Shown piece by piece: positions 1 to 64,000 of a stretch of 64,000 bases of DNA. The position numbers were made by a program, and so were the translations under genes. How positions within the stretch are numbered: position 1 is the first letter of the stretch; the number at the start of each line of letters is the position of its first letter. The notes under the pieces are model-generated. The model made no database searches. It was not told the origin of the DNA and saw only the letters and a list, made by a program, of their open reading frames with translations. The DNA is from Terriglobus sp. RCC_193. GTDB lineage: Bacteria > Acidobacteriota > Terriglobia > Terriglobales > Acidobacteriaceae. The DNA is taken from NCBI RefSeq assembly GCF_041355105.1, contig NZ_JBFUPK010000002.1, positions 248,001 to 312,000 on the forward strand. Reading direction: 5' to 3'.

Positions 1-105
1 CTCCTCGTCGCCATGCGCGAACAACTCGGCCTGGAAATGAAAGCCACCCGCGGCCCCATCGACACACTCGTCATCGACAAGGCCGACAAACCGGAATCAG
101 ACTGA
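1..105 (+). CDS. TIGR03435 family protein, C-terminal end (partial)
   Basis: The first 105 bases read as an open frame ending in TGA, with the last 34 residues of a protein whose start lies outside the window. The tail has the pattern LxxxLxxxLGLxxxxxxGPxxxLVIDxxxKP, which I recognise as the C-terminal signature of the TIGR03435 family, a set of secreted proteins of unknown function that is greatly expanded in acidobacterial genomes. Nothing can be said of its N-terminus, export signal or operon from this window. The assignment rests on the tail alone. Confidence 0.65.
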   Translation, partial: LLVAMREQLGLEMKATRGPIDTLVIDKADKPESD

Positions 106-406
106 ATGGAAACTGGAAGACACAGGTCCAAAATGGGAACCGGGTGCCCCAGGTTCGCGAAGCTAACCTGGGTATCGCGGCTACGGCGCGATCCTACGGT
201 CGAAGACCGTCATTCTGAGCAAAGCGAAGAATCCCGACGAACTTCACTGCTCCAATACCGTCCGTCCCTTTCAGCCAGGGAAGCCAAAACCAGCTTCGCG
301 ACGCGAAGCTCCAACGCACGAAGTGCGTCTGCTTTCGGGAAGGGCAGGGCTTCAGCCCTGCCGTGAAAACCGCAACAACAAGGGGCTTTAGCCCCTGAGG
401 GGATCC
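106..406. repeat. intergenic mosaic of short palindromic repeats
   Basis: No gene is supported here. The gap holds, left to right: a hairpin with arms CCCAGGTT and AACCTGGG around GCGAAGC (142-172); ACGGTC-GAA-GACCGT (196-210); an ATTCTGAGC...GCGAAGAAT hairpin (212-232); AGCTTCGCG-A-CGCGAAGCT (292-310); ACGCAC-GAA-GTGCGT (314-328); GGCAGGGC-TTCA-GCCCTGCC (343-362); and GGGGC-TTTA-GCCCC (382-395). The same units recur in most later gaps in a similar order. The short frame at 106-366 simply reads through them. Confidence 0.9.
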
Positions 407-2125
407 CTACTGCACAAAGCTAGCCGGAACCGGCGGCACATCGCTCACATCCCCCAGCAACTCCCACCGCTGCAGGCTGAACGGCACACTGCCATTGCTC
501 CACACATAGTCCTGATACTTCTGCAACGAGAACGCCGCACCCTGCTTCAACTTCGCAGCCGCCAGCCCCTTCATGATGTCGCTCTTGCCAATCTGGTAGG
601 TGATCGCCTGTCCCGGCGTCGTCGAAAACATCGCCGCTTCACTCCGTGCCGTTCCCTCATCCATAGGCACCGTGTTCTTCAGGTAATCCGCCGCCTGCTG
701 TAGCGTGAACTGTCCGGTAGCCAGCTTCACATCCACCTCCACACGCAACGCACGTAAACGGTTCAGCGCATAGATGGCTTCCTTCATCTTTGGCTGTGTC
801 TCATACAGCCCGGCAATCATCATCATCTCTTCCGCGTAGAAGCCAATGCCCTCCTGCGACTCCGAGTCGTAGTACATCCGCCGCACCGGATCAGGATGAT
901 GCATGGCCCACGCCATCTGGAAGTAGTGGCCCGGCGTGCCCTCATGGTTCGTTAGCGGACGCACATCGCGCGAGGTAATGTTCGCCCAGAAGCCGCCCAG
1001 CCGCGGCGTGCTCTTGTAGCTCGAACCGTCTTCATCCAGGCGGTTCACGCTGGTCAGGTCATCCTCGACACCGAGAAAGCCAAGCGCCCCAATGTATTTC
1101 GGCGTCGGCACATAGTAGTAGTGCTTCACACCTGTCGGATCGCCGTTCAGCACACCGTGCTCCGTCATGTACGAGCGCATCGCCGCTTCCTGCTTCTTCT
1201 CATCTGCAATCTGCGCACCCAGCGACGGATACACCGGCACATCCGGCACGCCCTTGTTCGCCGCCTGCGCCAGCGCCTCAAAGGTCACGGCACGATCAAA
1301 CTCCAGCTTGCCCGTCTGCAGAATCTGCTCTGGCGTGTAGCTCATCAACGCAACATTCTTCAGAAACCACACATAACCATCGCGCCCCACCGCTGTCTGT
1401 TGCTTCATGCCCGCCACCTGCGGGCGCAGCCATTCGCGATATGCCACCATCGCCTTCACGGCAGCATCTTCGGCCTTGTCGAACTCCGCAAGCTCCTTCG
1501 TATCAAAGCCTGCCTCCGCATGAACACCGTCTTTGAAGCGGCCCATGCGATCCTCAATCTTCGCCAGATTCTCCATGCAGATCACGGCATACGGCTGCCG
1601 CATATCCGTCAGGTTCGACTTGCCCTCATCCAGCAGACGCGGCAAACTCGCCAGCCGCAGCACCACGTCGTGCTGCATCTGCGGCGTGAACTTCCTGTGC
1701 TGCAACAGCAATGTGTACGTGGCAGTCAGCCCCTGATCGACGTAGAAGAACGGGTTCCGCTGCCACACCGGCAGCACATCCAGTTCCCAGTACACGCGCG
1801 CAATCGCCGAACCCACCAGCCGATAATCCACCCGCGTACTCACCGGCTGTTGAGTCACATCCAGCGCTCGCCACTCCTTCTCAAACGCTGCAATCTGCTT
1901 GCGATACCCCGCCACATCCGCCGCCGACCAGTGCGCCACAAACCCATGCGCGCGGTCGATACGCGGAATGTCGTCATTCGTAAAAGGCTGCTCCGTCGCG
2001 CGCCACTCCCAGAACTTCGCGCTCAGACGTTCCACATCTGTCTGTGTGGAGGCGTGCGCAAACACGCAGGAAACAACAGCAAAGGACGCGGCAGCAACGC
2101 GGCAAAGCAGCTTGGATGTAGGCAT
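407..2125 (-). CDS. DUF885 family secreted metallopeptidase-like protein
   Basis: Protein of about 572 residues with a cleavable signal peptide (hydrophobic run ending near AHA) and the hallmarks of the DUF885 family: an HExxPGH zinc-site motif (H394, E395, H400) followed about 30 residues later by an EGxGxYAEE motif (E425). The family is regarded as gluzincin-like metallopeptidases, and the exported location suggests peptide breakdown in the periplasm. I chose the ATG at 2125; a TTG two codons upstream is also open. It stands alone, with repeat-filled gaps on both sides. The exact substrate is not known. Confidence 0.8.
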   Translation of the reverse strand: MPTSKLLCRVAAASFAVVSCVFAHASTQTDVERLSAKFWEWRATEQPFTNDDIPRIDRAHGFVAHWSAADVAGYRKQIAAFEKEWRALDVTQQPVSTRVDYRLVGSAIARVYWELDVLPVWQRNPFFYVDQGLTATYTLLLQHRKFTPQMQHDVVLRLASLPRLLDEGKSNLTDMRQPYAVICMENLAKIEDRMGRFKDGVHAEAGFDTKELAEFDKAEDAAVKAMVAYREWLRPQVAGMKQQTAVGRDGYVWFLKNVALMSYTPEQILQTGKLEFDRAVTFEALAQAANKGVPDVPVYPSLGAQIADEKKQEAAMRSYMTEHGVLNGDPTGVKHYYYVPTPKYIGALGFLGVEDDLTSVNRLDEDGSSYKSTPRLGGFWANITSRDVRPLTNHEGTPGHYFQMAWAMHHPDPVRRMYYDSESQEGIGFYAEEMMMIAGLYETQPKMKEAIYALNRLRALRVEVDVKLATGQFTLQQAADYLKNTVPMDEGTARSEAAMFSTTPGQAITYQIGKSDIMKGLAAAKLKQGAAFSLQKYQDYVWSNGSVPFSLQRWELLGDVSDVPPVPASFVQ

Positions 2126-2174
2126 GCACAAACACTACCGCATCCCCGCCCAAGTGGAAAGCCGTTCATCTGCC

Positions 2175-2457
2175 TAACCAAATTGTGCCAAGCCTCAACA
2201 TCGAGCGGCCAGCCTGCGAAGCTCGTACGGTCGAAGACCGTCATTCTGAGCGCAGCGAAGAATCCCGACACACTTCACCGCACCACAGCCGCCAAATCCC
2301 TTCCAGCCACAAAACCACACCAGCTTCGCTTCGCGAAGCTCGTACGGTCGAAGACCGTCATCCTGAACGAAGCGAAGCGGAGCTGAAGCATGCCCTCGAG
2401 CGAAGCGAAGGGGACCTGCATTCCTCTCGAGTGACTACAACGCTTCAAGAAATCTGA
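2175..2457. repeat. intergenic palindrome mosaic
   Basis: Gap between the DUF885 gene and the GH28 gene. It contains two copies of ACGGTC-GAA-GACCGT (2227-2241 and 2344-2358), each followed directly by a CATTCTGAGC or CATCCTGAAC repeat core. The GCTTCGCTTCGCGAAGC palindromic piece lies near 2325. No coding potential was recognised. Confidence 0.85.
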
Positions 2458-2490
2458 TCACGAATCTTCCACGCACCCCTCGACAAAATA

Positions 2491-2500
2491 AAAACGTTTC
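2491..2500. promoter_or_regulatory. LacI-type operator-like site upstream of GH28
   Basis: AAAACGTTTC, 35 bases before the GH28 start, differs by one base from the perfect palindrome GAAACGTTTC found upstream of the Gfo/Idh operon at 30841. LacI/GalR-family regulators typically bind palindromes with a central CG of this kind. A ribosome binding site AGGAG lies between it and the ATG. Function is inferred from sequence only. Confidence 0.4.
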
Positions 2501-2534
2501 AGCGACACTGTACTTCCGTCACAGGAGACCCACC

Positions 2535-3788
2535 ATGCGCTGCCTCCCCGCCGTCCTCATCGCCCTTGCCACCACCACCGCCGCAGCACAGACCATCTGC
2601 GACGCGCACACCTACGGCGCAAAGGGCGACGGCAAAACCAACGACACCGCCGCCATCCAGAAGGCCATTGACACCTGCGCGCCGAAGCACGGCACCGTCG
2701 TCCTGAAGGGCGGCACCTTCGTCTCCGCGCCGCTGACGCTGAGGAGCAACCTGACACTCTCCATCGCCGAAGGCAGCAAGCTCCTCGGCTCGCGCAACCT
2801 GGACGACTACCCCATCCGCGAAGATGCCAAATGGCGCCGCGTCGCCCTCCTGCACGCCGACCACGTCAGCAACCTCCGCATCACCGGCGGCGGCATCATC
2901 GACGGCAGCGGCGACGTCTTCTGGGAGATGGCCCACACTCACCGCGTCGCAGGCGACACCAGCGGCAGCGGCGGCTTTCCGCGCCCCATGCTGCTCGACA
3001 TCACAGAGTCGCAGCACCTGACCTTCGATCACATCACGCTGCAAAACTCACCCATGTACAACTTCACCTTCTTCTTCTGCGACGGCATCAAGATCGACCA
3101 CGCCATCATCCGCAACCCCGCCACCGGCGCGCCCAACACCGACGGCATCGACCCCTTCAGCTCAAAAAACATTGAGATCAGCAACGTCGACATCGACACC
3201 GGCGACGACGACATCGCACTCAAGAGCGGACTCGTCGAGCGCGACCCCAAGATCGGCCCCGTCGAACACGTCTACATCCACGACAGCATCTTCCGCCACG
3301 GCCACGGCCTCAGCGTGGGCAGCGAACTCGCAGGCGGCATCAGCGACGTGCGCGTGGAAAACGTCACCATGGAACACACTGACGCAGGCGTCCGCATCAA
3401 GAGCAATCGCACCCGCGGTAACGACATCCACGACCTGCACTACAAGAACATCACCATGACCGGCGTCGGCCAGCCCATCCAGATCACCGAGTACTACCCC
3501 AAGTGGCCCGCCGCAGGCACGGACAAGGCGCAGCCCGTGGACGCACACACCCCGCGCTTCCACGACATCTCGCTCGAAGGCATCACCGCCACAGGTGCAA
3601 AGGACGCCATCATCATCGGTATCCCGGAAATGCCCATCCGCAATCTCACCCTGACCAACGTGAAGATTGAAAGCGAAAAGGGCCTCCAGATCCGCAACGC
3701 AGATGTGACGATGCACAACGTCACCATCACACCGAAATCAGGCGAGCCCATCACCAAAGAAGAAGGCGCCAATATAACCCTTCGCTGA
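2535..3788 (+). CDS. glycoside hydrolase family 28 (polygalacturonase-type)
   Basis: Exported protein of 417 residues with a short signal peptide ending in AAA. It folds as a right-handed beta-helix by homology. All four GH28 signatures are visible in order: NTDG (N201, D203), GDDD (D224 to D226), GHG (G256 to G258) and RIK (R287 to K289). The aspartates are the catalytic acids of the family, and the HG and RxK residues bind galacturonate carboxylates. It probably hydrolyses pectin or related galacturonides in the periplasm or outside the cell. A good ribosome site AGGAG precedes the ATG. The gene is solitary; the LacI-like site upstream suggests sugar-responsive control. Confidence 0.9.
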   Translation: MRCLPAVLIALATTTAAAQTICDAHTYGAKGDGKTNDTAAIQKAIDTCAPKHGTVVLKGGTFVSAPLTLRSNLTLSIAEGSKLLGSRNLDDYPIREDAKWRRVALLHADHVSNLRITGGGIIDGSGDVFWEMAHTHRVAGDTSGSGGFPRPMLLDITESQHLTFDHITLQNSPMYNFTFFFCDGIKIDHAIIRNPATGAPNTDGIDPFSSKNIEISNVDIDTGDDDIALKSGLVERDPKIGPVEHVYIHDSIFRHGHGLSVGSELAGGISDVRVENVTMEHTDAGVRIKSNRTRGNDIHDLHYKNITMTGVGQPIQITEYYPKWPAAGTDKAQPVDAHTPRFHDISLEGITATGAKDAIIIGIPEMPIRNLTLTNVKIESEKGLQIRNADVTMHNVTITPKSGEPITKEEGANITLR

Positions 3789-3845
3789 TCGCTTCACGCA
3801 TAGCCCCGGTATCCTTAAATCAGTGCTTTTCATGGTGCGTGCCAG

Positions 3846-4620
3846 CATGAAAACGCTGATCTGGAGACTGTTATTCACGCTTCACTTGTATTCGTTCTGG
3901 CAATCGTTTTTGTTGCCACGCTTGTCCGGTCGACCTTTGGATTTGGCGAAGCTCTGATCGCAGTGCCCCTGTTGGCGTTTGTGATGCCGCTGCAGGTAGC
4001 TGCACCACTGGCGGTACTTCTCTCCATCGCAGCCGCAGCCGTAGTTGTCGTTCAGGATTGGAAACATATTCACCTGAAAAGTGCCGCAGGGTTGCTCGCG
4101 GCAACTGTCTTCGGTATTCCCATCGGCCTGCTTCTGCTGACCAATCCTCACCAGCAAATAAATAGTGAAAGCATGTCTCGGCATTCTGATCATGCTGTTC
4201 TCGGCCTATTCGTTGTGGACGTCTGGCTCGTTTCATCTCAAGCATGAGAATCGGCCACTGCTTCTGCTGTCAGGATTTCTGGCAGGCATTCTGGGCGGTG
4301 CCTACGGCATGAACGGGCCACCATTAGTGGTTTACGGCTCACTCCGCAGATGGTCGCCGCAGCATTTCCGTGCAACCATCCATGCGTATTTCCTGCCCGC
4401 CAGCATCCTGGGAATGATCGGCTACTGGAGCGCCGGCCTGTGGACTCGCACTGTCACAAACGAGTTTCTATACTCGCTGCCAGCGATGCTCCCCGCAGTC
4501 TTCGCGGGACGTGCGCTCAATCGCCGCTTCTCCGGCGCAGGATTCCTGAAGTATGTCTACATCGGATTGATCCTGATCGGAGCCATCCTGTTCGTGGGAA
4601 CAATGACTCACCGCATATAA
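3846..4620 (+). pseudogene. sulfite exporter TauE/SafE family permease, frameshifted
   Basis: Two adjacent reading frames together make one TauE/SafE-type membrane protein. The first, open from about 3846, carries the N-terminal half with FGFGEALIAVPLLAF and several membrane helices. It runs out of homology near 4155, where the frame shifts by one base. The second, from about 4162 to 4620, carries the C-terminal half including GGAYGMNGPPLVVYGSL, the second conserved loop. The first frame also lacks any ATG, GTG or TTG before 3963, because the nearest ATG (3847) is in another frame. So there are two apparent lesions. Either the gene is decaying or the assembly has errors here. Confidence 0.75.
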
Positions 4621-4779
4621 CGGCGGCTCACAATCCAACATGGCATCATCCAAAGCATGTTGCAGCTTCCTAAAGGCATATCTTTCGGAGCATGCATGGA
4701 ATGGCGCACATCCGCATGACCCAATACGGGCGGCACATCCCCGCCCCTCCGCATCTGTTGTGAAGGATGGAGGGGAATT

Positions 4780-5025
4780 ATGACCGCAACAGACCGCCTC
4801 AAACATGCAACCGCCATTGCTCTCATCGGCGACGGCATCGTCGGCGCGGTGCATCCCACGCACGATGCACAGTTCTGGAAGAAAGGCCCCGCTGGCTGGC
4901 GACGCGGCATGCGCTGGTGCCAGCGCCACCCCAACGCCACCCGCATGTTCGCCATCGCACAGGCAGGCCTGGCGCTCATGTGGATTCTCCACGAAGAGCG
5001 TGGTGTCAGAAATCTCTTCGGCTGA
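4780..5025 (+). CDS. small conserved-looking protein of unknown function
   Basis: An 81-residue frame preceded by a strong GGAGGGG ribosome site, which supports it being a gene. It has no signal peptide; one moderately hydrophobic stretch occurs near residues 57-70 (FAIAQAGLALMWIL). It contains histidines and tryptophans but no motif I recognise. It ends just before a bidirectional terminator. A membrane-associated role is possible but unproven. Confidence 0.55.
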   Translation: MTATDRLKHATAIALIGDGIVGAVHPTHDAQFWKKGPAGWRRGMRWCQRHPNATRMFAIAQAGLALMWILHEERGVRNLFG

Positions 5026-5059
5026 TTCGCCACAGAAATACGCCGAGCCCATTGCAAGA

Positions 5060-5094
5060 AAGAAGGCGCGACCAGAAACGGTTCGCGCCTTCTT
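5060..5094. terminator. bidirectional intrinsic terminator
   Basis: A 12-bp perfect stem, AAGAAGGCGCGA paired with TCGCGCCTTCTT across an 11-base loop. It lies between the convergent small gene ending at 5025 and the toxin gene ending at 5121. A-rich and T-rich arm ends would give a U-run on either strand. Confidence 0.75.
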
Positions 5095-5120
5095 CCAATC
5101 ATCTCTATGAGGATGCTCGC

Positions 5121-5513
5121 TTATCCGGCAGAAGGACGGACCGTGCGCTCCAGCCAGGCCGTCCATTCCTCTTCCGCAATCTCACTCGCCGCCGCACGCA
5201 GCGTCATGGTGAGAACTTCCGATTCGGGACAGGCCAACCTGTGCCCGTTCAGCGCAAGAAATGCAACAAGCGATCCCAGTCCCACTCGCTTGTTGCCGTC
5301 GATGTAGACATGGTTCTTGATCAGGCCCCAACTCAATGCCGCAGCGAGCACTGCGAGGGAAGCATTCGGATCATAGTGATAACGATTTTCAGCGCGATCC
5401 AGCGCGGACCTCAGAAGTCCCTCGTCACGAAGTCCATGGGCACCGCCATACACTTCGATCGAGTCCTTCTGAATCCTGCAGACCGCTTCCACCGATAGGA
5501 AGCGAGGAGTCAT
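5121..5513 (-). CDS. doc: Doc-type Fic toxin (death-on-curing family)
   Basis: Protein of 130 residues with the Fic/Doc core motif HVYIDGNKR (H68 to R76). It matches the Doc form HxFxxxNKR, with Tyr in place of the usual Phe. Characterised Doc toxins phosphorylate elongation factor Tu and stop translation. The size is right for stand-alone Doc toxins. Its start codon overlaps the end of the upstream AbrB-type gene by four bases (ATGA), the usual layout of a type II toxin-antitoxin operon in which the antitoxin is made first. The Phe-to-Tyr change is conservative, so the toxin is probably active. Confidence 0.85.
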   Translation of the reverse strand: MTPRFLSVEAVCRIQKDSIEVYGGAHGLRDEGLLRSALDRAENRYHYDPNASLAVLAAALSWGLIKNHVYIDGNKRVGLGSLVAFLALNGHRLACPESEVLTMTLRAAASEIAEEEWTAWLERTVRPSAG

Positions 5514-5752
5514 TTTGCCAGTTCCCGATAGACCTCTGCGTAACGAGGCTCCGTACGTTTGTATGCAGCAAACGCCTCATCCGCAGAAACACGTAGGATC
5601 GAATCGGTAGTCGGCACAGGAGTGATCTCCAGCTTCCCCTCGACGATCTCAAGCTCCAGCTCTGCATCCTCACGCAGCGACAATGCTTCCATCTGCTCCT
5701 GCGTCAGCAGAATGGCGAGGCGGTCTCCAATGCGTTCCACGCGAAGAGTCAT
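5510..5752 (-). CDS. AbrB/MazE-type antitoxin
   Basis: An 80-residue protein whose first 45 residues have the swapped-hairpin AbrB pattern (MTLRVERIGDRLAILLTQEQ, then acidic strands ELELEIVEGKLEI). The C-terminal half is polar and likely binds and neutralises the Doc toxin encoded four bases into its stop codon. AbrB-type antitoxins usually repress their own promoter, which here must lie in the 87-base gap shared with the divergent DNA glycosylase gene. Confidence 0.75.
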   Translation of the reverse strand: MTLRVERIGDRLAILLTQEQMEALSLREDAELELEIVEGKLEITPVPTTDSILRVSADEAFAAYKRTEPRYAEVYRELAK

Positions 5753-5839
5753 ACGAAAATGATACGCCTGCGGCCATCAGGCTCTTAGGCAATTGCATGC
5801 ATTCTGTCGCTTCCGTCTCTTTGTGGGACACTGTTGGCC

Positions 5840-6556
5840 ATGGCTCATCCTGCCCGCACTCGCAAGCCGCCCTACAACGCCGACGAAGCCGCCACAGCCC
5901 TCTCGGCAGCCGATCCAAAGCTGGCAAAGATCATCGCGAAGGCCGGACCACCACGCCTGCGCATCGCGGGTTCGCAAAGCCCTTTTGAGGCGCTGACGGA
6001 AGCCATCATCTACCAGCAGCTCCACGGCAAGGCCGCAGCCACCATTCACGCGCGCATGATCGCCAGCTTTGAAGAAGTCTGCGGCCTCGGCGTGCATCCT
6101 TCGCCGGAGCACCTGCTCGAATGCCCAACGATCCAGCTTCGTTCCGCTGGCCTCTCCGCAAACAAGACGCTTGCTCTGCGCGACCTCGCGGCCAAGACGC
6201 TCGACGGCACCGTCCCAACGCTGGCTAAAATCCGTCGCATGTCCGACGACGACATCATCGAACACCTCACACAGGTGCGCGGTATCGGCAAATGGACCGT
6301 GGAGATGATGCTCATCTTCCGTCTTGGCCGACCGGACATTCTGCCCGTGGACGACTACGGCGTGCGCAAAGGCTTCGCGCTTACCTTCGGCAAACTCAAG
6401 CCCACCGACAAAGTGACCAACGCAGACCTGCCCAAGCCTGCCGAGATGATCAAGCGGGCTGAACGCTGGCGTCCGTGGCGCTCCCTGGCGAGCTGGTACA
6501 TGTGGCGCGCCTGCGATCTCGCCAAGCCCGACGCCGCCGCAAAACAGCCGGAATAG
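5840..6556 (+). CDS. DNA-3-methyladenine glycosylase II-type (AlkA, HhH-GPD family)
   Basis: Protein of 238 residues with the helix-hairpin-helix motif VRGIGKWTVEM (G148, G150, K151) followed by LPVDDYG. The second aspartate of that motif (D172) matches the catalytic Asp of AlkA. It should remove alkylated purines from DNA as the first step of base excision repair. It is shorter than E. coli AlkA (282 residues) because it lacks the N-terminal beta domain, as in many single-domain homologues. I chose the ATG at 5840; a TTG two codons earlier is also in frame. It is transcribed away from the toxin-antitoxin pair. Confidence 0.85.
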   Translation: MAHPARTRKPPYNADEAATALSAADPKLAKIIAKAGPPRLRIAGSQSPFEALTEAIIYQQLHGKAAATIHARMIASFEEVCGLGVHPSPEHLLECPTIQLRSAGLSANKTLALRDLAAKTLDGTVPTLAKIRRMSDDDIIEHLTQVRGIGKWTVEMMLIFRLGRPDILPVDDYGVRKGFALTFGKLKPTDKVTNADLPKPAEMIKRAERWRPWRSLASWYMWRACDLAKPDAAAKQPE

Positions 6557-6620
6557 GCGCGCGGCGAATCAACCCACTCGACGCAACCACACCCAAAGGC
6601 GCACACTAAGAGCACACGCC

Positions 6621-6788
6621 ATGGGATTCCTTCAGCTGATCGCACGCTCGTTCATCAACACTTTCGGTATCACCCAGCCCGGTCCCGAGGGCGAACGCCG
6701 AGCCGCCTATTTCATCGGCGCGCTGCTCGCGTTCATCGTGCTGGGCATGATCATTGCGCTGGCTGGCTTCCTGAAGCTGCGCGGCTAA
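6621..6788 (+). CDS. small single-span membrane protein
   Basis: A 55-residue frame beginning MGFLQLIARSFINTFG, with one clear transmembrane helix (about residues 31-50, ending in LAGFLKLRG). It follows the AlkA-type gene by 64 bases on the same strand. No family recognised. The amphipathic start, charged middle and clean helix make it more credible than a chance frame, but the ribosome site is weak. Its stop codon overlaps the decayed minus-strand remnant next to it by a few bases. Confidence 0.5.
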   Translation: MGFLQLIARSFINTFGITQPGPEGERRAAYFIGALLAFIVLGMIIALAGFLKLRG

Positions 6789-6931
6789 CGCTCGCCTCCG
6801 TGCTGCGCCATCACCTGCGGCGCAGGAATATCAATCACCTGGTACACGCGCGCGGCAGGTTGAACAACGCCGCATCCGGTTCCGTCTGATCGATCTTTTC
6901 CACCTTAAAATCTTCCGCACCACCACGCGTT
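6785..6931 (-). pseudogene. truncated remnant of a secreted-protein C-terminus
   Basis: On the minus strand, directly after the DUF2059 stop codon, a frame reads VTRGGAEDFKVEKIDQTEPD and continues AALFNLPRA. It then needs a one-base shift to continue VYQVIDIPAPQVMAQHGGER and stop. The ExDxxLFxxP pattern resembles the C-terminal end of DUF4412-like or outer-membrane lipoprotein-sorting-like proteins. No start codon or N-terminal part exists, so this looks like the tail of a deleted gene fused behind its neighbour. Family assignment is tentative. Confidence 0.45.
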
Positions 6932-7460
6932 ACTTCTGTTTTGCCGCAGCGCTCTTCGCCATTTTCGCGGCAAAGTCTTCAAACGCAGCTCGCATCTTCG
7001 GCTGCACAGCCGTCAGTTGCGCCTGCGCAATGCCCTGCGACTTTGCAATCAGTTCCGGCTGTTTCGCCACCATCGCGCGCCCAGCATCGGTGCGATAAAA
7101 CGCCAGCATGCCGTCGATCGTGGTTTCGTCATAGGTTGCCGTATACAGTTCTTCATACTGCGGCTTCAGCTTGTCCCACTGAATCGCATCCCGCACCATC
7201 GCCGAGAGCTGATCCATAAACGCATCAATCTGTTTCTGGTCATCGGGGCCAATCGTCTGCCCCGCCAGAAGCTGCGGCATGATCTTCTTCATCTGCCCTG
7301 CCTGCTGATCGGCAAGCTGATCCAGCGTCTGCTGCATCTTCATCAGCGTGAACATCTCATCAATCTTGGCGCGCTTCGAAGCATCATCCGCAAACGACAC
7401 ACGGCACACGCACAGCAGCAACGCTGCAACACAAACAAACTTCTTCATCCTTAACCTCAC
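6930..7460 (-). CDS. DUF2059 domain secreted protein
   Basis: A 176-residue exported protein with a signal peptide ending near SFA. Its helical body is rich in Gln, Met and Lys and fits DUF2059, including the tail pattern MLAFYRTDAGRAMVAKQPEL. Function is unknown; the family is common in Gram-negative periplasms. The GTG at 7460 overlaps the stop of the OPT transporter gene (GTGA), suggesting translational coupling. An ATG four codons inside (7448) is the alternative start and would leave the signal peptide intact. Confidence 0.8.
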   Translation of the reverse strand: MRLRMKKFVCVAALLLCVCRVSFADDASKRAKIDEMFTLMKMQQTLDQLADQQAGQMKKIMPQLLAGQTIGPDDQKQIDAFMDQLSAMVRDAIQWDKLKPQYEELYTATYDETTIDGMLAFYRTDAGRAMVAKQPELIAKSQGIAQAQLTAVQPKMRAAFEDFAAKMAKSAAAKQK

Positions 7461-9835
7461 TTTGTATCCAGCGGCTTACGTGCAAAGTAGTAAAGCGAAA
7501 ACGCCAGCAGCGCGAACATCACAATCGCCACCGGATCATGGTGCAGCGGATTCGTCTCGCTGAAGCGTGGCAACAACCAATTACCACCGTTGCTTTCGCT
7601 CACGCCTTCAATCAAGCGCACCACCACGCCCATCAAACCCGTGATGCCGCCAGCAGCAATCAATCCCGATGCAAACAACGAACCCGGACTGATCTCCTCA
7701 TTCTCCAGATCGGTCAGCGGCTCGTTGTTCGTCACTGCCGCCTGCAACTCATCATTCGTAAGCTGCGGTGTCAGCGGCACACCCGCCGCGTCATACGTCA
7801 CCACCACATCGGCACCGGGATGCGCAGCAGCAACGCGCAACGCCATCGCTTCCGCTGAGCGTTTCGCACGATCCATCGCACGCGCCTTTGCAATCGCCGC
7901 ATCGGCCATCCATCGAATCAATCCGCCGCAGAAGATCGCCAGCGTCGTCGCAATCGACAGGTACGCACCCACCGCCAACGTCAGTGAACGCACACCCGCA
8001 AGCTCCACCGCCAGCACCAGCGCCACCCCCAGCAGCACCAGCGACCACGGCAATTTCCGCGACAGGATGCCGTTGATCACCGTCGCCATCAAACGGCCCT
8101 GCGGTGCAGCAGCTTTTTCGCTGCCAATGCCCTGCACCCACTGAATCTCAACCTTGCCCGTCGTGCGATCGACAAGGTACTTGCCGTCTTCCAGCGTGGG
8201 CGACCCAATCGCATTCACCAACTCATAGCGTGTGGCATCGTTCACTTCTTCGCGCGGCCTGCCCGTATCCGTAATCGCAACATGCGGACGCGGAAACACA
8301 CCCTTGTCCTGAAATCCTTCCGGCAACGACTGCAGGTTCAACGTCATCGCTGCAGGCATGCGATGAAAACTCTCCAGCGCCTTGTTCATACCGTTCAGCG
8401 TCAGCCCGATCACAAACATCGAAACCACCACGCCGATCATCACGGCAAGCTGCGTCTTCCACGGTGTTGCACCAATCAGGAATCCCGTCTTCAGATCCTG
8501 CGCCGTATCGCCCGCATTACTCGCAGCGATACACACCACACCACCCACCGTAATCGCCAGCGCGCCAAACGCAGGAGCAGTCCATCCCTGCACCAGGAAG
8601 ATCGCCGCAGTGGCCATCAACGTGGCAATCGTCATGCCGCTCACCGGACTCGCCGACGAACCCACAATGCCCACAATGCGCGCGCTCACCGTGACAAACA
8701 AAAATCCAAACACCACAATCAGCAGCGAAGCCGCCAGGTTTGCCCATGCGCCTACCTGCGCTCCAGGCACCGGCTTGAAGTACAGGAAGGCCCACATGAT
8801 GGCCACCAGCAACACCGATCCGCCATACACAAAGCTATTGGGCAGATCGTGCGACGTCCGCAATCTCTGCGCTTCTCCCGCAGCTTTCTTCGCCTTCAGC
8901 GAACCCACCAGCGCGCCAACAATCGTGGGCACCGTGCGCAGCAGCGTCAGGCATCCCGCCGCTGCCACAGCACCTGCGCCCATGGGCCGCACATATGTCC
9001 GCCACAGATCGCTTGGACTCATCTGCGCAATCGGCACCGTTCCCGGATACAGCGGATGCTGCAGGTGCGACCCGAAGAAGTAAATCGCGGGCATCAGCAC
9101 CAGCCAACTGAACACACCGCCCGCCAGCATCACACCCGCCACGCGAATGCCAATGATGTAGCCCACGCCCAGGTACTCCGGCGTAGCATCCGCGCGAATG
9201 GAACCACCCTTCAACAGATGCTGCGGCCCAATGTCAAAATCCTTCGTCGGGGTAGAAGGCCACAGACCAAAAAGATTCTCGTTCTGAAACAGCGTGTAGA
9301 GCGAACCCAGCCCCATGCCCAGAAAAATGCGCGACGCAAACGACCCGCCGCGCTCACCCGCAATCAACACATCCGCACACGCCGTGCCTTCCGGATACAG
9401 CAGCGATCCATGCTCTTCCACAATCAACTGTCGTCGCAGAGGAATCATGAACAGCACGCCAATCCATCCGCCAAACAGCGCCAGCGCAAAGATGCGCGCA
9501 TACTCCAGGTCAAACCCCAGGAAGATCAACGCAGGCAGCGTGTAGATCACACCTGAAGCAATCGACTGCCCCGCATTGCCCGTCGTCTGAACAATGTTGT
9601 TTTCCAGAATGGACGACTTACCCAACACGCGCAGAATCGAAATCGACAACACCGAAATCGGGATCGACGCCGCAACCGTCAGCCCCGCCTTCAACCCCAC
9701 ATAGACCGTCACCGCGCCAAACAGAATCCCAAACAACGCGCCAATCAGGATGGCGCGAACGGTCAACTCCGGTCGCGACTCTTCAGCAGGAACAAACGGT
9801 TTGAAGGCAGGCGGGGGCGTGCTGGTAGTGGCCAT
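7457..9835 (-). CDS. OPT family oligopeptide transporter
   Basis: A 792-residue polytopic membrane protein with many hydrophobic spans and the OPT start pattern LTVRAILIGALFGILFGAVT followed by VYVGLKAGL. The NNIVQTTGNAGQSIASGV and PEGTACADVL motifs are typical of the bacterial OPT branch. These transporters import oligopeptides or metal-chelate complexes by proton coupling. The length is usual for prokaryotic members, and a soluble loop near residues 505-560 separates the two halves. It forms a two-gene unit with the downstream DUF2059 gene. Confidence 0.9.
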   Translation of the reverse strand: MATTSTPPPAFKPFVPAEESRPELTVRAILIGALFGILFGAVTVYVGLKAGLTVAASIPISVLSISILRVLGKSSILENNIVQTTGNAGQSIASGVIYTLPALIFLGFDLEYARIFALALFGGWIGVLFMIPLRRQLIVEEHGSLLYPEGTACADVLIAGERGGSFASRIFLGMGLGSLYTLFQNENLFGLWPSTPTKDFDIGPQHLLKGGSIRADATPEYLGVGYIIGIRVAGVMLAGGVFSWLVLMPAIYFFGSHLQHPLYPGTVPIAQMSPSDLWRTYVRPMGAGAVAAAGCLTLLRTVPTIVGALVGSLKAKKAAGEAQRLRTSHDLPNSFVYGGSVLLVAIMWAFLYFKPVPGAQVGAWANLAASLLIVVFGFLFVTVSARIVGIVGSSASPVSGMTIATLMATAAIFLVQGWTAPAFGALAITVGGVVCIAASNAGDTAQDLKTGFLIGATPWKTQLAVMIGVVVSMFVIGLTLNGMNKALESFHRMPAAMTLNLQSLPEGFQDKGVFPRPHVAITDTGRPREEVNDATRYELVNAIGSPTLEDGKYLVDRTTGKVEIQWVQGIGSEKAAAPQGRLMATVINGILSRKLPWSLVLLGVALVLAVELAGVRSLTLAVGAYLSIATTLAIFCGGLIRWMADAAIAKARAMDRAKRSAEAMALRVAAAHPGADVVVTYDAAGVPLTPQLTNDELQAAVTNNEPLTDLENEEISPGSLFASGLIAAGGITGLMGVVVRLIEGVSESNGGNWLLPRFSETNPLHHDPVAIVMFALLAFSLYYFARKPLDTK

Positions 9836-9923
9836 GAATCTCCCTCTCCGTCACCGGACGGAGTGCTGCGAGTGTAGCAAGGAACCGTGCGCCTCCGCGC
9901 CTCTCTCGCCTACACTGTTCTTC

Positions 9924-10268
9924 ATGGCTGCCGACTGCATTTTCTGCCGCATCGCCGCGGGAACCATCCCGTCCACCAGGGTCTTTGAAGACGACCAGTG
10001 CCTCGCCTTCCGCGACCTCCACCCTGTCGCGCCCACACACGTTCTGGTCATCCCGAAGGAACACATCGCCTCCACAGCTCACGCCGTGGAGACGCATGAG
10101 GCTCTACTGGGCCACCTGATGCTGACCGCCGCAAAAGTTGCAGAGAAAGAAGGTCTGGCCAAAGGCTTCCGCATCGTCGCCAACACGGGCGCAGACGGCG
10201 GCCAAACCGTCGACCATCTGCACTTACACATCCTCGGCGGCCGTTCCATGACCTGGCCTCCGGGATAA
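9924..10268 (+). CDS. HIT family (Hint-type) nucleotide hydrolase
   Basis: A 114-residue protein with CIFCRI near the N-terminus (zinc-type cysteines) and the histidine triad HLHLH (H98, H100, H102). It is typical in length for Hint/PKCI proteins, which hydrolyse adenosine phosphoramidates and lysyl-AMP. I took the ATG at 9924 immediately before AADCIFCRI. Longer in-frame extensions upstream have no homology. It is divergent from the OPT transporter. Confidence 0.92.
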   Translation: MAADCIFCRIAAGTIPSTRVFEDDQCLAFRDLHPVAPTHVLVIPKEHIASTAHAVETHEALLGHLMLTAAKVAEKEGLAKGFRIVANTGADGGQTVDHLHLHILGGRSMTWPPG

Positions 10269-10326
10269 GGACTTTCAGCAGAGGATTATCCAGCTTCGCA
10301 AAGCGAATCTCTTACGAACAAAGTTC

Positions 10327-10799
10327 GTCATCCTGAGCGGAGCGCAGCGGAGTCGAAGGACCTGCTTTCTTTTCGCGCCACTACAACTTCGAAGGAAACG
10401 CAGGATGCCAAGAGAAGCCTACGTCTACATCCTAGCCAGCAAAAGCCGCACGCTGTACATCGGCATGACGACGAATCTGGATGGACGCATCCTCGAACAC
10501 AAAGCTGGGACGCTGGAAGGCTTCAGCAAGGATTACAACTGCACTCGCCTCGTGTACTACGAGGTCTGCGGTGGCCCGCTTGCCGCAATTTCGCGAGAGA
10601 AACAACTTAAGGGCTGGCGACGTGAAAAGAAGATTGCGCTGATCGAGAAGGTGAATCCCACATGGGAAGATCTTGCGGAGGATCTTGGAAAGCCTGTTCA
10701 GTCTTATCGCGGGAAGAGATGATTGCTCTCCATGAGAGGATGCAGAGGGCAGAGAAGAAAGCAGGTCCTTCGACTCCGCTTCGCTCCGCTCAGGATGAC
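10327..10799. mobile_element. GIY-YIG gene framed by 45-bp inverted repeats
   Basis: The left arm (10327-10371) starts GTCATCCTGAGCGGAGCG and ends GGACCTGCTTTCTT. The right arm (10755-10799) is its reverse complement with a single mismatch over 45 bases. Between them lies only the GIY-YIG gene. The arm sequence is itself one of the dispersed intergenic repeats, found as solo copies elsewhere in the window. This is the layout of a small element with terminal inverted repeats, or of a repeat family with its own nuclease gene. Mobility is inferred, and no target duplication was identified. Confidence 0.55.
10405..10722 (+). CDS. GIY-YIG single-domain nuclease
   Basis: A 105-residue protein made of one GIY-YIG domain: YVYIL (Y6 to L10) as the GIY strand, LYIGMT (L17 to T22) as the YIG strand, then R28, EH (E31, H32) and the metal-ligand glutamate E65 in SREKQLK. 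These match the catalytic residues of small GIY-YIG endonucleases of the COG2827/YhbQ type. It should cut DNA in a metal-dependent way. It lies exactly inside a pair of 45-bp inverted repeats belonging to the dispersed repeat family, with nothing else between the arms. A domesticated repair role is the alternative to a repeat-mobilising role. Confidence 0.85.
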   Translation: MPREAYVYILASKSRTLYIGMTTNLDGRILEHKAGTLEGFSKDYNCTRLVYYEVCGGPLAAISREKQLKGWRREKKIALIEKVNPTWEDLAEDLGKPVQSYRGKR

Positions 10800-10885
10800 G
10801 GTGTCTGGGGCGAGGAAGAATAATGGGTGAAGAAAACAGTCCCGCGCTACGCTCGGGATGACGGCATTTAAATAGGGGAAGCCGT

Positions 10886-11743
10886 TTACTGCACGGACTG
10901 CAGATGGAACGTGATCGTTCCCCAAAGCAGCTTCGCACGCATTTGCACCGGCAGATGCCGCGCATCATCGGAATACCAGATCGTAATCGTTCCGCGATTC
11001 TTCACCACACCGGCATCCGCCGTTGGCTGCACACGAATCGTGGTGAACGTACCCGCGGGTGTCTTCACATCCTCGCGTGCCTCCACCTTCATGGTCACGG
11101 CCACGGTACGCAGCGCATCCGCCAGCGGCAGCTTGAAATCCTGCCCCACGGTCAGCTTCTGCGAACCCACATAAAAAATGCCGGAAAGCGCATCCGTCAC
11201 GCACGCGGGAATCTGTCCCTGCTGCGTCTTCGTGGTGTTCTTCGCCAGGTTGCGCTCGGTCAGCACCTGCGTTCCCAGCACCGGCTGCGCACCCTCAACG
11301 GGCGCAGGCGCCGTTGCACCCGGTGTGAACACCAGGTCACTGTTCACCTTGCGGCGGCCTTCCTGTGTCTGCTTGCTGAACCCCGCAGAGCAGCCCGTGG
11401 CCATGTTGAAACTCGACTGGAACCGGTCCATCACCTGGTAGATCATGTTGGTCGCGCCAACGGTGTCTGCGCTGGCCTGCACCTTCATCAACGGCCCCGC
11501 CTGGTCCAGTTGAAACACGGCGCGACCGGCGGTAAACACGCGCCAATCCACCGTAAACGTCAGCGTCTGGTGCTGCGGAAACACGTAGCCCTGCATGGGA
11601 GGCGTCATCAGCGGAGCCTGCGCAGGTGGCACACCCTCCTTGTCCGCAGTGAATGGCAACGAAAACTTCTGCGCCGCCGCAGGAAGTGATATCAAGGCTG
11701 GCAAACACGTCATCGCCAGAAGGGCATTCCGAAACCGATTCAA
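10886..11743 (-). CDS. DUF3108 domain secreted protein
   Basis: A 285-residue exported protein with signal peptide and a beta-rich body containing LTFTVDWRVFTAGRAVFQLD and later GTITIWYSDDARHLPVQMRA. Both are characteristic of DUF3108, a periplasmic family of unknown function common in acidobacteria and proteobacteria. I chose a TTG at 11743 because it gives a complete basic signal-peptide start and has GAGGGG upstream; an ATG ten codons inside is possible. It sits 31 bases after the ICMT gene on the same strand, at the end of the LPS operon. Confidence 0.8.
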   Translation of the reverse strand: MNRFRNALLAMTCLPALISLPAAAQKFSLPFTADKEGVPPAQAPLMTPPMQGYVFPQHQTLTFTVDWRVFTAGRAVFQLDQAGPLMKVQASADTVGATNMIYQVMDRFQSSFNMATGCSAGFSKQTQEGRRKVNSDLVFTPGATAPAPVEGAQPVLGTQVLTERNLAKNTTKTQQGQIPACVTDALSGIFYVGSQKLTVGQDFKLPLADALRTVAVTMKVEAREDVKTPAGTFTTIRVQPTADAGVVKNRGTITIWYSDDARHLPVQMRAKLLWGTITFHLQSVQ

Positions 11744-11774
11744 CCCGAAGTAGCCCCTCTCGTGAACTCAGACC

Positions 11775-12356
11775 TTACTGCACGCCCCAATGCGCGCGAA
11801 CCCACATCAGCACCAATAGCGTGGCGTAGATACCCGCCGCGCCCATCACCGAATTGTACTCGCGATGTTTCCGGTAACGCTCCACGTCGAAACCCGCCGA
11901 AGTTTGTCCCGCGGGTGCAGTCGCGGCCGTCAGTCGCGGTAACAATCTCGGCACGCGTGCGGCGTAGTCATCAAAATCCGCAAAGTGCGCGCGCAGGAAT
12001 CGTTCCTCTGACAAAATCACCGGCCCGTAGATCACCAGGAACAACAGCGCCAGCAGCACCACCAGCTCCCACCGCCGCGATGCAAACGCAAACCCGAACG
12101 CCGCCATTACAGAACCCAGGTACAGCGGATTGCGCGTGTATGCATACGGCCCGGTCTGCGTCAGCTCTGCATTTTTCTTGACGTAACCAGCGGCATAACC
12201 GCGCAGCCAAAGCCCCGGAACCACCAGCAATAAACTCAGCGCCAGCGACAAAAACGAAGGCCGCGCCAGCCACAAAAACAACGCCGCAAAGACAAATCCC
12301 AGAGGAACACGAATCCTCCGCACCAACCGTTCGCCTTTGCCCATTTCCACTGCCAT
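11775..12356 (-). CDS. isoprenylcysteine carboxyl methyltransferase family membrane protein
   Basis: A membrane protein of about 193 residues with four or five hydrophobic spans and the methyltransferase motif GPYAYTRNPLYLGS, followed later by EERFLRAHFADFDDYAARVPR. These place it in the ICMT/phospholipid methyltransferase group, which binds S-adenosylmethionine at the membrane. The physiological substrate in bacteria is usually unknown; the location behind waaC suggests a lipid or envelope target. I used the ATG at 12356; a GTG at 12389 would overlap waaC by eight bases. Confidence 0.8.
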   Translation of the reverse strand: MAVEMGKGERLVRRIRVPLGFVFAALFLWLARPSFLSLALSLLLVVPGLWLRGYAAGYVKKNAELTQTGPYAYTRNPLYLGSVMAAFGFAFASRRWELVVLLALLFLVIYGPVILSEERFLRAHFADFDDYAARVPRLLPRLTAATAPAGQTSAGFDVERYRKHREYNSVMGAAGIYATLLVLMWVRAHWGVQ

Positions 12357-12381
12357 GCCTCTGTCATTATGCCCTGCCGAG

Positions 12382-13446
12382 TCATCCACGGGCAGACGAC
12401 GACAGTTGTTCCAGCGCAGCTTCCAACACTTCGTCCACCGTAATCTCCGCCAACCCGCGCTCCACCATTGCGTGGCGACGATGATCTGTCTGACTCAACC
12501 GATGCCGCAGCGTCTTCGTCCGCATCCCCCACGGCCCGGTACGCAGCGGGTCCGTGGGCCCAAACAGACCCAGCACCGGCACGCCGCACGCCGCCGCCAG
12601 ATGCAGCGGCCCCGTGTCGCCTGCAATCAGCAACGCCACACGCTGCACCAGCGCCATCAACTGCGGAATAGTACAGGGCACCGCTCGGCAATGCCCCTGC
12701 GAAGCCGCCACCACCGTACCCGCCGCCCCATCCGGCCCAAACGGCGACGCATTCACCAGAACCGTATACCCGCGCTCCTCCAGCGCACGCGCCAGGTAAC
12801 CAAAGCGAACCGCGGGCCACTCCTTCGCGCCCCATCCCGCAGTAGGCGCTAACAGCACCACAGGACGCTCCGGCAATTCGCGAAACAGCGCATCGCACCA
12901 TTGCTCTGCGGGTTTCGACACCGGCAACGGTGCCTTCACCGGCTGCAACGGCAACTTCATCGCCGCCGCAACCATCTCCGCAGCCTGCTCCACCACATTC
13001 GTCTTCCGCGTCTTTACACGCTGCTGATAGAGCCAGCCCGCCTGCTTCTCACGCGGATCGGCACTGCCCACAATCTGCCGCGCGCCGCTCATCCGCGCAA
13101 TCACTGACGACCGGATCGAACCCTGCAGATCAATGGCAATGTCATATCGCTGCCATCGCAACTCACGCCGCAGACCGCGAATGCTTCGCAACGTAGCGAA
13201 TGAAAACGGATGGCGCAACCACTCCTTCGCCGGGACAGCATGAACGCGATCCACCAGCGGCATCTCCGGCCCGCGCGTCGCCACACCGGGATGCGTGCGC
13301 AACAACGGCGACCAGTGCGGCTCAATCGCCCATCCAATCCGAGCTTCCGGCATTGCCGCACGCAGCGCCGCAACCGCAGGCAAAGCGTGCAGCACATCGC
13401 CCATCGCGCCCACGCGCACAATCAGAATGTTTGGAGCATCGTTCAA
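12382..13446 (-). CDS. waaC: lipopolysaccharide heptosyltransferase I (GT9)
   Basis: A 354-residue glycosyltransferase of family GT9. It opens with the N-terminal Rossmann pattern ILIVRVGAMGDVLHALPA, continues with the WaaC-like segment VPAKEWLRHPF and YDIAIDLQGSIRSS, and has the C-terminal donor-site motif IAGDTGPLHLAAACGVPVLG followed by LFGPTDP. It transfers the first heptose to KDO in the inner LPS core. It begins at a TTG (no ATG precedes the conserved start) and follows lpxK by 63 bases in the waaA-lpxK-waaC order. Confidence 0.85.
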   Translation of the reverse strand: MNDAPNILIVRVGAMGDVLHALPAVAALRAAMPEARIGWAIEPHWSPLLRTHPGVATRGPEMPLVDRVHAVPAKEWLRHPFSFATLRSIRGLRRELRWQRYDIAIDLQGSIRSSVIARMSGARQIVGSADPREKQAGWLYQQRVKTRKTNVVEQAAEMVAAAMKLPLQPVKAPLPVSKPAEQWCDALFRELPERPVVLLAPTAGWGAKEWPAVRFGYLARALEERGYTVLVNASPFGPDGAAGTVVAASQGHCRAVPCTIPQLMALVQRVALLIAGDTGPLHLAAACGVPVLGLFGPTDPLRTGPWGMRTKTLRHRLSQTDHRRHAMVERGLAEITVDEVLEAALEQLSSSARG

Positions 13447-13509
13447 TCTGTTTCCAATTCACAGCAGAGTGCTTCCCTGCAGTCATCGAAGAGCATACGG
13501 CGAAAGGCA

Positions 13510-14541
13510 CTACGAAGGAAAAGAGGAACCCTCCGGCAACAGCCGCATCAGTGCCGAAATGAAACCCGCCTCATCGCAGATCGTCACGTTGATATCCCCC
13601 ACCGCAACCGGCCCCACACGTTCCAGCAACGCACGCATCGCCGGCGACAACTTCACCGCATCCTTCGCCGTCGTCACAAACCCATTCGCCTTCACACGCT
13701 CCGCAGCCTGCACCAACCTCTGCACCACGCCATCGTCATAGCGCTGATGATCGCGCAAAGTCACAAACGACGCGGGTTCCACGCCACTCAGCCGCAGCGA
13801 TTCCAGAAACGCATCCGGTCGAGCAATTCCGCAGAAGGCCAGCGGCGAAGACACAGGCTTGCCCTCCACAAAATGAAACACGCGCTCCATCTCCCACACC
13901 AGCGGTTTCTTCTTTCCAGAAGCCACAACACGTTCCACCAAAGGCCGCAACTCCGCCGACTCATCCTTGCGCAACACAATCACATCCGCCCGCCGCAACG
14001 ATCCCAAAGACTCGCGCAAATCCCCCGCAGGTAACAACACATCCCGCACATCCGCCTGCGTCAGCAGAACAATGTCCACCGCACGCACCAGCCGACGATG
14101 TTGAAATCCATCATCCAGAAGATGCACCCACGGCCCCGTCTCCCGCTGTGCACGATGCTCACGTTCCGCCATGCGCCCAGCCGCAGCACGCTCCGCAGCC
14201 ACATACACACGCCGCCCCAGCCTGCGAGCCATCATCAGCGGCTCATCACCAAACTCTTCCGCAGAACCAGTTCCCACAACACGCTTCGCCGACTGCGCAT
14301 CCGCCGTGCGCCCATAGCCGCGCGACAACACATCAAACCCAACACCCGCGCGCCGCAGCGCCTCCCCCAGCGCCATCACAAAAGGCGTTTTACCCGCGCC
14401 ACCAGCGGACAGACTACCCACGCTGATCACCGGCAACTCAAGTCGCTCCACCTTCGCAGAACCACGATCAAACGCGCGATTCTTCCACGCCGCACCCGCA
14501 GCCCACAGCGGCACAAGAGGCAACAACCACGGCCGCTTCAC
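13510..14541 (-). CDS. lpxK: tetraacyldisaccharide 4'-kinase
   Basis: A 343-residue kinase with a membrane-inserting N-terminus (MKRPWLLPLVPLWAAGAAWK) and the P-loop SVGSLSAGGAGKTPF (K51, T52). LSRGYGR and the DDGFQHRRL segment are typical of LpxK. It phosphorylates the 4' position of the lipid A precursor on the inner face of the membrane, using ATP. It starts at a GTG whose first bases overlap the waaA stop (GTGA), so translation is probably coupled. Confidence 0.95.
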   Translation of the reverse strand: MKRPWLLPLVPLWAAGAAWKNRAFDRGSAKVERLELPVISVGSLSAGGAGKTPFVMALGEALRRAGVGFDVLSRGYGRTADAQSAKRVVGTGSAEEFGDEPLMMARRLGRRVYVAAERAAAGRMAEREHRAQRETGPWVHLLDDGFQHRRLVRAVDIVLLTQADVRDVLLPAGDLRESLGSLRRADVIVLRKDESAELRPLVERVVASGKKKPLVWEMERVFHFVEGKPVSSPLAFCGIARPDAFLESLRLSGVEPASFVTLRDHQRYDDGVVQRLVQAAERVKANGFVTTAKDAVKLSPAMRALLERVGPVAVGDINVTICDEAGFISALMRLLPEGSSFPS

Positions 14542-15830
14542 TGCACACGCCCCGGCAACAGCGACAACAACGCCGCCACCGTCCGCTCCGTAGCGCCAAT
14601 CATCGAAGCCGCAAACAAACGTCCGCGTTCCCCCATGCCGTCACCGCGCGTCATCAACTCATCCAACACATCGCACAACGCCTCACGCGTCACCATGCGA
14701 ATCGCCTGCTCACGTTGCATCGCATCCACCATGCCGCGAAAGTTCTGATAGCTGCCGCCCATTACCACCGGCACACCCAGCCGCGCAGGCTCCAGCGGAT
14801 TCTGCCCACCATGCGGAATCAAAGACCCGCCCACAAACGCCACAGAAGCCAGCGCATACAACGAAGAAAGTTCCCCCACCGTATCCACCAGCAATACGGC
14901 ACCGCCCAGGATGGATGAGGGTTCCATCCGCCATGCGGTGAGACGAACCGCCTGCAATCCGCGCTCCAGGACCAACTGCTCCACAGCCCCCGCACGTTCC
15001 GGATGACGCGGAGCAAGAACCATCACACGTTCTGCCATCGGCAACGTCTTCCAGCAATCCAGCAGCAACGACTCCTCACCCTCATGCGTCGACCCGCACA
15101 CCAGCACCTTCGCTCCAGCAGGCAGATGCTGCCGCACCAGCCGCGTCAGTGGAGTCTCTTCCGCCGCACGAATATCAAACTTCAAATTCCCCGCAGCCAC
15201 CACGCACTCCGCAGGCGCACCAATCTGCCGCCAACGCCGCGCATCTTCCTCACTCTGCGCCAGCAGCAACGAAACCTTCCCCAGCAACGGCTTCCACAGC
15301 GCACGTAGACGCATATAACGCGGCAACGAACGATCACTGACCCGCGCATTCACCACCGCCACCGGCACCTGCGCGCGCTCACACTCCACCAGCACGCGCG
15401 GCCACAACTCACTCTCCATCAACACCAGCAGCTTCGGCTGCAACACCCGCAGATACGACCGCACCGCAAACGCAAGGTCCAACGGAAAGAAGAACACGCG
15501 GTCCACACCAAACCGCTCTCGAGCCACCCGCTGCCCCGTCGGCGTCGTTGTGGAAACCACCACGGCATACCCCGGCAGCGCCGCCTCCAGCTCCGCAATC
15601 AGCCGCACCGCCGCCAGCGTCTCACCCACGGAAACGCAATGCACCCACACCACAGGTCTGCCCGCTACAAACGCCTGCAACCGCGCGGGGACAGCGCCCA
15701 GCCGTGCACGCAATCCCTCGCGATACCGCCCCTGCCGCACCATGCGCCAGCCCCACACCGGCGCCGTAAGCACCAGCGCCAGCAACAATCCCAGACTGTA
15801 AAGCAGCATCATCAGCAATAGCCAACCCAC
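14538..15830 (-). CDS. waaA: 3-deoxy-D-manno-octulosonic acid (KDO) transferase
   Basis: A 430-residue protein with an N-terminal membrane anchor (residues 3-25), then VWVHCVSVGE, whose E70 matches the catalytic glutamate of WaaA. The C-terminal donor domain has FVGGSLIPHGGQNPLEPA. It adds KDO to lipid IVA, the step before heptose addition. It is the first gene of the waaA-lpxK-waaC-ICMT operon and starts at GTG. The intact operon shows that the organism makes LPS with an inner core. Confidence 0.95.
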   Translation of the reverse strand: MGWLLLMMLLYSLGLLLALVLTAPVWGWRMVRQGRYREGLRARLGAVPARLQAFVAGRPVVWVHCVSVGETLAAVRLIAELEAALPGYAVVVSTTTPTGQRVARERFGVDRVFFFPLDLAFAVRSYLRVLQPKLLVLMESELWPRVLVECERAQVPVAVVNARVSDRSLPRYMRLRALWKPLLGKVSLLLAQSEEDARRWRQIGAPAECVVAAGNLKFDIRAAEETPLTRLVRQHLPAGAKVLVCGSTHEGEESLLLDCWKTLPMAERVMVLAPRHPERAGAVEQLVLERGLQAVRLTAWRMEPSSILGGAVLLVDTVGELSSLYALASVAFVGGSLIPHGGQNPLEPARLGVPVVMGGSYQNFRGMVDAMQREQAIRMVTREALCDVLDELMTRGDGMGERGRLFAASMIGATERTVAALLSLLPGRVQ

Positions 15831-15896
15831 GTGGCCATCGCAGGCCGCTGTCGAATGATACTAAGTGCGGATGGCTGAAGCCTCTGGGTATACATA

Positions 15897-15995
15897 ACCA
15901 GCGAAGCTCCTACGAACGAAGTGCGTCATCCTGAGCGAAACGAAGTGAAGTCGAAGGACCTGCATTTCCTCTCAACCCACTCCAACGCCCAAGGC
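15897..15995. repeat. dispersed repeat copy
   Basis: In the 220-bp gap before the next gene: an imperfect ACGAAC-GAA-GTGCGT hairpin followed by CATCCTGAGCGAAACGAAG and TCGAAGGACCTGCATT. This is a solo copy of the same repeat that flanks the GIY-YIG gene. No gene is seen here. Confidence 0.8.
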
Positions 15996-16050
15996 AATCC
16001 CCGGCCAACAATCCCGCAACTCCAACCGCTTTCAAACGTCTTACCTGTGT

Positions 16051-16863
16051 ATGCTCACCCGGCCCCAGCTATCCATCCTCGCGCTCGTCCTATCGCTGGC
16101 CACACCCGTTTTCGCCGCAAAAAAAGAAGCGCCGCCGGTGCTCGCCGCCACGGCCTACGTCTCACACGAAACGCATGAAAAAGAGCACGTCACGGTAGCC
16201 GCCGAACCATTCGACACCCGTGACAAGGGCAACTTCTTCCGGCTCGACTACAGTGGCCACAGCATCCTCCCCATCCGTCTCATCATCGCCAACGACAGCG
16301 ACGCTCCGCTGGACCTGAATCAGGTGCGCATCCAACTCATCGCCTCTGACGGCACCAAGCTGCCCGCCGCCACCCCCGAAGAGCTAAATCGCCGCCTCTT
16401 CCGCTTCAACGACATCAAGCAGAAGCGCATCCCCGGCACGCCCATCACCTACAAGCCCACGCCCGTCGACAAGAAAATCCTCGACGACGACAAGGACTTC
16501 TCCTTCACCCAAACCACCATCCCCGCGCACAGCAGCGCCAACGGCTTCCTCTTCTATGACATCCGCGACCTCGACGACCCGCCACTCCGCGGCGCCGAAC
16601 TCTACGTGAAGATGATGCACACGAAACAGGACGGCAAGGACACGGAACTCTTCGCCTTCTCCGTCAACTTCGAAAAATACCTCGAACAGGAAAAAGCCAA
16701 ACGCGACGCCGCAAAAGCCGCCGCTGCCAAGTCCGCAGACCCAAAGGACTCAAAAGACTCGAAGGATTCCAAAGACAAAGACGACAAGGACTCGAAGGAT
16801 TCCAAAGACAAAGACGACAAGGACTTCAAAGTCGACACCACAAGCAACAGCAAACCGCAGTAG
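16051..16863 (+). CDS. secreted protein of unknown function with Lys/Asp/Ser-repeat tail
   Basis: A 270-residue exported protein with a signal peptide ending at FAA. The folded part (about residues 25-215) is beta-rich and includes a predicted immunoglobulin-like stretch (ILPIRLIIANDSDAPLDLNQ). The last 50 residues are highly charged low-complexity sequence built on KDSKD and KDKDDKD. The DNA there contains a 33-bp unit in two nearly exact tandem copies (about 16754-16828), so the tail length is probably variable. No domain recognised. The acidic-basic tail may be a flexible linker or surface contact. Confidence 0.7.
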   Translation: MLTRPQLSILALVLSLATPVFAAKKEAPPVLAATAYVSHETHEKEHVTVAAEPFDTRDKGNFFRLDYSGHSILPIRLIIANDSDAPLDLNQVRIQLIASDGTKLPAATPEELNRRLFRFNDIKQKRIPGTPITYKPTPVDKKILDDDKDFSFTQTTIPAHSSANGFLFYDIRDLDDPPLRGAELYVKMMHTKQDGKDTELFAFSVNFEKYLEQEKAKRDAAKAAAAKSADPKDSKDSKDSKDKDDKDSKDSKDKDDKDFKVDTTSNSKPQ

Positions 16864-17040
16864 CTAAGGGCCAAAGGCCCGACAAATCTTAGCCTAGGCC
16901 GAAGGCCTAGGTAGGAAGCCCATCATCACAAGCGCTGAAGGCGCGCCCTATCGTGCGTCACCCTGAGCGAAACAAAGTGAAGTCGAAGCATGCCCTCGAG
17001 TGAAGTCGAAGGGGACCTGCATTCCTATCCCGCACTGCGA
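16864..17040. repeat. dispersed palindromes
   Basis: GGGCC-AAA-GGCCC (16868-16880), then CCTAGGCC-GAA-GGCCTAGG (16893-16911), then a GCGCTGAAGGCGCGCC unit (16931-16946) and a CACCCTGAGCGAAAC repeat core with GGGACCTGCATT. All are recurring intergenic units. The remaining bases up to 17140 hold only the promoter region of the acetyltransferase gene. Confidence 0.85.
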
Positions 17041-17140
17041 TTCCGCGGGAAGAAAAGTCATTACCCCAACCACAAACGACAACTCCCGGCGGCATAAACT
17101 CCATCGCAAAGAGGCCTGAGGTAAGCTTGGCCTTTACGCC

Positions 17141-17635
17141 ATGACGAACAACCTGACCCTCCGCGACGCTGTCCCCGCCGACGCACCCGCCATCCTCGCC
17201 CTGATCCGCGACCTCGCCATCTACGAAAAAGAACCAGACGCCGTCATCGCCACAGAAGAGGACATCCTCCGCGACGGCTTCGGCCCGCAGCCGTACTTCC
17301 GCTGCCTCATGGCCGAATGGCAGGGCCAGACCGCTGGCTTTGCGCTGTATTTCTTCCAATACTCCACATGGGAAGGCCGTCCGGCGCTCTACCTGGAAGA
17401 CCTCTTCGTCCGCGAGCCCTTCCGCAAACGCGGCATCGGCGCAGCACTGTTTCAGCGCCTCGCACAGATCGCGCTGGAGCGGAACTGCACCCGCTTCCAA
17501 TGGGAATGTCTCGACTGGAACCAGCCCGCACTCGACTTCTACGAAGCCAGCGGAGCCAAGATCCTGCGCGAATGGCTGAACCTGCGCGTCACCGGCGAGG
17601 AACTCAAAAGCCTCGCCGGTTCATCCGCTCAGTAG
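17141..17635 (+). CDS. GNAT family N-acetyltransferase, spermidine/thialysine type
   Basis: A 164-residue protein with the full GNAT fold. The acetyl-CoA loop is RKRGIGA (residues 95-101), preceded by LYLEDLFV, and followed by WNQPALDFYEASGA near residues 126-139. The LYLEDLFV and WECLDWN segments are typical of the SSAT/SSAT2 diamine or thialysine acetyltransferase branch. It probably acetylates a polyamine or lysine analogue in the cytoplasm. The last seven bases overlap a small gene on the other strand. Confidence 0.88.
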   Translation: MTNNLTLRDAVPADAPAILALIRDLAIYEKEPDAVIATEEDILRDGFGPQPYFRCLMAEWQGQTAGFALYFFQYSTWEGRPALYLEDLFVREPFRKRGIGAALFQRLAQIALERNCTRFQWECLDWNQPALDFYEASGAKILREWLNLRVTGEELKSLAGSSAQ

Positions 17636-17829
17636 CAGCCGTAAGGCCGGTAATACGGGTAATACCCGCGCCAATACGGGTTGTAATAGCTGTAAGCCCC
17701 GTACGGATACGCTCCATAGGCATAGCCGCGATAGGGGCCGTAGTGGTACCCATAACCATAGGGTGAATATCCCGACCAATACCAGCAGCGACGGCTGAAG
17801 AATAGGATCAACAGGATCAGGCAAAGCAT
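17629..17829 (-). CDS. small Tyr/Gly/Pro-rich membrane or exported peptide
   Basis: A 66-residue frame with a hydrophobic start (MLCLILLILFFSRRCWYW) followed by a tail of about 45 residues that is almost entirely Tyr, Gly, Pro and Ala with scattered Arg (YGYGYHYGPYRGYAYG and similar). Such glycine-tyrosine repeats occur in small envelope proteins of bacteria, usually without known function. It converges on the acetyltransferase gene with a seven-base overlap. The composition is too biased for homology to help, so I hold this as a probable but unproven gene. Confidence 0.5.
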   Translation of the reverse strand: MLCLILLILFFSRRCWYWSGYSPYGYGYHYGPYRGYAYGAYPYGAYSYYNPYWRGYYPYYRPYGCY

Positions 17830-17926
17830 GAAAGGCCTCGGTGCGGGTTTCCAGAAGCCTACGTCCGCACGGGTTATGCTACGCAGCCTACTCCGGAAAA
17901 GTTCCGTTCGCGAGAAAATAGAAGTT

Positions 17927-19264
17927 GTGAAGAAAATCAAAGTTATCGGCGGAGGCCTCGCCGGCCCGGAAGCCGCCCTGCAGGCCGCACGTTTCGGCTG
18001 CGAAGTCACCCTCTACGAGATGCGCCCGCATCGCTCCACAGAAGCGCACCAGACCAGCGACTTTGCGGAACTCGTCTGCTCCAACTCGCTGAAAAGTGAG
18101 AGCGAAAACACCGCGCCCTGGCTTCTCAAACAGGAGATGCGCCTCGCCGGATCGGTGCTCCTGAAGGAAGCGGACGCCTGCGCCGTCCCCGCCGGACACG
18201 CACTCGCCGTCGACCGCGTGGAATTCTCCCGCCGTGTCGCCGAACGCATCGCCGCTGAACCACGCATCGCCGTCGTCCGCGAAGAAGTCACCTCGCTCGA
18301 TGAAACCAGCGAAGACACACTGACCATCCTCGCCACCGGCCCGCTCACCTCGCCCGCGCTTACGGCCGATCTTCAGCGCCTTACCGGCACCGAATACCTG
18401 TCCTTCTACGACAGCATCGCGCCCGTCGTCGACGCCACCACCATCAACATGGACCGCGTCTACTTCAAAGCCCGCTGGGACAAGGGTTCCGCAGACTACA
18501 TCAACTGTCCCTTCACCAAAGAAGAGTACGACGTCTTCTACGACGCGCTCATCGCCGCCAACGAAGTGGAAGCCAAGGAGTGGGAGAAGCTCGATTACTT
18601 CGAAGGCTGCCTGCCCATTGAAGAGATCGCCCGCCGTGGCAAGGACACGCTCCGCTTCGGCTGCATGAAGCCCGTAGGCCTGCGCTATCCCGGTACAGAA
18701 ATCACGCCGTACGCCGTCGTACAACTGCGCCAGGAAAACCTGCGTGCCGACAGCTACAACCTCGTGGGCTTCCAGAACCACATCAAGTTCGGCGACCAGC
18801 AACGCATCCTGCGCCTCATCCCCGGCTTGGAAAACGCCACCTTCCTGCGCTACGGCCAGATCCACCGCAACACCTACATCAACTCGCCCACGCTGCTCAC
18901 AGAGTCGCTGCAACTGCGCCAGCACCCCAACATCTTCATCGCAGGCCAGCTCAGCGGTGTCGAAGGCTACACGGAGTCCATCGCAGGAGGCATGCTCGCA
19001 GGCCGCTTCGCCGCAGCCATCGCACGCGGCGAAACACCCGCATCCGCACCACGCCTCAGCGCCCACGGATCGTTAGTTCACTACATTACCCATACCGAGG
19101 CGAAGCGCTTCCAACCCGCCAACATCACCTTTGACCTGCTCATGCCGCTCGAAGAAGAACTGCGCAAGAAGATCCGCGACAAGAAAGAACGCCACCGCCT
19201 CCAGTGCGAACGAGGCCTGAACGCATGGCGCGAGTGGCTCGATACCTCATCCCTGTCAGCATGA
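17927..19264 (+). CDS. trmFO: methylenetetrahydrofolate-tRNA-(uracil-5-)-methyltransferase
   Basis: A flavoprotein of about 445 residues with the FAD-binding start KVIGGGLAGPEAALQAARFG and then TLYEMRP, the TrmFO signature. SDFAELVCSNSLKSE, QLRQENL and GQLSGVEGYTESIAGG are further conserved blocks. It makes ribothymidine at position 54 of tRNA using methylene-folate and reduced flavin. I placed the start at the GTG at 17927, directly before KKIKVIGGG, to match family length; in-frame ATGs at 17828 and 17876 give N-terminal extensions without homology. Confidence 0.93.
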   Translation: MKKIKVIGGGLAGPEAALQAARFGCEVTLYEMRPHRSTEAHQTSDFAELVCSNSLKSESENTAPWLLKQEMRLAGSVLLKEADACAVPAGHALAVDRVEFSRRVAERIAAEPRIAVVREEVTSLDETSEDTLTILATGPLTSPALTADLQRLTGTEYLSFYDSIAPVVDATTINMDRVYFKARWDKGSADYINCPFTKEEYDVFYDALIAANEVEAKEWEKLDYFEGCLPIEEIARRGKDTLRFGCMKPVGLRYPGTEITPYAVVQLRQENLRADSYNLVGFQNHIKFGDQQRILRLIPGLENATFLRYGQIHRNTYINSPTLLTESLQLRQHPNIFIAGQLSGVEGYTESIAGGMLAGRFAAAIARGETPASAPRLSAHGSLVHYITHTEAKRFQPANITFDLLMPLEEELRKKIRDKKERHRLQCERGLNAWREWLDTSSLSA

Positions 19265-19979
19265 GCCAAGAACCGGGTGCCCCAGGTTCACGAAGCCACA
19301 AAAGCGGGTGCCCCAGGTTCGCGAAGCTAACCTGGGCCATCGCGCTTCAGCGCGATCATACGGTCAACAGACCGTCATTCTGAGCAAAGCGAAGAATCCC
19401 GATGACATCTCACGCGCCAAAACTGTCGAACGCTTCCAGGCACGAAAGCCAAAGCTTCGCAAAAGCGAAGCTCGTACGGCCAAGGTCTATCCCCGACAAG
19501 AATGTTCTGTGCTTCATCGCGCTTCAGCGCGATCCTACGGTCAGCAGACCGTCATTCTGAGCGAAGCGAAGAATCCCGACGGAACTCCATGCACCACAAC
19601 TGTCCAAAGAATTCCGTCACAAAAACGGGTGCCCCAAGGTTCGCGAAACTAACCTGGGGCATCACGCATCAGCGTGATCCTACGAATTATTCTGAAGCAC
19701 CAAAGATGTAGGCCAGCACAGCAACAAGCGCCAAAGGCGCGCCGACATATTAGCCTGGGCCGAAGGCCCAGGTAGAACACACCCACGAAGCCCAAGGGCC
19801 AACGGCCCGCTCTATCCCACACCCAAGAAAGCCAATTTTGCTGGGCCATCGCGCAAAGCGCGATCATACGGTCGAAAGACCGTCATCCTGAACGAAGCGA
19901 AGCGGAGCTGAAGCATGCCCTCGAGCGAAGAGAAGGGGACCTGCATTCTTCTCCCGCACTACGATACACCAGGAAACCG
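19265..19979. repeat. large gene-free mosaic of palindromic repeats
   Basis: Over 700 bp with no supported gene. It contains one partial and two full-length copies of the CCCAGGTT...AACCTGGG hairpin (19274-19297 partial, 19306-19336, and 19627-19659 with an extra base), ATCGCGC-TTCA-GCGCGAT pairs, ATCACGC-ATCA-GCGTGAT, ATTCTGA-GCGAAGC-GAAGAAT (19554-19574), and CCTGGGCC-GAA-GGCCCAGG (19754-19772). It ends in a CATCCTGAAC / GGGGACCTGCATT unit. The last palindrome differs from CCTAGGCC-GAA-GGCCTAGG by a compensated base pair. Confidence 0.9.
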
Positions 19980-20315
19980 CTACCGATACTCCTCACGAGC
20001 AGGCGTGAACACATCCAGCACCTCGCTCTCCACCGCAGCCGAAGCCTGATGCACCACGTCCCCGGGCACCATCACGCTATCCCCTGCCCGCAGCGTATAC
20101 GTCGAGCCATCGACGACCAGCGCAATCTCACCGCTCAACACATAGATCAACTGCTCATGCGGATGCGAATGAGCAGCGCCCACCCAACCAGCCTCCATGC
20201 GATGCCGCACCAACATCATCGGGTCGGTCGAAGCCATCACCTGCCGTCGCAAACCCGGCTCAGGCGCGGTCATCTTCGCATCGTCCGCAGCAATCACTTT
20301 CAACATGGCGCTCAC
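19980..20315 (-). CDS. cupin domain protein
   Basis: A 111-residue single cupin. The metal-site motif AHSHPHEQ is followed by YVLSGE and then PGDVVHQ, giving the usual conserved histidines of a small beta-barrel with one metal ion. The substrate is not predictable. It begins with a GTG that overlaps the ddl stop (GTGA), suggesting coupling; an ATG three codons inside at 20306 is the alternative. Its link to ddl may be only regulatory. Confidence 0.8.
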   Translation of the reverse strand: MSAMLKVIAADDAKMTAPEPGLRRQVMASTDPMMLVRHRMEAGWVGAAHSHPHEQLIYVLSGEIALVVDGSTYTLRAGDSVMVPGDVVHQASAAVESEVLDVFTPAREEYR

Positions 20316-21463
20316 TTCGTAAAGCTCGTAGCCTTGCGTTCGTCGTGCCGCTCCACACCCAGCGCAATCAGCCGATCAATCAACTCGACATACGAAACAC
20401 CCGTAGCCTCCCACAGTTTGGGATACATGCTGATCGACGTAAACCCGGGCATCGTGTTCACTTCGTTGAGATAAATCTTCGGCGGGTTCTTGCTGGCAGG
20501 ATCAGCCGCTTCCAACAGAAAATCCACACGCGCCAGCCCACTGCAATCGCACGACTTGAAAGCATCAATCGCCATCTGCCGCAACTGCTTCGCCTGAGCC
20601 TTCGTGATCTTCGCGGGGATCACCGGCTCACTCGTGCTGGTGCTGTCGTACTTGCTTTCGTAGTCATAAAACTCACGATCCGGCACAATCTCGCCCACCA
20701 CACTCGCAATAGGATCGTCATTACCCAGCACCGCAATCTCCAGCTCGCGCGCCTTGCCCTTGCCCCTCAATTTGCCATTACCGCTCACGCCCTCTTCAAT
20801 CACAATCTTGCGATCGAACTGCGCAGCCTCATCCATCGCCTTCGCCAGCTCCTTGCGTTCGCGCACCTTGCTGATGCCGACCGACGAACCCAGGTTCGCA
20901 GGCTTCACAAACACCGGGTACTTCAGCTTCTCTTCAATCAGCTTCGTACACTTGCGCGGACTCGCCTTCCACTCGCCTCGCAGCAGCGTCACATGCTTCA
21001 CAATGGGCAGGCCCGCCGCGGCAAACATCTTCTTCATGGCATCCTTGTCCATGCCCACCGAAGAACCCAGCACACCCGAACCAACATAGGCGACGTCTGC
21101 CAGTTCCAGCATCCCCTGGATCGTACCGTCCTCGCCAAACGTGCCATGCAGCACAGGAAAAATCACATCCAGCGCAGCAGTCGAGCTCGCAGCAGACGCC
21201 TGCAACGTAAGCCCCGTAGTCTCCACCTTCTTCTTCGAGGTAGCGGACTTCTTCCCCGCCAGCGCAGGCACGGTCACACCATCCAGCAGCGCCTTCGAAT
21301 CCCCCACGCCCAGCCACTGCCCCGTCTTGGCAATGCCAATCGGCACCACTTCGTACTTGCTGCGATCAATGGCATTCAGAATGGAAGCGCCCGAGCGCAG
21401 CGACACCTCATGCTCGCCCGACCTCCCACCAAACAACACACCCACACGCAGCTTCTTCCCCAT
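20312..21463 (-). CDS. ddl: D-alanine-D-alanine ligase
   Basis: A 383-residue ATP-grasp enzyme. It shows VLFGGRSGEHEVSLRSGASI at the start, then PVLHGTFGEDGTIQGMLELA, the ATP-site segment YPVFVKPANLGSSVGISKV, and the catalytic C-terminal motif LNEVNTMPGFTSISMYP. It makes the D-Ala-D-Ala dipeptide for peptidoglycan. The ATG at 21463 has a GAGGGA ribosome site; an upstream extension to 21520 is not conserved. An insertion of about 20 residues rich in Lys (near residue 70) is present compared with short Ddl forms. Confidence 0.95.
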   Translation of the reverse strand: MGKKLRVGVLFGGRSGEHEVSLRSGASILNAIDRSKYEVVPIGIAKTGQWLGVGDSKALLDGVTVPALAGKKSATSKKKVETTGLTLQASAASSTAALDVIFPVLHGTFGEDGTIQGMLELADVAYVGSGVLGSSVGMDKDAMKKMFAAAGLPIVKHVTLLRGEWKASPRKCTKLIEEKLKYPVFVKPANLGSSVGISKVRERKELAKAMDEAAQFDRKIVIEEGVSGNGKLRGKGKARELEIAVLGNDDPIASVVGEIVPDREFYDYESKYDSTSTSEPVIPAKITKAQAKQLRQMAIDAFKSCDCSGLARVDFLLEAADPASKNPPKIYLNEVNTMPGFTSISMYPKLWEATGVSYVELIDRLIALGVERHDERKATSFTK

Positions 21464-21550
21464 TGTTCCCTCGCTACCTATCTCTATTGATGGTACGGGC
21501 CGATCCCCCGTGGAGGACAATCATGCATCTCCGCAGATACCTGCGATTCG

Positions 21551-22345
21551 TCAGCGAGTCATTTCCACGGCCTGCTGCAGGGAGATGTGTTGCGGGATAA
21601 GCTTGATCTCACTCCGGATGGAGTCCTGGTCGCGCGTAAGACTCTTCATCATCAGAATCTTTCCATCCATATGGACAACCATGCGAACACTCTTCCACGT
21701 GTCCGGTGACACCGGGCGACGCTCCAGTTGGAAGTTGCCCCCCTGGTTCACCTTGCCCAGCAGGCCGAAGCCGAATGAAACCGGACTTACGATACGGCTC
21801 CGCAGTTCACACAGACGATCCTCGGGCTGCTTGATGGAGACGGTTCCCTCCATCGCATGCAGGACCTTCTCCTCCATGCTCCCGGGCTGATAGTCCGGGT
21901 TCGGCTTGAACGAGTACTGCGAGCAACCGTTCACGGTGCCTGCGGGCGTCAATAGAAACTGCGACGGCAGTGCGCCAAGCAGGCTGATCAGGTGCTTTTC
22001 GTCGCCCTGCGCCGATGCATTTAATCTTCGGTACGCCTCGGGGTCATTTGCAAGATTAGTAAGCCGCCTTTGCTCCGCAGCGGTAGCTTCGGCTGACAGC
22101 GGAACGCCATCCACCTTCAGAAGACGGGCAACTTTGCCCTCATCCACTTCCACAACTCGTTCCAGCCACAGGTGGCCACCCGTGCGCGGAGAGCGCTCCT
22201 GCAGCAAGAACGAAAAATGTTCCTTCAGATCAATACGCGCCTGGCGTTCATTCTCTGCCATCCGCGCAACAGGCGAGTTCTGCGCCCATGCGACCGTTGC
22301 TAAAGCAGCGAAGTATATCAACGCTGCATTTCGAAGTGCCGTCAT
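21551..22345 (-). CDS. secreted protein of unknown function
   Basis: A 264-residue exported protein with a signal peptide ending at AWA-Q and a strong GGGGGAAG ribosome site. The mature part has alternating charged helices and strands (SFLLQERSPRTGGHLWLERV, then VDEGKVARLLKVDG). I recognise no named family, although similar proteins occur in acidobacteria near envelope genes. There are single cysteines near NGCSQYSF and RLCELRSR that could form a disulfide. The DGKIL and VHMDGKILMM strands near the end look like lipoprotein-sorting-type repeats, but that is a guess. Confidence 0.65.
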   Translation of the reverse strand: MTALRNAALIYFAALATVAWAQNSPVARMAENERQARIDLKEHFSFLLQERSPRTGGHLWLERVVEVDEGKVARLLKVDGVPLSAEATAAEQRRLTNLANDPEAYRRLNASAQGDEKHLISLLGALPSQFLLTPAGTVNGCSQYSFKPNPDYQPGSMEEKVLHAMEGTVSIKQPEDRLCELRSRIVSPVSFGFGLLGKVNQGGNFQLERRPVSPDTWKSVRMVVHMDGKILMMKSLTRDQDSIRSEIKLIPQHISLQQAVEMTR

Positions 22346-22460
22346 CTTCCCCCTTGGCGGCACGCGTCACACCAGTAGTGAGACGGATTCTAATGCAGAT
22401 CCGTGCGTTGCATAGGCAGGCACGAAGGCCGCAACGAAGTTTCATCGCGACAAATCGCTC

Positions 22461-23216
22461 TTACTTTCCGAGGTATTTGTCCAATTGAGAAAAAGGAACG
22501 GCCAACGGTCGCGATCCCTTGCGGAAGACCACCGCAATATCCTCGCGCGTCTTCATACCAGCCCAAACGTAGTGAGAGCGATTGTAGGCTTCGCTTTTCG
22601 AAGTCGAGAGCGAGGCTTCGCCTGAAGGCGAAATAAGATAGACCCAGAATGGGTCGTATGTCGTGGCATACGGCGTTGCTCGACCATCGCCGCGCATGAC
22701 CTGCGAAAACGAGGGCTTCGCCAAGAGTTGAATCTGGCCATCAACGGACGACGTGAACGAAACAAGCGAGAGCATTTCGCTCTCAATTACTTTATAAGGT
22801 TCACCGACCTCGTTCACACCGATTACGAGAACCGATCCTGGATCACTCGCCATCGGCATCCCAAATAAAAACAAGAACAGACGTTCATGCCCGCTTATAG
22901 AGAGACGGCTCGACATAAAGCATCCTGATTTATCTCGCTCCAGACCGCGCACAGGCCATAAGACCTCCCTGCGCTCTTCTGTTCCGCGCGGGATGAACGT
23001 CAGATCGTAGCGCGAGCGAACCACTTTCAGTTGGCCGTCAACACTTATCTGTAGGTTACGGAAGTTGCCCGTTTTTGCGGATGCCATACAGCTAACGGTT
23101 ATCCGGCTATTCGACTCTGGCAGAGCAAGGGTTGAAGAGCGTCGCTGTGCGCTGGCTTGCAACGCCACGATGGACACCACAGCAAATGCAAGTCCGCGAT
23201 GCACAGCATACCTCAT
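22461..23216 (-). CDS. secreted protein of unknown function
   Basis: A 251-residue frame with a signal peptide (cleavage after ASA), two cysteines (near SCMAS and SGCFMSS) and a beta-rich body. No family recognised. It begins only four bases after the end of asnS on the same strand, so it is likely cotranscribed. It has lower GC content than asnS and somewhat different codon choice, which could mean later acquisition. Confidence 0.6.
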   Translation of the reverse strand: MRYAVHRGLAFAVVSIVALQASAQRRSSTLALPESNSRITVSCMASAKTGNFRNLQISVDGQLKVVRSRYDLTFIPRGTEERREVLWPVRGLERDKSGCFMSSRLSISGHERLFLFLFGMPMASDPGSVLVIGVNEVGEPYKVIESEMLSLVSFTSSVDGQIQLLAKPSFSQVMRGDGRATPYATTYDPFWVYLISPSGEASLSTSKSEAYNRSHYVWAGMKTREDIAVVFRKGSRPLAVPFSQLDKYLGK

Positions 23217-23220
23217 GCTC

Positions 23221-24570
23221 TTACGGATAAATCCGGTTCAGCGTACGCGCAAACGGAATCGTCTCGCGCACATGCTCCAGCCCGCACACCCACGCCACAC
23301 ACCGCTCAATGCCCATCCCGAATCCCGAGTGTGGCACCGAGCCATACTTGCGCAGATCCAGGTACCACTCGAAAGCTTCCAGCGGCAGGTCGTGCGAAAC
23401 GATACGTTCCTTCAACAAGTCATAGCTGTCAATGCGTTGCGACCCGCCAATGATCTCGCCATAACCCTCCGGTGCCAACACGTCGACACAAAGCGCCTTC
23501 GTCGGATCAGCAGGATCAGGCTGCATGTAAAACGCCTTCACCGCAGCCGGGTAACGATGCACCATCACCGGCCGGTCAAACTGGTTGCTGATGTACGTTT
23601 CGTCCGGCGCGCCAAAGTCGTCGCCATACTCATGCGGCTTCTCAATCGCACCCTCGGCAAACGCCTTCTCCAGCATGGCGTGTGCTTCGTCATAGCTGAT
23701 CTTCGGGAACGGCGCCTGAATCTTCTCCAGCTTCGCCGCCTTCTCATCGCCGCCTGTAATCGTCTTCAGGTCAATGCGATGCTTCTCCAGCACACGCATC
23801 ACAATGTGCGAAAGAAAGTCCTCCGCCAGCTTCATCAGATCGTCCAGATCCGCGTAAGCCACTTCCGGTTCAATCATCCAGAACTCAGTCAGGTGACGAC
23901 GCGTCTTGCTCTTCTCCGCGCGGAACGTGGGCCCAAAACTGTACACCTTGCCCAGCGCCAACGCCGTCGCCTCAATGTAGAGCTGGCCGCTCTGCGTCAG
24001 GTACGCATTTCCCTCGTCGAAGTACTTCATCTCGAAGAGTTCGCTGGTGCCTTCGCACGCAGCAGGCGTCAGAATGGGCGGATCAGTCCGCGTGAAGTCC
24101 TGCGTATCAAAAAACTCCTGCGCCGCACGCATAATCGTTGCGCGCACACGAAGGATTGCCGACTGCCGCGGCGTCCGCATCCACAGGTGCCGACGTTCCA
24201 TCAGGAAGTCCGGCCCATGCTCTTTCAGCGTGATGGGGAAAGGCTCATCGGCGCTCACCGCCTGCTGCACCTTCACGTCTTCCACGTCCAGCTCATAGCC
24301 AGAAGGAGCACGCGAATCGGCGCGCACCTTGCCCGTCACCACCACGCTGCTCTCCAGTTGTAGTTCCTTCAGCGTGTTGAATAACTCTTCCGGCACAGCG
24401 GCCTTGGGCACAATGCCCTGGATCGTCCCGGTGCCATCACGAAAGGTGGGAAACAGCAGCTTGCCGCTGGAACGCAGGTTATACAGCCAGCCGCGCAGCG
24501 TTACTGTTGCGCCTTCGTGCTGGCCAATGTTCGCAATGGAGGTAAGGGGTGCGGAAATTTCTGTTGCCAT
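23221..24570 (-). CDS. asnS: asparaginyl-tRNA synthetase
   Basis: A 449-residue class IIb synthetase. It has an N-terminal OB-fold ([18 protein letters not shown] with [12 protein letters not shown]), motif 2 near [20 protein letters not shown], and motif 3 in [20 protein letters not shown]. The [19 protein letters not shown] segment and class signature favour asparagine over aspartate. It charges tRNA-Asn. I chose the ATG at 24570 (MATEIS); the in-frame extension to 24645 lacks conservation. Confidence 0.93.
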
Positions 24571-24658
24571 GACATCTTCCAGTGTATGCGCCTTCAAAAA
24601 CGCGCGGAGATTCCGCCCTGTTTTCGGAAAGACACATGAAAACATGGCTGCTGATACG

Positions 24659-25057
24659 TTATGCGGTCTTCTTTTCAGCCCTCGCCCGATGGGCCATCAC
24701 GCGAGCGATATTTGCCTCAATGTAAGTGGTCAACGCCTGCATGCGTTCCGCAATATCTTTGCCCAGTTCTGTCAAACTGTATTCCACTTTCGGCGGCTTC
24801 GTCGCATGCACTGTGCGCAGCACAAACCCATCCTGCTCCAGAGCGCGCAGTGTCTGCGCCAGCATCTTCTCGCTCACGCCGCCGATCAGGTAAGCCAACT
24901 CGCTGAAACGATAGCTGTCTTCCTGTAGCAGCAACACCAGCACCAGCGACCCCCAACGCGATGTCACGTCATCCAGGATGCTGCGCGTAGGGCAGTCGGC
25001 TGTAAACAGGTTCCCGCGCCGGATGCGAATTGTCTTGGTACTCTTCGGCCACGCCAT
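24659..25057 (-). CDS. HxlR family transcriptional regulator
   Basis: A 132-residue winged-helix regulator with the HxlR core: [20 protein letters not shown], then [20 protein letters not shown] and [11 protein letters not shown], and the wing VEYSLTELG. The single early cysteine (C21) fits redox- or quinone-sensing members such as QorR/YodB. It is divergent from a QorB-like oxidoreductase gene, the same arrangement as E. coli ytfH-ytfG, so it probably represses that gene and itself from the palindromes between them. Confidence 0.88.
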
Positions 25058-25067
25058 GCATACAGCT

Positions 25068-25098
25068 TACCTATAGGTATGTACTTACTACAAGTAAG
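25068..25098. promoter_or_regulatory. two palindromic operator candidates between hxlR and qorB-like gene
   Basis: TACCTATAGGTA (25068-25079) is a perfect 12-base palindrome. Five bases on, CTTACT-ACA-AGTAAG (25084-25098) is a 6-3-6 inverted repeat. Both lie in the 96-base divergent promoter region. HxlR-type regulators bind short inverted repeats of this kind, so these are good candidates for the autoregulatory operators. Confidence 0.55.
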
Positions 25099-25153
25099 CT
25101 CTCAGGCGTACGCTTCTCTTATCCGCCCCGCAAGGGCCGAAGGAGAGACATCC

Positions 25154-26008
25154 ATGATCGCGATTACCGGAGCTACCGGCCAGCTTGGAACACTTGTTGT
25201 TGAAGCTCTACTTCAGAAAGTCCCCGCAAACCAGATCGTCGCTGCCGTCCGCTCGACATCCAAAGCCAAAACATTCGCGGACAAGGGCGTGCAGGTCCGC
25301 GAAGCCGACTACTCCCGCCCGGAAACCCTCGCCGCAGCCTTTGCTGGCGTGACAAAACTTCTGCTCATCTCCGGCAGTGAACTCGGCCAGCGCGTGCCCC
25401 AGCATCAAGCGGTGATCGACGCAGCAAAGCGCGCCGGAGTGGGTCTGGTGGCGTACACAAGCCTTCTGCATGCTGACACTGGTGGCCTTCTGCTCGCCGC
25501 GGAACATCTGGCCACGGAGAAGTATCTTCAGGCCAGCGGCGTCCCCTTCGCGCTCCTGCGCAACGGCTGGTACACGGAAAACCTTACCCCCGGCATCGGC
25601 CCCGCCCTCCAGCAGGGAGCATTCATCGGAGCCACAAAAAATGGCCGCATCGCCGCCGCCACCCGTGCAGAATACGCCGCAGCAGCCGTGGCCGTACTTA
25701 CCGGCGAAGGCCATGAGAACAAGGTGTATGAACTTGCAGGCGACACAGCATTTACCCGTGCCGAGTTCGCCGCAGAGGTCAGCAAACAAACCGGCAAGCC
25801 TGTCGGCTATCACGACCTGCCGCAGCAGGAGTATGAAAAGATCCTCGCCACCTTCGTACCGCCCGCTCTCGCAACGATCCTGGCAGACGCCGAAGCAAAA
25901 GCCGCAAACGGAGCCTTGGACGACCACTCGCACACGCTAAGCCGCCTCATCGGCCACCCCACAGCACCCTTCGCGGACGCAATCGCCGAGGCACTGAAAG
26001 CATCCTGA
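25154..26008 (+). CDS. NmrA/SDR family NAD(P)H:quinone oxidoreductase, QorB-like
   Basis: A 284-residue atypical short-chain dehydrogenase. The NAD(P) loop is ITGATGQLG (residues 4-12), followed by LLISGSELGQRVPQHQAVI, FALLRNGWYTENL and VYELAGDTAFTRAEFAAEVS, all typical of the QorB (YtfG) branch, whose E. coli member has 286 residues. It reduces quinones, probably for detoxification. The ATG at 25154 has an AGGAGAG ribosome site. Divergent pairing with an HxlR regulator supports induction by electrophiles or quinones. Confidence 0.88.
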   Translation: MIAITGATGQLGTLVVEALLQKVPANQIVAAVRSTSKAKTFADKGVQVREADYSRPETLAAAFAGVTKLLLISGSELGQRVPQHQAVIDAAKRAGVGLVAYTSLLHADTGGLLLAAEHLATEKYLQASGVPFALLRNGWYTENLTPGIGPALQQGAFIGATKNGRIAAATRAEYAAAAVAVLTGEGHENKVYELAGDTAFTRAEFAAEVSKQTGKPVGYHDLPQQEYEKILATFVPPALATILADAEAKAANGALDDHSHTLSRLIGHPTAPFADAIAEALKAS

Positions 26009-26029
26009 TCGCAACGCTCCGAAACCAAA

Positions 26030-26061
26030 AAAGGCCGGCATGATCGCTCATGTCGGCCTTT
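26030..26061 (+). terminator. intrinsic terminator after the qorB-like gene
   Basis: A 14-base arm AAAGGCCGGCATGA pairs with TCATGTCGGCCTTT across a TCGC loop, with one mismatch. It starts 21 bases after the stop codon. The 3' arm ends in TTT followed by GCTG. Confidence 0.75.
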
Positions 26062-26067
26062 GCTGTT

Positions 26068-26240
26068 AACAAACTTTACTTGCACCAATCAGTGAAGCTC
26101 AAACGAACTTTACTTGCATCAATCAGCCTGTCCCGAAACAAACTTTACTTGCACCAATCAGCGAAGCTCAAACGAACGAAGTTCGTCATCCTGAGCGAAG
26201 TCGAAGGACCTGCATTCCTCTCAGCCTCTACAACGCGTCA
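26068..26240. repeat. three direct repeats plus a dispersed repeat copy
   Basis: AACTTTACTTGCA(C/T)CAATCAG occurs three times (starting near 26071, 26105 and 26141), the first and last followed by GAAGCTCAAACG. Then ACGAAC-GAA-GTTCGT (26172-26186) leads into CATCCTGAGCGAAGTCGAAG and GACCTGCATT. No gene is seen in this gap. Confidence 0.85.
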
Positions 26241-26250
26241 AGAAAGAAAC

Positions 26251-27096
26251 TCAACCCCGCACAGGCTCTTCCAGCATCGCAAACACCTTCGCCGCCTTCG
26301 CACTCATCGACTTCGCATCGATCTCCGGCTCGTACGCAATCTCCAGCGTCCCCACTGGCTCATGCTTCAGCGCAGCAATCCCGCGACGCACAGCATTCCA
26401 ATCCACCGTGCCTTCACCCGGCCACAGGTGTTCATCCTTCTCGCCATGATTGTCATGCAGGTGCAACTCACGAATTCGATCGCCCAACACGGCAAATGCG
26501 TTCTCCACACCGCCCATGTCATGCAGATTCACATGCCCAATATCCAGGCACACCTGCACCGTATCCAGATGCGCAATGCGCAGCATGTCCTTCAGGTGTT
26601 CCGGCGTGGTCACATCATTGTGCAGCGTCTCCACCAGCGTCTTCACGCCCAGCGGATGCGCAAATGCCTTAATGTGTTCCACTGCCGTCATCGACAGGTC
26701 CAGCGAGCGTTCGCTCCATGTGTCATTCGCCGTGCCCAGGTGCAGCACAATGCTGTCAATGTCGATCTGCTCTGCTGCTTCCAGCGCGCGCTTCACCTCA
26801 TCCATCGCATCAATGCGGCGCGACTTCTCCACATCAATCAGATTGATGGTCGCCGGAACATGGCGGCTCCAGTCAGAAGCCCGCGATTCGAAAATTGGCT
26901 GGTGCAGAGTTGCGCGACAATCATGGCTGCGGAACCACTTCGCCAGTTCCTTCACTTCATTGCGATCGGTGTAATCAAAGTGGTGCCGAGCCGCAAACAA
27001 CTCAATCGACTGCGCACCCGCCGCCACCATTGCATCCAGCAGACCCGCGTGCAGCCGTTGTTGCAGAAAAACATGCGTACTAATGGACCGCTTCAT
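26251..27096 (-). CDS. sugar phosphate isomerase/epimerase (xylose isomerase-like TIM barrel)
   Basis: A 281-residue TIM-barrel protein of the AP-endonuclease-2/xylose-isomerase-like superfamily. It has VCLDIGHVNLH and ELHLHDNHGEKDEHL, which supply the metal-binding His, Asp and Glu residues, and IVLHLGTAN and LVETLHND earlier. Members isomerise or epimerise sugars or sugar phosphates; the exact substrate cannot be read. I used the ATG at 27096. Neighbouring SGNH hydrolase and Gfo/Idh genes on the same strand suggest carbohydrate metabolism. Confidence 0.8.
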   Translation of the reverse strand: MKRSISTHVFLQQRLHAGLLDAMVAAGAQSIELFAARHHFDYTDRNEVKELAKWFRSHDCRATLHQPIFESRASDWSRHVPATINLIDVEKSRRIDAMDEVKRALEAAEQIDIDSIVLHLGTANDTWSERSLDLSMTAVEHIKAFAHPLGVKTLVETLHNDVTTPEHLKDMLRIAHLDTVQVCLDIGHVNLHDMGGVENAFAVLGDRIRELHLHDNHGEKDEHLWPGEGTVDWNAVRRGIAALKHEPVGTLEIAYEPEIDAKSMSAKAAKVFAMLEEPVRG

Positions 27097-27126
27097 CACC
27101 CCTGACCATAGCAGGCCGCAAAGCGC

Positions 27127-27154
27127 ACGGGGGAACCATGCATGGTTCCCCCGT
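27127..27154. terminator. perfect 28-base palindrome, probable terminator
   Basis: The 14-base half ACGGGGGAACCATG is followed immediately by its exact reverse complement. It sits 15 bases past the stop of the SGNH hydrolase gene and before the isomerase gene on the same strand. The T-run is poor in that direction, so an operator or attenuator role is also possible. Confidence 0.5.
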
Positions 27155-27168
27155 TTCACCTCGTTCGA

Positions 27169-27969
27169 TTACTTGCCAATCGTCTTGTCGATCGCCGCCT
27201 GCGCCAGCGGCTGCATAATGGCATACCCCGCGGGGGTGGGGTGCACACCATCCTTCGCCAGGTCCTGCTTCATGCCACCCGTCGGCGACGTCAGCGCAGA
27301 ATAATAATCCAGATACGTATACCCATGTTCCTTGCAGAACTGCTGCATCCACGTATTCATTGCGCGGATTTTGTCCGCAGGCTGCAAACCGCGACGCCAC
27401 GGATAGTCGTCCACCGGCAGCACGCTCGCCAGGATCACCTTGATGTGGTTCGCATCCGCAATCGCCGCCATCGAACGGAAGTTGTCCTGAATGTGCTCCA
27501 GCGACTCGATGCCTGTATTGCCCGCAATGTCATTCGTTCCCGCCAGGATCAACACTGCAGCAGGCTTCAGAGCCACCACATCCTGCTGAAAACGCACCAG
27601 CATCTGCGGCGTCGTCTGCCCGCTGATGCCGCGGTCCAGATACGGCTTTCCCGCAAAGAACGTCGACTTATTCGTCGCGCCATTGCCCCACGCATCCGTG
27701 ATGCTGTCGCCATAAAACACCACGCGATCCTTCGGCGCAGGCGGCAGTGCAGCATTCGCACTCGCATAACGCGCCAGGTTGGCATAATCCGCCAGCTTCT
27801 TCTGAAGGCCCGAAATCTCATTCGGCGTCAGCGTCGAAGGATCCTTCACCAGCACCGCATCAATCGGTTTGGGTGCCTCGGCAGGTGCAGCCGCAACCTG
27901 GGCCAGCAAAGCCGTACTGACCAGCAGCGTGGTCGCGGAAACGAGAGCAATGTTGCGCATGAACGACAT
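27169..27969 (-). CDS. secreted SGNH/GDSL-family hydrolase
   Basis: A 266-residue exported hydrolase. Block I is VVFYGDSITDAWG (nucleophile S89), block III is ILAGTNDIAGN, and block V is DGVHPTPAGYAIM with the catalytic Asp and His. The block II glycine is in DRGISGQTTPQM. Such proteins act as esterases, often deacetylating sugars or acting on lipids. I chose the ATG at 27969, preceded by AGGAG; an ATG three codons inside is an alternative. The first 70 residues after the signal form a helical linker. Confidence 0.85.
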   Translation of the reverse strand: MSFMRNIALVSATTLLVSTALLAQVAAAPAEAPKPIDAVLVKDPSTLTPNEISGLQKKLADYANLARYASANAALPPAPKDRVVFYGDSITDAWGNGATNKSTFFAGKPYLDRGISGQTTPQMLVRFQQDVVALKPAAVLILAGTNDIAGNTGIESLEHIQDNFRSMAAIADANHIKVILASVLPVDDYPWRRGLQPADKIRAMNTWMQQFCKEHGYTYLDYYSALTSPTGGMKQDLAKDGVHPTPAGYAIMQPLAQAAIDKTIGK

Positions 27970-28039
27970 GATTTGCGTGCTTCTCCTGTGTGCAGCCAAG
28001 TGTACGAACCGAAGGCGCCCCCACGCAATCCTGCAACGC

Positions 28040-28280
28040 GTATACCTGCGTCATTCTGAGCGCAGCGAAGCTCCTACGATCAAAGACCGTCATTCTGAGC
28101 AAAGCGAAGAATCCCAACGCATTCTCCCGCAACGACACGCTCAAACCCTTCCAGCCACAAACCTCAAACCAGCTTCGCAAAGCGAAGCTCATACGCACAA
28201 AGTGCGTCCTTCTTTCGGAGGGGCAGGGCTTCAGCCCTGCCGTAAAACCCACAACCAACAAGTGGCTTTAGCCGCGGAGG
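28040..28280. repeat. dispersed palindrome mosaic
   Basis: Gap of about 380 bp before the DUF6807 terminator. It contains an ATTCTGAGC...GCGAAGAAT unit, AGCTTCGC-AAA-GCGAAGCT, ACGCAC-AAA-GTGCGT (28193-28207), a GGCAGGGC-TTCA-GCCCTGCC hairpin near 28224-28243, and a GTGGC-TTTA-GCCGC-like unit. No gene is supported. Confidence 0.85.
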
Positions 28281-28290
28281 GAATCCTGAA

Positions 28291-28335
28291 CAAAAAGAAA
28301 AGGCCTCGCCCGGACCAGGGCGAAGCCTCTAAAAA
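28291..28335 (-). terminator. intrinsic terminator of the Gfo/Idh-DUF6807 operon
   Basis: AGGCCTCGCCC (28301-28311) pairs with GGGCGAAGCCT (28318-28328) across a six-base loop, with one mismatch. Reading on the minus strand, the stem is followed by a TTTTCTTTTTG run. It is 15 bases past the DUF6807 stop codon. Confidence 0.8.
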
Positions 28336-28349
28336 GTGATGACCGAACC

Positions 28350-29384
28350 TTACCGGCTCACCTTCGCAAACGTATCCGCGGCCGCATTCACCTGCGCAGC
28401 CGTCATCGTATGCGGAGAAAGCAACACACGATATCGGAACGTCGTCGCCTGCCCCTTCTCCACGGTGTAATTCATCGGCGCAGCCTTCGTATCGAAGACA
28501 TGCGCACCCAGCGGATTCGCGGCAAACAACCCATACCCGCGAGCATGCCAATACGTGGGATAGCCCGGATTCCCCGGATGATCCAGAATCGCAATCGCAG
28601 CCTGGTGCCCTTCCGGATCATGCCCGTTCAACACACACCAGCGACCACGCGTACTCCACACATCATCGCCCTGCTTGCCTTCGCTGGTCAGGTAGACACC
28701 GGTAGCACCAGCGCCAGTAGCGCCCTCCACCTTCGTCTCTTTACCGGAAGCATCGACGAAGACGCCGCCCTTTTCATTGGCCGACTCAAGCCAGCGCGCC
28801 ACGCGAATCCCCAGCACGCCTTCCTTGTCATCGGTGAACACAACCTTCTCCAACGCCGTCAGCTTCGTGATGCGATCAATCGATCGCACATCGCCGTTCT
28901 GCCGGAAAACATAGGTCGTCGTTTCGCGCAGCAACGGTGAGCCATTCGCCGCAACCCACGTCGACTCCGTCGTCAGATCGCCCGAGTCCTTACCGGAATG
29001 CGAAGAGACAATCTTGTCCTGACGGATCGACCCCATATGTTGCACACGATCGCCCGTAATGGCGTCGGAGTTATTCCAGAAGTCGAAGCCATTCACGTTG
29101 CCGTAGTTGAACCACAGGCCCGCATGGTGCGGATGATCCTGCCGCTCACCAGCACGCGGCTCCAGCGGAAACCCGCGCGTCACCGTCACGCCGTCGCTCA
29201 ACACCAGCGGATACAGCACTGGTTTCTTCAGCGACGTAGGCCACAGATACGAAGTGAACGGTTTGCCATCCACAGTGACGTCCACGCGGCGCTGAGCCTC
29301 GTGAACGTCCACCTTAACCTCTGCCGCTGCAACCCCGGACAAGAACATAGTCGAGAGCATAGCCAATGCAACGAACTTATACAT
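28350..29384 (-). CDS. DUF6807 (formerly PmoA-like) secreted protein
   Basis: A 344-residue exported protein with signal peptide ending at AAA. RQDHPHHAGLWFNYGNVNGF, DHPGNPGYPTYWHARGYGLF and AANPLG are conserved blocks of the family once labelled methane oxygenase PmoA and now DUF6807. It is not a methane oxygenase subunit; the family is linked to sugar catabolism in Bacteroidota and acidobacteria. The ATG at 29384 overlaps the stop of the Gfo/Idh gene by eight bases, so the two are coupled and likely act on the same sugar. Confidence 0.85.
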   Translation of the reverse strand: MYKFVALAMLSTMFLSGVAAAEVKVDVHEAQRRVDVTVDGKPFTSYLWPTSLKKPVLYPLVLSDGVTVTRGFPLEPRAGERQDHPHHAGLWFNYGNVNGFDFWNNSDAITGDRVQHMGSIRQDKIVSSHSGKDSGDLTTESTWVAANGSPLLRETTTYVFRQNGDVRSIDRITKLTALEKVVFTDDKEGVLGIRVARWLESANEKGGVFVDASGKETKVEGATGAGATGVYLTSEGKQGDDVWSTRGRWCVLNGHDPEGHQAAIAILDHPGNPGYPTYWHARGYGLFAANPLGAHVFDTKAAPMNYTVEKGQATTFRYRVLLSPHTMTAAQVNAAADTFAKVSR

Positions 29385-30738
29385 ACGGCTGTCCACCTGC
29401 CAGCACCTGCTGCTTCGCAGTATCAAACGTCACCTTCTTGCCCGTGCGCATGGCCGCAATGCACATGCACAGCGCAATCGAGTGCGAGTAACCCGCTTCA
29501 ATGCTGGCATTCGGCGTCTTACGGCTGCGGACACACTCCATCCAGTTGCGCATGTTCGCCACCGTCATCGGATCGCTGCCGGTGTTGGCTTCGTTCGAAA
29601 CCGCCTCCGTTGCGCCCAGCGAAAAGTCCTCCAGCAGATTCGGCTTCATCTTCATCTCAGCAGCAGCCTTCGCCGTCAGGCCACCCTCAGCCGTCACCTT
29701 CTGCGTGTCCATGTTCAGCGAACCGCCGTTGGAGTAGTAAATCTCCTTCACGCCGCCAGCCGAGTTCGTCTGACGCGACGAATACAGCACCTGGAAGCCC
29801 TTCTTCGGATCATCCAGCGGGCCGTAATCAAACACTGCCGTCAACGTATCCCAGTTCGTGCGTCCGTCCTGCCACTGGTAAATGCCACCATTCGCCACCA
29901 CGGAACGCGGATGCGGATAGCCCGTGAACCAGTGCACCGTATCAATCTGGTGCACCAGCCACTGGTCAGGAATGCCCGACGAGAACGGATAGAACAAGCG
30001 GAACTCCAGGTACTTGCGCGCATTGAACGGCTCATACGGACGATTCAGCAGGTAGCGCTTCCAGTCCGTGTCCTCTTCCTTCAACAGCGGCACCACATCC
30101 GGCCTGCGCCAGCGCCCGGGCTGGTTCACATTCCAGGTCATCTCCACCATGTTGATCTCGCCAAACTTGCCACTGCGAATGTAGTCATACGCACGCATGT
30201 AGCTCGGCGTGGAGCGGCGCTGCGTTCCCACCTGCACAATCTTGCCCGTCTTATGCACGGCATCGCGAAACAGGCGCGCATCTTCCATGCGGTCTGCCGT
30301 CGGTTTCTCCACATAAGCATCACGACCAGCGTTCACAGCCGCCGCACCCATAATCGCGTGCTGAAAATCCGCAGTCGCAATCAGAACGGCATCCACATCC
30401 TTGCGCGCATACAGTTCGTCCGTGTTGCGGCACGTTTCGATCTTCGCCCCTGCCTTCTTCTCCACATACGCCACGGCTTCTTCCCGACGACGGCTCCACA
30501 GGTCGGCCACAGCAACAAACTCGAAATTCATCGCTTTCTGATTCGCGGCAAACGCAGGAATCAGGGCGCCCTTCATACGGTCGCCCGCGCCGACGATCGC
30601 CGTGCGAACACGGTCATTCGCGCCCGGAATAGCGGCATAGCTCTTCGCGCTCCAGGCTGCAACCGCAGCCGCAGCCGCGCTACCGGCGATAAAATCCCGG
30701 CGGGTCGGCGCACTCTTCTTGGTTTCCGTGTGGCTCAT
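29377..30738 (-). CDS. Tat-exported Gfo/Idh/MocA family oxidoreductase
   Basis: A 453-residue oxidoreductase. A twin-arginine signal (TRRDFIAGSA, R13 and R14) precedes an NAD(P)-binding Rossmann domain with AIVGAGDRMKG and the AYVEKPTADR motif typical of the family. The C-terminal alpha/beta domain contains HQIDTVHWFTGYPHPRSV. It probably oxidises a sugar or sugar-derived polyol in the periplasm with a tightly bound cofactor. It has GGAGA upstream of the chosen ATG. A LacI-type palindrome lies about 100 bases upstream. Confidence 0.88.
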   Translation of the reverse strand: MSHTETKKSAPTRRDFIAGSAAAAAVAAWSAKSYAAIPGANDRVRTAIVGAGDRMKGALIPAFAANQKAMNFEFVAVADLWSRRREEAVAYVEKKAGAKIETCRNTDELYARKDVDAVLIATADFQHAIMGAAAVNAGRDAYVEKPTADRMEDARLFRDAVHKTGKIVQVGTQRRSTPSYMRAYDYIRSGKFGEINMVEMTWNVNQPGRWRRPDVVPLLKEEDTDWKRYLLNRPYEPFNARKYLEFRLFYPFSSGIPDQWLVHQIDTVHWFTGYPHPRSVVANGGIYQWQDGRTNWDTLTAVFDYGPLDDPKKGFQVLYSSRQTNSAGGVKEIYYSNGGSLNMDTQKVTAEGGLTAKAAAEMKMKPNLLEDFSLGATEAVSNEANTGSDPMTVANMRNWMECVRSRKTPNASIEAGYSHSIALCMCIAAMRTGKKVTFDTAKQQVLAGGQPYV

Positions 30739-30840
30739 CGAAACGTCTCCATGCATGCAGAATCAATTGCAAAACCTGCGCCTGTCATTGCCATTCCTGC
30801 TTGCACGTGCGTCCCACTCGGTCGCTTCCAGAGCGGCATC

Positions 30841-30850
30841 GAAACGTTTC
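30841..30850. promoter_or_regulatory. LacI/GalR-type operator palindrome
   Basis: GAAACGTTTC, a perfect ten-base palindrome with central CG, lies 103 bases upstream of the Gfo/Idh gene. A near-identical half (GAAACGTCTC) lies next to that start codon (about 30740-30749). The form is typical of LacI/GalR-family regulators of sugar genes. The regulator gene is not in this window. Confidence 0.6.
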
Positions 30851-30974
30851 GCAAACACAAAACAAGACTCTCTTCAGGCGAGAGGACTATAAGGACGCCA
30901 CCGCCCAAGAGTCAAGATCAGAAGTCCTAAGTCTGTCATCACAGGAAAACGCGCGCACCCCAAAGCACAAGAAG

Positions 30975-31418
30975 TGTCAGCAAAGCTTGTACGCGTAAGG
31001 CGCGTCATCCTGAACGAAGCGAAGCGAAGTTGAAGCATGCCCTCGAGCGAAGCGAAGGGAACCAGCATTCCTCTCAACCCTCTACAACGCATCAGGAAAC
31101 CCCAAAACGAACCACCAGCCAAAGAACCGGGTGCCCCGGGTTCGCGAAGCTGACCTGGGCATCGCTCCAAAGGAGCGATCCAACGCACAAAGTGCGTCCA
31201 GCAAAGCCCCAACGGTCAAAGACCGTCATTCTGAGCAAAGCGAAGAATCCCCACGAACTCTCCTCCTGCCAAGACCCCACAAGCTTCCAGTCAAGGAACC
31301 CAAACCAGCTTCGCAAAGCGAAGCTCATACGCACGCAGTGCGTCGCTTTCGGAAGGGCAGGGCTTCAGCCCTGCCGTAACAGCCACAATCAACAAGCGGC
31401 CTTAGCCGCTGAGGGGAT
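30975..31418. repeat. dispersed palindrome mosaic
   Basis: The rest of the 680-bp gap holds a CATCCTGAACGAAGCGAAGC unit, a GGGTGCCCCGGG variant of the CCCAGGTT hairpin (31129-31159), ATCGCTCC-AAA-GGAGCGAT, ACGCAC-AAA-GTGCGT, ACGGTC-AAA-GACCGT, an ATTCTGAGC...GCGAAGAAT unit, AGCTTCGC-AAA-GCGAAGCT and GGCAGGGC-TTCA-GCCCTGCC. No gene is seen. Confidence 0.88.
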
Positions 31419-32198
31419 CTACCTCAAAGTCACTAGGATCGGCGTATGGTCGCTCGCCTTCTCGTGCCCCCGCGGAGTCTTATCAATCACACAAGCCTCC
31501 AACCTCGGCCGCAACGAAGGCGACAACAAAAAGTGATCAATCCGAATCCCGCGGTTCCGCTCAAACGCCTGCCGGAAGTAATCCCAGTACGTATACGCTC
31601 CGGCTTCCTCCGGATGCAGCGCGCGAAACGCATCCACCCAACCCATCGTCTGCATCGCGCGATATCGATCACGCGGCTCCGGCTGAAACAACGCATCGCG
31701 CACCCAGTTCGCAGGCTTGTCGCAATCCATGTCTTCCGGAATCACATTGAAATCGCCGCCAATGATCGTCGGAATCGGATCGTCCTTCCAACGCATCATC
31801 TGGTGGATCAGCCGGTCCATCCATCCCAGCTTGTACAGAAACTTCTCCGTACCCACCGGATTCCCATTCGGCAGATAGATGCACACCACGCGCAGCCGCT
31901 TGCCATCCGGCTCATCCAGGATGGCTTCAATGAAGCGCGCATGCGTATCCTCCTCATCGCCATCCAGCTTCGTGCTCACGGTCTCAATCGGCAGCTTCGA
32001 CAGGATCGCGACACCGTTATAACTTTTCTGCCCCACGGCCACCGACTCATAGCCCAGCGCCTTGAAGTCCATCGCTGGAAACTCCAGCGTCTTCAGCTCC
32101 TGCATCAGCAGCACATCCGGCTGCTGCGCCTGCAGAAAGTCATGCGCATGCGTCATCCGCGCACGAATCGAATTCACATTCCAGCTTGCAATCCGCAC
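31419..32198 (-). CDS. xth: exodeoxyribonuclease III
   Basis: A 259-residue AP endonuclease/exonuclease of the EEP fold. MRIASWNVNSIRAR opens the domain; the metal ligand E34 is in MQELKT, GGDFNV holds the catalytic Asp and Asn, and the terminal SDHTPI holds the catalytic Asp-His pair (H251). It cleaves DNA at abasic sites, complementing the AlkA-type glycosylase elsewhere in the window. Length and motif order are normal. Confidence 0.93.
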   Translation of the reverse strand: MRIASWNVNSIRARMTHAHDFLQAQQPDVLLMQELKTLEFPAMDFKALGYESVAVGQKSYNGVAILSKLPIETVSTKLDGDEEDTHARFIEAILDEPDGKRLRVVCIYLPNGNPVGTEKFLYKLGWMDRLIHQMMRWKDDPIPTIIGGDFNVIPEDMDCDKPANWVRDALFQPEPRDRYRAMQTMGWVDAFRALHPEEAGAYTYWDYFRQAFERNRGIRIDHFLLSPSLRPRLEACVIDKTPRGHEKASDHTPILVTLR

Positions 32199-32361
32199 CG
32201 TCTCGTATCCCCGCCTTCGTCCCTAACGATTCTCGCAAAAGGCAGACGCAACACCAACGTCCGCCCGTTTTCCCAATCGGTTCGAATGGATTTTTTGAGG
32301 AAGAGGTAGAAGAGATATCTGTTTCTATGGCGAGGTCTCGTTCCCATAACATGGTGCCACT

Positions 32362-32490
32362 ATGAGAACCAACTCTATCGTTCCCTCGTCCAAAAAATGG
32401 ACGTCGCCCACACTCACCGTTGTTCCAATGCAAGACGCCAAGACCGGTGTTAGCCCGGATGGTCTCGACTCCCTCGCCTTTTCCAGTTAG
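32362..32490 (+). CDS. small peptide, copy 1, lasso-precursor-like
   Basis: A 42-residue frame starting MRTNSIVPSSKKWTSPTLTV. The segment WxxPTLTVVPMQDAK (residues 13-27) is identical to copy 2 in nearly all positions, while the tail TGVSPDGLDSLAFSS differs. The WxxPxL spacing followed 10 residues later by G resembles the leader of paeninodin-type lasso peptide precursors (YxxPxL...AG). G29 and D36 are kept in both copies and could form an eight-residue lactam ring. The leader lacks the usual Thr at the penultimate position, and no lasso maturation genes are in the window, so this is a hypothesis. Confidence 0.45.
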   Translation: MRTNSIVPSSKKWTSPTLTVVPMQDAKTGVSPDGLDSLAFSS

Positions 32491-32535
32491 AAACCCATCC
32501 ACCCCGGCAGGGAATAATGGCTCTCCACCAGACCG

Positions 32536-32574
32536 TTATTCCTTCGCAGGCAGCGTCATCACAAACACCTTCGT
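32536..32574 (-). pseudogene. 13-codon remnant of the tfoX 3' end
   Basis: On the minus strand this reads TKVFVMTLPAKE and stops, matching the terminal AKAFVMTLPVKE of the complete tfoX-like gene 340 bases away. It lacks everything upstream and marks the edge of the duplicated block. Confidence 0.8.
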
Positions 32575-32703
32575 CCTGATGATTCTCGCAAAGCAGACGC
32601 AACACCAACGCCTGCCCGTTTTCCCGAATCGGTTCGGATCGATTTTTTGATTGAAAGGTATCTACCGATGGCGAGGCCTCATTCCCATAACATTGGGCCC
32701 ATT

Positions 32704-32832
32704 ATGAAAATCAACTCTACCGTTTCCTCGCCCAAAAACTGGGCGGCGCCTACACTCACCGTTGTTCCCATGCAAGACGCCAAGGCCGGTGTTGACCCGG
32801 GGGTTGTCGACGGCCTCATCTTCGCCAGTTAG
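32704..32832 (+). CDS. small peptide, copy 2, lasso-precursor-like
   Basis: A 42-residue frame starting MKINSTVSSPKNWAAPTLTV and ending AGVDPGVVDGLIFAS. It is the second copy of the duplicated small gene. The central PTLTVVPMQDAK is preserved and the C-terminal third has changed, as expected of a precursor with conserved leader and variable core. If G29 is the first core residue, D36 is the eighth and could close a ring; if A28 is first, D36 is ninth, as in paeninodin. A nearby GAAAGG (about 32654) is too far upstream to be a clear ribosome site. Confidence 0.45.
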   Translation: MKINSTVSSPKNWAAPTLTVVPMQDAKAGVDPGVVDGLIFAS

Positions 32833-32877
32833 AAACTCGTCCCAACCGGCAGGGAGTAACGGCTCTCCACGCTGCCG

Positions 32878-33204
32878 TTATTCCTTCACCGGCAGCGTCA
32901 TCACAAACGCCTTCGCTGCATCCAGCAACCGCTTCCGCACCACATCATCCGCATACACTTCCACAGGCACACGCACCCATCCGTTCATTGGCTTGCCCGA
33001 CATCATCTGTGTCACGCCGTCCAGCGCCAGCGCCCACGCATCATTCCCCTTACCCAGCCGCACCAGCAGATGTCCCACACGAGCACCGCACACCAGGTTG
33101 CCGCGATACATCCACGCCATTCCGCCGAACATGGCCTTGCGCGTTACGCGCATGCCCTCCAGCGCCTCTTCCACCATCGCTTCCAAACCCGCATCGCGCG
33201 CCAT
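32878..33204 (-). CDS. TfoX/Sxy N-terminal domain protein
   Basis: A protein of about 108 residues matching the TfoX N-terminal domain: RKAMFGGMAWMYRGNLVCGA, then LLVRLG, and PMNGWVRV near the end. The domain is named for the competence regulator Sxy/TfoX; stand-alone copies in other phyla are uncharacterised. I chose the ATG at 33204 (MARDAGLEA), typical of the family. An ATG ten codons upstream is open, but the sequence between the two is one arm of a 16-base inverted repeat, which may hide the start in the mRNA. Confidence 0.8.
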   Translation of the reverse strand: MARDAGLEAMVEEALEGMRVTRKAMFGGMAWMYRGNLVCGARVGHLLVRLGKGNDAWALALDGVTQMMSGKPMNGWVRVPVEVYADDVVRKRLLDAAKAFVMTLPVKE

Positions 33205-33231
33205 GCCACCCATCATGGCATGGCGCGCGAT
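33193..33231. repeat. 16-bp perfect inverted repeat over the tfoX-like start
   Basis: Arms ATCGCGCGCCATGCCA (33193-33208) and its exact complement (33216-33231) enclose a seven-base loop. The chosen ATG of the tfoX-like gene lies inside one arm. In mRNA this would form a very stable hairpin covering the translation start. Confidence 0.85.
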
Positions 33232-33429
33232 CATGATTAAGAACGTTTTCTAACTTCTCAGCCCGTTCCCCGCTTCATGGCGCATTTCTGCGAAACCATT
33301 TCACAAATCTCTGCACTTTCGATTGCGCCCTGCCCACCCGTTCGATTAGCTTTGTGCCATCACAACATTTCTTAATGCCACCGCATCAGCGCCCGGCTGT
33401 CTGCGTGCGGCTCTTCTTCCAGCGTCTGT

Positions 33430-33452
33430 GTGCCAGATTCATTCTCTGGCAC
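33430..33452. promoter_or_regulatory. 8-bp inverted repeat in the peptidase leader
   Basis: GTGCCAGA (33430-33437) pairs with TCTGGCAC (33445-33452) over a seven-base spacer, 40 bases before the M28 peptidase start. It could be an operator or an mRNA hairpin. The rest of the 257-bp gap (33235-33491) shows nothing recognisable. Confidence 0.35.
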
Positions 33453-33491
33453 CCGTTACCCTGCATTTCCGTTGAAAGCGAGACTTCTCCG

Positions 33492-35168
33492 ATGAATCTG
33501 CACCGTTTCAAGCAGGCGGCCGTTGCAACTGCCGCCGTGCTGCTCCTCTCCCCTGCCTTTGCGCAGCAGCAGGCTGGCGACAAAGTGGATCTGGACGCGC
33601 TGGCGCAGATCAAGCACGAAGCCTTTGACAACTCGCACGTCATGGAAAACCTCTTCTGGATGTCTGAGGTCTACGGTCCACGTGTGAACAACAGCCCCAA
33701 CCACATGGCCGCCGCCGAATGGGCCATGAAGCAGATGAAGGAGTGGGGACTACAGAACGTCCACCTGGAGTATTGGCCCTTCGGCTACGGCTGGCAGATC
33801 AAGAAGTTCTACGGCGCCATGGAAACCCCGGCTTACGCCGCATTCACCGGCTTCCCGCTCGCATGGACACCCGGCACCCCGGGCCAGATTTCGGTCGAAC
33901 CCATCTTCGCCCCCATCCACTCAGAGGAAGACTTCGCCAAGTGGCACGGCAAGCTGAAGGGCAAAGCCGTGTTGATCTTTGATCCCGCAAAGCTCACCTT
34001 GCACACCCGCGCCGACGCACAGCCCTCGCCCACCGATGAAGAAATCCTCGCCCGCGCAGGCCAGCCCCGCGGCGGTCGCGGACCGGGTGGCCCCGGTGGT
34101 CCCGGCGGCGCAGCGGATCGTGATCCCAGTGGTCGCGGACGTCCCGGCGAAGGCACTCAGGAGTTCTCACCCACATCGCTGGCGCTGGCCAACGCCAGGA
34201 ACCACGACCTCCGCAACAAGATGAATAAATTCCTGCACGACGAGCAGCCGGCCATCGTCCTCACGCCCGGCTACAACGGCGACGGCGGCACCATCTTCGG
34301 TACCTACGGCGGCTCTGAAAACCCGAACGATCCCGTCCCGCCGCCAATGGTCGCCATTGGGGCGGAGCAGTACAACCGTCTCGTGCGCCTCACCCAGCAC
34401 AACATCGCACCAAAGCTCACGTTTGACGTGCAGGTGGAATACCAGAAGAAAAACCAGAACGCCTTCAACGTGATCGGCGAAATCCCCGGCACCACTAAGA
34501 AGGACGAAGTCGTCATGGTCGGCGGTCACTTCGATAGCTGGCAGGGCGGCACCGGCGCCACGGACAACGGCACCGGCTCATCCGTTGCAATGGAAGCCGT
34601 ACGCATCCTCGCCACCCTGCACAAGCCCATGGCTCGCACCGTTCGCGTCGCCCTCTGGGGTGGTGAAGAAGAAGGCGTCTACGGCTCCACCGCATACGTC
34701 CAGCAGCACTTCGCGGAACGCACCACCATGGTGAAGAAACCGGAATACGACAAGTTCAACGTCTACTTCAACGATGACGGCGGCTCCGGTCGCTTCCGTG
34801 GCGTCTCCGCTGGCGGCAGCAAGGAGATGGGCGAAATCTTCAAGTCGTGGATTGAACCCATCAAGGACCAGCACATCGTCGCCGTCTCCGGGACAGAGTT
34901 CCGCCCCACCGCCGCGCCCGGCGGCACAGACTCCACCCCGTTCTCCTGGATCGGCCTGAATGGCATCAGCTTCATGCAGGACCCACTGGAGTACGGCACC
35001 CGCACCCACCACTCCAACGCAGACACCTACGACCGCGTGCAGGTACCGGACGTGCAGCAGGGTTCCATGATCGAAGCGTGGTTTGCCTACAACGCAGCCA
35101 CCCGCCCCGACATGCTGCCCCGCATCCCAACCCCTGCCCCGGACCCCAACGCCAAGGGCCACGAATAA
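33492..35168 (+). CDS. secreted M28 family zinc peptidase
   Basis: A 558-residue exported peptidase with signal peptide ending at AFA. It carries the M28 metal ligands: GGHFDS (H346), TDNGTG (D358), GEEEG (E392 catalytic, E393 ligand), NDDGG (D428/D429) and HHSNADT (H506/H507). A protease-associated domain precedes the catalytic domain (about residues 110-290) and is interrupted near residues 195-225 by a Gly/Pro/Arg-rich insert (RGPGGPGGPGG). It should act as an aminopeptidase or carboxypeptidase in the periplasm or outside. I chose the ATG at 33492, which starts a proper signal peptide; the 46-codon extension upstream is not protein-like. Confidence 0.88.
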   Translation: MNLHRFKQAAVATAAVLLLSPAFAQQQAGDKVDLDALAQIKHEAFDNSHVMENLFWMSEVYGPRVNNSPNHMAAAEWAMKQMKEWGLQNVHLEYWPFGYGWQIKKFYGAMETPAYAAFTGFPLAWTPGTPGQISVEPIFAPIHSEEDFAKWHGKLKGKAVLIFDPAKLTLHTRADAQPSPTDEEILARAGQPRGGRGPGGPGGPGGAADRDPSGRGRPGEGTQEFSPTSLALANARNHDLRNKMNKFLHDEQPAIVLTPGYNGDGGTIFGTYGGSENPNDPVPPPMVAIGAEQYNRLVRLTQHNIAPKLTFDVQVEYQKKNQNAFNVIGEIPGTTKKDEVVMVGGHFDSWQGGTGATDNGTGSSVAMEAVRILATLHKPMARTVRVALWGGEEEGVYGSTAYVQQHFAERTTMVKKPEYDKFNVYFNDDGGSGRFRGVSAGGSKEMGEIFKSWIEPIKDQHIVAVSGTEFRPTAAPGGTDSTPFSWIGLNGISFMQDPLEYGTRTHHSNADTYDRVQVPDVQQGSMIEAWFAYNAATRPDMLPRIPTPAPDPNAKGHE

Positions 35169-35252
35169 CCAACGAAGCCGCAGCAAAGAAACACGAACAG
35201 CTGCAACAACAGAACGGCAAGCAACAGGAACGGCTACAGAAACAAGAACGGG

Positions 35253-35280
35253 TGAGGCCCAAAGCCTCATCCGTTTTTTA
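35253..35280 (+). terminator. intrinsic terminator after the M28 peptidase
   Basis: TGAGGC pairs with GCCTCA over a CCAAA loop, and a T6 run follows at 35275-35280. It is the first of a tandem series of similar units. Confidence 0.7.
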
Positions 35281-35594
35281 TTGCAACCGCCTTAGCACGC
35301 TGAAGCCTCGCCCAAAGCCTCAATCGTTTTTATTGCAGCCGCCTTGGCACCTCGAAGCCCCGCCCCGAAGCCTCATTCGTTCTTGTTGTTGCAGCCGCCT
35401 TGGCACGCCAAAGCCTCATCCGAAGCCTCATCCTTTTTTATTGCAACCGCCTTCATACCCCGAAGCCTCGCCCAAAGCCTCATCCGTTTTTTATTGCAGC
35501 TGCCTTAGTAGCCGAAACCCCGCTCAAAGCCTCATCTGCTTTTTATTGCAACCGCCTTAGCACGCCAAAGCCTCAATCTGTTTCTATTGTTCGT
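35260..35594. repeat. about seven degenerate tandem repeats, terminator-like
   Basis: The unit CAAAGCCTCATCCGTTTTTT followed by ATTGCAACCGCCTTAGCACGC and GAAGCCTCGCC, about 52-57 bp long, is repeated around seven times with drift. Each unit repeats the AAGCCTC arm and the T-run of the terminator just upstream, so it looks like local amplification of a terminator. No coding potential. Confidence 0.85.
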
Positions 35595-35639
35595 ACAGAA
35601 AGAGCCTGATGACGCAAACAAACATCATCGGGTCGATGA

Positions 35640-35940
35640 ATCAAGGGCCAAAGGCCCGCCAAGATATTAGCCTAGGCCGAAGGCCTAGGTAGATGGCCAT
35701 ACACCGCAAAAGCGCTGAAGGCGCGCCCTATGCCCAGCCACAAAAACCGAATACGCAGAAACAGGGTGCCCCAGGTTCGCGAAGCTAACCTGGGTATCGC
35801 GCAGCTTTTCGAGAACGGTACGAAGTACGCGATCCAACGCACCAAGTGCGTCCAGCCAAGCTCATACAGTCAAAGACCGTCATCCCGAGCGAAGCGAAGG
35901 GGACCTGCATTCCTCGCAACCCTCTACAACGCCAATAGGA
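35640..35940. repeat. dispersed palindrome mosaic
   Basis: GGGCC-AAA-GGCCC (35645-35657), CCTAGGCC-GAA-GGCCTAGG (35671-35689), a GCGCTGAAGGCGCGCC unit, the CCCAGGTT...AACCTGGG hairpin (35764-35794), ACGCAC-CAA-GTGCGT, and a CATCCCGAGCGAAGCGAAG unit with GGGACCTGCATT. No gene is seen between the M28 peptidase and the aldo/keto reductase genes. Confidence 0.88.
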
Positions 35941-35965
35941 AGCCAAAGCAACTAAACCCTGCCCG

Positions 35966-36916
35966 TCAATACGCAGAAGCTTCGCTCAGACCCTTCAACT
36001 GCTCCAGCGTCAGCTCCAACTCCGTAGCAGCAAACAAATCCTCCAACTGCTCCGTCGACGTAGCACTCGCAATCGGCGCCAGGATATTCGGTCGCGACAA
36101 CAACCAGGCCAGCGCAATCGAAGCCTGCTTCGCTCCTGTCTCCTGGCTCACCTTCTCCAGCGCCGCCAGGATCTTCATGCCGCGCTCATCAAAATACTTA
36201 CCCAGCATGCCCGCACGCTTTGCCTTCTCCGCATCGCCTGCCGTCTTGTATTTGCCACTCAGGAAGCCCGAAGCCAGCGCGAAGTAAGGCACCACCCCCA
36301 GGCTGAACTCCGCAACCACCGGCGCAAGATCATGCTCATACTCCGCACGGTGATACAGGTTGTAGTGCGGCTGCAGCGTCTGGTAGCGCGCAATGCCCTC
36401 GCGCCGCGAAATCTCCTCCGCAGCACGCAGACGATCGCCAGAATAGTTCGACGCGCCAATCGCTCGGACCTTGCCTTCCTTCACCAGGTCGTCAAACGCA
36501 CGCAGCGTCTCCTGCAGCGACGTCTCCGCATCATCAATGTGTGCCTGGTACAGGTCGATGTAATCCGTCTGCAACCGCTGTAACGAAGCCTCCACGGCTT
36601 CCTTCATATACGCCGCGCTCAGGCCCTTCTTGCCCTCGCCCATGGGATTACCCAGCTTCGTCGCCAGCACCACGCTCTCGCGCTTGCCCGTCTTCTTGAA
36701 CCAGTTCCCAAGAATCGTCTCGCTCTCGCCGCCCTTGTTCCCGGGAATCCACGACGAGTACACATCCGCCGTATCAATGAAGTTGTATCCGCGATCCACA
36801 AAGCGATCCAGCACGGCAAACGATTGCTTCTCGTCGATGGTCCAGCCAAAAACATTGCCGCCCAGCATGATGGGCGAGACTTCGATTGCGGTGCTTCCAA
36901 GGGCGCGTTTGGTCAT
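35966..36916 (-). CDS. aldo/keto reductase
   Basis: A 316-residue TIM-barrel reductase with the catalytic set D48, Y53 and K87 (FIDTADVYSSW and LATKLGNP) and a QAHIDD histidine near residue 120. NADPH binding is supported by the C-terminal segment NILAPIASATSTEQLEDL. It reduces aldehydes or ketones of unknown identity. The ATG at 36916 (MTKRALG) starts the conserved fold; the 79-codon extension upstream is antisense to the neighbour's leader and not conserved. Confidence 0.88.
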   Translation of the reverse strand: MTKRALGSTAIEVSPIMLGGNVFGWTIDEKQSFAVLDRFVDRGYNFIDTADVYSSWIPGNKGGESETILGNWFKKTGKRESVVLATKLGNPMGEGKKGLSAAYMKEAVEASLQRLQTDYIDLYQAHIDDAETSLQETLRAFDDLVKEGKVRAIGASNYSGDRLRAAEEISRREGIARYQTLQPHYNLYHRAEYEHDLAPVVAEFSLGVVPYFALASGFLSGKYKTAGDAEKAKRAGMLGKYFDERGMKILAALEKVSQETGAKQASIALAWLLSRPNILAPIASATSTEQLEDLFAATELELTLEQLKGLSEASAY

Positions 36917-37061
36917 GATGCTCTGTTGGATGCAGCTCCCGGCCAGACCGCACACGCTTTTCGTATCCACCTGCGATTGCCCGGCAAATTTGCGTCCCAC
37001 GACTCTTTTCTCTGCGTAACCATCTGTGCCAATCTGAAATGGGTCCAGAGGAATTCCTGCC

Positions 37062-38366
37062 ATGAAGCGTCTGCTGCCGCTGCTCCTGTTCACCGCCACG
37101 CTCCTGCCTGCCCAGCAACAACCCACAGCCACCAACGAACGCTGGCAACTCACCGCTGACTTCTACGGAGCAACGCGCTACTACCGGCTCGATCTGGACC
37201 AGCACGACACCACCCACGTGTCCGGCACATACAATGGCACACACCTCGCCGGCACCAACACGGGCGGCCACCTCAAAATCGAAGGCACAGAAAACGGCAA
37301 CCACGTCATCGTCGACGCGCATCAGGATCACGATGCCCTCACCGGCACAGTCACCTTCGGCGAAATCGCATCGCCTCTCATCTGCCCTTTCACGGCCACG
37401 CTCGTGAAACCTCTGCCCAAAACCACGCCGCAAACGCACGAGTTCAAACCCACCACCTACTACCGCCAGTACTCAGCGCTCAACAAGCCCGTGCTGCACA
37501 TCAACCCCGGCGACACGATCCACACCACCACCGTAGACGCGGGCGGCAACGACGAAAACAACATCAAGCGCATCGCCGGCGGCAATCCGCAAACGGGCCC
37601 GTTCTACATCGCAGGCGCACAGCCCGGCGACACCATCGCCATCCACATCCAGAAGCTCCGCCTCAATCGCGACACCGCCGGCTCCAACGACGATTTCGTA
37701 CAGTCCGCGTCGTCTCCCTCGCTCGCCGTTCGCACGCGCGACAACCACAGCAGCATCACATGGAAGCTCGACCGCGTACACATGACCGCATCGCCGGACT
37801 CCGGCAGCGCCGCATTAAAAGACCTGAATATCCCGTTGCGTCCCATGCTCGGCTGCGTCGCGGTAGCGGTCGCTCCCAGCGACGCACCACCACCCACCGG
37901 CGACTCCGGCTACTACGGCGGCAACATGGATTTCAATGAAATCGGCGAAGGAGCCACCGTCTATCTTCCCGTCATCAATCCCGGTGCCCTGCTCTACTTC
38001 GGCGACGCGCACGCGCTGCAGGGCGACGGCGAACTCAACGGCAACGCGCTCGAAACATCGATGGATGTCACCGTCACCGTCGACCTCATACAAGACCGCA
38101 AAACCGGCTTCCCCCGCATCGAAACCCCAACGCAGTTCATCGCACTGGGCTACTCCGGCTATCTCGACGACGCCCTCAAAGACGCCACCGCCAACATGGC
38201 AGGCTGGCTCGCCAACATTTACAAACTCAACCCCAGTGAACTCGGCCAGTTCCTGGGCGCCGCCGCACAATACCGCGTCACAGAAGTGGCCGACCGCAAC
38301 TCCGGCATCGCGCTAAAAATCGACAAGTCCTTACTCAACAACCTGCACATCCCGCCAACGCAATAA
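37062..38366 (+). CDS. exported acetamidase/formamidase family protein with N-terminal extension
   Basis: A 434-residue protein with a signal peptide (ending LLPAQ), about 100 residues of beta-rich sequence (residues 22-125), then an FmdA/AmdA domain with LNIPLRPMLGCVAVAVAP, GYYGGNMDFNEIGEGATVYL and FGDAHALQGDGE. The enzyme family hydrolyses formamide or short amides. Most members are cytoplasmic and lack the N-terminal domain, so an exported fused form is unusual. It is divergent from the aldo/keto reductase gene across 145 bases. Confidence 0.82.
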   Translation: MKRLLPLLLFTATLLPAQQQPTATNERWQLTADFYGATRYYRLDLDQHDTTHVSGTYNGTHLAGTNTGGHLKIEGTENGNHVIVDAHQDHDALTGTVTFGEIASPLICPFTATLVKPLPKTTPQTHEFKPTTYYRQYSALNKPVLHINPGDTIHTTTVDAGGNDENNIKRIAGGNPQTGPFYIAGAQPGDTIAIHIQKLRLNRDTAGSNDDFVQSASSPSLAVRTRDNHSSITWKLDRVHMTASPDSGSAALKDLNIPLRPMLGCVAVAVAPSDAPPPTGDSGYYGGNMDFNEIGEGATVYLPVINPGALLYFGDAHALQGDGELNGNALETSMDVTVTVDLIQDRKTGFPRIETPTQFIALGYSGYLDDALKDATANMAGWLANIYKLNPSELGQFLGAAAQYRVTEVADRNSGIALKIDKSLLNNLHIPPTQ

Positions 38367-38379
38367 GCTCGCACGGCCA

Positions 38380-38955
38380 AACACCGTCTCACCACACCAG
38401 CGAAGCTCAAACAGTCAAAGACCGTCATCACCAGCGAAGCTCCTACGGTCAAGAACCGTCATCCTGAAGCTCATACCGTTGCAGACCGTCATCCTGAACG
38501 AAGCGAAGCGGAGCTGAAGGACCTGCATTCCTACACACCCTCTACAACGCACCAGGAAACCCAAAACAAACCAGCAGCCAAAACCGGGTGCCCCAGGTTC
38601 GCGAAGCTAACCTGGGTTATCGCGCAAAGCGCGATCCAACGGCCAAAGGCCGTCATTCTGAGCGCAGCGAAGAATCCCGACGAACTCTCATCCTGCCAAA
38701 GACCCCACCAACTTCCAGCCACCACCCAAACCAGCTTCGCAAAGCGAAGCTCATACGATCGAAGATCGTCATCCTGAACGAAGCGAAGCTGAAGCATGCC
38801 CTCGAACGAAGCGAAGGGGACCCGCATTCCTCCACACCCTCTACAACGCACAAGGAAACCCCAACAGACCAGCAGCAAAAACCGGGTGCCCCAGGTTCGC
38901 GAAGCTAACCTGGGCAGAGCGGCAAAGAAACGATCAACGCACCAAGTGCGCCAGC
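38380..38955. repeat. dispersed palindrome mosaic
   Basis: A gap of about 570 bp filled with repeats: CAGTC-AAA-GACCG, a CATCCTGAAC unit, two CCCAGGTT...AACCTGGG hairpins (38587-38617 and 38884-38914), ATCGCGC-AAA-GCGCGAT, ACGGCC-AAA-GGCCGT (38639-38653), an ATTCTGAGC...GCGAAGAAT unit, AGCTTCGC-AAA-GCGAAGCT and ACGATC-GAA-GATCGT (38755-38769). Its right end overlaps the last codons of the VOC gene. Confidence 0.9.
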
Positions 38956-39368
38956 GAAGCTCCATCGCCTGTTGTCGCCGCAAATTCGTCTTTGTTTGGA
39001 TAGTTGAAAAACAGCTGGTTGCCGTCCGGATCGTTCACCACCAATACCCGGTAGCCCCACGAAGCATCCCGCACCATAACGCCTCGGGATTCCAGTTCCG
39101 CACGCAACCCATCCAGCGCGGCGACAGACGCCTCATATGTCTCCGGTTCGACATTCAGTGATACGAAGATCAGCCCGTTACCAATCTTCTCTGGCAGGTT
39201 ATTCGTCAGGATCAGCGCGCACCGCTGCCGCTCCACCTGCGCCACACGCAGTCTGCCGTCTTCGTCATATCGCCAGGGATTCGTGAAGCCCAGCCGCTCC
39301 ACATAAAAGCGCAGCGCAGCCGCAACATCCGTCACCTGCAGAACCGGCCGCGCAAACCACTCTGTCAT
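38934..39368 (-). CDS. VOC family protein (glyoxalase/bleomycin-resistance fold)
   Basis: A 144-residue vicinal-oxygen-chelate protein. FARPVLQVTDVAAALRFYVE opens the first beta-alpha-beta module, and GYRVLVVNDPDGNQLFFNYP closes the second with the usual DPDGN turn and Glu/Asn metal-side position. The role (glyoxalase-like, dioxygenase-like or resistance) cannot be fixed. The last 12 or so residues (TTGDGASLAHLVR) and the stop codon are read from a dispersed repeat, so the native C-terminus has probably been replaced by repeat insertion. Confidence 0.82.
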   Translation of the reverse strand: MTEWFARPVLQVTDVAAALRFYVERLGFTNPWRYDEDGRLRVAQVERQRCALILTNNLPEKIGNGLIFVSLNVEPETYEASVAALDGLRAELESRGVMVRDASWGYRVLVVNDPDGNQLFFNYPNKDEFAATTGDGASLAHLVR

Positions 39369-39438
39369 CGGTCATGTCCTTTCCAACACGAAAGACAGCC
39401 TTTGATCGCAGTATCCCACAAGCCATTTCAATGAAGCA

Positions 39439-41166
39439 TCAGTGTGCGTCCAGCGTAATCTTTCCCACCACCTTCGGAGGCCGCTTCAGGAACAGCACCA
39501 TCGGCAACAAACACGCCAGGATATAAGCAAACAGACGGTACTGATCCATGTACGCCAGTAGCAACGCCTGCTGCTGCACCTGGTGATACAGCAATGCCAT
39601 TCCGTCATACGTCTTGTCGATGGCAGCGCCACCCATCGCAGCACCCGCCGACTTGATCTGTTGCATCACACCCGGCGAAGACGAAGTAATGTCCGCACTC
39701 AGATACGTCTGGTGCGCCTGCGTCATGCGTTGCAGAAACGTACTCGAAAGCGCAATGCCAATCGATCCGCCCTCATTGCGCACCAGCGCATAAATACCCG
39801 CGGCATTGCTGCTCTGGTCCGCAGGCAGAAAGCGGAACATGATCGTCGACAGCGGCACCGTCGTCATGCCAAGCCCCATCACCTGCAACACACGCGGCCA
39901 GATCAGGTTCGTCTCTGCCACGCTGAGATTGCCCAGCGACAACCAATAAGTACCCGCCGTCATGGTGATAATGCCGCACGCAATCAATCGCCGCGCATCG
40001 GTGCCCTTGCTCAGCAACCAACCAATCAGCGGCACTTCCAGCATCGTCACCAAACCCGCAGGCGACACCGCGATACCCGCAGTCGTAGCGTCATAGCCCA
40101 TCAACTCCTGCATGAACTGCGGCAACAGGAACGTCGTCGCATACAGCGCCGTGTACATACCCAGCACAATCACGCAGCAGAACAGAAAGTTGCGTTCCTT
40201 CAACAGCCGCAGATTCACCACTGGGTTCTTCACATGCAGTTCCCAGAAGATCGCGCCCACCACCGCCACCACGGCGATGATCGTGCTCCACAGGATGAAC
40301 GAATTACCGAACCAGTCCAGCTCCTGCCCACGGTCCAGCACAATCTCCGTCGCCGCAAGACCAATACTGACCAGCGCCAAACCCGTGCCATCAATCTGTA
40401 TCGGCTTGCCCTTGCGTGCCTCGCGCGCCTTCGTCAGGTGCGGCGGATCATGCAGCACCATGCGCGTGAAGATGGCACACAGAACGCCCACTGGAATGTT
40501 GATGTAGAAGATCCAGCGCCACGAATAGTTATCCGTAATCCATCCGCCCAGCGTCGGCCCCAGCACCGGCGCGCACAGAATCGCCACGGTATACACGGCC
40601 ATCGCCATGCCACGCTTCTCACCCGGAAACGCATCGGCCAGAATCGCCTGCACACTCGGCTGCAAACCGCCACCGGACAACCCCTGCAACACGCGGAACA
40701 CCACCAGGGCAGCCAGCGTCGGCGCAACGCCGCAAAGCGCAGAAAAGATCGTGAAGAGAATGACCGATCCAAGATAAAAATTCCGCCGTCCAAGAATGCT
40801 TGAAATCCATCCACTGATCGGCAGAATGATCGCGTTCGCCACGAGATAACTCGTCAGCACCCACGTGCTCTCATCCTGCGAAGCGGAAAGGCTGCCCGCA
40901 ATATGCGGCAACGCCACGTTCGCAATCGAGGTATCCAGCACCTCCATGAACGTGCCCATCGTCACCACCAGCGCAATAATCCACGGATTGAACACACGCG
41001 GTTCCCGCACACGAGCCAGCGGCACACCCGGCTCAAATTCCGCCGCAGAGGGAGCCAACGCCGTCTCGGCGCGATCCATCACCTCTTCCGCATGATGCAA
41101 CGATGCCGCCACATCAGATTCCCCCGCAGGCGGCACGTCGTTTTCTTCGTCCTGTAATGACTGCAT
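39439..41166 (-). CDS. DHA2 family MFS multidrug efflux transporter (EmrB/QacA type)
   Basis: A 575-residue transporter with about 14 membrane spans. The DHA2 signatures are visible: FMEVLDTSIANVALPHIAGS (motif D1), then WVLTSYLVANAIILPISGWI, GRRNFYLGS and the antiporter motif C in APVLGPTLGGWITDNYSWRW. It exports drugs or hydrophobic compounds using the proton gradient. An acidic N-terminal extension of about 55 residues precedes the first span. It is divergent from a TetR-type regulator 414 bp away, the usual layout for regulated efflux. Confidence 0.92.
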   Translation of the reverse strand: MQSLQDEENDVPPAGESDVAASLHHAEEVMDRAETALAPSAAEFEPGVPLARVREPRVFNPWIIALVVTMGTFMEVLDTSIANVALPHIAGSLSASQDESTWVLTSYLVANAIILPISGWISSILGRRNFYLGSVILFTIFSALCGVAPTLAALVVFRVLQGLSGGGLQPSVQAILADAFPGEKRGMAMAVYTVAILCAPVLGPTLGGWITDNYSWRWIFYINIPVGVLCAIFTRMVLHDPPHLTKAREARKGKPIQIDGTGLALVSIGLAATEIVLDRGQELDWFGNSFILWSTIIAVVAVVGAIFWELHVKNPVVNLRLLKERNFLFCCVIVLGMYTALYATTFLLPQFMQELMGYDATTAGIAVSPAGLVTMLEVPLIGWLLSKGTDARRLIACGIITMTAGTYWLSLGNLSVAETNLIWPRVLQVMGLGMTTVPLSTIMFRFLPADQSSNAAGIYALVRNEGGSIGIALSSTFLQRMTQAHQTYLSADITSSSPGVMQQIKSAGAAMGGAAIDKTYDGMALLYHQVQQQALLLAYMDQYRLFAYILACLLPMVLFLKRPPKVVGKITLDAH

Positions 41167-41229
41167 AGTCAGCGCAATGACTCTCCGGTCATTAGAGCGC
41201 CCAGCAGGCTCATCGGATGCAACGAACCT

Positions 41230-41520
41230 GTCAAAACGGGCAAGGCCTTACAAGCTAATCTCTTACGATCAGAGGACGCCACCCAGCGAAGCTCATACGA
41301 ACGACGTTCGTCATCCAGCGAAGCTCAAACGGTCGCAGACCGTCATCCTGAACGAAGCGAAGCGGAGCTGAAGGACCTGCATTCCTCTCAACCTTCTACA
41401 ACGCACCAGGAACCCCCAACAAACCAGCAGCCACAAACCCGGGTGCCCCAGGTTCACGAAGCTAACCTGGGCCGAGCAGCAAAGCCGCTCTCTATCGCGC
41501 GAAAGCGCGACCACCCCCTC
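41230..41520. repeat. dispersed palindrome mosaic in a divergent promoter region
   Basis: Between the efflux gene and the tetR gene: ACGAAC-GAC-GTTCGT, a GGTCGCAGACC unit, a CATCCTGAACGAAGCGAAGC unit, the CCCAGGTT...AACCTGGG hairpin with GTTCACGAAGC inside (41441-41471), GAGCAGC-AAA-GCCGCTC and TCGCGC-GAAA-GCGCGA. The true promoters must be at the outer ends, next to the genes. Confidence 0.85.
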
Positions 41521-41580
41521 TGAAAATCAGACAAACAAAGCGGCTCCATCCCCCGGCAACCGTGTTAGTTTGGGGCAGGA

Positions 41581-42201
41581 ATGGCCGTCTCAGAATTGAC
41601 ACAAAAGAACGCCCGCCTCGCCTCGCGCAAACAGGTCCTCACTGACCTGCGACGCAGCGAAATCATTGAGGCCGCGCTCAAAGTTTTTGCCCGCAAAGGC
41701 TTCCATCACTCGCGCACGGAAGACGTCGCCACCCAGGCCAACATCGCCAAAGGTACCCTCTACCTCTACTTCGATTCCAAAGACGCCATCTACGACGCCG
41801 CATTGCAACACGCGGTGGACAGCCTCTCGGAGCTTTCCGACGAACGTGTTGCCGCGGCGAAAGACACACGCAGCCGCGTTGAAGCATGGATCCACACACG
41901 CCTCGACTTCTGGTGTTCCCGCGGCGACATGTATCACATGATCCTCACCGTCGGCCGCGAAACCAAACACCGCAAACAAACGGCAACGCTCCTTCGTTCC
42001 GCAAAATCCGATTTCATTGCGATCCTGCAGCAGGCCGTCGACGCGGGCGATCTACCACCGCGCGATCTTGGCGCCATCGGCTGGCTCGTCATGGACGCCA
42101 TTCGCGGCTCCAACGAGCGCCGCATTCTGCACCTCTGCGAACGCGACATCACACGCGACACCGCCATCATCGTCGACACCGTCATGCGCTACTTCGAATA
42201 G
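41581..42201 (+). CDS. TetR/AcrR family regulator
   Basis: A 206-residue regulator. The N-terminal helix-turn-helix is RRSEIIEAALKVFARKGFHH, then SRTEDVATQANIAKGTLYLY and FDSKDAIYDAAL, all standard TetR positions. The C-terminal ligand domain is divergent, as expected. It probably represses the divergent DHA2 efflux gene and is released by an exported compound. It ends just before a strong terminator. Confidence 0.9.
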   Translation: MAVSELTQKNARLASRKQVLTDLRRSEIIEAALKVFARKGFHHSRTEDVATQANIAKGTLYLYFDSKDAIYDAALQHAVDSLSELSDERVAAAKDTRSRVEAWIHTRLDFWCSRGDMYHMILTVGRETKHRKQTATLLRSAKSDFIAILQQAVDAGDLPPRDLGAIGWLVMDAIRGSNERRILHLCERDITRDTAIIVDTVMRYFE

Positions 42202-42221
42202 CTCCGAACACATCCGCAAAA

Positions 42222-42252
42222 GCAAACGGCCCGCACACAGCGGGCCGTTTGC
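42222..42252. terminator. bidirectional intrinsic terminator
   Basis: A 13-bp perfect stem GCAAACGGCCCGC / GCGGGCCGTTTGC with an ACACA loop, between tetR and the small minus-strand gene. On the minus strand the stem is followed by TTTTGC. Confidence 0.8.
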
Positions 42253-42274
42253 ATTCAATGGTGAATGAAGAAAC

Positions 42275-42433
42275 TTAACGAAGCGAAGCGCTACTCACGG
42301 CAAGGTTCGACTCCTGGTCCGCGGCCATGCCAACACTCTGCACCGGAGAAGTCGTCGGAACCACGCGCGCTGTCATCACCAGCGCCGCATCCAGAACAAG
42401 AACCGTGGCCAGCATCCATTTGAAAAGCTTCAT
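42275..42433 (-). CDS. small exported or membrane peptide
   Basis: A 52-residue frame with an excellent GGAGGAAG ribosome site. It begins MKLFKWMLATVLVLDAALVM, a short basic start and a hydrophobic span, then a polar tail rich in Ser, Val and Ala. No family recognised. The strong ribosome site and the terminator just past its stop make it a credible gene. Confidence 0.6.
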   Translation of the reverse strand: MKLFKWMLATVLVLDAALVMTARVVPTTSPVQSVGMAADQESNLAVSSASLR

Positions 42434-42549
42434 CCGTCTTCCTCCTTCCGCTTCATAAGCAGACTAGAAGTAAGATGCCGCTGAAACCATTCCCAAAATC
42501 TTCCCAAACCGCGCAAAAAGTGCCATTTACAACCCCAAAACTGCGCGCT

Positions 42550-44688
<2,139 letters not shown>

Positions 44689-45153
44689 CTAAGAAATGAT
44701 GCCGCAGGAGGGCCAATGATCAGGTTCCACCCATGCCTGCCGCGCTTCGGTGTGTTTCACCACGTCAAACTTATAAAACTGCCGATGCAGATCTCGCCTG
44801 TCGCCATAAAGAATCACGGCTCGCTGTACAAACGCCAGGTGCACCGTTGTCCTCTCCTCGTCGCGCAATCGCGCCAGCACTGCAATCCAGAAACGCGTCA
44901 GCGTCTCGTGATAGCCGCTCGTGGCAGAGTTCACGGTACCCACAGACTCGTTATAGGCGCGAACACGCTGACGCATCCTCTCCAGCGCCACCTGCTCACC
45001 GTGTAGAGAAACGTAGTTGGCACCCACAACAATATGCGCGGCATGCGTCCACGCAGATTTCGGCAGGCTTCCCTGTTCAAATGCCTGCACCAGCGAATCC
45101 AAATCATTCTGCGTATCGATCGCCGGCGTGGATGTTGGCAAGCTGCTGGCCAT
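44689..45153 (-). CDS. conserved protein of unknown function
   Basis: A 154-residue soluble protein with WTHAAHIVVGANYVSLHGEQ and YNESVGTVNSATSGYHETLT in its centre. I recognise this combination from uncharacterised bacterial proteins but know no function. The His, Asn and Glu residues in these blocks are good candidates for an active site. I used the ATG at 45153, 41 bases from the divergent hydrolase gene; a longer upstream form (to 45258) would overlap that gene. Confidence 0.65.
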   Translation of the reverse strand: MASSLPTSTPAIDTQNDLDSLVQAFEQGSLPKSAWTHAAHIVVGANYVSLHGEQVALERMRQRVRAYNESVGTVNSATSGYHETLTRFWIAVLARLRDEERTTVHLAFVQRAVILYGDRRDLHRQFYKFDVVKHTEARQAWVEPDHWPSCGIIS

Positions 45154-45194
45154 GCAGCCATTATCTCGCGGTAAAGAGTGTATGCTTGCGCTGA

Positions 45195-46274
45195 ATGGAT
45201 CCCGTAACCCACATGTTGACGGGCGCATGCCTCTCGCGTGCGCTGGGTTTTCCCGCAAGGGTACGGTACGCCACCGCCGCCTGCGTCATCGCCGCAGAAA
45301 TACCCGACGCGGATTACGTCTATCGCCTCGGCGGCCCGCTCGTTTACTTCCAGCATCACCGCGGATGGACGCACGCGCTCTGGTCTTTGCCACTACAAGC
45401 TGCCATCGTCACAGCCACGTTTTACCTTGTCCATCGCGCACAACGCCAACGCCACCGCTCCACCGACGTTCCACCCTATTGGCCGTTACTCTTCGGGCTA
45501 TGCCTTCTGGCTTTACTCAGCCATCTGCTGCTGGACTGGACCAACAACTACGGCCTCCGCCCCTTCGCCCCGTGGAACCCGCGCTGGTATTCCGCCGACC
45601 TGGTCTTCATCGTGGAGCCGCTACTGCTCCTGTTCCTCGGCGGAGCATTGCTCCTGCCACCATTGTTCTCATTGATCAACGGTGAGATCGGCGCACGCAA
45701 ACCGCGCTCCGCAGGCCGAGGACTGGCTGCGACAGCGCTTGTGCTCATGACCGCGCTGTGGGGCTTCCGTTTCATGCAGCACAACAACGCCAAAACACAG
45801 GCACGCCATCAGGATTACCGCAGCGGTCCTGTGCTGCGTATGGGGCTGAACCCATATCCCATCAATCCCTTTCGCTGGTTTGTGGTGGCGGAAACCGCAT
45901 CGGCCTTGGAGCTGGGCAGCTTTGACAATCGCACCGGCACCTACGACGACGACACCCTGCGAACGCTATCCAAACCGCCAATAACACCCGCCGTAACAGC
46001 CGCAAAGCAAAGCTGGCTGGGGCGCGTGTATCTCGACTGGGCGCGATCCCCCCTGGTGGAAGACCGCGGCACGGTGGAACAGTTGCATCCCGACATGGAT
46101 CTGGAGCCGCAGGAGCGCATCTGGCGAGTGGTACGGTTCACCGACCTCCGCTTCGGCTACCCAGTGCTGGGCATCAGCGGCAATCGCGTTCCGCTGAGTG
46201 CGGAAGCGTGGGTCGACGCCACACAGCATATCCAGCGCGTGTTTCTGGGCCAATCAGAACAAAAACTCCCATAG
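45195..46274 (+). CDS. membrane metal-dependent hydrolase (YdjM/DUF457 type)
   Basis: A 359-residue membrane protein. MDPVTHMLTGACLSRALGFP opens the metal-site pattern (DPVTH), with EIPDADY and HHRGWTHALW giving further Asp and His ligands, and HLLLDWTN later. This matches the YdjM/LexA-regulated metal-dependent hydrolase family. The substrate is unknown. The C-terminal 120 residues are soluble and form a separate domain. It begins divergently from the gene at 45153 with only 41 bases between them, so promoters overlap. Confidence 0.82.
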   Translation: MDPVTHMLTGACLSRALGFPARVRYATAACVIAAEIPDADYVYRLGGPLVYFQHHRGWTHALWSLPLQAAIVTATFYLVHRAQRQRHRSTDVPPYWPLLFGLCLLALLSHLLLDWTNNYGLRPFAPWNPRWYSADLVFIVEPLLLLFLGGALLLPPLFSLINGEIGARKPRSAGRGLAATALVLMTALWGFRFMQHNNAKTQARHQDYRSGPVLRMGLNPYPINPFRWFVVAETASALELGSFDNRTGTYDDDTLRTLSKPPITPAVTAAKQSWLGRVYLDWARSPLVEDRGTVEQLHPDMDLEPQERIWRVVRFTDLRFGYPVLGISGNRVPLSAEAWVDATQHIQRVFLGQSEQKLP

Positions 46275-46306
46275 ATCACCGCAACGCACTGTGGGAGAAT
46301 AGAAAC

Positions 46307-46858
46307 ATGGCCTACCTGGTGCTCCTTATCGCTATCCTGAGTCGTGTGTTGCCGCGGTTGCTGCACATCACCGGCGGCAATGTGACCACCGTGGGCGCGT
46401 CCCTCTTGTTCTTTGGCGCATGCCTGGCCAGCGGAAAGCGCTGGCATGCAGCTTTCGCCGTGGTAGCCCTTGCAGCCACGGACTGGTGGCTTACCGTCTT
46501 CGGTTATGGCTACAGCTTCCACCTCAGCGGCTATCTCGTCACGTGGCTCTGGTATGCCGCGGTAATTCTCGCGGCTTCTGTCGCGCTGCATCGCAAACAC
46601 ACATGGCTCGGCGTGGGCATGAGCGCGCTGGCCTCTGCCACCAGCTTCTTCCTGCTGAGCAATGTTGTGGTCTTCCTGCGCAGCGGCATGTATCCGCACA
46701 CTGTGGACGGCCTCATCGCCTGCTACGCAGCAGCCGTACCGTTCTATCAGAACGACCTGATCTCCACGCTGCTGTTCTCTGGCCTGTTCTTCCTCCTGCC
46801 CACCACCGAAAGCATTCCGGGACTGGTCGGTACGTCCTTCCGCAGGAATGCGGCGTAA
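46307..46858 (+). CDS. DUF6580 family membrane protein
   Basis: A 183-residue protein with about six hydrophobic spans and little else. LSRVLPRLLHITGGNVTTVG near the start and SFHLSGYLVTWLWYAAVILA fit the DUF6580 family, which is widespread and uncharacterised. It lies 32 bases downstream of the hydrolase gene and is probably cotranscribed with it and the next small membrane gene. Confidence 0.78.
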   Translation: MAYLVLLIAILSRVLPRLLHITGGNVTTVGASLLFFGACLASGKRWHAAFAVVALAATDWWLTVFGYGYSFHLSGYLVTWLWYAAVILAASVALHRKHTWLGVGMSALASATSFFLLSNVVVFLRSGMYPHTVDGLIACYAAAVPFYQNDLISTLLFSGLFFLLPTTESIPGLVGTSFRRNAA

Positions 46859-46873
46859 ACAGGGGTCGTTGTC

Positions 46874-47170
46874 ATGCTGAGCCGCAATCTGTACATCCTG
46901 GCGGCAACACTCGTCTTCTTTTCCCTGTTGGCTTACGTCATTGGCTTCACGGGAATCACCCATGAACCGGGTGCCCCGTCAGACGGCAGTCTGTGGCGCA
47001 CCATCGGCATCGTGCTGTTGCTGCTTGGCCTTTTCGTGGCATTGCTGGGAGTTTTACAGGGCATGTTTGAGCAGGCGGAACGACGTACTCCCGGCGGACA
47101 GGCAAACATCCATCGTGCACACCGGAACCAGCGCGAAGCCGGAAAGAACCAGCGGAAGCGCCGCGGCTAA
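46874..47170 (+). CDS. small two-span membrane protein
   Basis: A 98-residue protein with two membrane spans (residues 6-27 and 44-65) and a highly basic, Gln- and Arg-rich cytoplasmic tail. No family recognised. It follows the DUF6580 gene by 15 bases, so it belongs to that operon. Part of the loop between the spans resembles the dispersed repeat text by chance. Confidence 0.65.
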   Translation: MLSRNLYILAATLVFFSLLAYVIGFTGITHEPGAPSDGSLWRTIGIVLLLLGLFVALLGVLQGMFEQAERRTPGGQANIHRAHRNQREAGKNQRKRRG

Positions 47171-47198
47171 GACCGCTGCAACAAACTAAACTGAATCC

Positions 47199-47223
47199 TG
47201 CACCGGCATACCATTGCGGTGCA
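47199..47223 (+). promoter_or_regulatory. leader hairpin upstream of queD
   Basis: TGCACCG (47199-47205) pairs with CGGTGCA (47217-47223) over an 11-base loop, and the AAGGA ribosome site lies six bases after. It could modulate translation of queD. It does not match the known preQ1 riboswitch classes that I could compare by eye. Confidence 0.35.
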
Positions 47224-47239
47224 TCTCTAAGGAACTGCC

Positions 47240-47617
47240 ATGTTTGAAGTAACCGTCGAATCTCATTTCTCCTCCGGGCACTACCTGCGCGACTATCACG
47301 GCAAATGCGAGAACCCGCACGGCCACAACTATCGCGTGCTGGTAACGCTTTCCGGTAAAGAGCTGGAGCCGAACGGATTGCTGTTGGACTTCAAGATCCT
47401 GAAAGACATCCTGAAGCCCGTGGTGAACTATCTGGACCACCAGATGATCAACGACCTTGAGCCGTTCACCCGCGTGAATCCCTCCGCGGAAAATCTCGCG
47501 AAGTACTTCTTCGATGAAACGAACACCCGCCTCGCAGACGTAACCAAAGGCCGCGTGCGCGTGAAGAGCAGCACCATCTTCGAAACCAACACATCGCAGG
47601 CGACCTACTCGGAGTAA
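47240..47617 (+). CDS. queD: 6-carboxytetrahydropterin synthase
   Basis: A 125-residue tunnelling-fold enzyme. The zinc histidines are H14, H27 and H29 (SSGHYL and NPHGHNY) and the catalytic cysteine is C23 (GKCENP). DHQMIND and SAENLAKYFF are further QueD blocks. It turns dihydroneopterin triphosphate into 6-carboxytetrahydropterin, the second step to queuosine. It is followed six bases later by queE. Confidence 0.93.
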   Translation: MFEVTVESHFSSGHYLRDYHGKCENPHGHNYRVLVTLSGKELEPNGLLLDFKILKDILKPVVNYLDHQMINDLEPFTRVNPSAENLAKYFFDETNTRLADVTKGRVRVKSSTIFETNTSQATYSE

Positions 47618-47623
47618 CCACCA

Positions 47624-48325
47624 GTGCGCCTCATCGAGCTTTACAAATCCGTTCAGGGCGAATCGTCGTTTACCGGCGTGCCATGCATCTTCGTGCGTTT
47701 TGCAGGCTGCAACCTGCGCTGCTCCTGGTGCGATAGCGAATACACCTTCACCGGCGGCCAGCCGTTCACGGAAGACGAAGTCATCGCGCAGATCGAAGCA
47801 CTTGCGTGCCCGCTGATCGAGTTCACCGGCGGTGAACCCATGCTGCACGCGAAAGATCTGCTGCCGCTGATGCAGCGGCTGCTCAACGACGAAAAAACGA
47901 AATATACACTGATGATCGAAACCAGCGGCGAACGCCCGTTGGAAGAAGTCCCCACAGCCGTCCACAAGATCGTCGATGTGAAATGCCCCGGCAGCGGCAG
48001 CGCCTTCGGTTCGTTCCGCATGAGCAACCTCGACACACTCACCGCACGCGATGAAGTGAAGTTCGTTCTACGCGACCGCAGCGACTACGAATTTGCACGG
48101 GACTTCATCCGCAAACATCTCGCCGCGAAGATCGCCGCAGGAACGCTGGGCCACATCCTGCTTTCGCCCGCATTTATCCAGCAGCCATCGCCGCTGCGCA
48201 CCGCAGACAACATGGAGCTGGACGCACGCGACCTGGTGCAGTGGATGCTGGACGACCTCCTGCCAGCGCGCCTCTCCCTGCAGGTGCACAAGTTCATCTG
48301 GGAGCCGCAAAAGAAGGGCGTCTAG
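47624..48325 (+). CDS. queE: 7-carboxy-7-deazaguanine synthase
   Basis: A 233-residue radical-SAM enzyme with the iron-sulfur triad CNLRCSWC (C29, C33, C36) and the SAM-site segment EFTGGEPML. The N-terminal SVQGESSFTGVPCIFVR segment is typical of QueE. It makes 7-carboxy-7-deazaguanine from QueD product. It starts at GTG, six bases after queD. The next pathway enzyme, QueC, is encoded 5.6 kb downstream. Confidence 0.93.
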   Translation: MRLIELYKSVQGESSFTGVPCIFVRFAGCNLRCSWCDSEYTFTGGQPFTEDEVIAQIEALACPLIEFTGGEPMLHAKDLLPLMQRLLNDEKTKYTLMIETSGERPLEEVPTAVHKIVDVKCPGSGSAFGSFRMSNLDTLTARDEVKFVLRDRSDYEFARDFIRKHLAAKIAAGTLGHILLSPAFIQQPSPLRTADNMELDARDLVQWMLDDLLPARLSLQVHKFIWEPQKKGV

Positions 48326-48344
48326 CAACGCGCTACCATGAACC

Positions 48345-49376
48345 ATGCGCGTCATTCATGCCCTTCTCGCAGCATCGCTCTTCTGCGGCGTTGCAGCCGC
48401 ACAGGCTAAGATTCCCGTCAAAGTCGTCGTCGTAACCATGTTTGAGATCGGCAACGACACCGGCGACACCCCCGGCGAATTTCAGCACTGGGTCGAAGGC
48501 GAACACCTCACCCATCGCTTCGCCATGCCCGCCGCGTATCACGACGCGCTCATGAACGACGATGGCGTACTCGGCATCGTCACCGGCGTAGGCACCGCAC
48601 GCGCATCCGCCACCATCATGGCGCTCGGCACCGATCCGCGCTTCGATCTCACGCATGCTTACTGGGTCATCGCAGGCATCGGCGGCATCGACCCGAAGCA
48701 GGGTTCGCTTGCCTCCGCAGTGTGGTCTGACTGGATCGTCGACGGCGACATCGCCCACGAAATCGACATCCGCGAAGTCCCCAAAGACTGGCCCACCGGC
48801 TACGTCCCTCTGCGCAAGTCCACACCGTACGAGAAGCCGCGCACCGACGACAACGGCATCGTCTTCCACCTGAACACCGGCCTCGTCGACTGGGCATACA
48901 ACCTCACCCGCGACATCAAACTGCCTGACAACGCAGAGATCCGCGAACGCCGCCAGAGCTTCGCAGAACCTGCCGCCAAGAAGCCGCCCTACGTCCTCCG
49001 CGGCGACAACCTCAGCGCCAGCACCTTCTGGCACGGCAAATTACTGAACCAATGGGCACGCGACTGGGTCAGCTACCAGACCGACGGCCGCGGCACCTAC
49101 GCCATCTGCGGCATGGAAGACACCGGCACACTGCAATCACTCACATGGCTTGATCGCGCAGGCAAAGTCGATGCAAAGCGCGTCCTCATCCTCCGCACCG
49201 CCAGCAACTACGACCAGCAGCGCGAAGGCATCACCGCCGCGGAATCACTGGCGGAAACCAAGATCACCAAGTATTCGGCCTTCCTGCCATCGCTCGACTC
49301 CGCATACCGCGTAGGCGATGTCGTCGTGCGCAACCTCGTCACCAACTGGAGCACACTCCGCGACCGAATGCCCTAA
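48345..49376 (+). CDS. purine nucleoside permease family protein (secreted)
   Basis: A 343-residue exported protein with signal peptide ending at AAAQ. The body matches the purine nucleoside permease/NUP family: VVVVTMFEIGNDTGDTPGEF, VTGVGTARASATIMALG and WVIAGIGGIDPKQGSLASAV. It resembles a nucleoside phosphorylase-type fold and is thought to bind or convert nucleosides in the periplasm. It starts 19 bases after queE, which may be a chance neighbour or share a queuine or nucleoside theme. Confidence 0.85.
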   Translation: MRVIHALLAASLFCGVAAAQAKIPVKVVVVTMFEIGNDTGDTPGEFQHWVEGEHLTHRFAMPAAYHDALMNDDGVLGIVTGVGTARASATIMALGTDPRFDLTHAYWVIAGIGGIDPKQGSLASAVWSDWIVDGDIAHEIDIREVPKDWPTGYVPLRKSTPYEKPRTDDNGIVFHLNTGLVDWAYNLTRDIKLPDNAEIRERRQSFAEPAAKKPPYVLRGDNLSASTFWHGKLLNQWARDWVSYQTDGRGTYAICGMEDTGTLQSLTWLDRAGKVDAKRVLILRTASNYDQQREGITAAESLAETKITKYSAFLPSLDSAYRVGDVVVRNLVTNWSTLRDRMP

Positions 49377-49384
49377 GTGAATAT

Positions 49385-49812
49385 GTCGATACAGCCTAGT
49401 CAAACGCCCAGAGGCCGTCATTCTGAGCGAAGCGAAGAATCCCGACGAACTCTCATCCTGCCAAAGCGGCGTGGAGCTTTCAACCACGAACCCAAAACCA
49501 GCTTCGCAAAGCGAAGCTCATACGGTCGGAAGACCGTCATCCAGCGAAGCTCATACGCGCAAAGCGCGTCATCCTGAACGAAGCGAAGCGAAGCTGAAGG
49601 ACCTGCATTCCTGTCCACCACTCCGATGCAACAGGAAGAACAAACAACATCCCAGCCACCATCGGCAGGATTGATCCACAGAGCTCGATGAATCGTTGTA
49701 ACCGCAGCTACCACCACACCAAGCGCCAAAGGCGCGACCAGATATTAGCCTAGGGGCGAAGCCCTAGGTACAAGCGCCAACAAAAGAAAAGGGCCAAAGG
49801 CCCGCCCTATCC
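49385..49812. repeat. dispersed palindrome mosaic
   Basis: Repeats present include an imperfect CGCCC-AGA-GGCCG unit, ATTCTGA-GCGAAGC-GAAGAAT (49420-49440), AGCTTCGC-AAA-GCGAAGCT, ACGGTC-GGA-AGACCGT, ACGCGC-AAA-GCGCGT (49555-49569), a CATCCTGAACGAAGCGAAGC unit, GCGCC-AAA-GGCGC, CCTAGGGGC-GAA-GCCCTAGG and GGGCC-AAA-GGCCC. No gene is supported. Confidence 0.9.
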
Positions 49813-49813
49813 C

Positions 49814-50503
49814 TCAACGACCAAGAGAATTAATCGCCGCAGTATTCCAAACCCGTTGCTGCGGCGTTTCCTTTGCCACACGCAACATCGCACGCCCCAC
49901 CGTCTCCGTATCCGTCGCCAACTTAGGAAACTTACCTAATACCCAAACCAACGGAAACAGCGCGCGATAAAAGAAGTTGTAAATCGCCACCTTCGATCGA
50001 ATGCCATGCTTCGCAAGAATCAACCCCGGACGAAACGCATACGCCGCACGAAACGGCATTGCCATCAGCGCATTCTCCACGCCGCCCTTCACACGCGACC
50101 ACATCGTCTTGCTGTTCGCGTCCGTGCCTTCGCCGGAAACATACACGAACACCATCGAAGAATTCCGTTCCGCCAGCACACGCGCCACCGCCAGCGTCAG
50201 GTCGCGAGTAATCCGCGTGTACTCCGCCTCCTTCATGCCCACGGAAGAAACGCCCAGCGGAAAGAAGCACGCATCGCAACCCGTAAGCGCATCGGCCACC
50301 GAAGTGAAATCAAGCGAAGCAAACTCCTCCGGACAAACCAGCTCGCGCAGCTTCGGGCTCCTGCGATCCACGGCGCTATCCACCGATGCATCCAGCGCAC
50401 GCCGCCCCACCGACAGCACTTCAGAAACACCCGTATCCAGAAGGCATTCGCGCAACACGCCCTGCCCCACCATGCCGCTGCCGCCAAGCACAATCACTCG
50501 CAT
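49814..50503 (-). CDS. NAD(P)-dependent epimerase/oxidoreductase-like protein (SDR)
   Basis: A 229-residue Rossmann-fold protein. The cofactor loop VIVLGGSGMVGQGVL opens it, and YVSGEGTD and KGGVENALMAMPFRAAYAFR follow, typical of the HIM1-like/atypical SDR group that lacks the classical YxxxK. Its substrate is unknown. I chose the ATG at 50503 directly before the loop. It is divergent from the carboxylesterase gene across 94 bases. Confidence 0.78.
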   Translation of the reverse strand: MRVIVLGGSGMVGQGVLRECLLDTGVSEVLSVGRRALDASVDSAVDRRSPKLRELVCPEEFASLDFTSVADALTGCDACFFPLGVSSVGMKEAEYTRITRDLTLAVARVLAERNSSMVFVYVSGEGTDANSKTMWSRVKGGVENALMAMPFRAAYAFRPGLILAKHGIRSKVAIYNFFYRALFPLVWVLGKFPKLATDTETVGRAMLRVAKETPQQRVWNTAAINSLGR

Positions 50504-50597
50504 ACGAAATGCGATGCCGCGCAATCCAATGAAGATTCCCCAAATTCAGCAATATAGCTATTGGCGCAGACTTCCACGCCGTTCTATCATCGCGCCT

Positions 50598-52127
50598 ATG
50601 CGTTGGCTAACCTGCAGTTCAACTCGGAAGATTGCGGCCGCGGCCCTCGCTCTCTCACTCAGTCCCGGCCTCTTCGCGCAGAAAGCCGTCACCACAGACA
50701 GCGGTGCCCTCATCGGCAAAACCGATGGCAACGTGCGTAGTTTCCTCGGCATTCCCTATGCCGCGCCGCCGCTCGGCTCTCTGCGATGGAAGGCTCCGGA
50801 ACCGGTCAAGCGCAGCACCGCACCACTGGCCGCAGACAAGATCGGCCCGGCCTGTATGCAGAAACTCTCGCGCAGCCATCTGCCCTGGACCGAAGCCTTC
50901 ATGGTGCAGAACGACATCAGCGAAGACTGCCTCACGCTCAACGTGTGGACCGCCGGTTCACTCAGCGGACATCGCCCCGTGCTCGTCTATCTGCACGGTG
51001 GCGGCTTCGTCGAGGGCAGCGGGGGCGTCGCCAGCTATGACGGCACACAACTCTCGAAGAGCGGCCTCATCGTCGTCACGGTGAACTTCCGCCTCGGCAT
51101 CTTCGGCTACTTCGCCAGTTCTGCCCTGCGCGCGGACAGCGGCCACGACAGTGCAGGCAACTACGCTCTCGCCGACCAGATCGCCGCGCTTGACTGGGTG
51201 AAGAAAAACATCGCAGCCTTCGGTGGCGACCCGCAGCGCATCACCGTCGCAGGCCAAAGCGCAGGCGCAGAATCCGTTGCAGAACTACTCGCATCGCCCA
51301 AGGCAAAAGGCCTGTTCCAACGCGCCATCCTCAACAGCGATCCGCTGCTGTGGCCCGCCACAACGGTTGCCTCGCTCGACGAAGCGGCGAAGCTCGGCGA
51401 CGCCTTCACCGCCAAGTACGGCGGCACACTGGATGCTCTCCGCGCAGTTCCTGCCGAAACTCTGCTCAACGCACCGGACGCACCACCGAAACGCCCTGTT
51501 GTGGATGGCTACTGGCTCACCGAACAGCCCGGTGACGATCTCGTACACCCTGTTGGCAGTGACGTTCCTGTCATGCTCGGCTGGGTCAAAGACGAAGGCT
51601 TCCCCACACAGAAGCTCTCCGCAGAAGCCTTCCGCGCCGACGTCGTAAAGAAGTATGGCGACAACGCCGAACGCTTCCTGAAGCTCTATCCCGCACAGGA
51701 TGACGAGCAGGCAGCAACCAGCCAGATCCAGGCAGGCCGCGACCGCAACATCGCCATCTCCACCCTCTATGCCGACGCCTACCAGCGCCGCCGCCAATCC
51801 TCCGTCTACCTCTACTGGTTCGCGCGAACGCCACCGTGGAAGGCGCACCCCGAGTTCGGCGCACACCACACCGCGGAAGTGCCCTACTTCTTCGAAACAC
51901 TCGATCAGGTAAAAGACCGCGACTACGAAGACGCCGACTACGTCGTGAGCAAAATCGCAGGCGGCGAGTGGCTCAAGTTCGCCGCCACCGGCAAACCCTC
52001 GTCCACATGGGTCTCAGCGCAACACGGCGGCGGCCCCTTCTACGTCATCGACGTCACACCCAAAACCCAATCGCAACTCGACGCAGCCCGCGCAGCCTTC
52101 TGGAAAGCCACTCTGCTGAAGCACTAA
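50598..52127 (+). CDS. secreted type-B carboxylesterase
   Basis: A 509-residue alpha/beta-hydrolase of the carboxylesterase/lipase family with signal peptide ending at LFA. It contains the family blocks FLGIPYAAPPLGSLRWKAPE, SEDCLTLNVW, YLHGGGF (oxyanion hole) and the nucleophile elbow GQSAGAES. The catalytic histidine is in FGAHHTAEVPYFF. It should hydrolyse esters outside the cytoplasm. I used the ATG at 50598, which begins the signal peptide; an open frame extends about 200 codons further upstream but is antisense to the neighbouring gene. Confidence 0.88.
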   Translation: MRWLTCSSTRKIAAAALALSLSPGLFAQKAVTTDSGALIGKTDGNVRSFLGIPYAAPPLGSLRWKAPEPVKRSTAPLAADKIGPACMQKLSRSHLPWTEAFMVQNDISEDCLTLNVWTAGSLSGHRPVLVYLHGGGFVEGSGGVASYDGTQLSKSGLIVVTVNFRLGIFGYFASSALRADSGHDSAGNYALADQIAALDWVKKNIAAFGGDPQRITVAGQSAGAESVAELLASPKAKGLFQRAILNSDPLLWPATTVASLDEAAKLGDAFTAKYGGTLDALRAVPAETLLNAPDAPPKRPVVDGYWLTEQPGDDLVHPVGSDVPVMLGWVKDEGFPTQKLSAEAFRADVVKKYGDNAERFLKLYPAQDDEQAATSQIQAGRDRNIAISTLYADAYQRRRQSSVYLYWFARTPPWKAHPEFGAHHTAEVPYFFETLDQVKDRDYEDADYVVSKIAGGEWLKFAATGKPSSTWVSAQHGGGPFYVIDVTPKTQSQLDAARAAFWKATLLKH

Positions 52128-52244
52128 TCTACTTAAGCGTTAAGAGGGTTCACTGACTTCAAGGATGCGTTGTGGGGAATCGCCAACTTCAAGGATGCGT
52201 ATGTGGGACTTGTTCGCTGAAGCATTCTCTGCGGGTGCCCACAC

Positions 52245-52930
52245 CTCTACAACGCATTAGGAAGCCCAACAAACCAGCAGCCGCAAAACCGGGTGCCCCA
52301 GGTTCGCGAAGCTAACCTGGGCATCGCGCAACGGGCGATCCTACGGCCAAAGGCTGCGACCAAGCACCAAAGATAACCAAGCACCGAAGACAACCAGGTA
52401 CCGAAGACAACCGGCACCGAAGACAATCAAGCACCGAAGACAATCAAGCGCCAAAAGCAATCAAGCGCCAAAAGCAATCAAGTACCAAAAGCAATCAAGC
52501 ACCAAAGGCAATCAAGGACCAGAGGCAATCAAGGACCAGAGGCGCGACAAGATGAAAAAATATCACCTGGGCCGAAGGCGCGAAGATATGCGATAAGGGC
52601 CAAAGGCCCGACGAAATATTAGCCTAGGCCGAAGGCCTAGGTAAGATTGCCTCGCAAGTAGCAAGGGCCAAAGGCCCGCTCTATCTCTTCCCTCACAAAG
52701 CGGGTGCCCCAGATTCGCGAAAGCTAACCTAGGCATGGAAGTGATGCGAGAAGAAAGCAGGTCCTTCGGCTTCGCTCAGGATGACGCGCGTTCGTGCGTT
52801 GGAGCTTCGCGAATGCGAAGCTGGTTTGGGTTTTGTGGCTGGAAAGGGTTTGAAGGTTTCGTTGCGGGAGAGTGTGTTGGGATTCTTCGCTTCGCTCAGA
52901 ATGACGAACTTTGTTCGTACGATTCGAAGC
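52245..52930. repeat. palindrome mosaic, including one inverted composite
   Basis: No gene in this stretch. It holds the CCCAGGTT...AACCTGGG hairpin (52291-52321), a 17-bp tandem array (listed separately), GGGCC-AAA-GGCCC and CCTAGGCC-GAA-GGCCTAGG near 52600-52645, and a drifted copy of the long hairpin (52702-52733). From about 52740 to 52930 the composite unit occurs in the opposite orientation to all others: GCAGGTCCTTCGGCTTCGC, GAAGCTTCG parts, then ATTCTTCGCTTCGCTCAGAAT (52883-52902) and ACGAACTTTGTTCGT. Confidence 0.88.
52362..52548. repeat. 17-bp tandem array, 11 units
   Basis: Eleven consecutive units of 16-18 bp with consensus AAGCACCGAAGACAATC, total 187 bp. Variation is graded: ACAACC in the first units, CAATC in the middle, GAGGC near the end. 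Each unit retains a central ACC-RAA or CC-RAA core. No spacers or leader, so it is not CRISPR-like. Coding potential is absent. Confidence 0.9.
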
Positions 52931-52992
52931 CCGACCATCTCCGCAAACCCGAGCAGCGTCCTATCCCGTATAGAAGAAAGGTCCAGGACCCA

Positions 52993-53280
52993 ATGGCTGA
53001 GAAGAACGAAGAATTTGTCACCGTGGCAAGCTACTCCGAAGTGGGCGAGGCGTCCGTCGCACAAAGCGTACTCGACGGAGCCGGCATCGACTCCTTCCTC
53101 AGCGGCGAAGAAGCGAACATCCTGCTCCCCGTAAGCGGTGCCCGCCTCCAGGTACGCGCGGAAGACGTCGAAGCGGCACGCGAACTTCTGAACAGCGTCC
53201 CACTCTTCGTAGAAGACGGGGTAGCCGTAGGCGAAACCGCAAAAGGCGCCTCCCTCGCCGACAACGGCGACGAACTCTAA
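52993..53280 (+). CDS. DUF2007 domain protein
   Basis: A 95-residue protein with the DUF2007 pattern: VTVASYSEVGEASVAQSVLD near the start, SFLSGEEANILLP and LQVRAEDVEAARELL. The family, suggested to be a signal-transducing domain, is small and uncharacterised. The ATG at 52993 is preferred; the upstream extension to 52735 is repeat DNA. The C-terminal 20 residues are acidic. Confidence 0.8.
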   Translation: MAEKNEEFVTVASYSEVGEASVAQSVLDGAGIDSFLSGEEANILLPVSGARLQVRAEDVEAARELLNSVPLFVEDGVAVGETAKGASLADNGDEL

Positions 53281-53700
53281 TACTTCCTGCTACGAACCCC
53301 CGCGTCGCAAATACTTCCTGCTACGAACCCGCGTCGCAAACGAACCCAAACCGGCGTCGCGAACGAACCCAAACCAGCTTCACGACGAACTCAAAACAGC
53401 TTCACGAACGAACCCGAACCAGCTTCACGAACGAACTCAAAACCAGCTTCGCGAAAGCGAAGCTCCAACGCGCAAAAGCGCGTCTTCTTTGAAGGGGCAG
53501 GGCTTCAGCCCTGCCGTAAACAATCGCAACCAAGAAAACCGCGCGGCCCAAAAGACAAACAGGAGCATGAAGCAAACCCCGCGCGCTCACAGAAGATCAT
53601 GGCTGGCCGCTCTTCGAGAACGGTACGAAGTACCGCCGAAGGCGTCGAGAACGGCACGAAGTGCTGTCAAGCCCCCAAACCATCCAACTCCAACAAACCA
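53281..53700. repeat. tandem and dispersed repeats
   Basis: ATACTTCCTGCTACGAACC occurs twice (53280 and 53310), then AACGAACCCAAACC-type units five times (to 53450), then AGCTTCGC-GAAA-GCGAAGCT, ACGCGC-AAAA-GCGCGT (53468-53483) and GGCAGGGC-TTCA-GCCCTGCC (about 53497-53516). A few GAACGGTACGAAGTACCG-type units follow. No gene is supported. Confidence 0.85.
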
Positions 53701-53930
53701 AAAGAAATAAACTTGGCAGGTTATTTCCACCAAACCACTAAAATAGAAATCAGGGGCAAGCTAAAAGCCAAGGGCTAACAGCTAAAGGCTTTAAAAAGAC
53801 GATTTTGCCCCTAAACTCAATGGGCAGACGATTTTAGCGATACCAAAGCCATAAACCCAATAGAAAGACGAATTTAGAAAACAGGGGGAGGGGTACCCTC
53901 CAGTCCAGTCATTCCCACCCGCAACTTAGA
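53701..53930. other. AT-rich leader region upstream of queC
   Basis: Clearly richer in A and T than the surroundings. It contains AGACGATTTT twice and AGACGAATTT once (near 53798, 53826 and 53866) and CTAAAAGCC / CTAAAGGC pieces around 53770-53790. It ends in a G-run (53885-53889). It may hold the queC promoter or a regulatory RNA; I could not match it to a known preQ1 riboswitch. Confidence 0.4.
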
Positions 53931-54635
53931 ATGAAAACCATGAGTAACGAAACGCGCCAGAAAGCAGTGGTCTGCCTCAGCGGCGGCATGGATTCCACCG
54001 TATGTGCGGCGCTGGCGGCACGCGACTACGACGCCTATGCCCTCCACTTCTCCTACGGCCAGCGGACCGAATCCCGCGAACTGAAAAGCGCCAGTGGCGT
54101 AGCGGAAGCGCTTGGGTTCAAACAGTTTCTCCAGTTGCGCATGGATCTCTTTCGCCAGATCGGCGGATCGGCGCTGACGGATACTTCCATCGCCGTCCCG
54201 GACGCGCCAGAGGACGAAGGCCAGATCGGCGACGCCGTTCCCGTCACCTACGTGCCCTTCCGCAACGCCCACTTCCTATCCGCCGCGGTGAGCTGGGCAG
54301 AGGTCATCGGAGCGAAGACCATCTTCATCGGAGCGGTGGAACAGGACAGCTCCGGGTACCCCGATTGCCGCCCGGCATATTATGACGCCTTCAACGAATT
54401 AATACGCCAAGGCACTGCTGTGGGCGATATTCGTGTGGAAACGCCGCTCATTCACCTCCGTAAACGCGAGATCGTGCGTCTGGGTGTTGAATTGGGTGCT
54501 CCGTTACATGTAAGTTGGTCGTGCTACTCAGGCGAGGAGTTTGCCTGCGGAGTGTGTGAAAGCTGCGTTCTACGGCTGAGGGCTTTTCAGGAGGCCGGCA
54601 GCACAGACCCGATTCCCTACGCATCCAGGCGTTAG
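53931..54635 (+). CDS. queC: 7-cyano-7-deazaguanine synthase
   Basis: A 234-residue ATP pyrophosphatase with the PP-loop CLSGGMDSTV (S17 to S22), VTYVPFRNAHFLSAA and the zinc-binding cysteine cluster CYSGEEFACGVCESCVLR near the C-terminus. It turns carboxy-deazaguanine into preQ0 for queuosine. An alternative ATG lies three codons inside. It is separated from queD-queE by four other features and repeat DNA, so it is regulated on its own. Confidence 0.93.
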   Translation: MKTMSNETRQKAVVCLSGGMDSTVCAALAARDYDAYALHFSYGQRTESRELKSASGVAEALGFKQFLQLRMDLFRQIGGSALTDTSIAVPDAPEDEGQIGDAVPVTYVPFRNAHFLSAAVSWAEVIGAKTIFIGAVEQDSSGYPDCRPAYYDAFNELIRQGTAVGDIRVETPLIHLRKREIVRLGVELGAPLHVSWSCYSGEEFACGVCESCVLRLRAFQEAGSTDPIPYASRR

Positions 54636-54724
54636 GCGGCAATTCGCAACTTCGGCATCCCATTTATGTTTGCATTCAGAGACACCGGCGTAATTGCCGG
54701 TGACAAGCAAGGAGCAGGACGACC

Positions 54725-55846
54725 ATGAAGTCTCGCATTCTTTCCGTAGCCGCGATGTTGGCGGTTCTTTCGCCGGCAAGCCTGGCGTTCGCGCAACAGC
54801 CCCAGGACCAGCCCGGCAGTATCCACGGCCACGTGCAGAACGCCGCAGGCACTGCGCAGGGCGTCGGCGATATCAAGCTGACCACCGACCGCAGCAGCAC
54901 CGACGATAAGACCCGCAAGTACGAGTACAGCTTCCCGGTCGACGCCAACGGCGACTTCAAGGGCGCGGACATCAAGCCCGGCAAGTATGTCATGTTCTAC
55001 ATCGTGAAAGGCGCCACGGTGGACTACATCAACGACGTGGAGATCAAGCCCGGCCAGGACACCGCGCAGAACGACGACATGACCCGCGAAGAGTTCCTGA
55101 AGGCCATGACGCCGGAGCAGAAGAAGCAGCTTGAGGAGTTCAAGAAGCAGAACGCTGCGGCCGTGGCCGCGAACAAGACGGTGGCGAACCTGAACGGTCT
55201 GCTGACCGGTGCTCGTGAAGACGAGAAGGCGGGCAAGTATGACGACGCCATCGCCAAGATGACCCAGGCCACACAGCAGAAGCCGGACGAAGCCATCCTG
55301 TGGCTGGAGCTGGGGAATGCGCAGCTTGGCGCCAAGAAGTTCGACGATGCGGCCACCAGCCTGCAGAAGGCAGCCGACACGAACGCCGCCTCCAAGAAGC
55401 CGAATCCGTCCATCTCCGGTAGCGCATACAACAATCTGGGTCAGGCGCTGGTTGGCGCCAAGAAGCCGAACGATGCGCTGGCCGCCTATGACAAGGCTGC
55501 CGCCGCCGAACCCGCAAAGGCTGGTGTGTACTACTACAACGAAGCCGCCGTCCTTTACAACAGCGGTAACCACGAGCAGTCTGCTCAGGCTGCGGACAAG
55601 GCAATCGCTGCTGACCCGACCAAGGCCGAGTCGTACTACATCAAGGGACAGAGCCTGATCGACAAGGCGACACTGGACCCGAAGACGCAGAAGATGTCTG
55701 CCCCGGATGGCTGCCTGGAAGCCTACCTGAAGTACCTGGAACTGGCTCCCAGCGGCCCCCACGCCGCCGATGTGCAGGGCATTGTCTCCGCCTTCGATCA
55801 GAAGCAGGTCTCGGACTTCAAGGCCAACAAGGGCAAGAAAAAGTAA
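54725..55846 (+). CDS. secreted TPR protein with carboxypeptidase-regulatory-like start
   Basis: A 373-residue exported protein: signal peptide ending at FAQ, a small beta-sandwich domain (residues 30-110) resembling the carboxypeptidase regulatory-like fold, a charged helical linker, and three to four tetratricopeptide repeats (about residues 155-300) such as DEAILWLELGNAQLGAKKFD. TPR proteins of this type mediate protein contacts in the periplasm. It is followed by a strong terminator. The exact partner is not known. Confidence 0.82.
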   Translation: MKSRILSVAAMLAVLSPASLAFAQQPQDQPGSIHGHVQNAAGTAQGVGDIKLTTDRSSTDDKTRKYEYSFPVDANGDFKGADIKPGKYVMFYIVKGATVDYINDVEIKPGQDTAQNDDMTREEFLKAMTPEQKKQLEEFKKQNAAAVAANKTVANLNGLLTGAREDEKAGKYDDAIAKMTQATQQKPDEAILWLELGNAQLGAKKFDDAATSLQKAADTNAASKKPNPSISGSAYNNLGQALVGAKKPNDALAAYDKAAAAEPAKAGVYYYNEAAVLYNSGNHEQSAQAADKAIAADPTKAESYYIKGQSLIDKATLDPKTQKMSAPDGCLEAYLKYLELAPSGPHAADVQGIVSAFDQKQVSDFKANKGKKK

Positions 55847-55865
55847 CTGCCAGAACAAACAGGAA

Positions 55866-55897
55866 GCGGCCCCGGTACCTCCGGGGCCGTTTTCTTT
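55866..55897 (+). terminator. intrinsic terminator after the TPR gene
   Basis: A nine-base perfect stem CGGCCCCGG / CCGGGGCCG with a TACCT loop, followed by TTTTC TTTTC. It starts 21 bases past the stop codon. Confidence 0.9.
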
Positions 55898-55960
55898 TCT
55901 CGGGATAAGGATAGTTATCGCGGCATCGCTCCCAAGGCTGCGATAATCTAACCCACTACG

Positions 55961-56338
55961 ATGCGCTTGTTCCGCGCCACCTTCGCCGCCTTTGCAGGTG
56001 CCTTTCTGGCGCTTGCGCTTTACCTTGCGTGGTTCTTCCAGATCACACATCACGACACGCCGTGGGACGGCGCACCAACCAGCTTCATCGCGTTGACGTG
56101 TGTTGTGGCCGCAGTCTTCGGGTTGTTAGGCGGATGGGTAGCAGCACGCCTCTCTCCGGAGACGCAGCGCGGATCAGCGGAGGGCGCAGCGGGATTCATG
56201 GCGCTGGCCGCCCTGTTCGCCGAAACCCACACACCCGGCCAGCACCACTACGCCCAGATGGTCGCCCTGCTGGTGATGGCACCCGTAGCGTTTTTCTTCG
56301 GCCGTCTCTGCGAGCAGCGCGCTGCGGCTAGAAGCTGA
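55961..56338 (+). CDS. four-span membrane protein of unknown function
   Basis: A 125-residue protein with four hydrophobic spans (near residues 8-26, 43-62, 77-90 and 99-116) and short charged loops. No family recognised. It is a lone small gene between the TPR gene and the GH79-type gene. Confidence 0.6.
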   Translation: MRLFRATFAAFAGAFLALALYLAWFFQITHHDTPWDGAPTSFIALTCVVAAVFGLLGGWVAARLSPETQRGSAEGAAGFMALAALFAETHTPGQHHYAQMVALLVMAPVAFFFGRLCEQRAAARS

Positions 56339-56385
56339 CATCACCGACATTCCTCATTGCGTAACCGACTTGGTAGGCTGTCGGC

Positions 56386-57930
56386 ATGCGTTTGTTTTCC
56401 CGGCGTGACTTTGTTCTCACTGGCTCCGCGACTGCTGCTTCCCTGCCGACACTTCTGCGTGCACAAACCCCGGATGCAATCCCAACCGCAACGTTGGAGG
56501 TGGGCACGGAAGCGGGAGCGAAGGTTCCCGCGGACTTCATCGGACTCTCGTACGAAAGTATGCAGTTGGAGGATCCAGCCTTCTTCTCGCCGGAAAACAT
56601 CAGCCTGGTGCAGCAGTTCCGCAACATTGCCAGCAAGGGCGTGCTTCGACTTGGCGGCAACACCAGCGAGTTTGGCTGGTGGAAAGCAACGGATGACGTG
56701 ACTGCCCCCACACGCACAGAGGCGCCCTGGAAGGCAGAGGGCGAGCCGACAGCCGCAACCACGTTTGCGATTACGCCGAAAGCCGTGGACAACCTGGACG
56801 GCTTTCTGAAGGCCACGGGCTGGAACTGCATCTACGGTCTGAACCTTGGATACGGGACGCCTGAAGTGGATGTAGCCGAAGCCACTTACGTGATGAAGCG
56901 CCTTGGGCCGCGGCTGCAATACTTCCAGCTTGGCAATGAGGTGGATCAGTTCAAGGGACATCTGCGTGATCCGCAAACGTGGAATGTGGATACATACCTG
57001 GAAGAGTGGTTGAAGATTGCCCGCGCCGCGCAGAAGGCTCTGCCGGAAGCGAAGTTCGGTATGCCGGATGTGGCTGCGGATGTGACATGGCTGACGCAGA
57101 TTGCCGACCGTTGGGCCGCTATCGAAGACAAGCCCAACGTGGTGACGCTAAGTCATCATTACTACTGGAGCGGGCCGCCATCGAATCCGGATGCAACCAT
57201 TGAGAACCTGCTGAAACCAGATGCGAAGGTTGCAGAACATGCCGCGACAACCAAGGCAGCGGCAGCAAAGATAGGCGCGTCCGTGACGTATCGCATGACC
57301 GAAGGCAACACAGTCTATCGCGGTGGCAAGCCGGGCGTGAGCGATGTGTTTGCCGCGGCGCTGTGGGGTGCGGAGTATCTCTTCCGGCTGATGCAGGCTG
57401 GCTACTGCGGTGTGAATCTGCACGGCGGTTCTGGCCATGCGCAGGCGGTATCTGTGGGCGGGGTGTTTCATGGCGAGGCACTGATGAAAGACCCCACGGT
57501 GCCGCATCCCAAGCCGTTCTATACGCCCATCGCCAATGAAGGCACGCTGGCCGGTGCCGGTGTGGACGGCAAGTTGAACAACAAATACCTTCTGGAACCC
57601 GTGGGATACGGCATGAAGTTTGCCGCCGCGTTTCAGGGTGCGACCATGCTGCCGGTCACGCTGGATGCAGGCAACACAAACATCACTGCATACGCCGGGA
57701 AACGCGCAGATGGCAAAACGATTGTGGCCATCCTGAACAAAGAAGCTGCGACACCGGTTCGCATTACCGCGCCCTACTTCGACACCATTCAGATACTCAT
57801 TGCGCCCGCGCTGGATGCGCACGAAGCACATGTGAATACCGTGGTGAGCGAGACAAGCAGCCGCAGGACAACAGAGGGCCAGGTGTTCACACTGCCTGCG
57901 CACATGGCAACGCTGATCGTGCTGCATTGA
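56386..57930 (+). CDS. exported glycoside hydrolase, GH79-like (beta-glucuronidase clan)
   Basis: A 514-residue protein with a Tat-like start (SRRDFVLTGSA) and a TIM barrel in which LGNEVDQF carries the acid/base glutamate E185 and RMTEGNTVY the nucleophile E306. FIGLSYESMQ near residue 55 and GVLRLGGNTSEFGWW also fit clan-A family GH79. It probably removes glucuronic acid or a related sugar from glycans. The next gene encodes a GH125 enzyme 35 bases on, so the two likely act together. Confidence 0.8.
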   Translation: MRLFSRRDFVLTGSATAASLPTLLRAQTPDAIPTATLEVGTEAGAKVPADFIGLSYESMQLEDPAFFSPENISLVQQFRNIASKGVLRLGGNTSEFGWWKATDDVTAPTRTEAPWKAEGEPTAATTFAITPKAVDNLDGFLKATGWNCIYGLNLGYGTPEVDVAEATYVMKRLGPRLQYFQLGNEVDQFKGHLRDPQTWNVDTYLEEWLKIARAAQKALPEAKFGMPDVAADVTWLTQIADRWAAIEDKPNVVTLSHHYYWSGPPSNPDATIENLLKPDAKVAEHAATTKAAAAKIGASVTYRMTEGNTVYRGGKPGVSDVFAAALWGAEYLFRLMQAGYCGVNLHGGSGHAQAVSVGGVFHGEALMKDPTVPHPKPFYTPIANEGTLAGAGVDGKLNNKYLLEPVGYGMKFAAAFQGATMLPVTLDAGNTNITAYAGKRADGKTIVAILNKEAATPVRITAPYFDTIQILIAPALDAHEAHVNTVVSETSSRRTTEGQVFTLPAHMATLIVLH

Positions 57931-57965
57931 TGCGAAGTATTGCGGGAAGCAGGTAAGCTGGCTGC

Positions 57966-59417
57966 ATGGTTTCGCATGTGGATCGCCGTAGCTTTGTCCG
58001 TAACTCCGCCACGCTTGCCGCAGGAGCAGCACTCTTTGCAAAGACAAACCTTCTTGCGCAGTACACGAAGCGCGATCTGACACAGCGCCCCGCGGAGAGT
58101 GAGCGGCTGTTTCGTTCGCAGACCGTAGAAGATGCCATTGCATCTATCAGCCGTGACATTGCCGATCCGCAGTTGCGCACCATCTTCGCGAACTGCCTGC
58201 CGAACACGCTGGACACCACGGTGTTTCCGGGAACGCGCGATGGCAAGCCGGATACCTTCGTCATCACAGGCGACATTGACGCACTGTGGCTGCGTGATTC
58301 GTCCGCGCAGATGCATCCTTACCTGCCGTTTGCAAAGAGCGATGCGAAACTGGCCACGGTGATTGAAGGGCTGATTCATCGTCATGCGATGTGCATTCTG
58401 CTGGATTCGTATGCCAATGCGTTTCGTCGCAACCCCACAGACAAACCGCTGGACTGGGCTGTGCAGGACGCCACGGATCACAAGCCCGGCGTGGGTGAGC
58501 GCAAGTGGGAAGTGGATTCACTCTGCTATCCCATCCGCCTTGCGCATGGCTACTGGAAGACGACGGGCAGCACAGCCGCATTCGATAGCGAATGGGTTGC
58601 CGCGATGCAACTCGTAATAAAGACCTTCCATGAACAGCAACGCCTGAAGGATCGCGGGCCGTATCACTTTCAACGTCGCGCAGAGAATCCTACAGACTCT
58701 GTGATTCTGAGTGGTTATGGCGCGCCGACGAAGCCGAATGGGATGCTGCACTCCATCTTCCGGCCATCGGATGATGCATGCACGTATCCGCTGTTTGTTC
58801 CGGCAAACCTGTTTGCTGTGGCTGCGCTGAACATGCTGACAGAGATTGCAAAGGCGCTGAGCAATGCACAGCTTGCAAACGATGCTTCCTCGCTGGCGAC
58901 AGAAGTTGCAGGCGCAACGAAGACGTATGGGCAGTTGAAACATACTCGCTTTGGTGAGATGTATGCCTACGAGGTGGACGGCTTTGGCAATGTGAACTGG
59001 ATGGATGATGCAAATGCGCCGGGCCTGTTGAGCATTGCCTACCTGACTGGCATACCGTTGAAGCAGCCGGTGTATCGCAACACACGCGCCTTTTCGCTGA
59101 GCGATAGCAATCCTTACTTCTTCAAGGGATCGGCAGCGGAAGGTGTTGGCGGACCGCATGTTGGCATGGACTACATCTGGCCCATGAGCATCACCATGCG
59201 CGCATTGACGAGCACCGACGACGCGGAAATCCTTTCCTGCCTGAAGATGCTGCGCAACACCACCGCCGGTACCAACTTCATGCACGAGGCATTTCACAAG
59301 GACGATCCCACGAAGTTCACGCGACCGTGGTTTGCATGGGCAAACACACTGTTTGGTGAACTGATTTTGAAGATTCACACAGAACGGCCTGCGCTTTTGC
59401 GGCAGACGATAGCCTGA
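57966..59417 (+). CDS. exported GH125 exo-alpha-1,6-mannosidase
   Basis: A 483-residue protein with Tat-like start DRRSFVRNSAT and an alpha/alpha-barrel fold. GDIDALWLRDSSAQ, EVDSLCYPIRLAHGYWKTTG and HEAFHKDDP are strongly conserved in GH125 (formerly DUF1237), whose members hydrolyse alpha-1,6-mannosides by inversion and do not need a metal. It is coupled to the GH79-like gene upstream. Both exported enzymes fit breakdown of microbial or plant mannan-containing glycans. Confidence 0.9.
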   Translation: MVSHVDRRSFVRNSATLAAGAALFAKTNLLAQYTKRDLTQRPAESERLFRSQTVEDAIASISRDIADPQLRTIFANCLPNTLDTTVFPGTRDGKPDTFVITGDIDALWLRDSSAQMHPYLPFAKSDAKLATVIEGLIHRHAMCILLDSYANAFRRNPTDKPLDWAVQDATDHKPGVGERKWEVDSLCYPIRLAHGYWKTTGSTAAFDSEWVAAMQLVIKTFHEQQRLKDRGPYHFQRRAENPTDSVILSGYGAPTKPNGMLHSIFRPSDDACTYPLFVPANLFAVAALNMLTEIAKALSNAQLANDASSLATEVAGATKTYGQLKHTRFGEMYAYEVDGFGNVNWMDDANAPGLLSIAYLTGIPLKQPVYRNTRAFSLSDSNPYFFKGSAAEGVGGPHVGMDYIWPMSITMRALTSTDDAEILSCLKMLRNTTAGTNFMHEAFHKDDPTKFTRPWFAWANTLFGELILKIHTERPALLRQTIA

Positions 59418-59467
59418 CACCTCAAACATTGAGGCAGAGGGAAAGACGCAGCATACACTTGTGGAGT

Positions 59468-60058
59468 ATGAGTCTGAAAGAGCGCCGCGACATTGCCCAT
59501 CTGTATGGACACACACCGCGTGGCGTTCTCTTCACGCTGGTGGAGATGCGCGGCAGTTCGTCTCACGCTGCGGGAGCGCGCTTTTACGCCGCAGCGGATG
59601 GCCGCAGCGCGGGCTCAGTTTCCAGTGGCTGGATAGAAACAGAACTACTTCAACGTGCTGAGCTGCTTGCAGGTGCAGATGCGCAGATGCAGATTGTTTG
59701 CACAGCCCCTGATGTCGAGGCACATCTACTGATAGAGTTTTCCGACACGCCCGAGGCTGCCGCTTTAATGGAAACCTTTGAGGCGACACTGCGGGGTGAG
59801 TCGCGCTCCGTGGTTACAGTGCTACCCAAAGCAGGCACCGCTCTGTTGCGATTTGTTATGGATGCACAAGGAGATGTTCTGTTTGCCAGTGATCTGCTGG
59901 AAACGGAAGAGATCGTACCCATGCGGCGTACGGCGCGGAGTTCTGCTCATGGCGCGCTGCACATGCTCGCACAGGGACGCATATTTGTGGAACACATAGA
60001 ACCAACGGTTTCGGAACAGGACACGATGAACAACACACTGCATACGGAGGCCCGATGA
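59468..60058 (+). CDS. XdhC-like protein, short form
   Basis: A 196-residue protein whose N-terminal part has the XdhC/CoxI pattern GVLFTLVEMRGSSSHAAGAR followed by GSVSSGWIE. The usual C-terminal Rossmann domain with its GAGH motif is not visible, although length is left for it. XdhC proteins help insert sulfurated molybdenum cofactor into xanthine dehydrogenase-type enzymes. Its stop overlaps the next start by four bases. No molybdoenzyme is encoded in the window, so the client is unknown. Confidence 0.7.
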   Translation: MSLKERRDIAHLYGHTPRGVLFTLVEMRGSSSHAAGARFYAAADGRSAGSVSSGWIETELLQRAELLAGADAQMQIVCTAPDVEAHLLIEFSDTPEAAALMETFEATLRGESRSVVTVLPKAGTALLRFVMDAQGDVLFASDLLETEEIVPMRRTARSSAHGALHMLAQGRIFVEHIEPTVSEQDTMNNTLHTEAR

Positions 60059-60681
60059 GCCGGAGAGTTGCAGCGCTGGTGCTGGCAGCAGGCGCGTCAG
60101 AACGGTTAGGACAGCCGAAACAACTGGTGCAGTATCAGGGCGAGCGACTGATGGATCGCGCGATTCGGATGGCGCATGAAGCCGGCGCTTCACCTGTCTT
60201 CGTTGTGCTGGGCGCGGGCTACGAGGATCTTCTGGAAGGTTTGCAGAGCAACCCCTTCCAGCCACGCATTCTAATTAACAAGGCGTGGAAGCACGGTATG
60301 TCCACTTCCATTGCGCTGGGCGCCGCTGCAGCGGAACGCGTGGATGCGGACGATCTGCTGGTGCTGACCTGCGACCAGGTGACGGTCACCGCAGAACATC
60401 TTCGACGACTGATGGAAGCTTCCCATCGTGAACACGTGGTGGCATCGCATTATTACGAACGCCGCGGTATTCCTGCTCTCTTTCCTGAATTCAGCTTTCA
60501 CGCGCTGCAGGAATTAACGGGCGATACGGGTGCGCGCGAGTTATTGCAGGACGATGCCGTATTAACCGTGCCATTGCAGGGTGGGGAATTCGACGTGGAT
60601 ACACCTGCGGATCTTGAACGTCTGCGAGCGATGGAAACAAAAGACGAATACGCATCTTGCGTAACACCACCCACACAGTGA
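60055..60681 (+). CDS. MobA/MocA-like nucleotidyltransferase
   Basis: A 208-residue protein with the nucleotidyltransferase loop LVLAAGASERLGQPKQLV (residues 8-25) and LVLTCDQVTV and GEFDVDTPADLERL later. It matches the MobA/MocA branch that attaches GMP or CMP to molybdenum cofactor. Pairing with the XdhC-like gene by a four-base overlap (ATGA) supports the CMP form (MocA) for xanthine-dehydrogenase-type enzymes. Confidence 0.85.
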   Translation: MSRRVAALVLAAGASERLGQPKQLVQYQGERLMDRAIRMAHEAGASPVFVVLGAGYEDLLEGLQSNPFQPRILINKAWKHGMSTSIALGAAAAERVDADDLLVLTCDQVTVTAEHLRRLMEASHREHVVASHYYERRGIPALFPEFSFHALQELTGDTGARELLQDDAVLTVPLQGGEFDVDTPADLERLRAMETKDEYASCVTPPTQ

Positions 60682-60708
60682 AATGGCGCGTGCGTTAGAC
60701 TCAGCCGC

Positions 60709-61323
60709 ATGCATACACGGGAACGCGCCTGGGAATTGCTGAATGAATGGACGACCTCACCCAGCCTGATCAAACATGCTCTGGCAGTGGAAACCTGCAC
60801 ACGCAGCTATGGAGAACGTGAGGCAGAACGGCTGGGTCTGAACGATGCATCTGCTGCAGAATTTGTCGCGAAATACAGCATCGCTGCACTCTTGCATGAC
60901 TTCGATTACGACCGGCATCCATCCTTGGATGAACATCCTTTCGTTGGCAATCGAGTATTGACCGAACAGGGATGGCCGGAGGAGATTCGCCATGCCATTC
61001 TGGCGCACGCTTCCTACACCGGTGCGGCACGCGAAAGCCACCTGGATCGGGCACTGTTTGCGTGCGATGAACTCGCCGGATTTCTTACCGCCTGTGCGCT
61101 GGTGAAACCCACAAAGAGCATCCACGATGTGGAAGTGGCTGGCGTGAAGAAGAAGATGAAGGACAAGGCTTTTGCGCGTGGCGTAAATCGTGAGGACATC
61201 ACGGAAGGCGCGGAATTGCTGGGCATTCCCATGGAAGAACATATTGAAAACTGTCTGCGCGCCATGCAGGCGAATGCCGCCGAGCTTGCCCTGGAAGGTG
61301 TAACTGCATCCAACCAGGCATGA
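60709..61323 (+). CDS. HD domain phosphohydrolase-like protein
   Basis: A 204-residue protein with the HD metal site: H23 in LIKHALAVE and H63-D64 in ALLHDFDYDRHP, then HASYTG. Such proteins hydrolyse nucleotides or related phosphates. Its stop overlaps the start of the ligase gene by four bases, so it may be involved with nucleotide or DNA metabolism, but no substrate can be inferred. Confidence 0.82.
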   Translation: MHTRERAWELLNEWTTSPSLIKHALAVETCTRSYGEREAERLGLNDASAAEFVAKYSIAALLHDFDYDRHPSLDEHPFVGNRVLTEQGWPEEIRHAILAHASYTGAARESHLDRALFACDELAGFLTACALVKPTKSIHDVEVAGVKKKMKDKAFARGVNREDITEGAELLGIPMEEHIENCLRAMQANAAELALEGVTASNQA

Positions 61324-62402
61324 GCCTGCTTGCACAAGCGCCAATCCTGCCCATGCTGGCAAAGCGTGTGGAAACTATTCCTGAGGATACTCAGCACTGG
61401 AGTTTTGAACCGAAGTGGGATGGATTTCGTACGCTGATTTTTCGCGATGGCGACGATTTTCTGATTCAGAGCCGCGATGGCAAACCGCTGGATCGCTATT
61501 TCCCTGAGCTTCGAGCGCCGCTATTACAGCATTTGCCGCAACGATGCATTCTGGATGGCGAAATCGTAATCGCTACCAGGCACGGCCTGGACTTCGATCT
61601 GTTATCTCTGCGCATTCACCCGGCAGCATCGCGGGTGAAGATGCTCGCCCAGCAGACACCTGCCTCTGTCGTATTTTTTGACCTGCTGCAGAATGACGAT
61701 CTGGATCTTCGCGATGTTCCGTTTCGTGAGCGGCGCAGCGCGCTGGAACGGGTGCTTGCGCATGCAAATCCGCCGATCCACCTGACGCCTGCAACACAGG
61801 ATCGATCCGTGGCACAAGACTGGTTCACACGCTTTGAGGGAGCCGGCCTTGACGGCGTAATGGCAAAACCATTGGAAGGCCCGTATACGCCGGACAAGCG
61901 CACCATGTTGAAGGTGAAGCATGAGCGCGATTGCGATTGCGTCGTGGCGGGTTTTCGATGGCACAAGAATGGAGAGGATGCAGCCGTTGGGTCTCTCCTG
62001 CTGGGACTGTATGACGATGCAGGTGCACTGCAACACGTGGGTGTGTGTGCAAGTTTCACTGCGGCAAAACGCAAAGAGTTAACAGAATTTCTCGCGCCGT
62101 ATCGCAAAGATGCGTTAACTCATCATCCGTGGAAGAACTGGGCTGATGCCGCAGCACAAGCAGGCGGTCGCATGCCCGGTGGCCAATCGCGATGGAGCGG
62201 CGGCAAGGATCTGTCGTGGGTACCACTGCGTCCAGAACTGGTTGTCGAAGTCGCATATGAACACATGCAGGGCGATCGCTTTCGCCATCTGGCCCACTTT
62301 CGCAGGTGGCGACCTGACAAGGAACCAAAGGACTGCACCTATGCACAACTGGAAGTCGTGCCGGCGGCAGAGTTGATGCAAATCTTTCCCGAACGCAAGT
62401 GA
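61320..62402 (+). CDS. ATP-dependent DNA ligase (LigC/LigD-ligase type)
   Basis: A 360-residue ligase. The adenylation lysine is K32 in FEPKWDGFRT, followed by RCILDGEIV and DGVMAKPLEG, and the OB-fold segment with SWVPLRPELVVEVAYEHMQG. It lacks polymerase and phosphoesterase modules, as in LigC of mycobacteria. It probably seals breaks in repair or end joining. It is convergent with the LigD-type polymerase gene, although no Ku gene is in the window. Confidence 0.88.
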   Translation: MSLLAQAPILPMLAKRVETIPEDTQHWSFEPKWDGFRTLIFRDGDDFLIQSRDGKPLDRYFPELRAPLLQHLPQRCILDGEIVIATRHGLDFDLLSLRIHPAASRVKMLAQQTPASVVFFDLLQNDDLDLRDVPFRERRSALERVLAHANPPIHLTPATQDRSVAQDWFTRFEGAGLDGVMAKPLEGPYTPDKRTMLKVKHERDCDCVVAGFRWHKNGEDAAVGSLLLGLYDDAGALQHVGVCASFTAAKRKELTEFLAPYRKDALTHHPWKNWADAAAQAGGRMPGGQSRWSGGKDLSWVPLRPELVVEVAYEHMQGDRFRHLAHFRRWRPDKEPKDCTYAQLEVVPAAELMQIFPERK

Positions 62403-62570
62403 TTAACGATTGCGAAAGAGAATCCACAGCACCACTACAACCACCAGCGTAATAAGGGCACCCCGCTGCCAGAAAAAGAAGCCCGTGCGTGTGGAGTAGC
62501 CCACAACAATGCAGCCTGTTAGGGATGTACAGGCAAGAAACAATGCCGGCAAGACTGCGATTGGCTTCAT
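62403..62570 (-). CDS. small predicted lipoprotein
   Basis: A 55-residue frame that starts inside the stop codon of the upstream primase-polymerase gene (ATGA overlap). It begins MKPIAVLPALFLACTSLTGC, a signal with a lipobox LTGC (C20), followed by a second hydrophobic span (residues 38-53) and RNR at the end. Translational coupling and a clean lipobox support it as a real gene. It ends one base from the end of the convergent ligase gene. Function unknown. Confidence 0.6.
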   Translation of the reverse strand: MKPIAVLPALFLACTSLTGCIVVGYSTRTGFFFWQRGALITLVVVVVLWILFRNR

Positions 62571-63916
62571 TCCTTTGCCCCCTCAGAGCGCCAAGCACGC
62601 GTTGGATCGTCATCCGGATCAGGCGCTTCCTGGGCTGGTCGTATCTCCTCTGGAACATGCCGCAGATTCACCCGAATGCGGTACCAGACATAAGATGAAC
62701 CACGCATGCGGTCCACAAGAATGTCATCTGCTGCCAGATGTTTTGCGGCCTCCGGATGTTTTTGTTTCCAACGATCCAGCCCGGCCTGCGCTGCTGATTT
62801 ATCAGGGGATTGCGCAACCACCTGCAACGGCATGGTCGACTTTCGTCGTCCGGCGGCGCGAGGCTTCTTTGTAGACGCGGCTGGATCAGTGTCTTCGCCT
62901 TCTTTCGTGTCAGGCTTCCTTGCTTTGGAGGGCTGAACCCGTTTGCCTTCGTTCCACTGCTTCTTAAAATGCGGAGGCCACGGGGCATCGCCAATACCGT
63001 TCGCTTCATCGCGCGAGGCCATCTCCAGCAAGGCGTCCAGGGAACCTGCATGTTGATTCATCGCAGCGTGGGGATCGCCAATCTTAGCGAAGCGCTCTGG
63101 CACTGTGAGCACGGTAAACTCTGCCGGGTCGCAGTGCATAACCTCATCCCATGCAAGCGGTGTGCTCACACGCGCATCAGGCAGCGGACGCACGCTGTAC
63201 GCACTGCAGGTGGTGCGGTCCTTTGCATTCTGGTTGTAGTCCAGGAAGACGCCGTGGCGTTCTTCCTTCCACCATTTGCTGCTGGCCATAGGATGTCGTC
63301 GTTCCACTTCGCGTGCCAGTGCAAGCGCAGCACGACGAACATCCGTAAAGCTCCAACGCGGATGAATGCGCACGTTGATATGAATGCCGCGCGAGCCACT
63401 GGTCTTGGGCCATCCCACCAGGCCAGCTTCATCCAAAAGCGACTTCACCTGCATTGCAACGGAACACACATCGCCCCATACGACCCCGGGTTGCGGATCA
63501 AGATCGATGCGAAGCTCATTGGGATGATCCAGATCGTCTGCGATCACGGCATGTGGATGCAGCTCAATGCAGCCGAGGTTGACAATCCATGCCAACCCCG
63601 CCGGGTTATCCACCACCACTTCTTCCGCTGTGCGACCGGACGGGAAACTAAGCGTAACCGTGCGCAGCCAATCCGGTGTATCGGAGGGCGCGCGCTTCTG
63701 ATAGAAGGGTTCCTTTTCCGCTCCATCCACAAATCGTTTCAGCACAACAGGCCGATTGCGGATTCCATTCAGCGCACCGTCTGCAACGCTCAGGTAATAG
63801 CGCACGATATCGATCTTTGAAAGCTGTACGCCGCTCGTGAAATAGTGCTTGTGCGGATTGGAGATGCGTACACTGCGGCCCGCGACTTCAATCCACTCCT
63901 CTTCCGGCTTGGCCAT
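62567..63916 (-). CDS. LigD-type primase-polymerase with C-terminal extension
   Basis: A 449-residue protein with an N-terminal archaeo-eukaryotic primase (PolDom) fold as in LigD: LSKIDIVRYYLSVADGAL, GSRGIHINVRI, IDLDP with the catalytic aspartates, and a TPLAWDEV-type end. It synthesises short DNA or RNA at broken ends. After residue 300 there is a basic linker (KARKPDTKEGEDTDPAASTK) and about 90 further residues of unknown fold ending RAWRSEGAKE. Ligase and phosphoesterase modules are absent; the separate ligase next door could supply the first. Confidence 0.88.
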   Translation of the reverse strand: MAKPEEEWIEVAGRSVRISNPHKHYFTSGVQLSKIDIVRYYLSVADGALNGIRNRPVVLKRFVDGAEKEPFYQKRAPSDTPDWLRTVTLSFPSGRTAEEVVVDNPAGLAWIVNLGCIELHPHAVIADDLDHPNELRIDLDPQPGVVWGDVCSVAMQVKSLLDEAGLVGWPKTSGSRGIHINVRIHPRWSFTDVRRAALALAREVERRHPMASSKWWKEERHGVFLDYNQNAKDRTTCSAYSVRPLPDARVSTPLAWDEVMHCDPAEFTVLTVPERFAKIGDPHAAMNQHAGSLDALLEMASRDEANGIGDAPWPPHFKKQWNEGKRVQPSKARKPDTKEGEDTDPAASTKKPRAAGRRKSTMPLQVVAQSPDKSAAQAGLDRWKQKHPEAAKHLAADDILVDRMRGSSYVWYRIRVNLRHVPEEIRPAQEAPDPDDDPTRAWRSEGAKE

Positions 63917-64000
63917 GTGGATGCCTCTCGCGATTCATGGGATGCGTAGCAAGCACAGTAAGGTTTGGTTGGCATAAGATTTCTGACACACCTGAATCGG
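63917..64000. other. window edge, nothing recognised
   Basis: The last 84 bases carry the leader of the polymerase gene and no repeat or gene that I can support. Confidence 0.5.

Follow-up and report, generated by a model that had tools for sequence, protein, structure and literature searches.

Interspersed hairpins of a Terriglobus genome as probable mosaic arrays of REP-type mobile elements, with GIY-YIG and Y1 enzymes as candidate readers

The 64,000-nucleotide window of Terriglobus sp. RCC_193, the whole stretch of DNA analysed here, is strewn with small hairpins, which raises the question of what they are and what maintains their pairing. It contains 51 perfect hairpins with a stem of at least 6 and a loop of 3, of which 25 have a GAA or AAA loop; 60 dinucleotide shuffles of the window gave means of 19 and 0.75 and maxima of 35 and 4, respectively. 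The preliminary description had proposed a single class with constant GAA/AAA loops, exactly complementary stems and a maintained folded form. All eight hairpins that it quoted were recovered exactly at their positions, and the single class resolved into two different families, the ACG hairpins and the CCTAGGCC hairpins. The hairpins probably represent mosaic arrays of mobile REP-type elements that fold in single-stranded DNA and are read by element-encoded enzymes. Short palindromes would be recognised in this folded state by the enzyme of their element and would pile up between genes, several families occupying the same arrays (see table).

Table. Hairpins, repeats, arrays and the bracketed nuclease gene in the window
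Feature	Position	Strand	Remark
Family E hairpin GGGTGCCCCAGGTT..AACCTGGG	137..181	+	
Family E, other copies	near 19301, 19623, 31124, 35759, 38581, 38879, 41436, 52286		some altered
ACG mini-hairpin (module A)	196..210	+	adjoins CGTC-REP at 208
ACG mini-hairpin	314..328	+	ahead of L033-type RAYT repeat
L033-type RAYT repeat, GGGCAGGGCTTCAGCCCTGCC + GGGCTTTAGCCC	333..406	+	more copies 28212-28285, 31346-31419
Two ACG mini-hairpins, each then CGTC-REP	2227..2358	+	CGTC at 2239, 2356
Hairpin AGCTTCGC-TTC-GCGAAGCT	2322-2340		between the two ACG mini-hairpins of 2227..2358
ACG mini-hairpin	10314..10328	+	just 5' of GIY-YIG element
Left CGTC-REP end of GIY-YIG element	10326..10372	+	inner limit approximate
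Stand-alone GIY-YIG nuclease gene	10405..10722	+	PF01541, 51.3 bits (cut-off 22.6); UPF0213-like; inverted CGTC-REPs both sides
Right CGTC-REP end of GIY-YIG element, inverted	10750..10800	-	inner limit approximate
Acido-Lenti-1 type hairpin pair, CCTAGGCC-GAA-GGCCTAGG	16865..16913	+	RF01687 16867-16911, minus strand, 44.9 bits
Array with 4-base-loop ACG hairpins, each then CGTC-REP	19360..19883	+	hairpins at 19360, 19537, 19868
Acido-Lenti-1 type repeat, compensated stem CCTGGGCC-GAA-GGCCCAGG	19726..19774	+	
Module C, ATCGCGC type	19848, 38619		
ACG mini-hairpin + CGTC-REP at 26184	26172..26186	+	not seen here in two sister species
Module B hairpin AGCTTCGC-AAA-GCGAAGCT + ACG mini-hairpin	28171..28207	+	B also at 31307, 38733, 49500
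Module C hairpin ATCGCTCC-AAA-GGAGCGAT + two ACG mini-hairpins	31161..31226	+	
Acido-Lenti-1 type repeat	35643..35691	+	RF01687 35644-35689, minus strand, 37 bits
Mosaic array: module C, ACGGCC hairpin, CGTC-REP, module B, ACGATC hairpin, CGTC-REP	38619..38812	+	
Tandem ACG hairpins	41297..41343	+	common to window and sister G008, compensated differences
186-bp CGTC-REP/E array	41346..41531	+	right after CGTCA of second tandem hairpin; absent there in G008
Mosaic array: three ACG hairpins (one mismatched), CGTC-REPs, module B	49404..49645	+	
Acido-Lenti-1 type repeat	49721..49769	+	
Acido-Lenti-1 type repeat	52595..52643	+	
Two ACG hairpins (one mismatched), CGTC-REPs reversed in orientation	52784..52918	-	
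380-bp hairpin array	53284..53663	+	counterpart in both sister species 0 bp

The ACG module is present in 146 copies in this genome, in 12 copies in G008, 5 in G005 and 1 in G001, and in none of the other 15 genus members examined. In the 100 listed copies used for the loop and pairing counts, 84 are fully paired, compared with 22 after shuffling, and 16 carry at least one mismatch; window copies at 15912, 28076 and 49404 are mismatched as well, so that exact complementarity describes most copies rather than all. The ACG/CGT feet were preset by the search and only the inner pairs are therefore informative in this count; pairs 4 and 5 are Watson–Crick in 92 and 90 copies, whereas shuffling gives means of 40 and 29.5, so the covariation first seen in the window extends genome-wide. 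It is not the product of a few recent duplications, since 84 copies chosen by their flanks fall into 64 flank clusters with eight fully paired stem types and 45 type-by-cluster combinations. The CCTAGGCC-type hairpin, whose outer two pairs were likewise preset, is fully paired in 109 of 122 cases (68 loci, several phyla, 11 stem types).

The loop of the ACG hairpin is not constant, being GAA in 37, AAA in 28, GCA in 7, GTA in 4 and other in 8 of the 84 fully paired copies, and four- and five-base loops also occur. Its identity follows the stem, weak stems mostly carrying GNA loops and GC stems AAA: GC-only inner stems have AAA in 12/14 clusters and GNA in 0/14, whereas inner stems containing A/T have GNA in 24/33 and AAA in 5/33 (p 8e-7). 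In a larger list, AAA closes 19 of 22 GC-only stems and GAA one. Energy models for RNA and DNA alike rate GAA and AAA triloops as equal and four-base loops as better; loop energies thus do not discriminate between an RNA and a DNA reading.

Compensated pairs could also arise without selection for folding, through hairpin template switching that copies one arm onto the other. Such mutational palindrome correction would accommodate the comparable counts of G.T and A.C mismatches, as well as the different, fully paired stems found in 24 of 102 pairs of ACG copies whose 70-nt right flanks are at least 90% alike. The left flanks of these 24 pairs are not alike, however, so REPs that joined hairpins already in place could also explain the swapped stems, and palindrome correction predicts neither the change of loop with stem strength nor the association with enzyme genes in different phyla described below; we consider it unlikely. 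Because hairpin-templated repair also yields compensated pairs, two families had been merged and the loops vary, the preliminary interpretation is supported in part: there is good support for the folded form being kept, but covariation alone is no proof of maintenance by selection.

The ACG hairpins adjoin CGTC-tagged REPs, and the tag often doubles as the foot of the covarying upstream hairpin. The CGTC repeat has 107 exact matches in the genome, compared with none for a reversed control. In 152 of 168 sampled copies a C precedes GTCATYCTGA, completing the tag, and ATYCT pairs with AGRAT around an inner GC-GAA-GC (71 T-A, 3 C-G and 2 mismatched in this genome). In the window genome the repeats often occur as direct pairs spaced 116-117 bp, and in the sister genome G013 as inverted pairs; CGTC-tagged REPs are characterised as mostly inverted (HH) dimers. 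They resemble the CGTC-tagged REPs described by Di Nocera et al. (2013, PMC3733652) in their CGTC or TGTC tag, an AT stem start in many copies, intergenic position and, in G013, inverted dimers; they differ in their tail, which is CCC here and CCA in the published repeat, and Acidobacteria are absent from the phyla given for CGTC repeats in that account. Of the published stem features (8-9 bp, AT start, loop of 4-5, CCA tail), plasmid copies from Rhizobiaceae and Azospirillum are good examples, and those from Novosphingobium and Sphingobium have stems without the AT start. The ACG module was observed without an enzyme of its own.

CGTC-tagged REPs were stated to "apparently lack a dedicated transposase" in the 2013 description (PMC3733652), which reported no enzyme for them, whereas here such repeats flank a GIY-YIG nuclease gene on both sides. 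By inspection, no other gene among the 59 called in the window is closely bracketed by inverted CGTC-REPs. Residues VYI, Y18, G20, H32, E65 and N84 are invariant across nine such proteins. Inverted CGTC-REPs bracket 25 of 32 stand-alone GIY-YIG loci, two of them with tags pointing inward, compared with 0 of 19 uvrC loci; the other seven fail the bracketing test. On plasmids of three other phyla, the tag lies in both inverted ends at 12 of 18 GIY-YIG loci (six fail), where differing local CGTC families bracket the same enzyme, and the species recovered include several named as CGTC-positive in PMC3733652. Among the 168 sampled copies, 107 share at least 75% identity over 46 bases with an end of one of the genome's three GIY-YIG elements, a raw count without a null in which selection of the copies had already fixed the likeness of the first 11 bases.

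The UPF0213 proteins of PDB entries 1zg2 and 1ywl, named merely as hypothetical, belong to the same sequence family (E 4.1e-10 and 3.5e-6 with the A2 profile). We know of no repeat association of UPF0213 proteins. In GIY-YIG homing endonucleases, the nuclease gene can promote its own spread; unlike those systems, no intron or intein was noticed here, and hairpin repeats bound the gene and occur in many enzyme-less copies.

The GIY-YIG genes could instead be passengers, lying between inverted repeats by chance while Y1 transposases or other enzymes move the CGTC-REPs in trans. The genome encodes five Y1 genes, CGTC-tagged REPs resemble GTAG REPs, whose enzymes are Y1 (PMC3733652), and the Y1 loci L151 and L157 each carry a one-sided CGTC-like copy. 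CGTC repeats were nevertheless found at both ends of none of 58 Y1 loci, the arrangement expected of a RAYT-type REPtron. Genome G051 (99% complete) has 15 CGTC copies and two bracketed stand-alone GIY-YIG genes but no Y1 match, and the single bracketed gene in the window and the pairing of one enzyme with differing repeat families in other phyla also speak against passengers, which we regard as doubtful. Judged from sequence, the GIY-YIG nuclease would be the enzyme that cuts at the CGTC tag and moves the CGTC-REPs.

The CCTAGGCC hairpins match Rfam RF01687, Acido-Lenti-1 RNA, and two window copies reach its gathering score of 37. They also form inverted ends at Y1 transposase genes of subclass 1.2. 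L031 carries YIDNQEEHH, which fits the Y---Q--HH motif of subclass 1.2 TnpAY1, and inverted hairpin ends occur at 60 of 78 relatives of its group, so that the absence of REPs at the gene, as published for this subclass in 2018 (PMC6006769), does not apply to this group. Of 80 further loci, 43 have an RF01687 match at E 0.1 or better, and 11 of these reach the gathering score. A match also lies at one end or both in all nine genus loci that had been selected by their ends, and in 0 of 20 control Y1 loci.

If the hairpins instead worked in transcripts, they could be terminators, stabilisers or small RNAs. Rfam itself files Acido-Lenti-1 as RNA, all 27 listed window hairpins with a GAA, AAA, TTC or TTT loop are intergenic according to a home-made gene caller, and RF01687 has been rated as probably RNA (PMC2864571), with a regulatory role suggested in 2026 (PMC13298647). 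At element ends, however, the hairpin on one side of the transposase gene is inverted relative to that on the other, which means that one transcript would not contain both in the same sense, and on the reader's strand no G-U bias was found among ACG-stem mismatches (G.T + T.G 12 versus A.C + C.A 15 in the 84 flank-selected copies; 7 versus 9 in the 100-copy list). The inverted pairs around nuclease and transposase genes and the lack of this bias lean towards single-stranded DNA as the acting form, and an RNA role is very unlikely. Acido-Lenti-1 is described here as the DNA repeat at the ends of a transposase element, in contrast to the free-standing RNA gene of PMC2864571.

The GGGTGCCCC and GGGCAGGGC families form the ends of RAYT elements, and the family E hairpin also bounds RAYT L149 in another genus. 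Published RAYT/REP systems (REPtrons; PMC6006769, PMC8266576) likewise consist of inverted hairpin pairs around a single small enzyme gene, plus non-autonomous copies; the proposed CGTC-repeat enzyme differs from theirs in being GIY-YIG rather than HUH, and the Acido-Lenti-1 enzyme in belonging to subclass 1.2. Stem pairing matters in tested group 3 TnpAREP enzymes too, in which a mismatch lowers or nearly abolishes cleavage and many stem letters can be swapped, whereas E. coli TnpAREP needs a conserved stem bulge, the opposite of perfect pairing (PMC8266576).

The balance tips slightly towards the joint view that CGTC-REPs derive, as ends and as non-autonomous progeny, from hairpin-reading GIY-YIG mobile elements of a new class and that Acido-Lenti-1 is the DNA end of a subclass-1.2 transposon, not an RNA gene. 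In the proposed mechanism, enzymes would read the pairing itself, so that letters drift while pairs stay. Acido-Lenti-1 would end small elements coding an HUH (Y1) transposase, and CGTC-REPs would end those coding the stand-alone GIY-YIG nuclease, which may nick single-stranded DNA at the tag beside a folded hairpin. End copies would then spread as non-autonomous repeats, settling 3' of CGTC, in many cases the one within the foot of an ACG hairpin, which would serve as a landing pad. This offers a candidate enzyme for a repeat superfamily of several phyla whose mover was reported missing, would give UPF0213 proteins a job if true, and suggests that a transposon end underlies an Rfam family regarded as possibly regulatory RNA. 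A further warning is that single-stranded DNA structure can produce covariation, the standard evidence for structured RNA.

At nine array-bearing junctions, the arrays are absent or shorter in both sister species, differences that probably reflect gain in the window genome rather than loss in the sisters, as judged from the window genome and these two sisters alone. The array at 49404 lies in 445 bp between conserved flanks, which are 26 and 15 bp apart in the sisters. At the site common to the window genome and G008, each of the two hairpins differs by one compensated pair, and the closing pair of the first is also broken in G008. G005 and G008 differ at another shared site, where the change is uncompensated. 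One site resembles a growth series across G005, G008 and G000.

The hairpin signal in the window is real and strong. Every hairpin quoted in the preliminary description, which had reported interspersed hairpins with constant GAA/AAA loops and compensated stems, was confirmed exactly in the sequence, and the window holds 25 GAA/AAA-loop hairpins against 0.75 across 60 shuffles, a large excess that rules out a chance origin. The hairpins are intergenic and grouped as mosaic arrays of several modules: ACG hairpins (module A, mini-hairpins with ACG/CGT feet), B (AGCTTCGC-GCGAAGCT), C (ATCGCGC-GCGCGAT), CGTC-REPs, E (GGGTGCCCC hairpins), and the GGGCAGGGC and CCTAGGCC repeats. What is new is that repeat families can be paired with enzymes, most notably CGTC-REPs with genes of the GIY-YIG nuclease family; we infer that the paired enzymes act on the hairpins.

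Positions of features (window coordinates, except in the first line)
Feature	Position	Remarks
Window	248001–312000 of contig C2	genome of 4.2 Mb
Fic/DOC-family gene (PF02661)	5121–5752	adjoining small ORF without Pfam match
GIY-YIG gene (PF01541)	10405–10722	bracketed by inverted CGTC-REPs
Inversion/transposition breakpoint relative to G005 and G008	19269–19984	within hairpin array
Inversion/transposition breakpoint relative to G005 and G008	28031–28294	within hairpin array
Imperfect tandem repeats	35274–35596	unit of about 52–56 bp, intergenic
Inversion/transposition breakpoint relative to G005 and G008	38347–39441	within hairpin array
Junction with 186-bp array	41276–41531	
GC-skew shift	52000–56000	from about −0.2 to about 0
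Hairpins persisting in sister species (example)	52125–52931	
Imperfect tandem repeats	52347–52545	17-bp unit, intergenic; unit resembles decayed mini-hairpins

In 84 ACG copies selected by their flanks, all six pairs are formed in 59, compared with a mean of 19.4 and a maximum of 31 when the 3′ arms were shuffled. A second retrieval, using only the left flank and the ACG/CGT foot, gave 146 copies; among the 100 listed and scored, 84 are fully paired (shuffled mean 22.1, maximum 36), with eight kinds of inner dinucleotide (GT, AA, GC, CG, CA, AC, TG and AT), so that the proposed covariation is borne out genome-wide. The sister species G005 and G008 contribute 17 copies, 14 of them fully paired (shuffled mean 4.0, maximum 10). 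A few recent duplications are ruled out as the cause, since the 84 flank-selected copies represent 64 flank clusters. Mismatches of the A.C and G.T kinds are about equally frequent (15 versus 12 in the 84 copies, 9 versus 7 in the 100 listed), a parity that gives no support to a transcript from the strand read in the preliminary description and on which selection for a plus-strand RNA was rejected as the main cause. The earlier claim that the folded form is maintained, as single-stranded DNA or RNA, holds in outline, with DNA the likelier molecule. Right flanks are at least 90% alike in 102 copy pairs, 24 of which differ in stem while both members are fully paired, and in those 24 the left flanks are not alike. 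This stem swapping is most simply explained if repeats became attached to hairpins that were already present and diverse, with templated repair as the alternative.

Stem strength in the ACG hairpins is associated with loop sequence (p = 8e-7, by cluster): GC-only inner pairs occur with AAA loops in 12 clusters, GNA loops in 0 and other loops in 2, and inner pairs containing A/T in 5, 24 and 4, respectively. Of 22 GC-only stems in the larger set (100 listed of 146), 19 carry AAA and one carries GAA. Transposase-end hairpins from other phyla follow the same trend more weakly (p = 3e-4, the loci not all being independent). The association may come from stem and loop having been inherited together. 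Published work reports unusual stability for GNA triloops in DNA (d(GCGAAGC) in PMC10527192; a reference title in PMC7432603), and the coupling therefore looks like hairpin strength being kept level. Neither of two energy models separated GAA from AAA triloops, and both preferred four-base loops, so that GNA-loop stability in DNA is taken here wholly from the literature.

The ACG hairpin's 3′ foot doubles as the CGTC tag of the repeat that follows, CGTC-ATYCTGAGCGAAGCGAARAT. ACG hairpin and CGTC-REP are separate modules, because 51 of 168 CGTC copies sampled from part of the genome (the window and loci L001–L081) have three or fewer pairs where the ACG hairpin would be, and because the ACG module is hardly found outside the window genome, G008 and G005. 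The CGTC-REP's own stem covaries, one pair being T-A in 71, C-G in 3 and mismatched in 2 copies of the window genome; elsewhere in the genus the corresponding counts are 8, 9 and 3. The CGTC search pattern has 107 copies in the window genome, 56 in G013 and 41 in G016, none in 11 of 19 genus members, and is present in 56 of 200 family genomes. CGTC REPs were defined by Di Nocera and colleagues, who concluded, in the available portion of PMC3733652, that a dedicated transposase is apparently lacking; Acidobacteria are not among the phyla listed in that portion. A Y1 (HUH-class) transposase bounded on both sides by CGTC repeats was likewise rejected here: judged by inspection of matches, none of the 58 loci with a called ORF (a few doubtful), out of 63, has them at both ends, and two have a one-sided copy.

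The GIY-YIG gene of the window encodes a different candidate enzyme. A search with PF01541 across 24 family genomes gave 57 matches, 51 with loci. Inverted ends exceeding 100 shuffles, with GTCAT in both, were found at 25 of 32 stand-alone GIY-YIG loci, against 0 of 19 uvrC loci in the same genome set, 8 of these controls being recognised by start sequence and 11 by open-frame length alone (p = 1.7e-8, with several loci per genome that are not independent). Three of the seven failing loci do have inverted ends, though not with the tag in both. The result extends beyond CGTC-rich genomes, since 7 of 9 loci in genomes scoring zero for the exact CGTC pattern are bracketed by other GTCAT variants. 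The window genome contains three GIY-YIG elements; of the 168 sampled CGTC copies, 107 match an end of one of them at 75% or more over 46 bases, and consensus comparison matched the two main REP types to different elements. Among the REP papers listed in a literature search none mentions GIY-YIG, and a 2025 REP survey contains no word beginning 'GIY' or 'nuclease'.

Annotated plasmids searched with the window protein gave 36 records. In the 18 examined, inverted ends exceed shuffles at 14 loci and a CGTC/TGTC tag, read by eye, is present in both ends at 12, of which two in Shinella share a site and three in Sphingobium likewise, and so are not independent. The other tagged loci are in Azospirillum (A. 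lipoferum plasmid AZO_p3, L288, with the gene between sufB and sufC), Novosphingobium, Sinorhizobium meliloti, Neorhizobium, Rhizobium CIAT894, Spirosoma and Planktothrix agardhii (plasmid p1, L291, between an MmeI-type restriction gene and DISARM drmA). Stems at the tagged ends vary by group and are still paired. A Methylobacterium locus has unrelated inverted ends, those of a Sinorhizobium C101 locus are weak and untagged, and 4 of the 18 loci have none.

A second pairing involves the CCTAGGCC family, whose hairpin has the compensated form CCTGGGCC and of which two window copies reach the gathering score of RF01687 (Rfam 'Acido-Lenti-1 RNA'). In the window genome, inverted CCTAGGCC copies bound the Y1 transposase gene L031, which has the subclass 1.2 motif Y---Q--HH. 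RF01687 matches (E 0.1 or better) lie at one or both ends in 9 of 9 genus loci, which were chosen after their ends had been seen; 20 other Y1 loci have no RF01687 match. Scanning named genomes yielded 467 relatives, the best 80 of which, four of them genus loci, were studied; RF01687 matches anywhere within these loci of 2.0–3.5 kb at E 0.1 or better in 43 and at gathering score in 11. Two of the 80 were too short for the end test; of the remaining 78, which have both flanks, 60 show inverted ends exceeding shuffles, the records being titled Acidobacteria, Verrucomicrobia, Planctomycetes, Lentisphaerae, Kiritimatiellota and others. Among 122 cases of the main hairpin of CCTAGGCC-type ends, 109 are fully paired, with 11 kinds of stem; seven elements have ends that differ in sequence and yet both pair. 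As far as the consulted parts of the sources go, a 2018 survey lists subclass 1.2 without REP (PMC6006769) and a 2010 paper lists the RF01687 motif as probably RNA (PMC2864571); within the literature searched, both statements seem to need revision.

Three further Y1 genes (L033, L034 and L035) score above the cut-off of the NCBI model for RAYTs, the REP-associated type, and have hairpins of the GGGCAGGGC, GGGTGCCCC and GGGGCCCGG kinds at their ends. The window E hairpin bounds a RAYT of another genus (L149 in G087); none of the Y1 genes found in the window genome has exact E hairpins at its ends, and the E copies there therefore look orphaned. A Y1 gene with a Y-Q motif and no bounding repeats is found at one conserved position across several species (L032, L091, L099, L100, L102 and L103), apparently, by eye, beside acetolactate synthase genes, and is possibly domesticated. 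This orphan was rejected as a mover of CGTC repeats in trans on the evidence of G016 (98% complete), which has 41 CGTC copies and only L089 and L101 as matches.

Identity to the window in the sister species G005 and G008 is 90–91% over a single 1.8-kb stretch and mostly 82–93% over shared blocks. The 1.19-kb block around the Fic/DOC-family gene, whose adjoining small ORF looks by eye like its antitoxin, is absent from both. Twelve junctions were compared, and the window is longer at all nine that bear arrays (for example, 380 bp versus 0 and 0, and 445 versus 26 and 15); some hairpins persist in the sisters. Loss of arrays in the sisters, instead of gain in the window, may account for these differences. 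At the junction with the 186-bp array, hairpins are lacking in G005, and G008 and the window each have two ACG hairpins; those of the window show compensated differences and are followed by the CGTC-REP and E array, which starts directly after CGTCA. Taken as a growth series, these three states would put the insertion 3′ of CGTC. Three rearrangement breakpoints relative to the sisters coincide with hairpin arrays, which suggests recombination between arrays.
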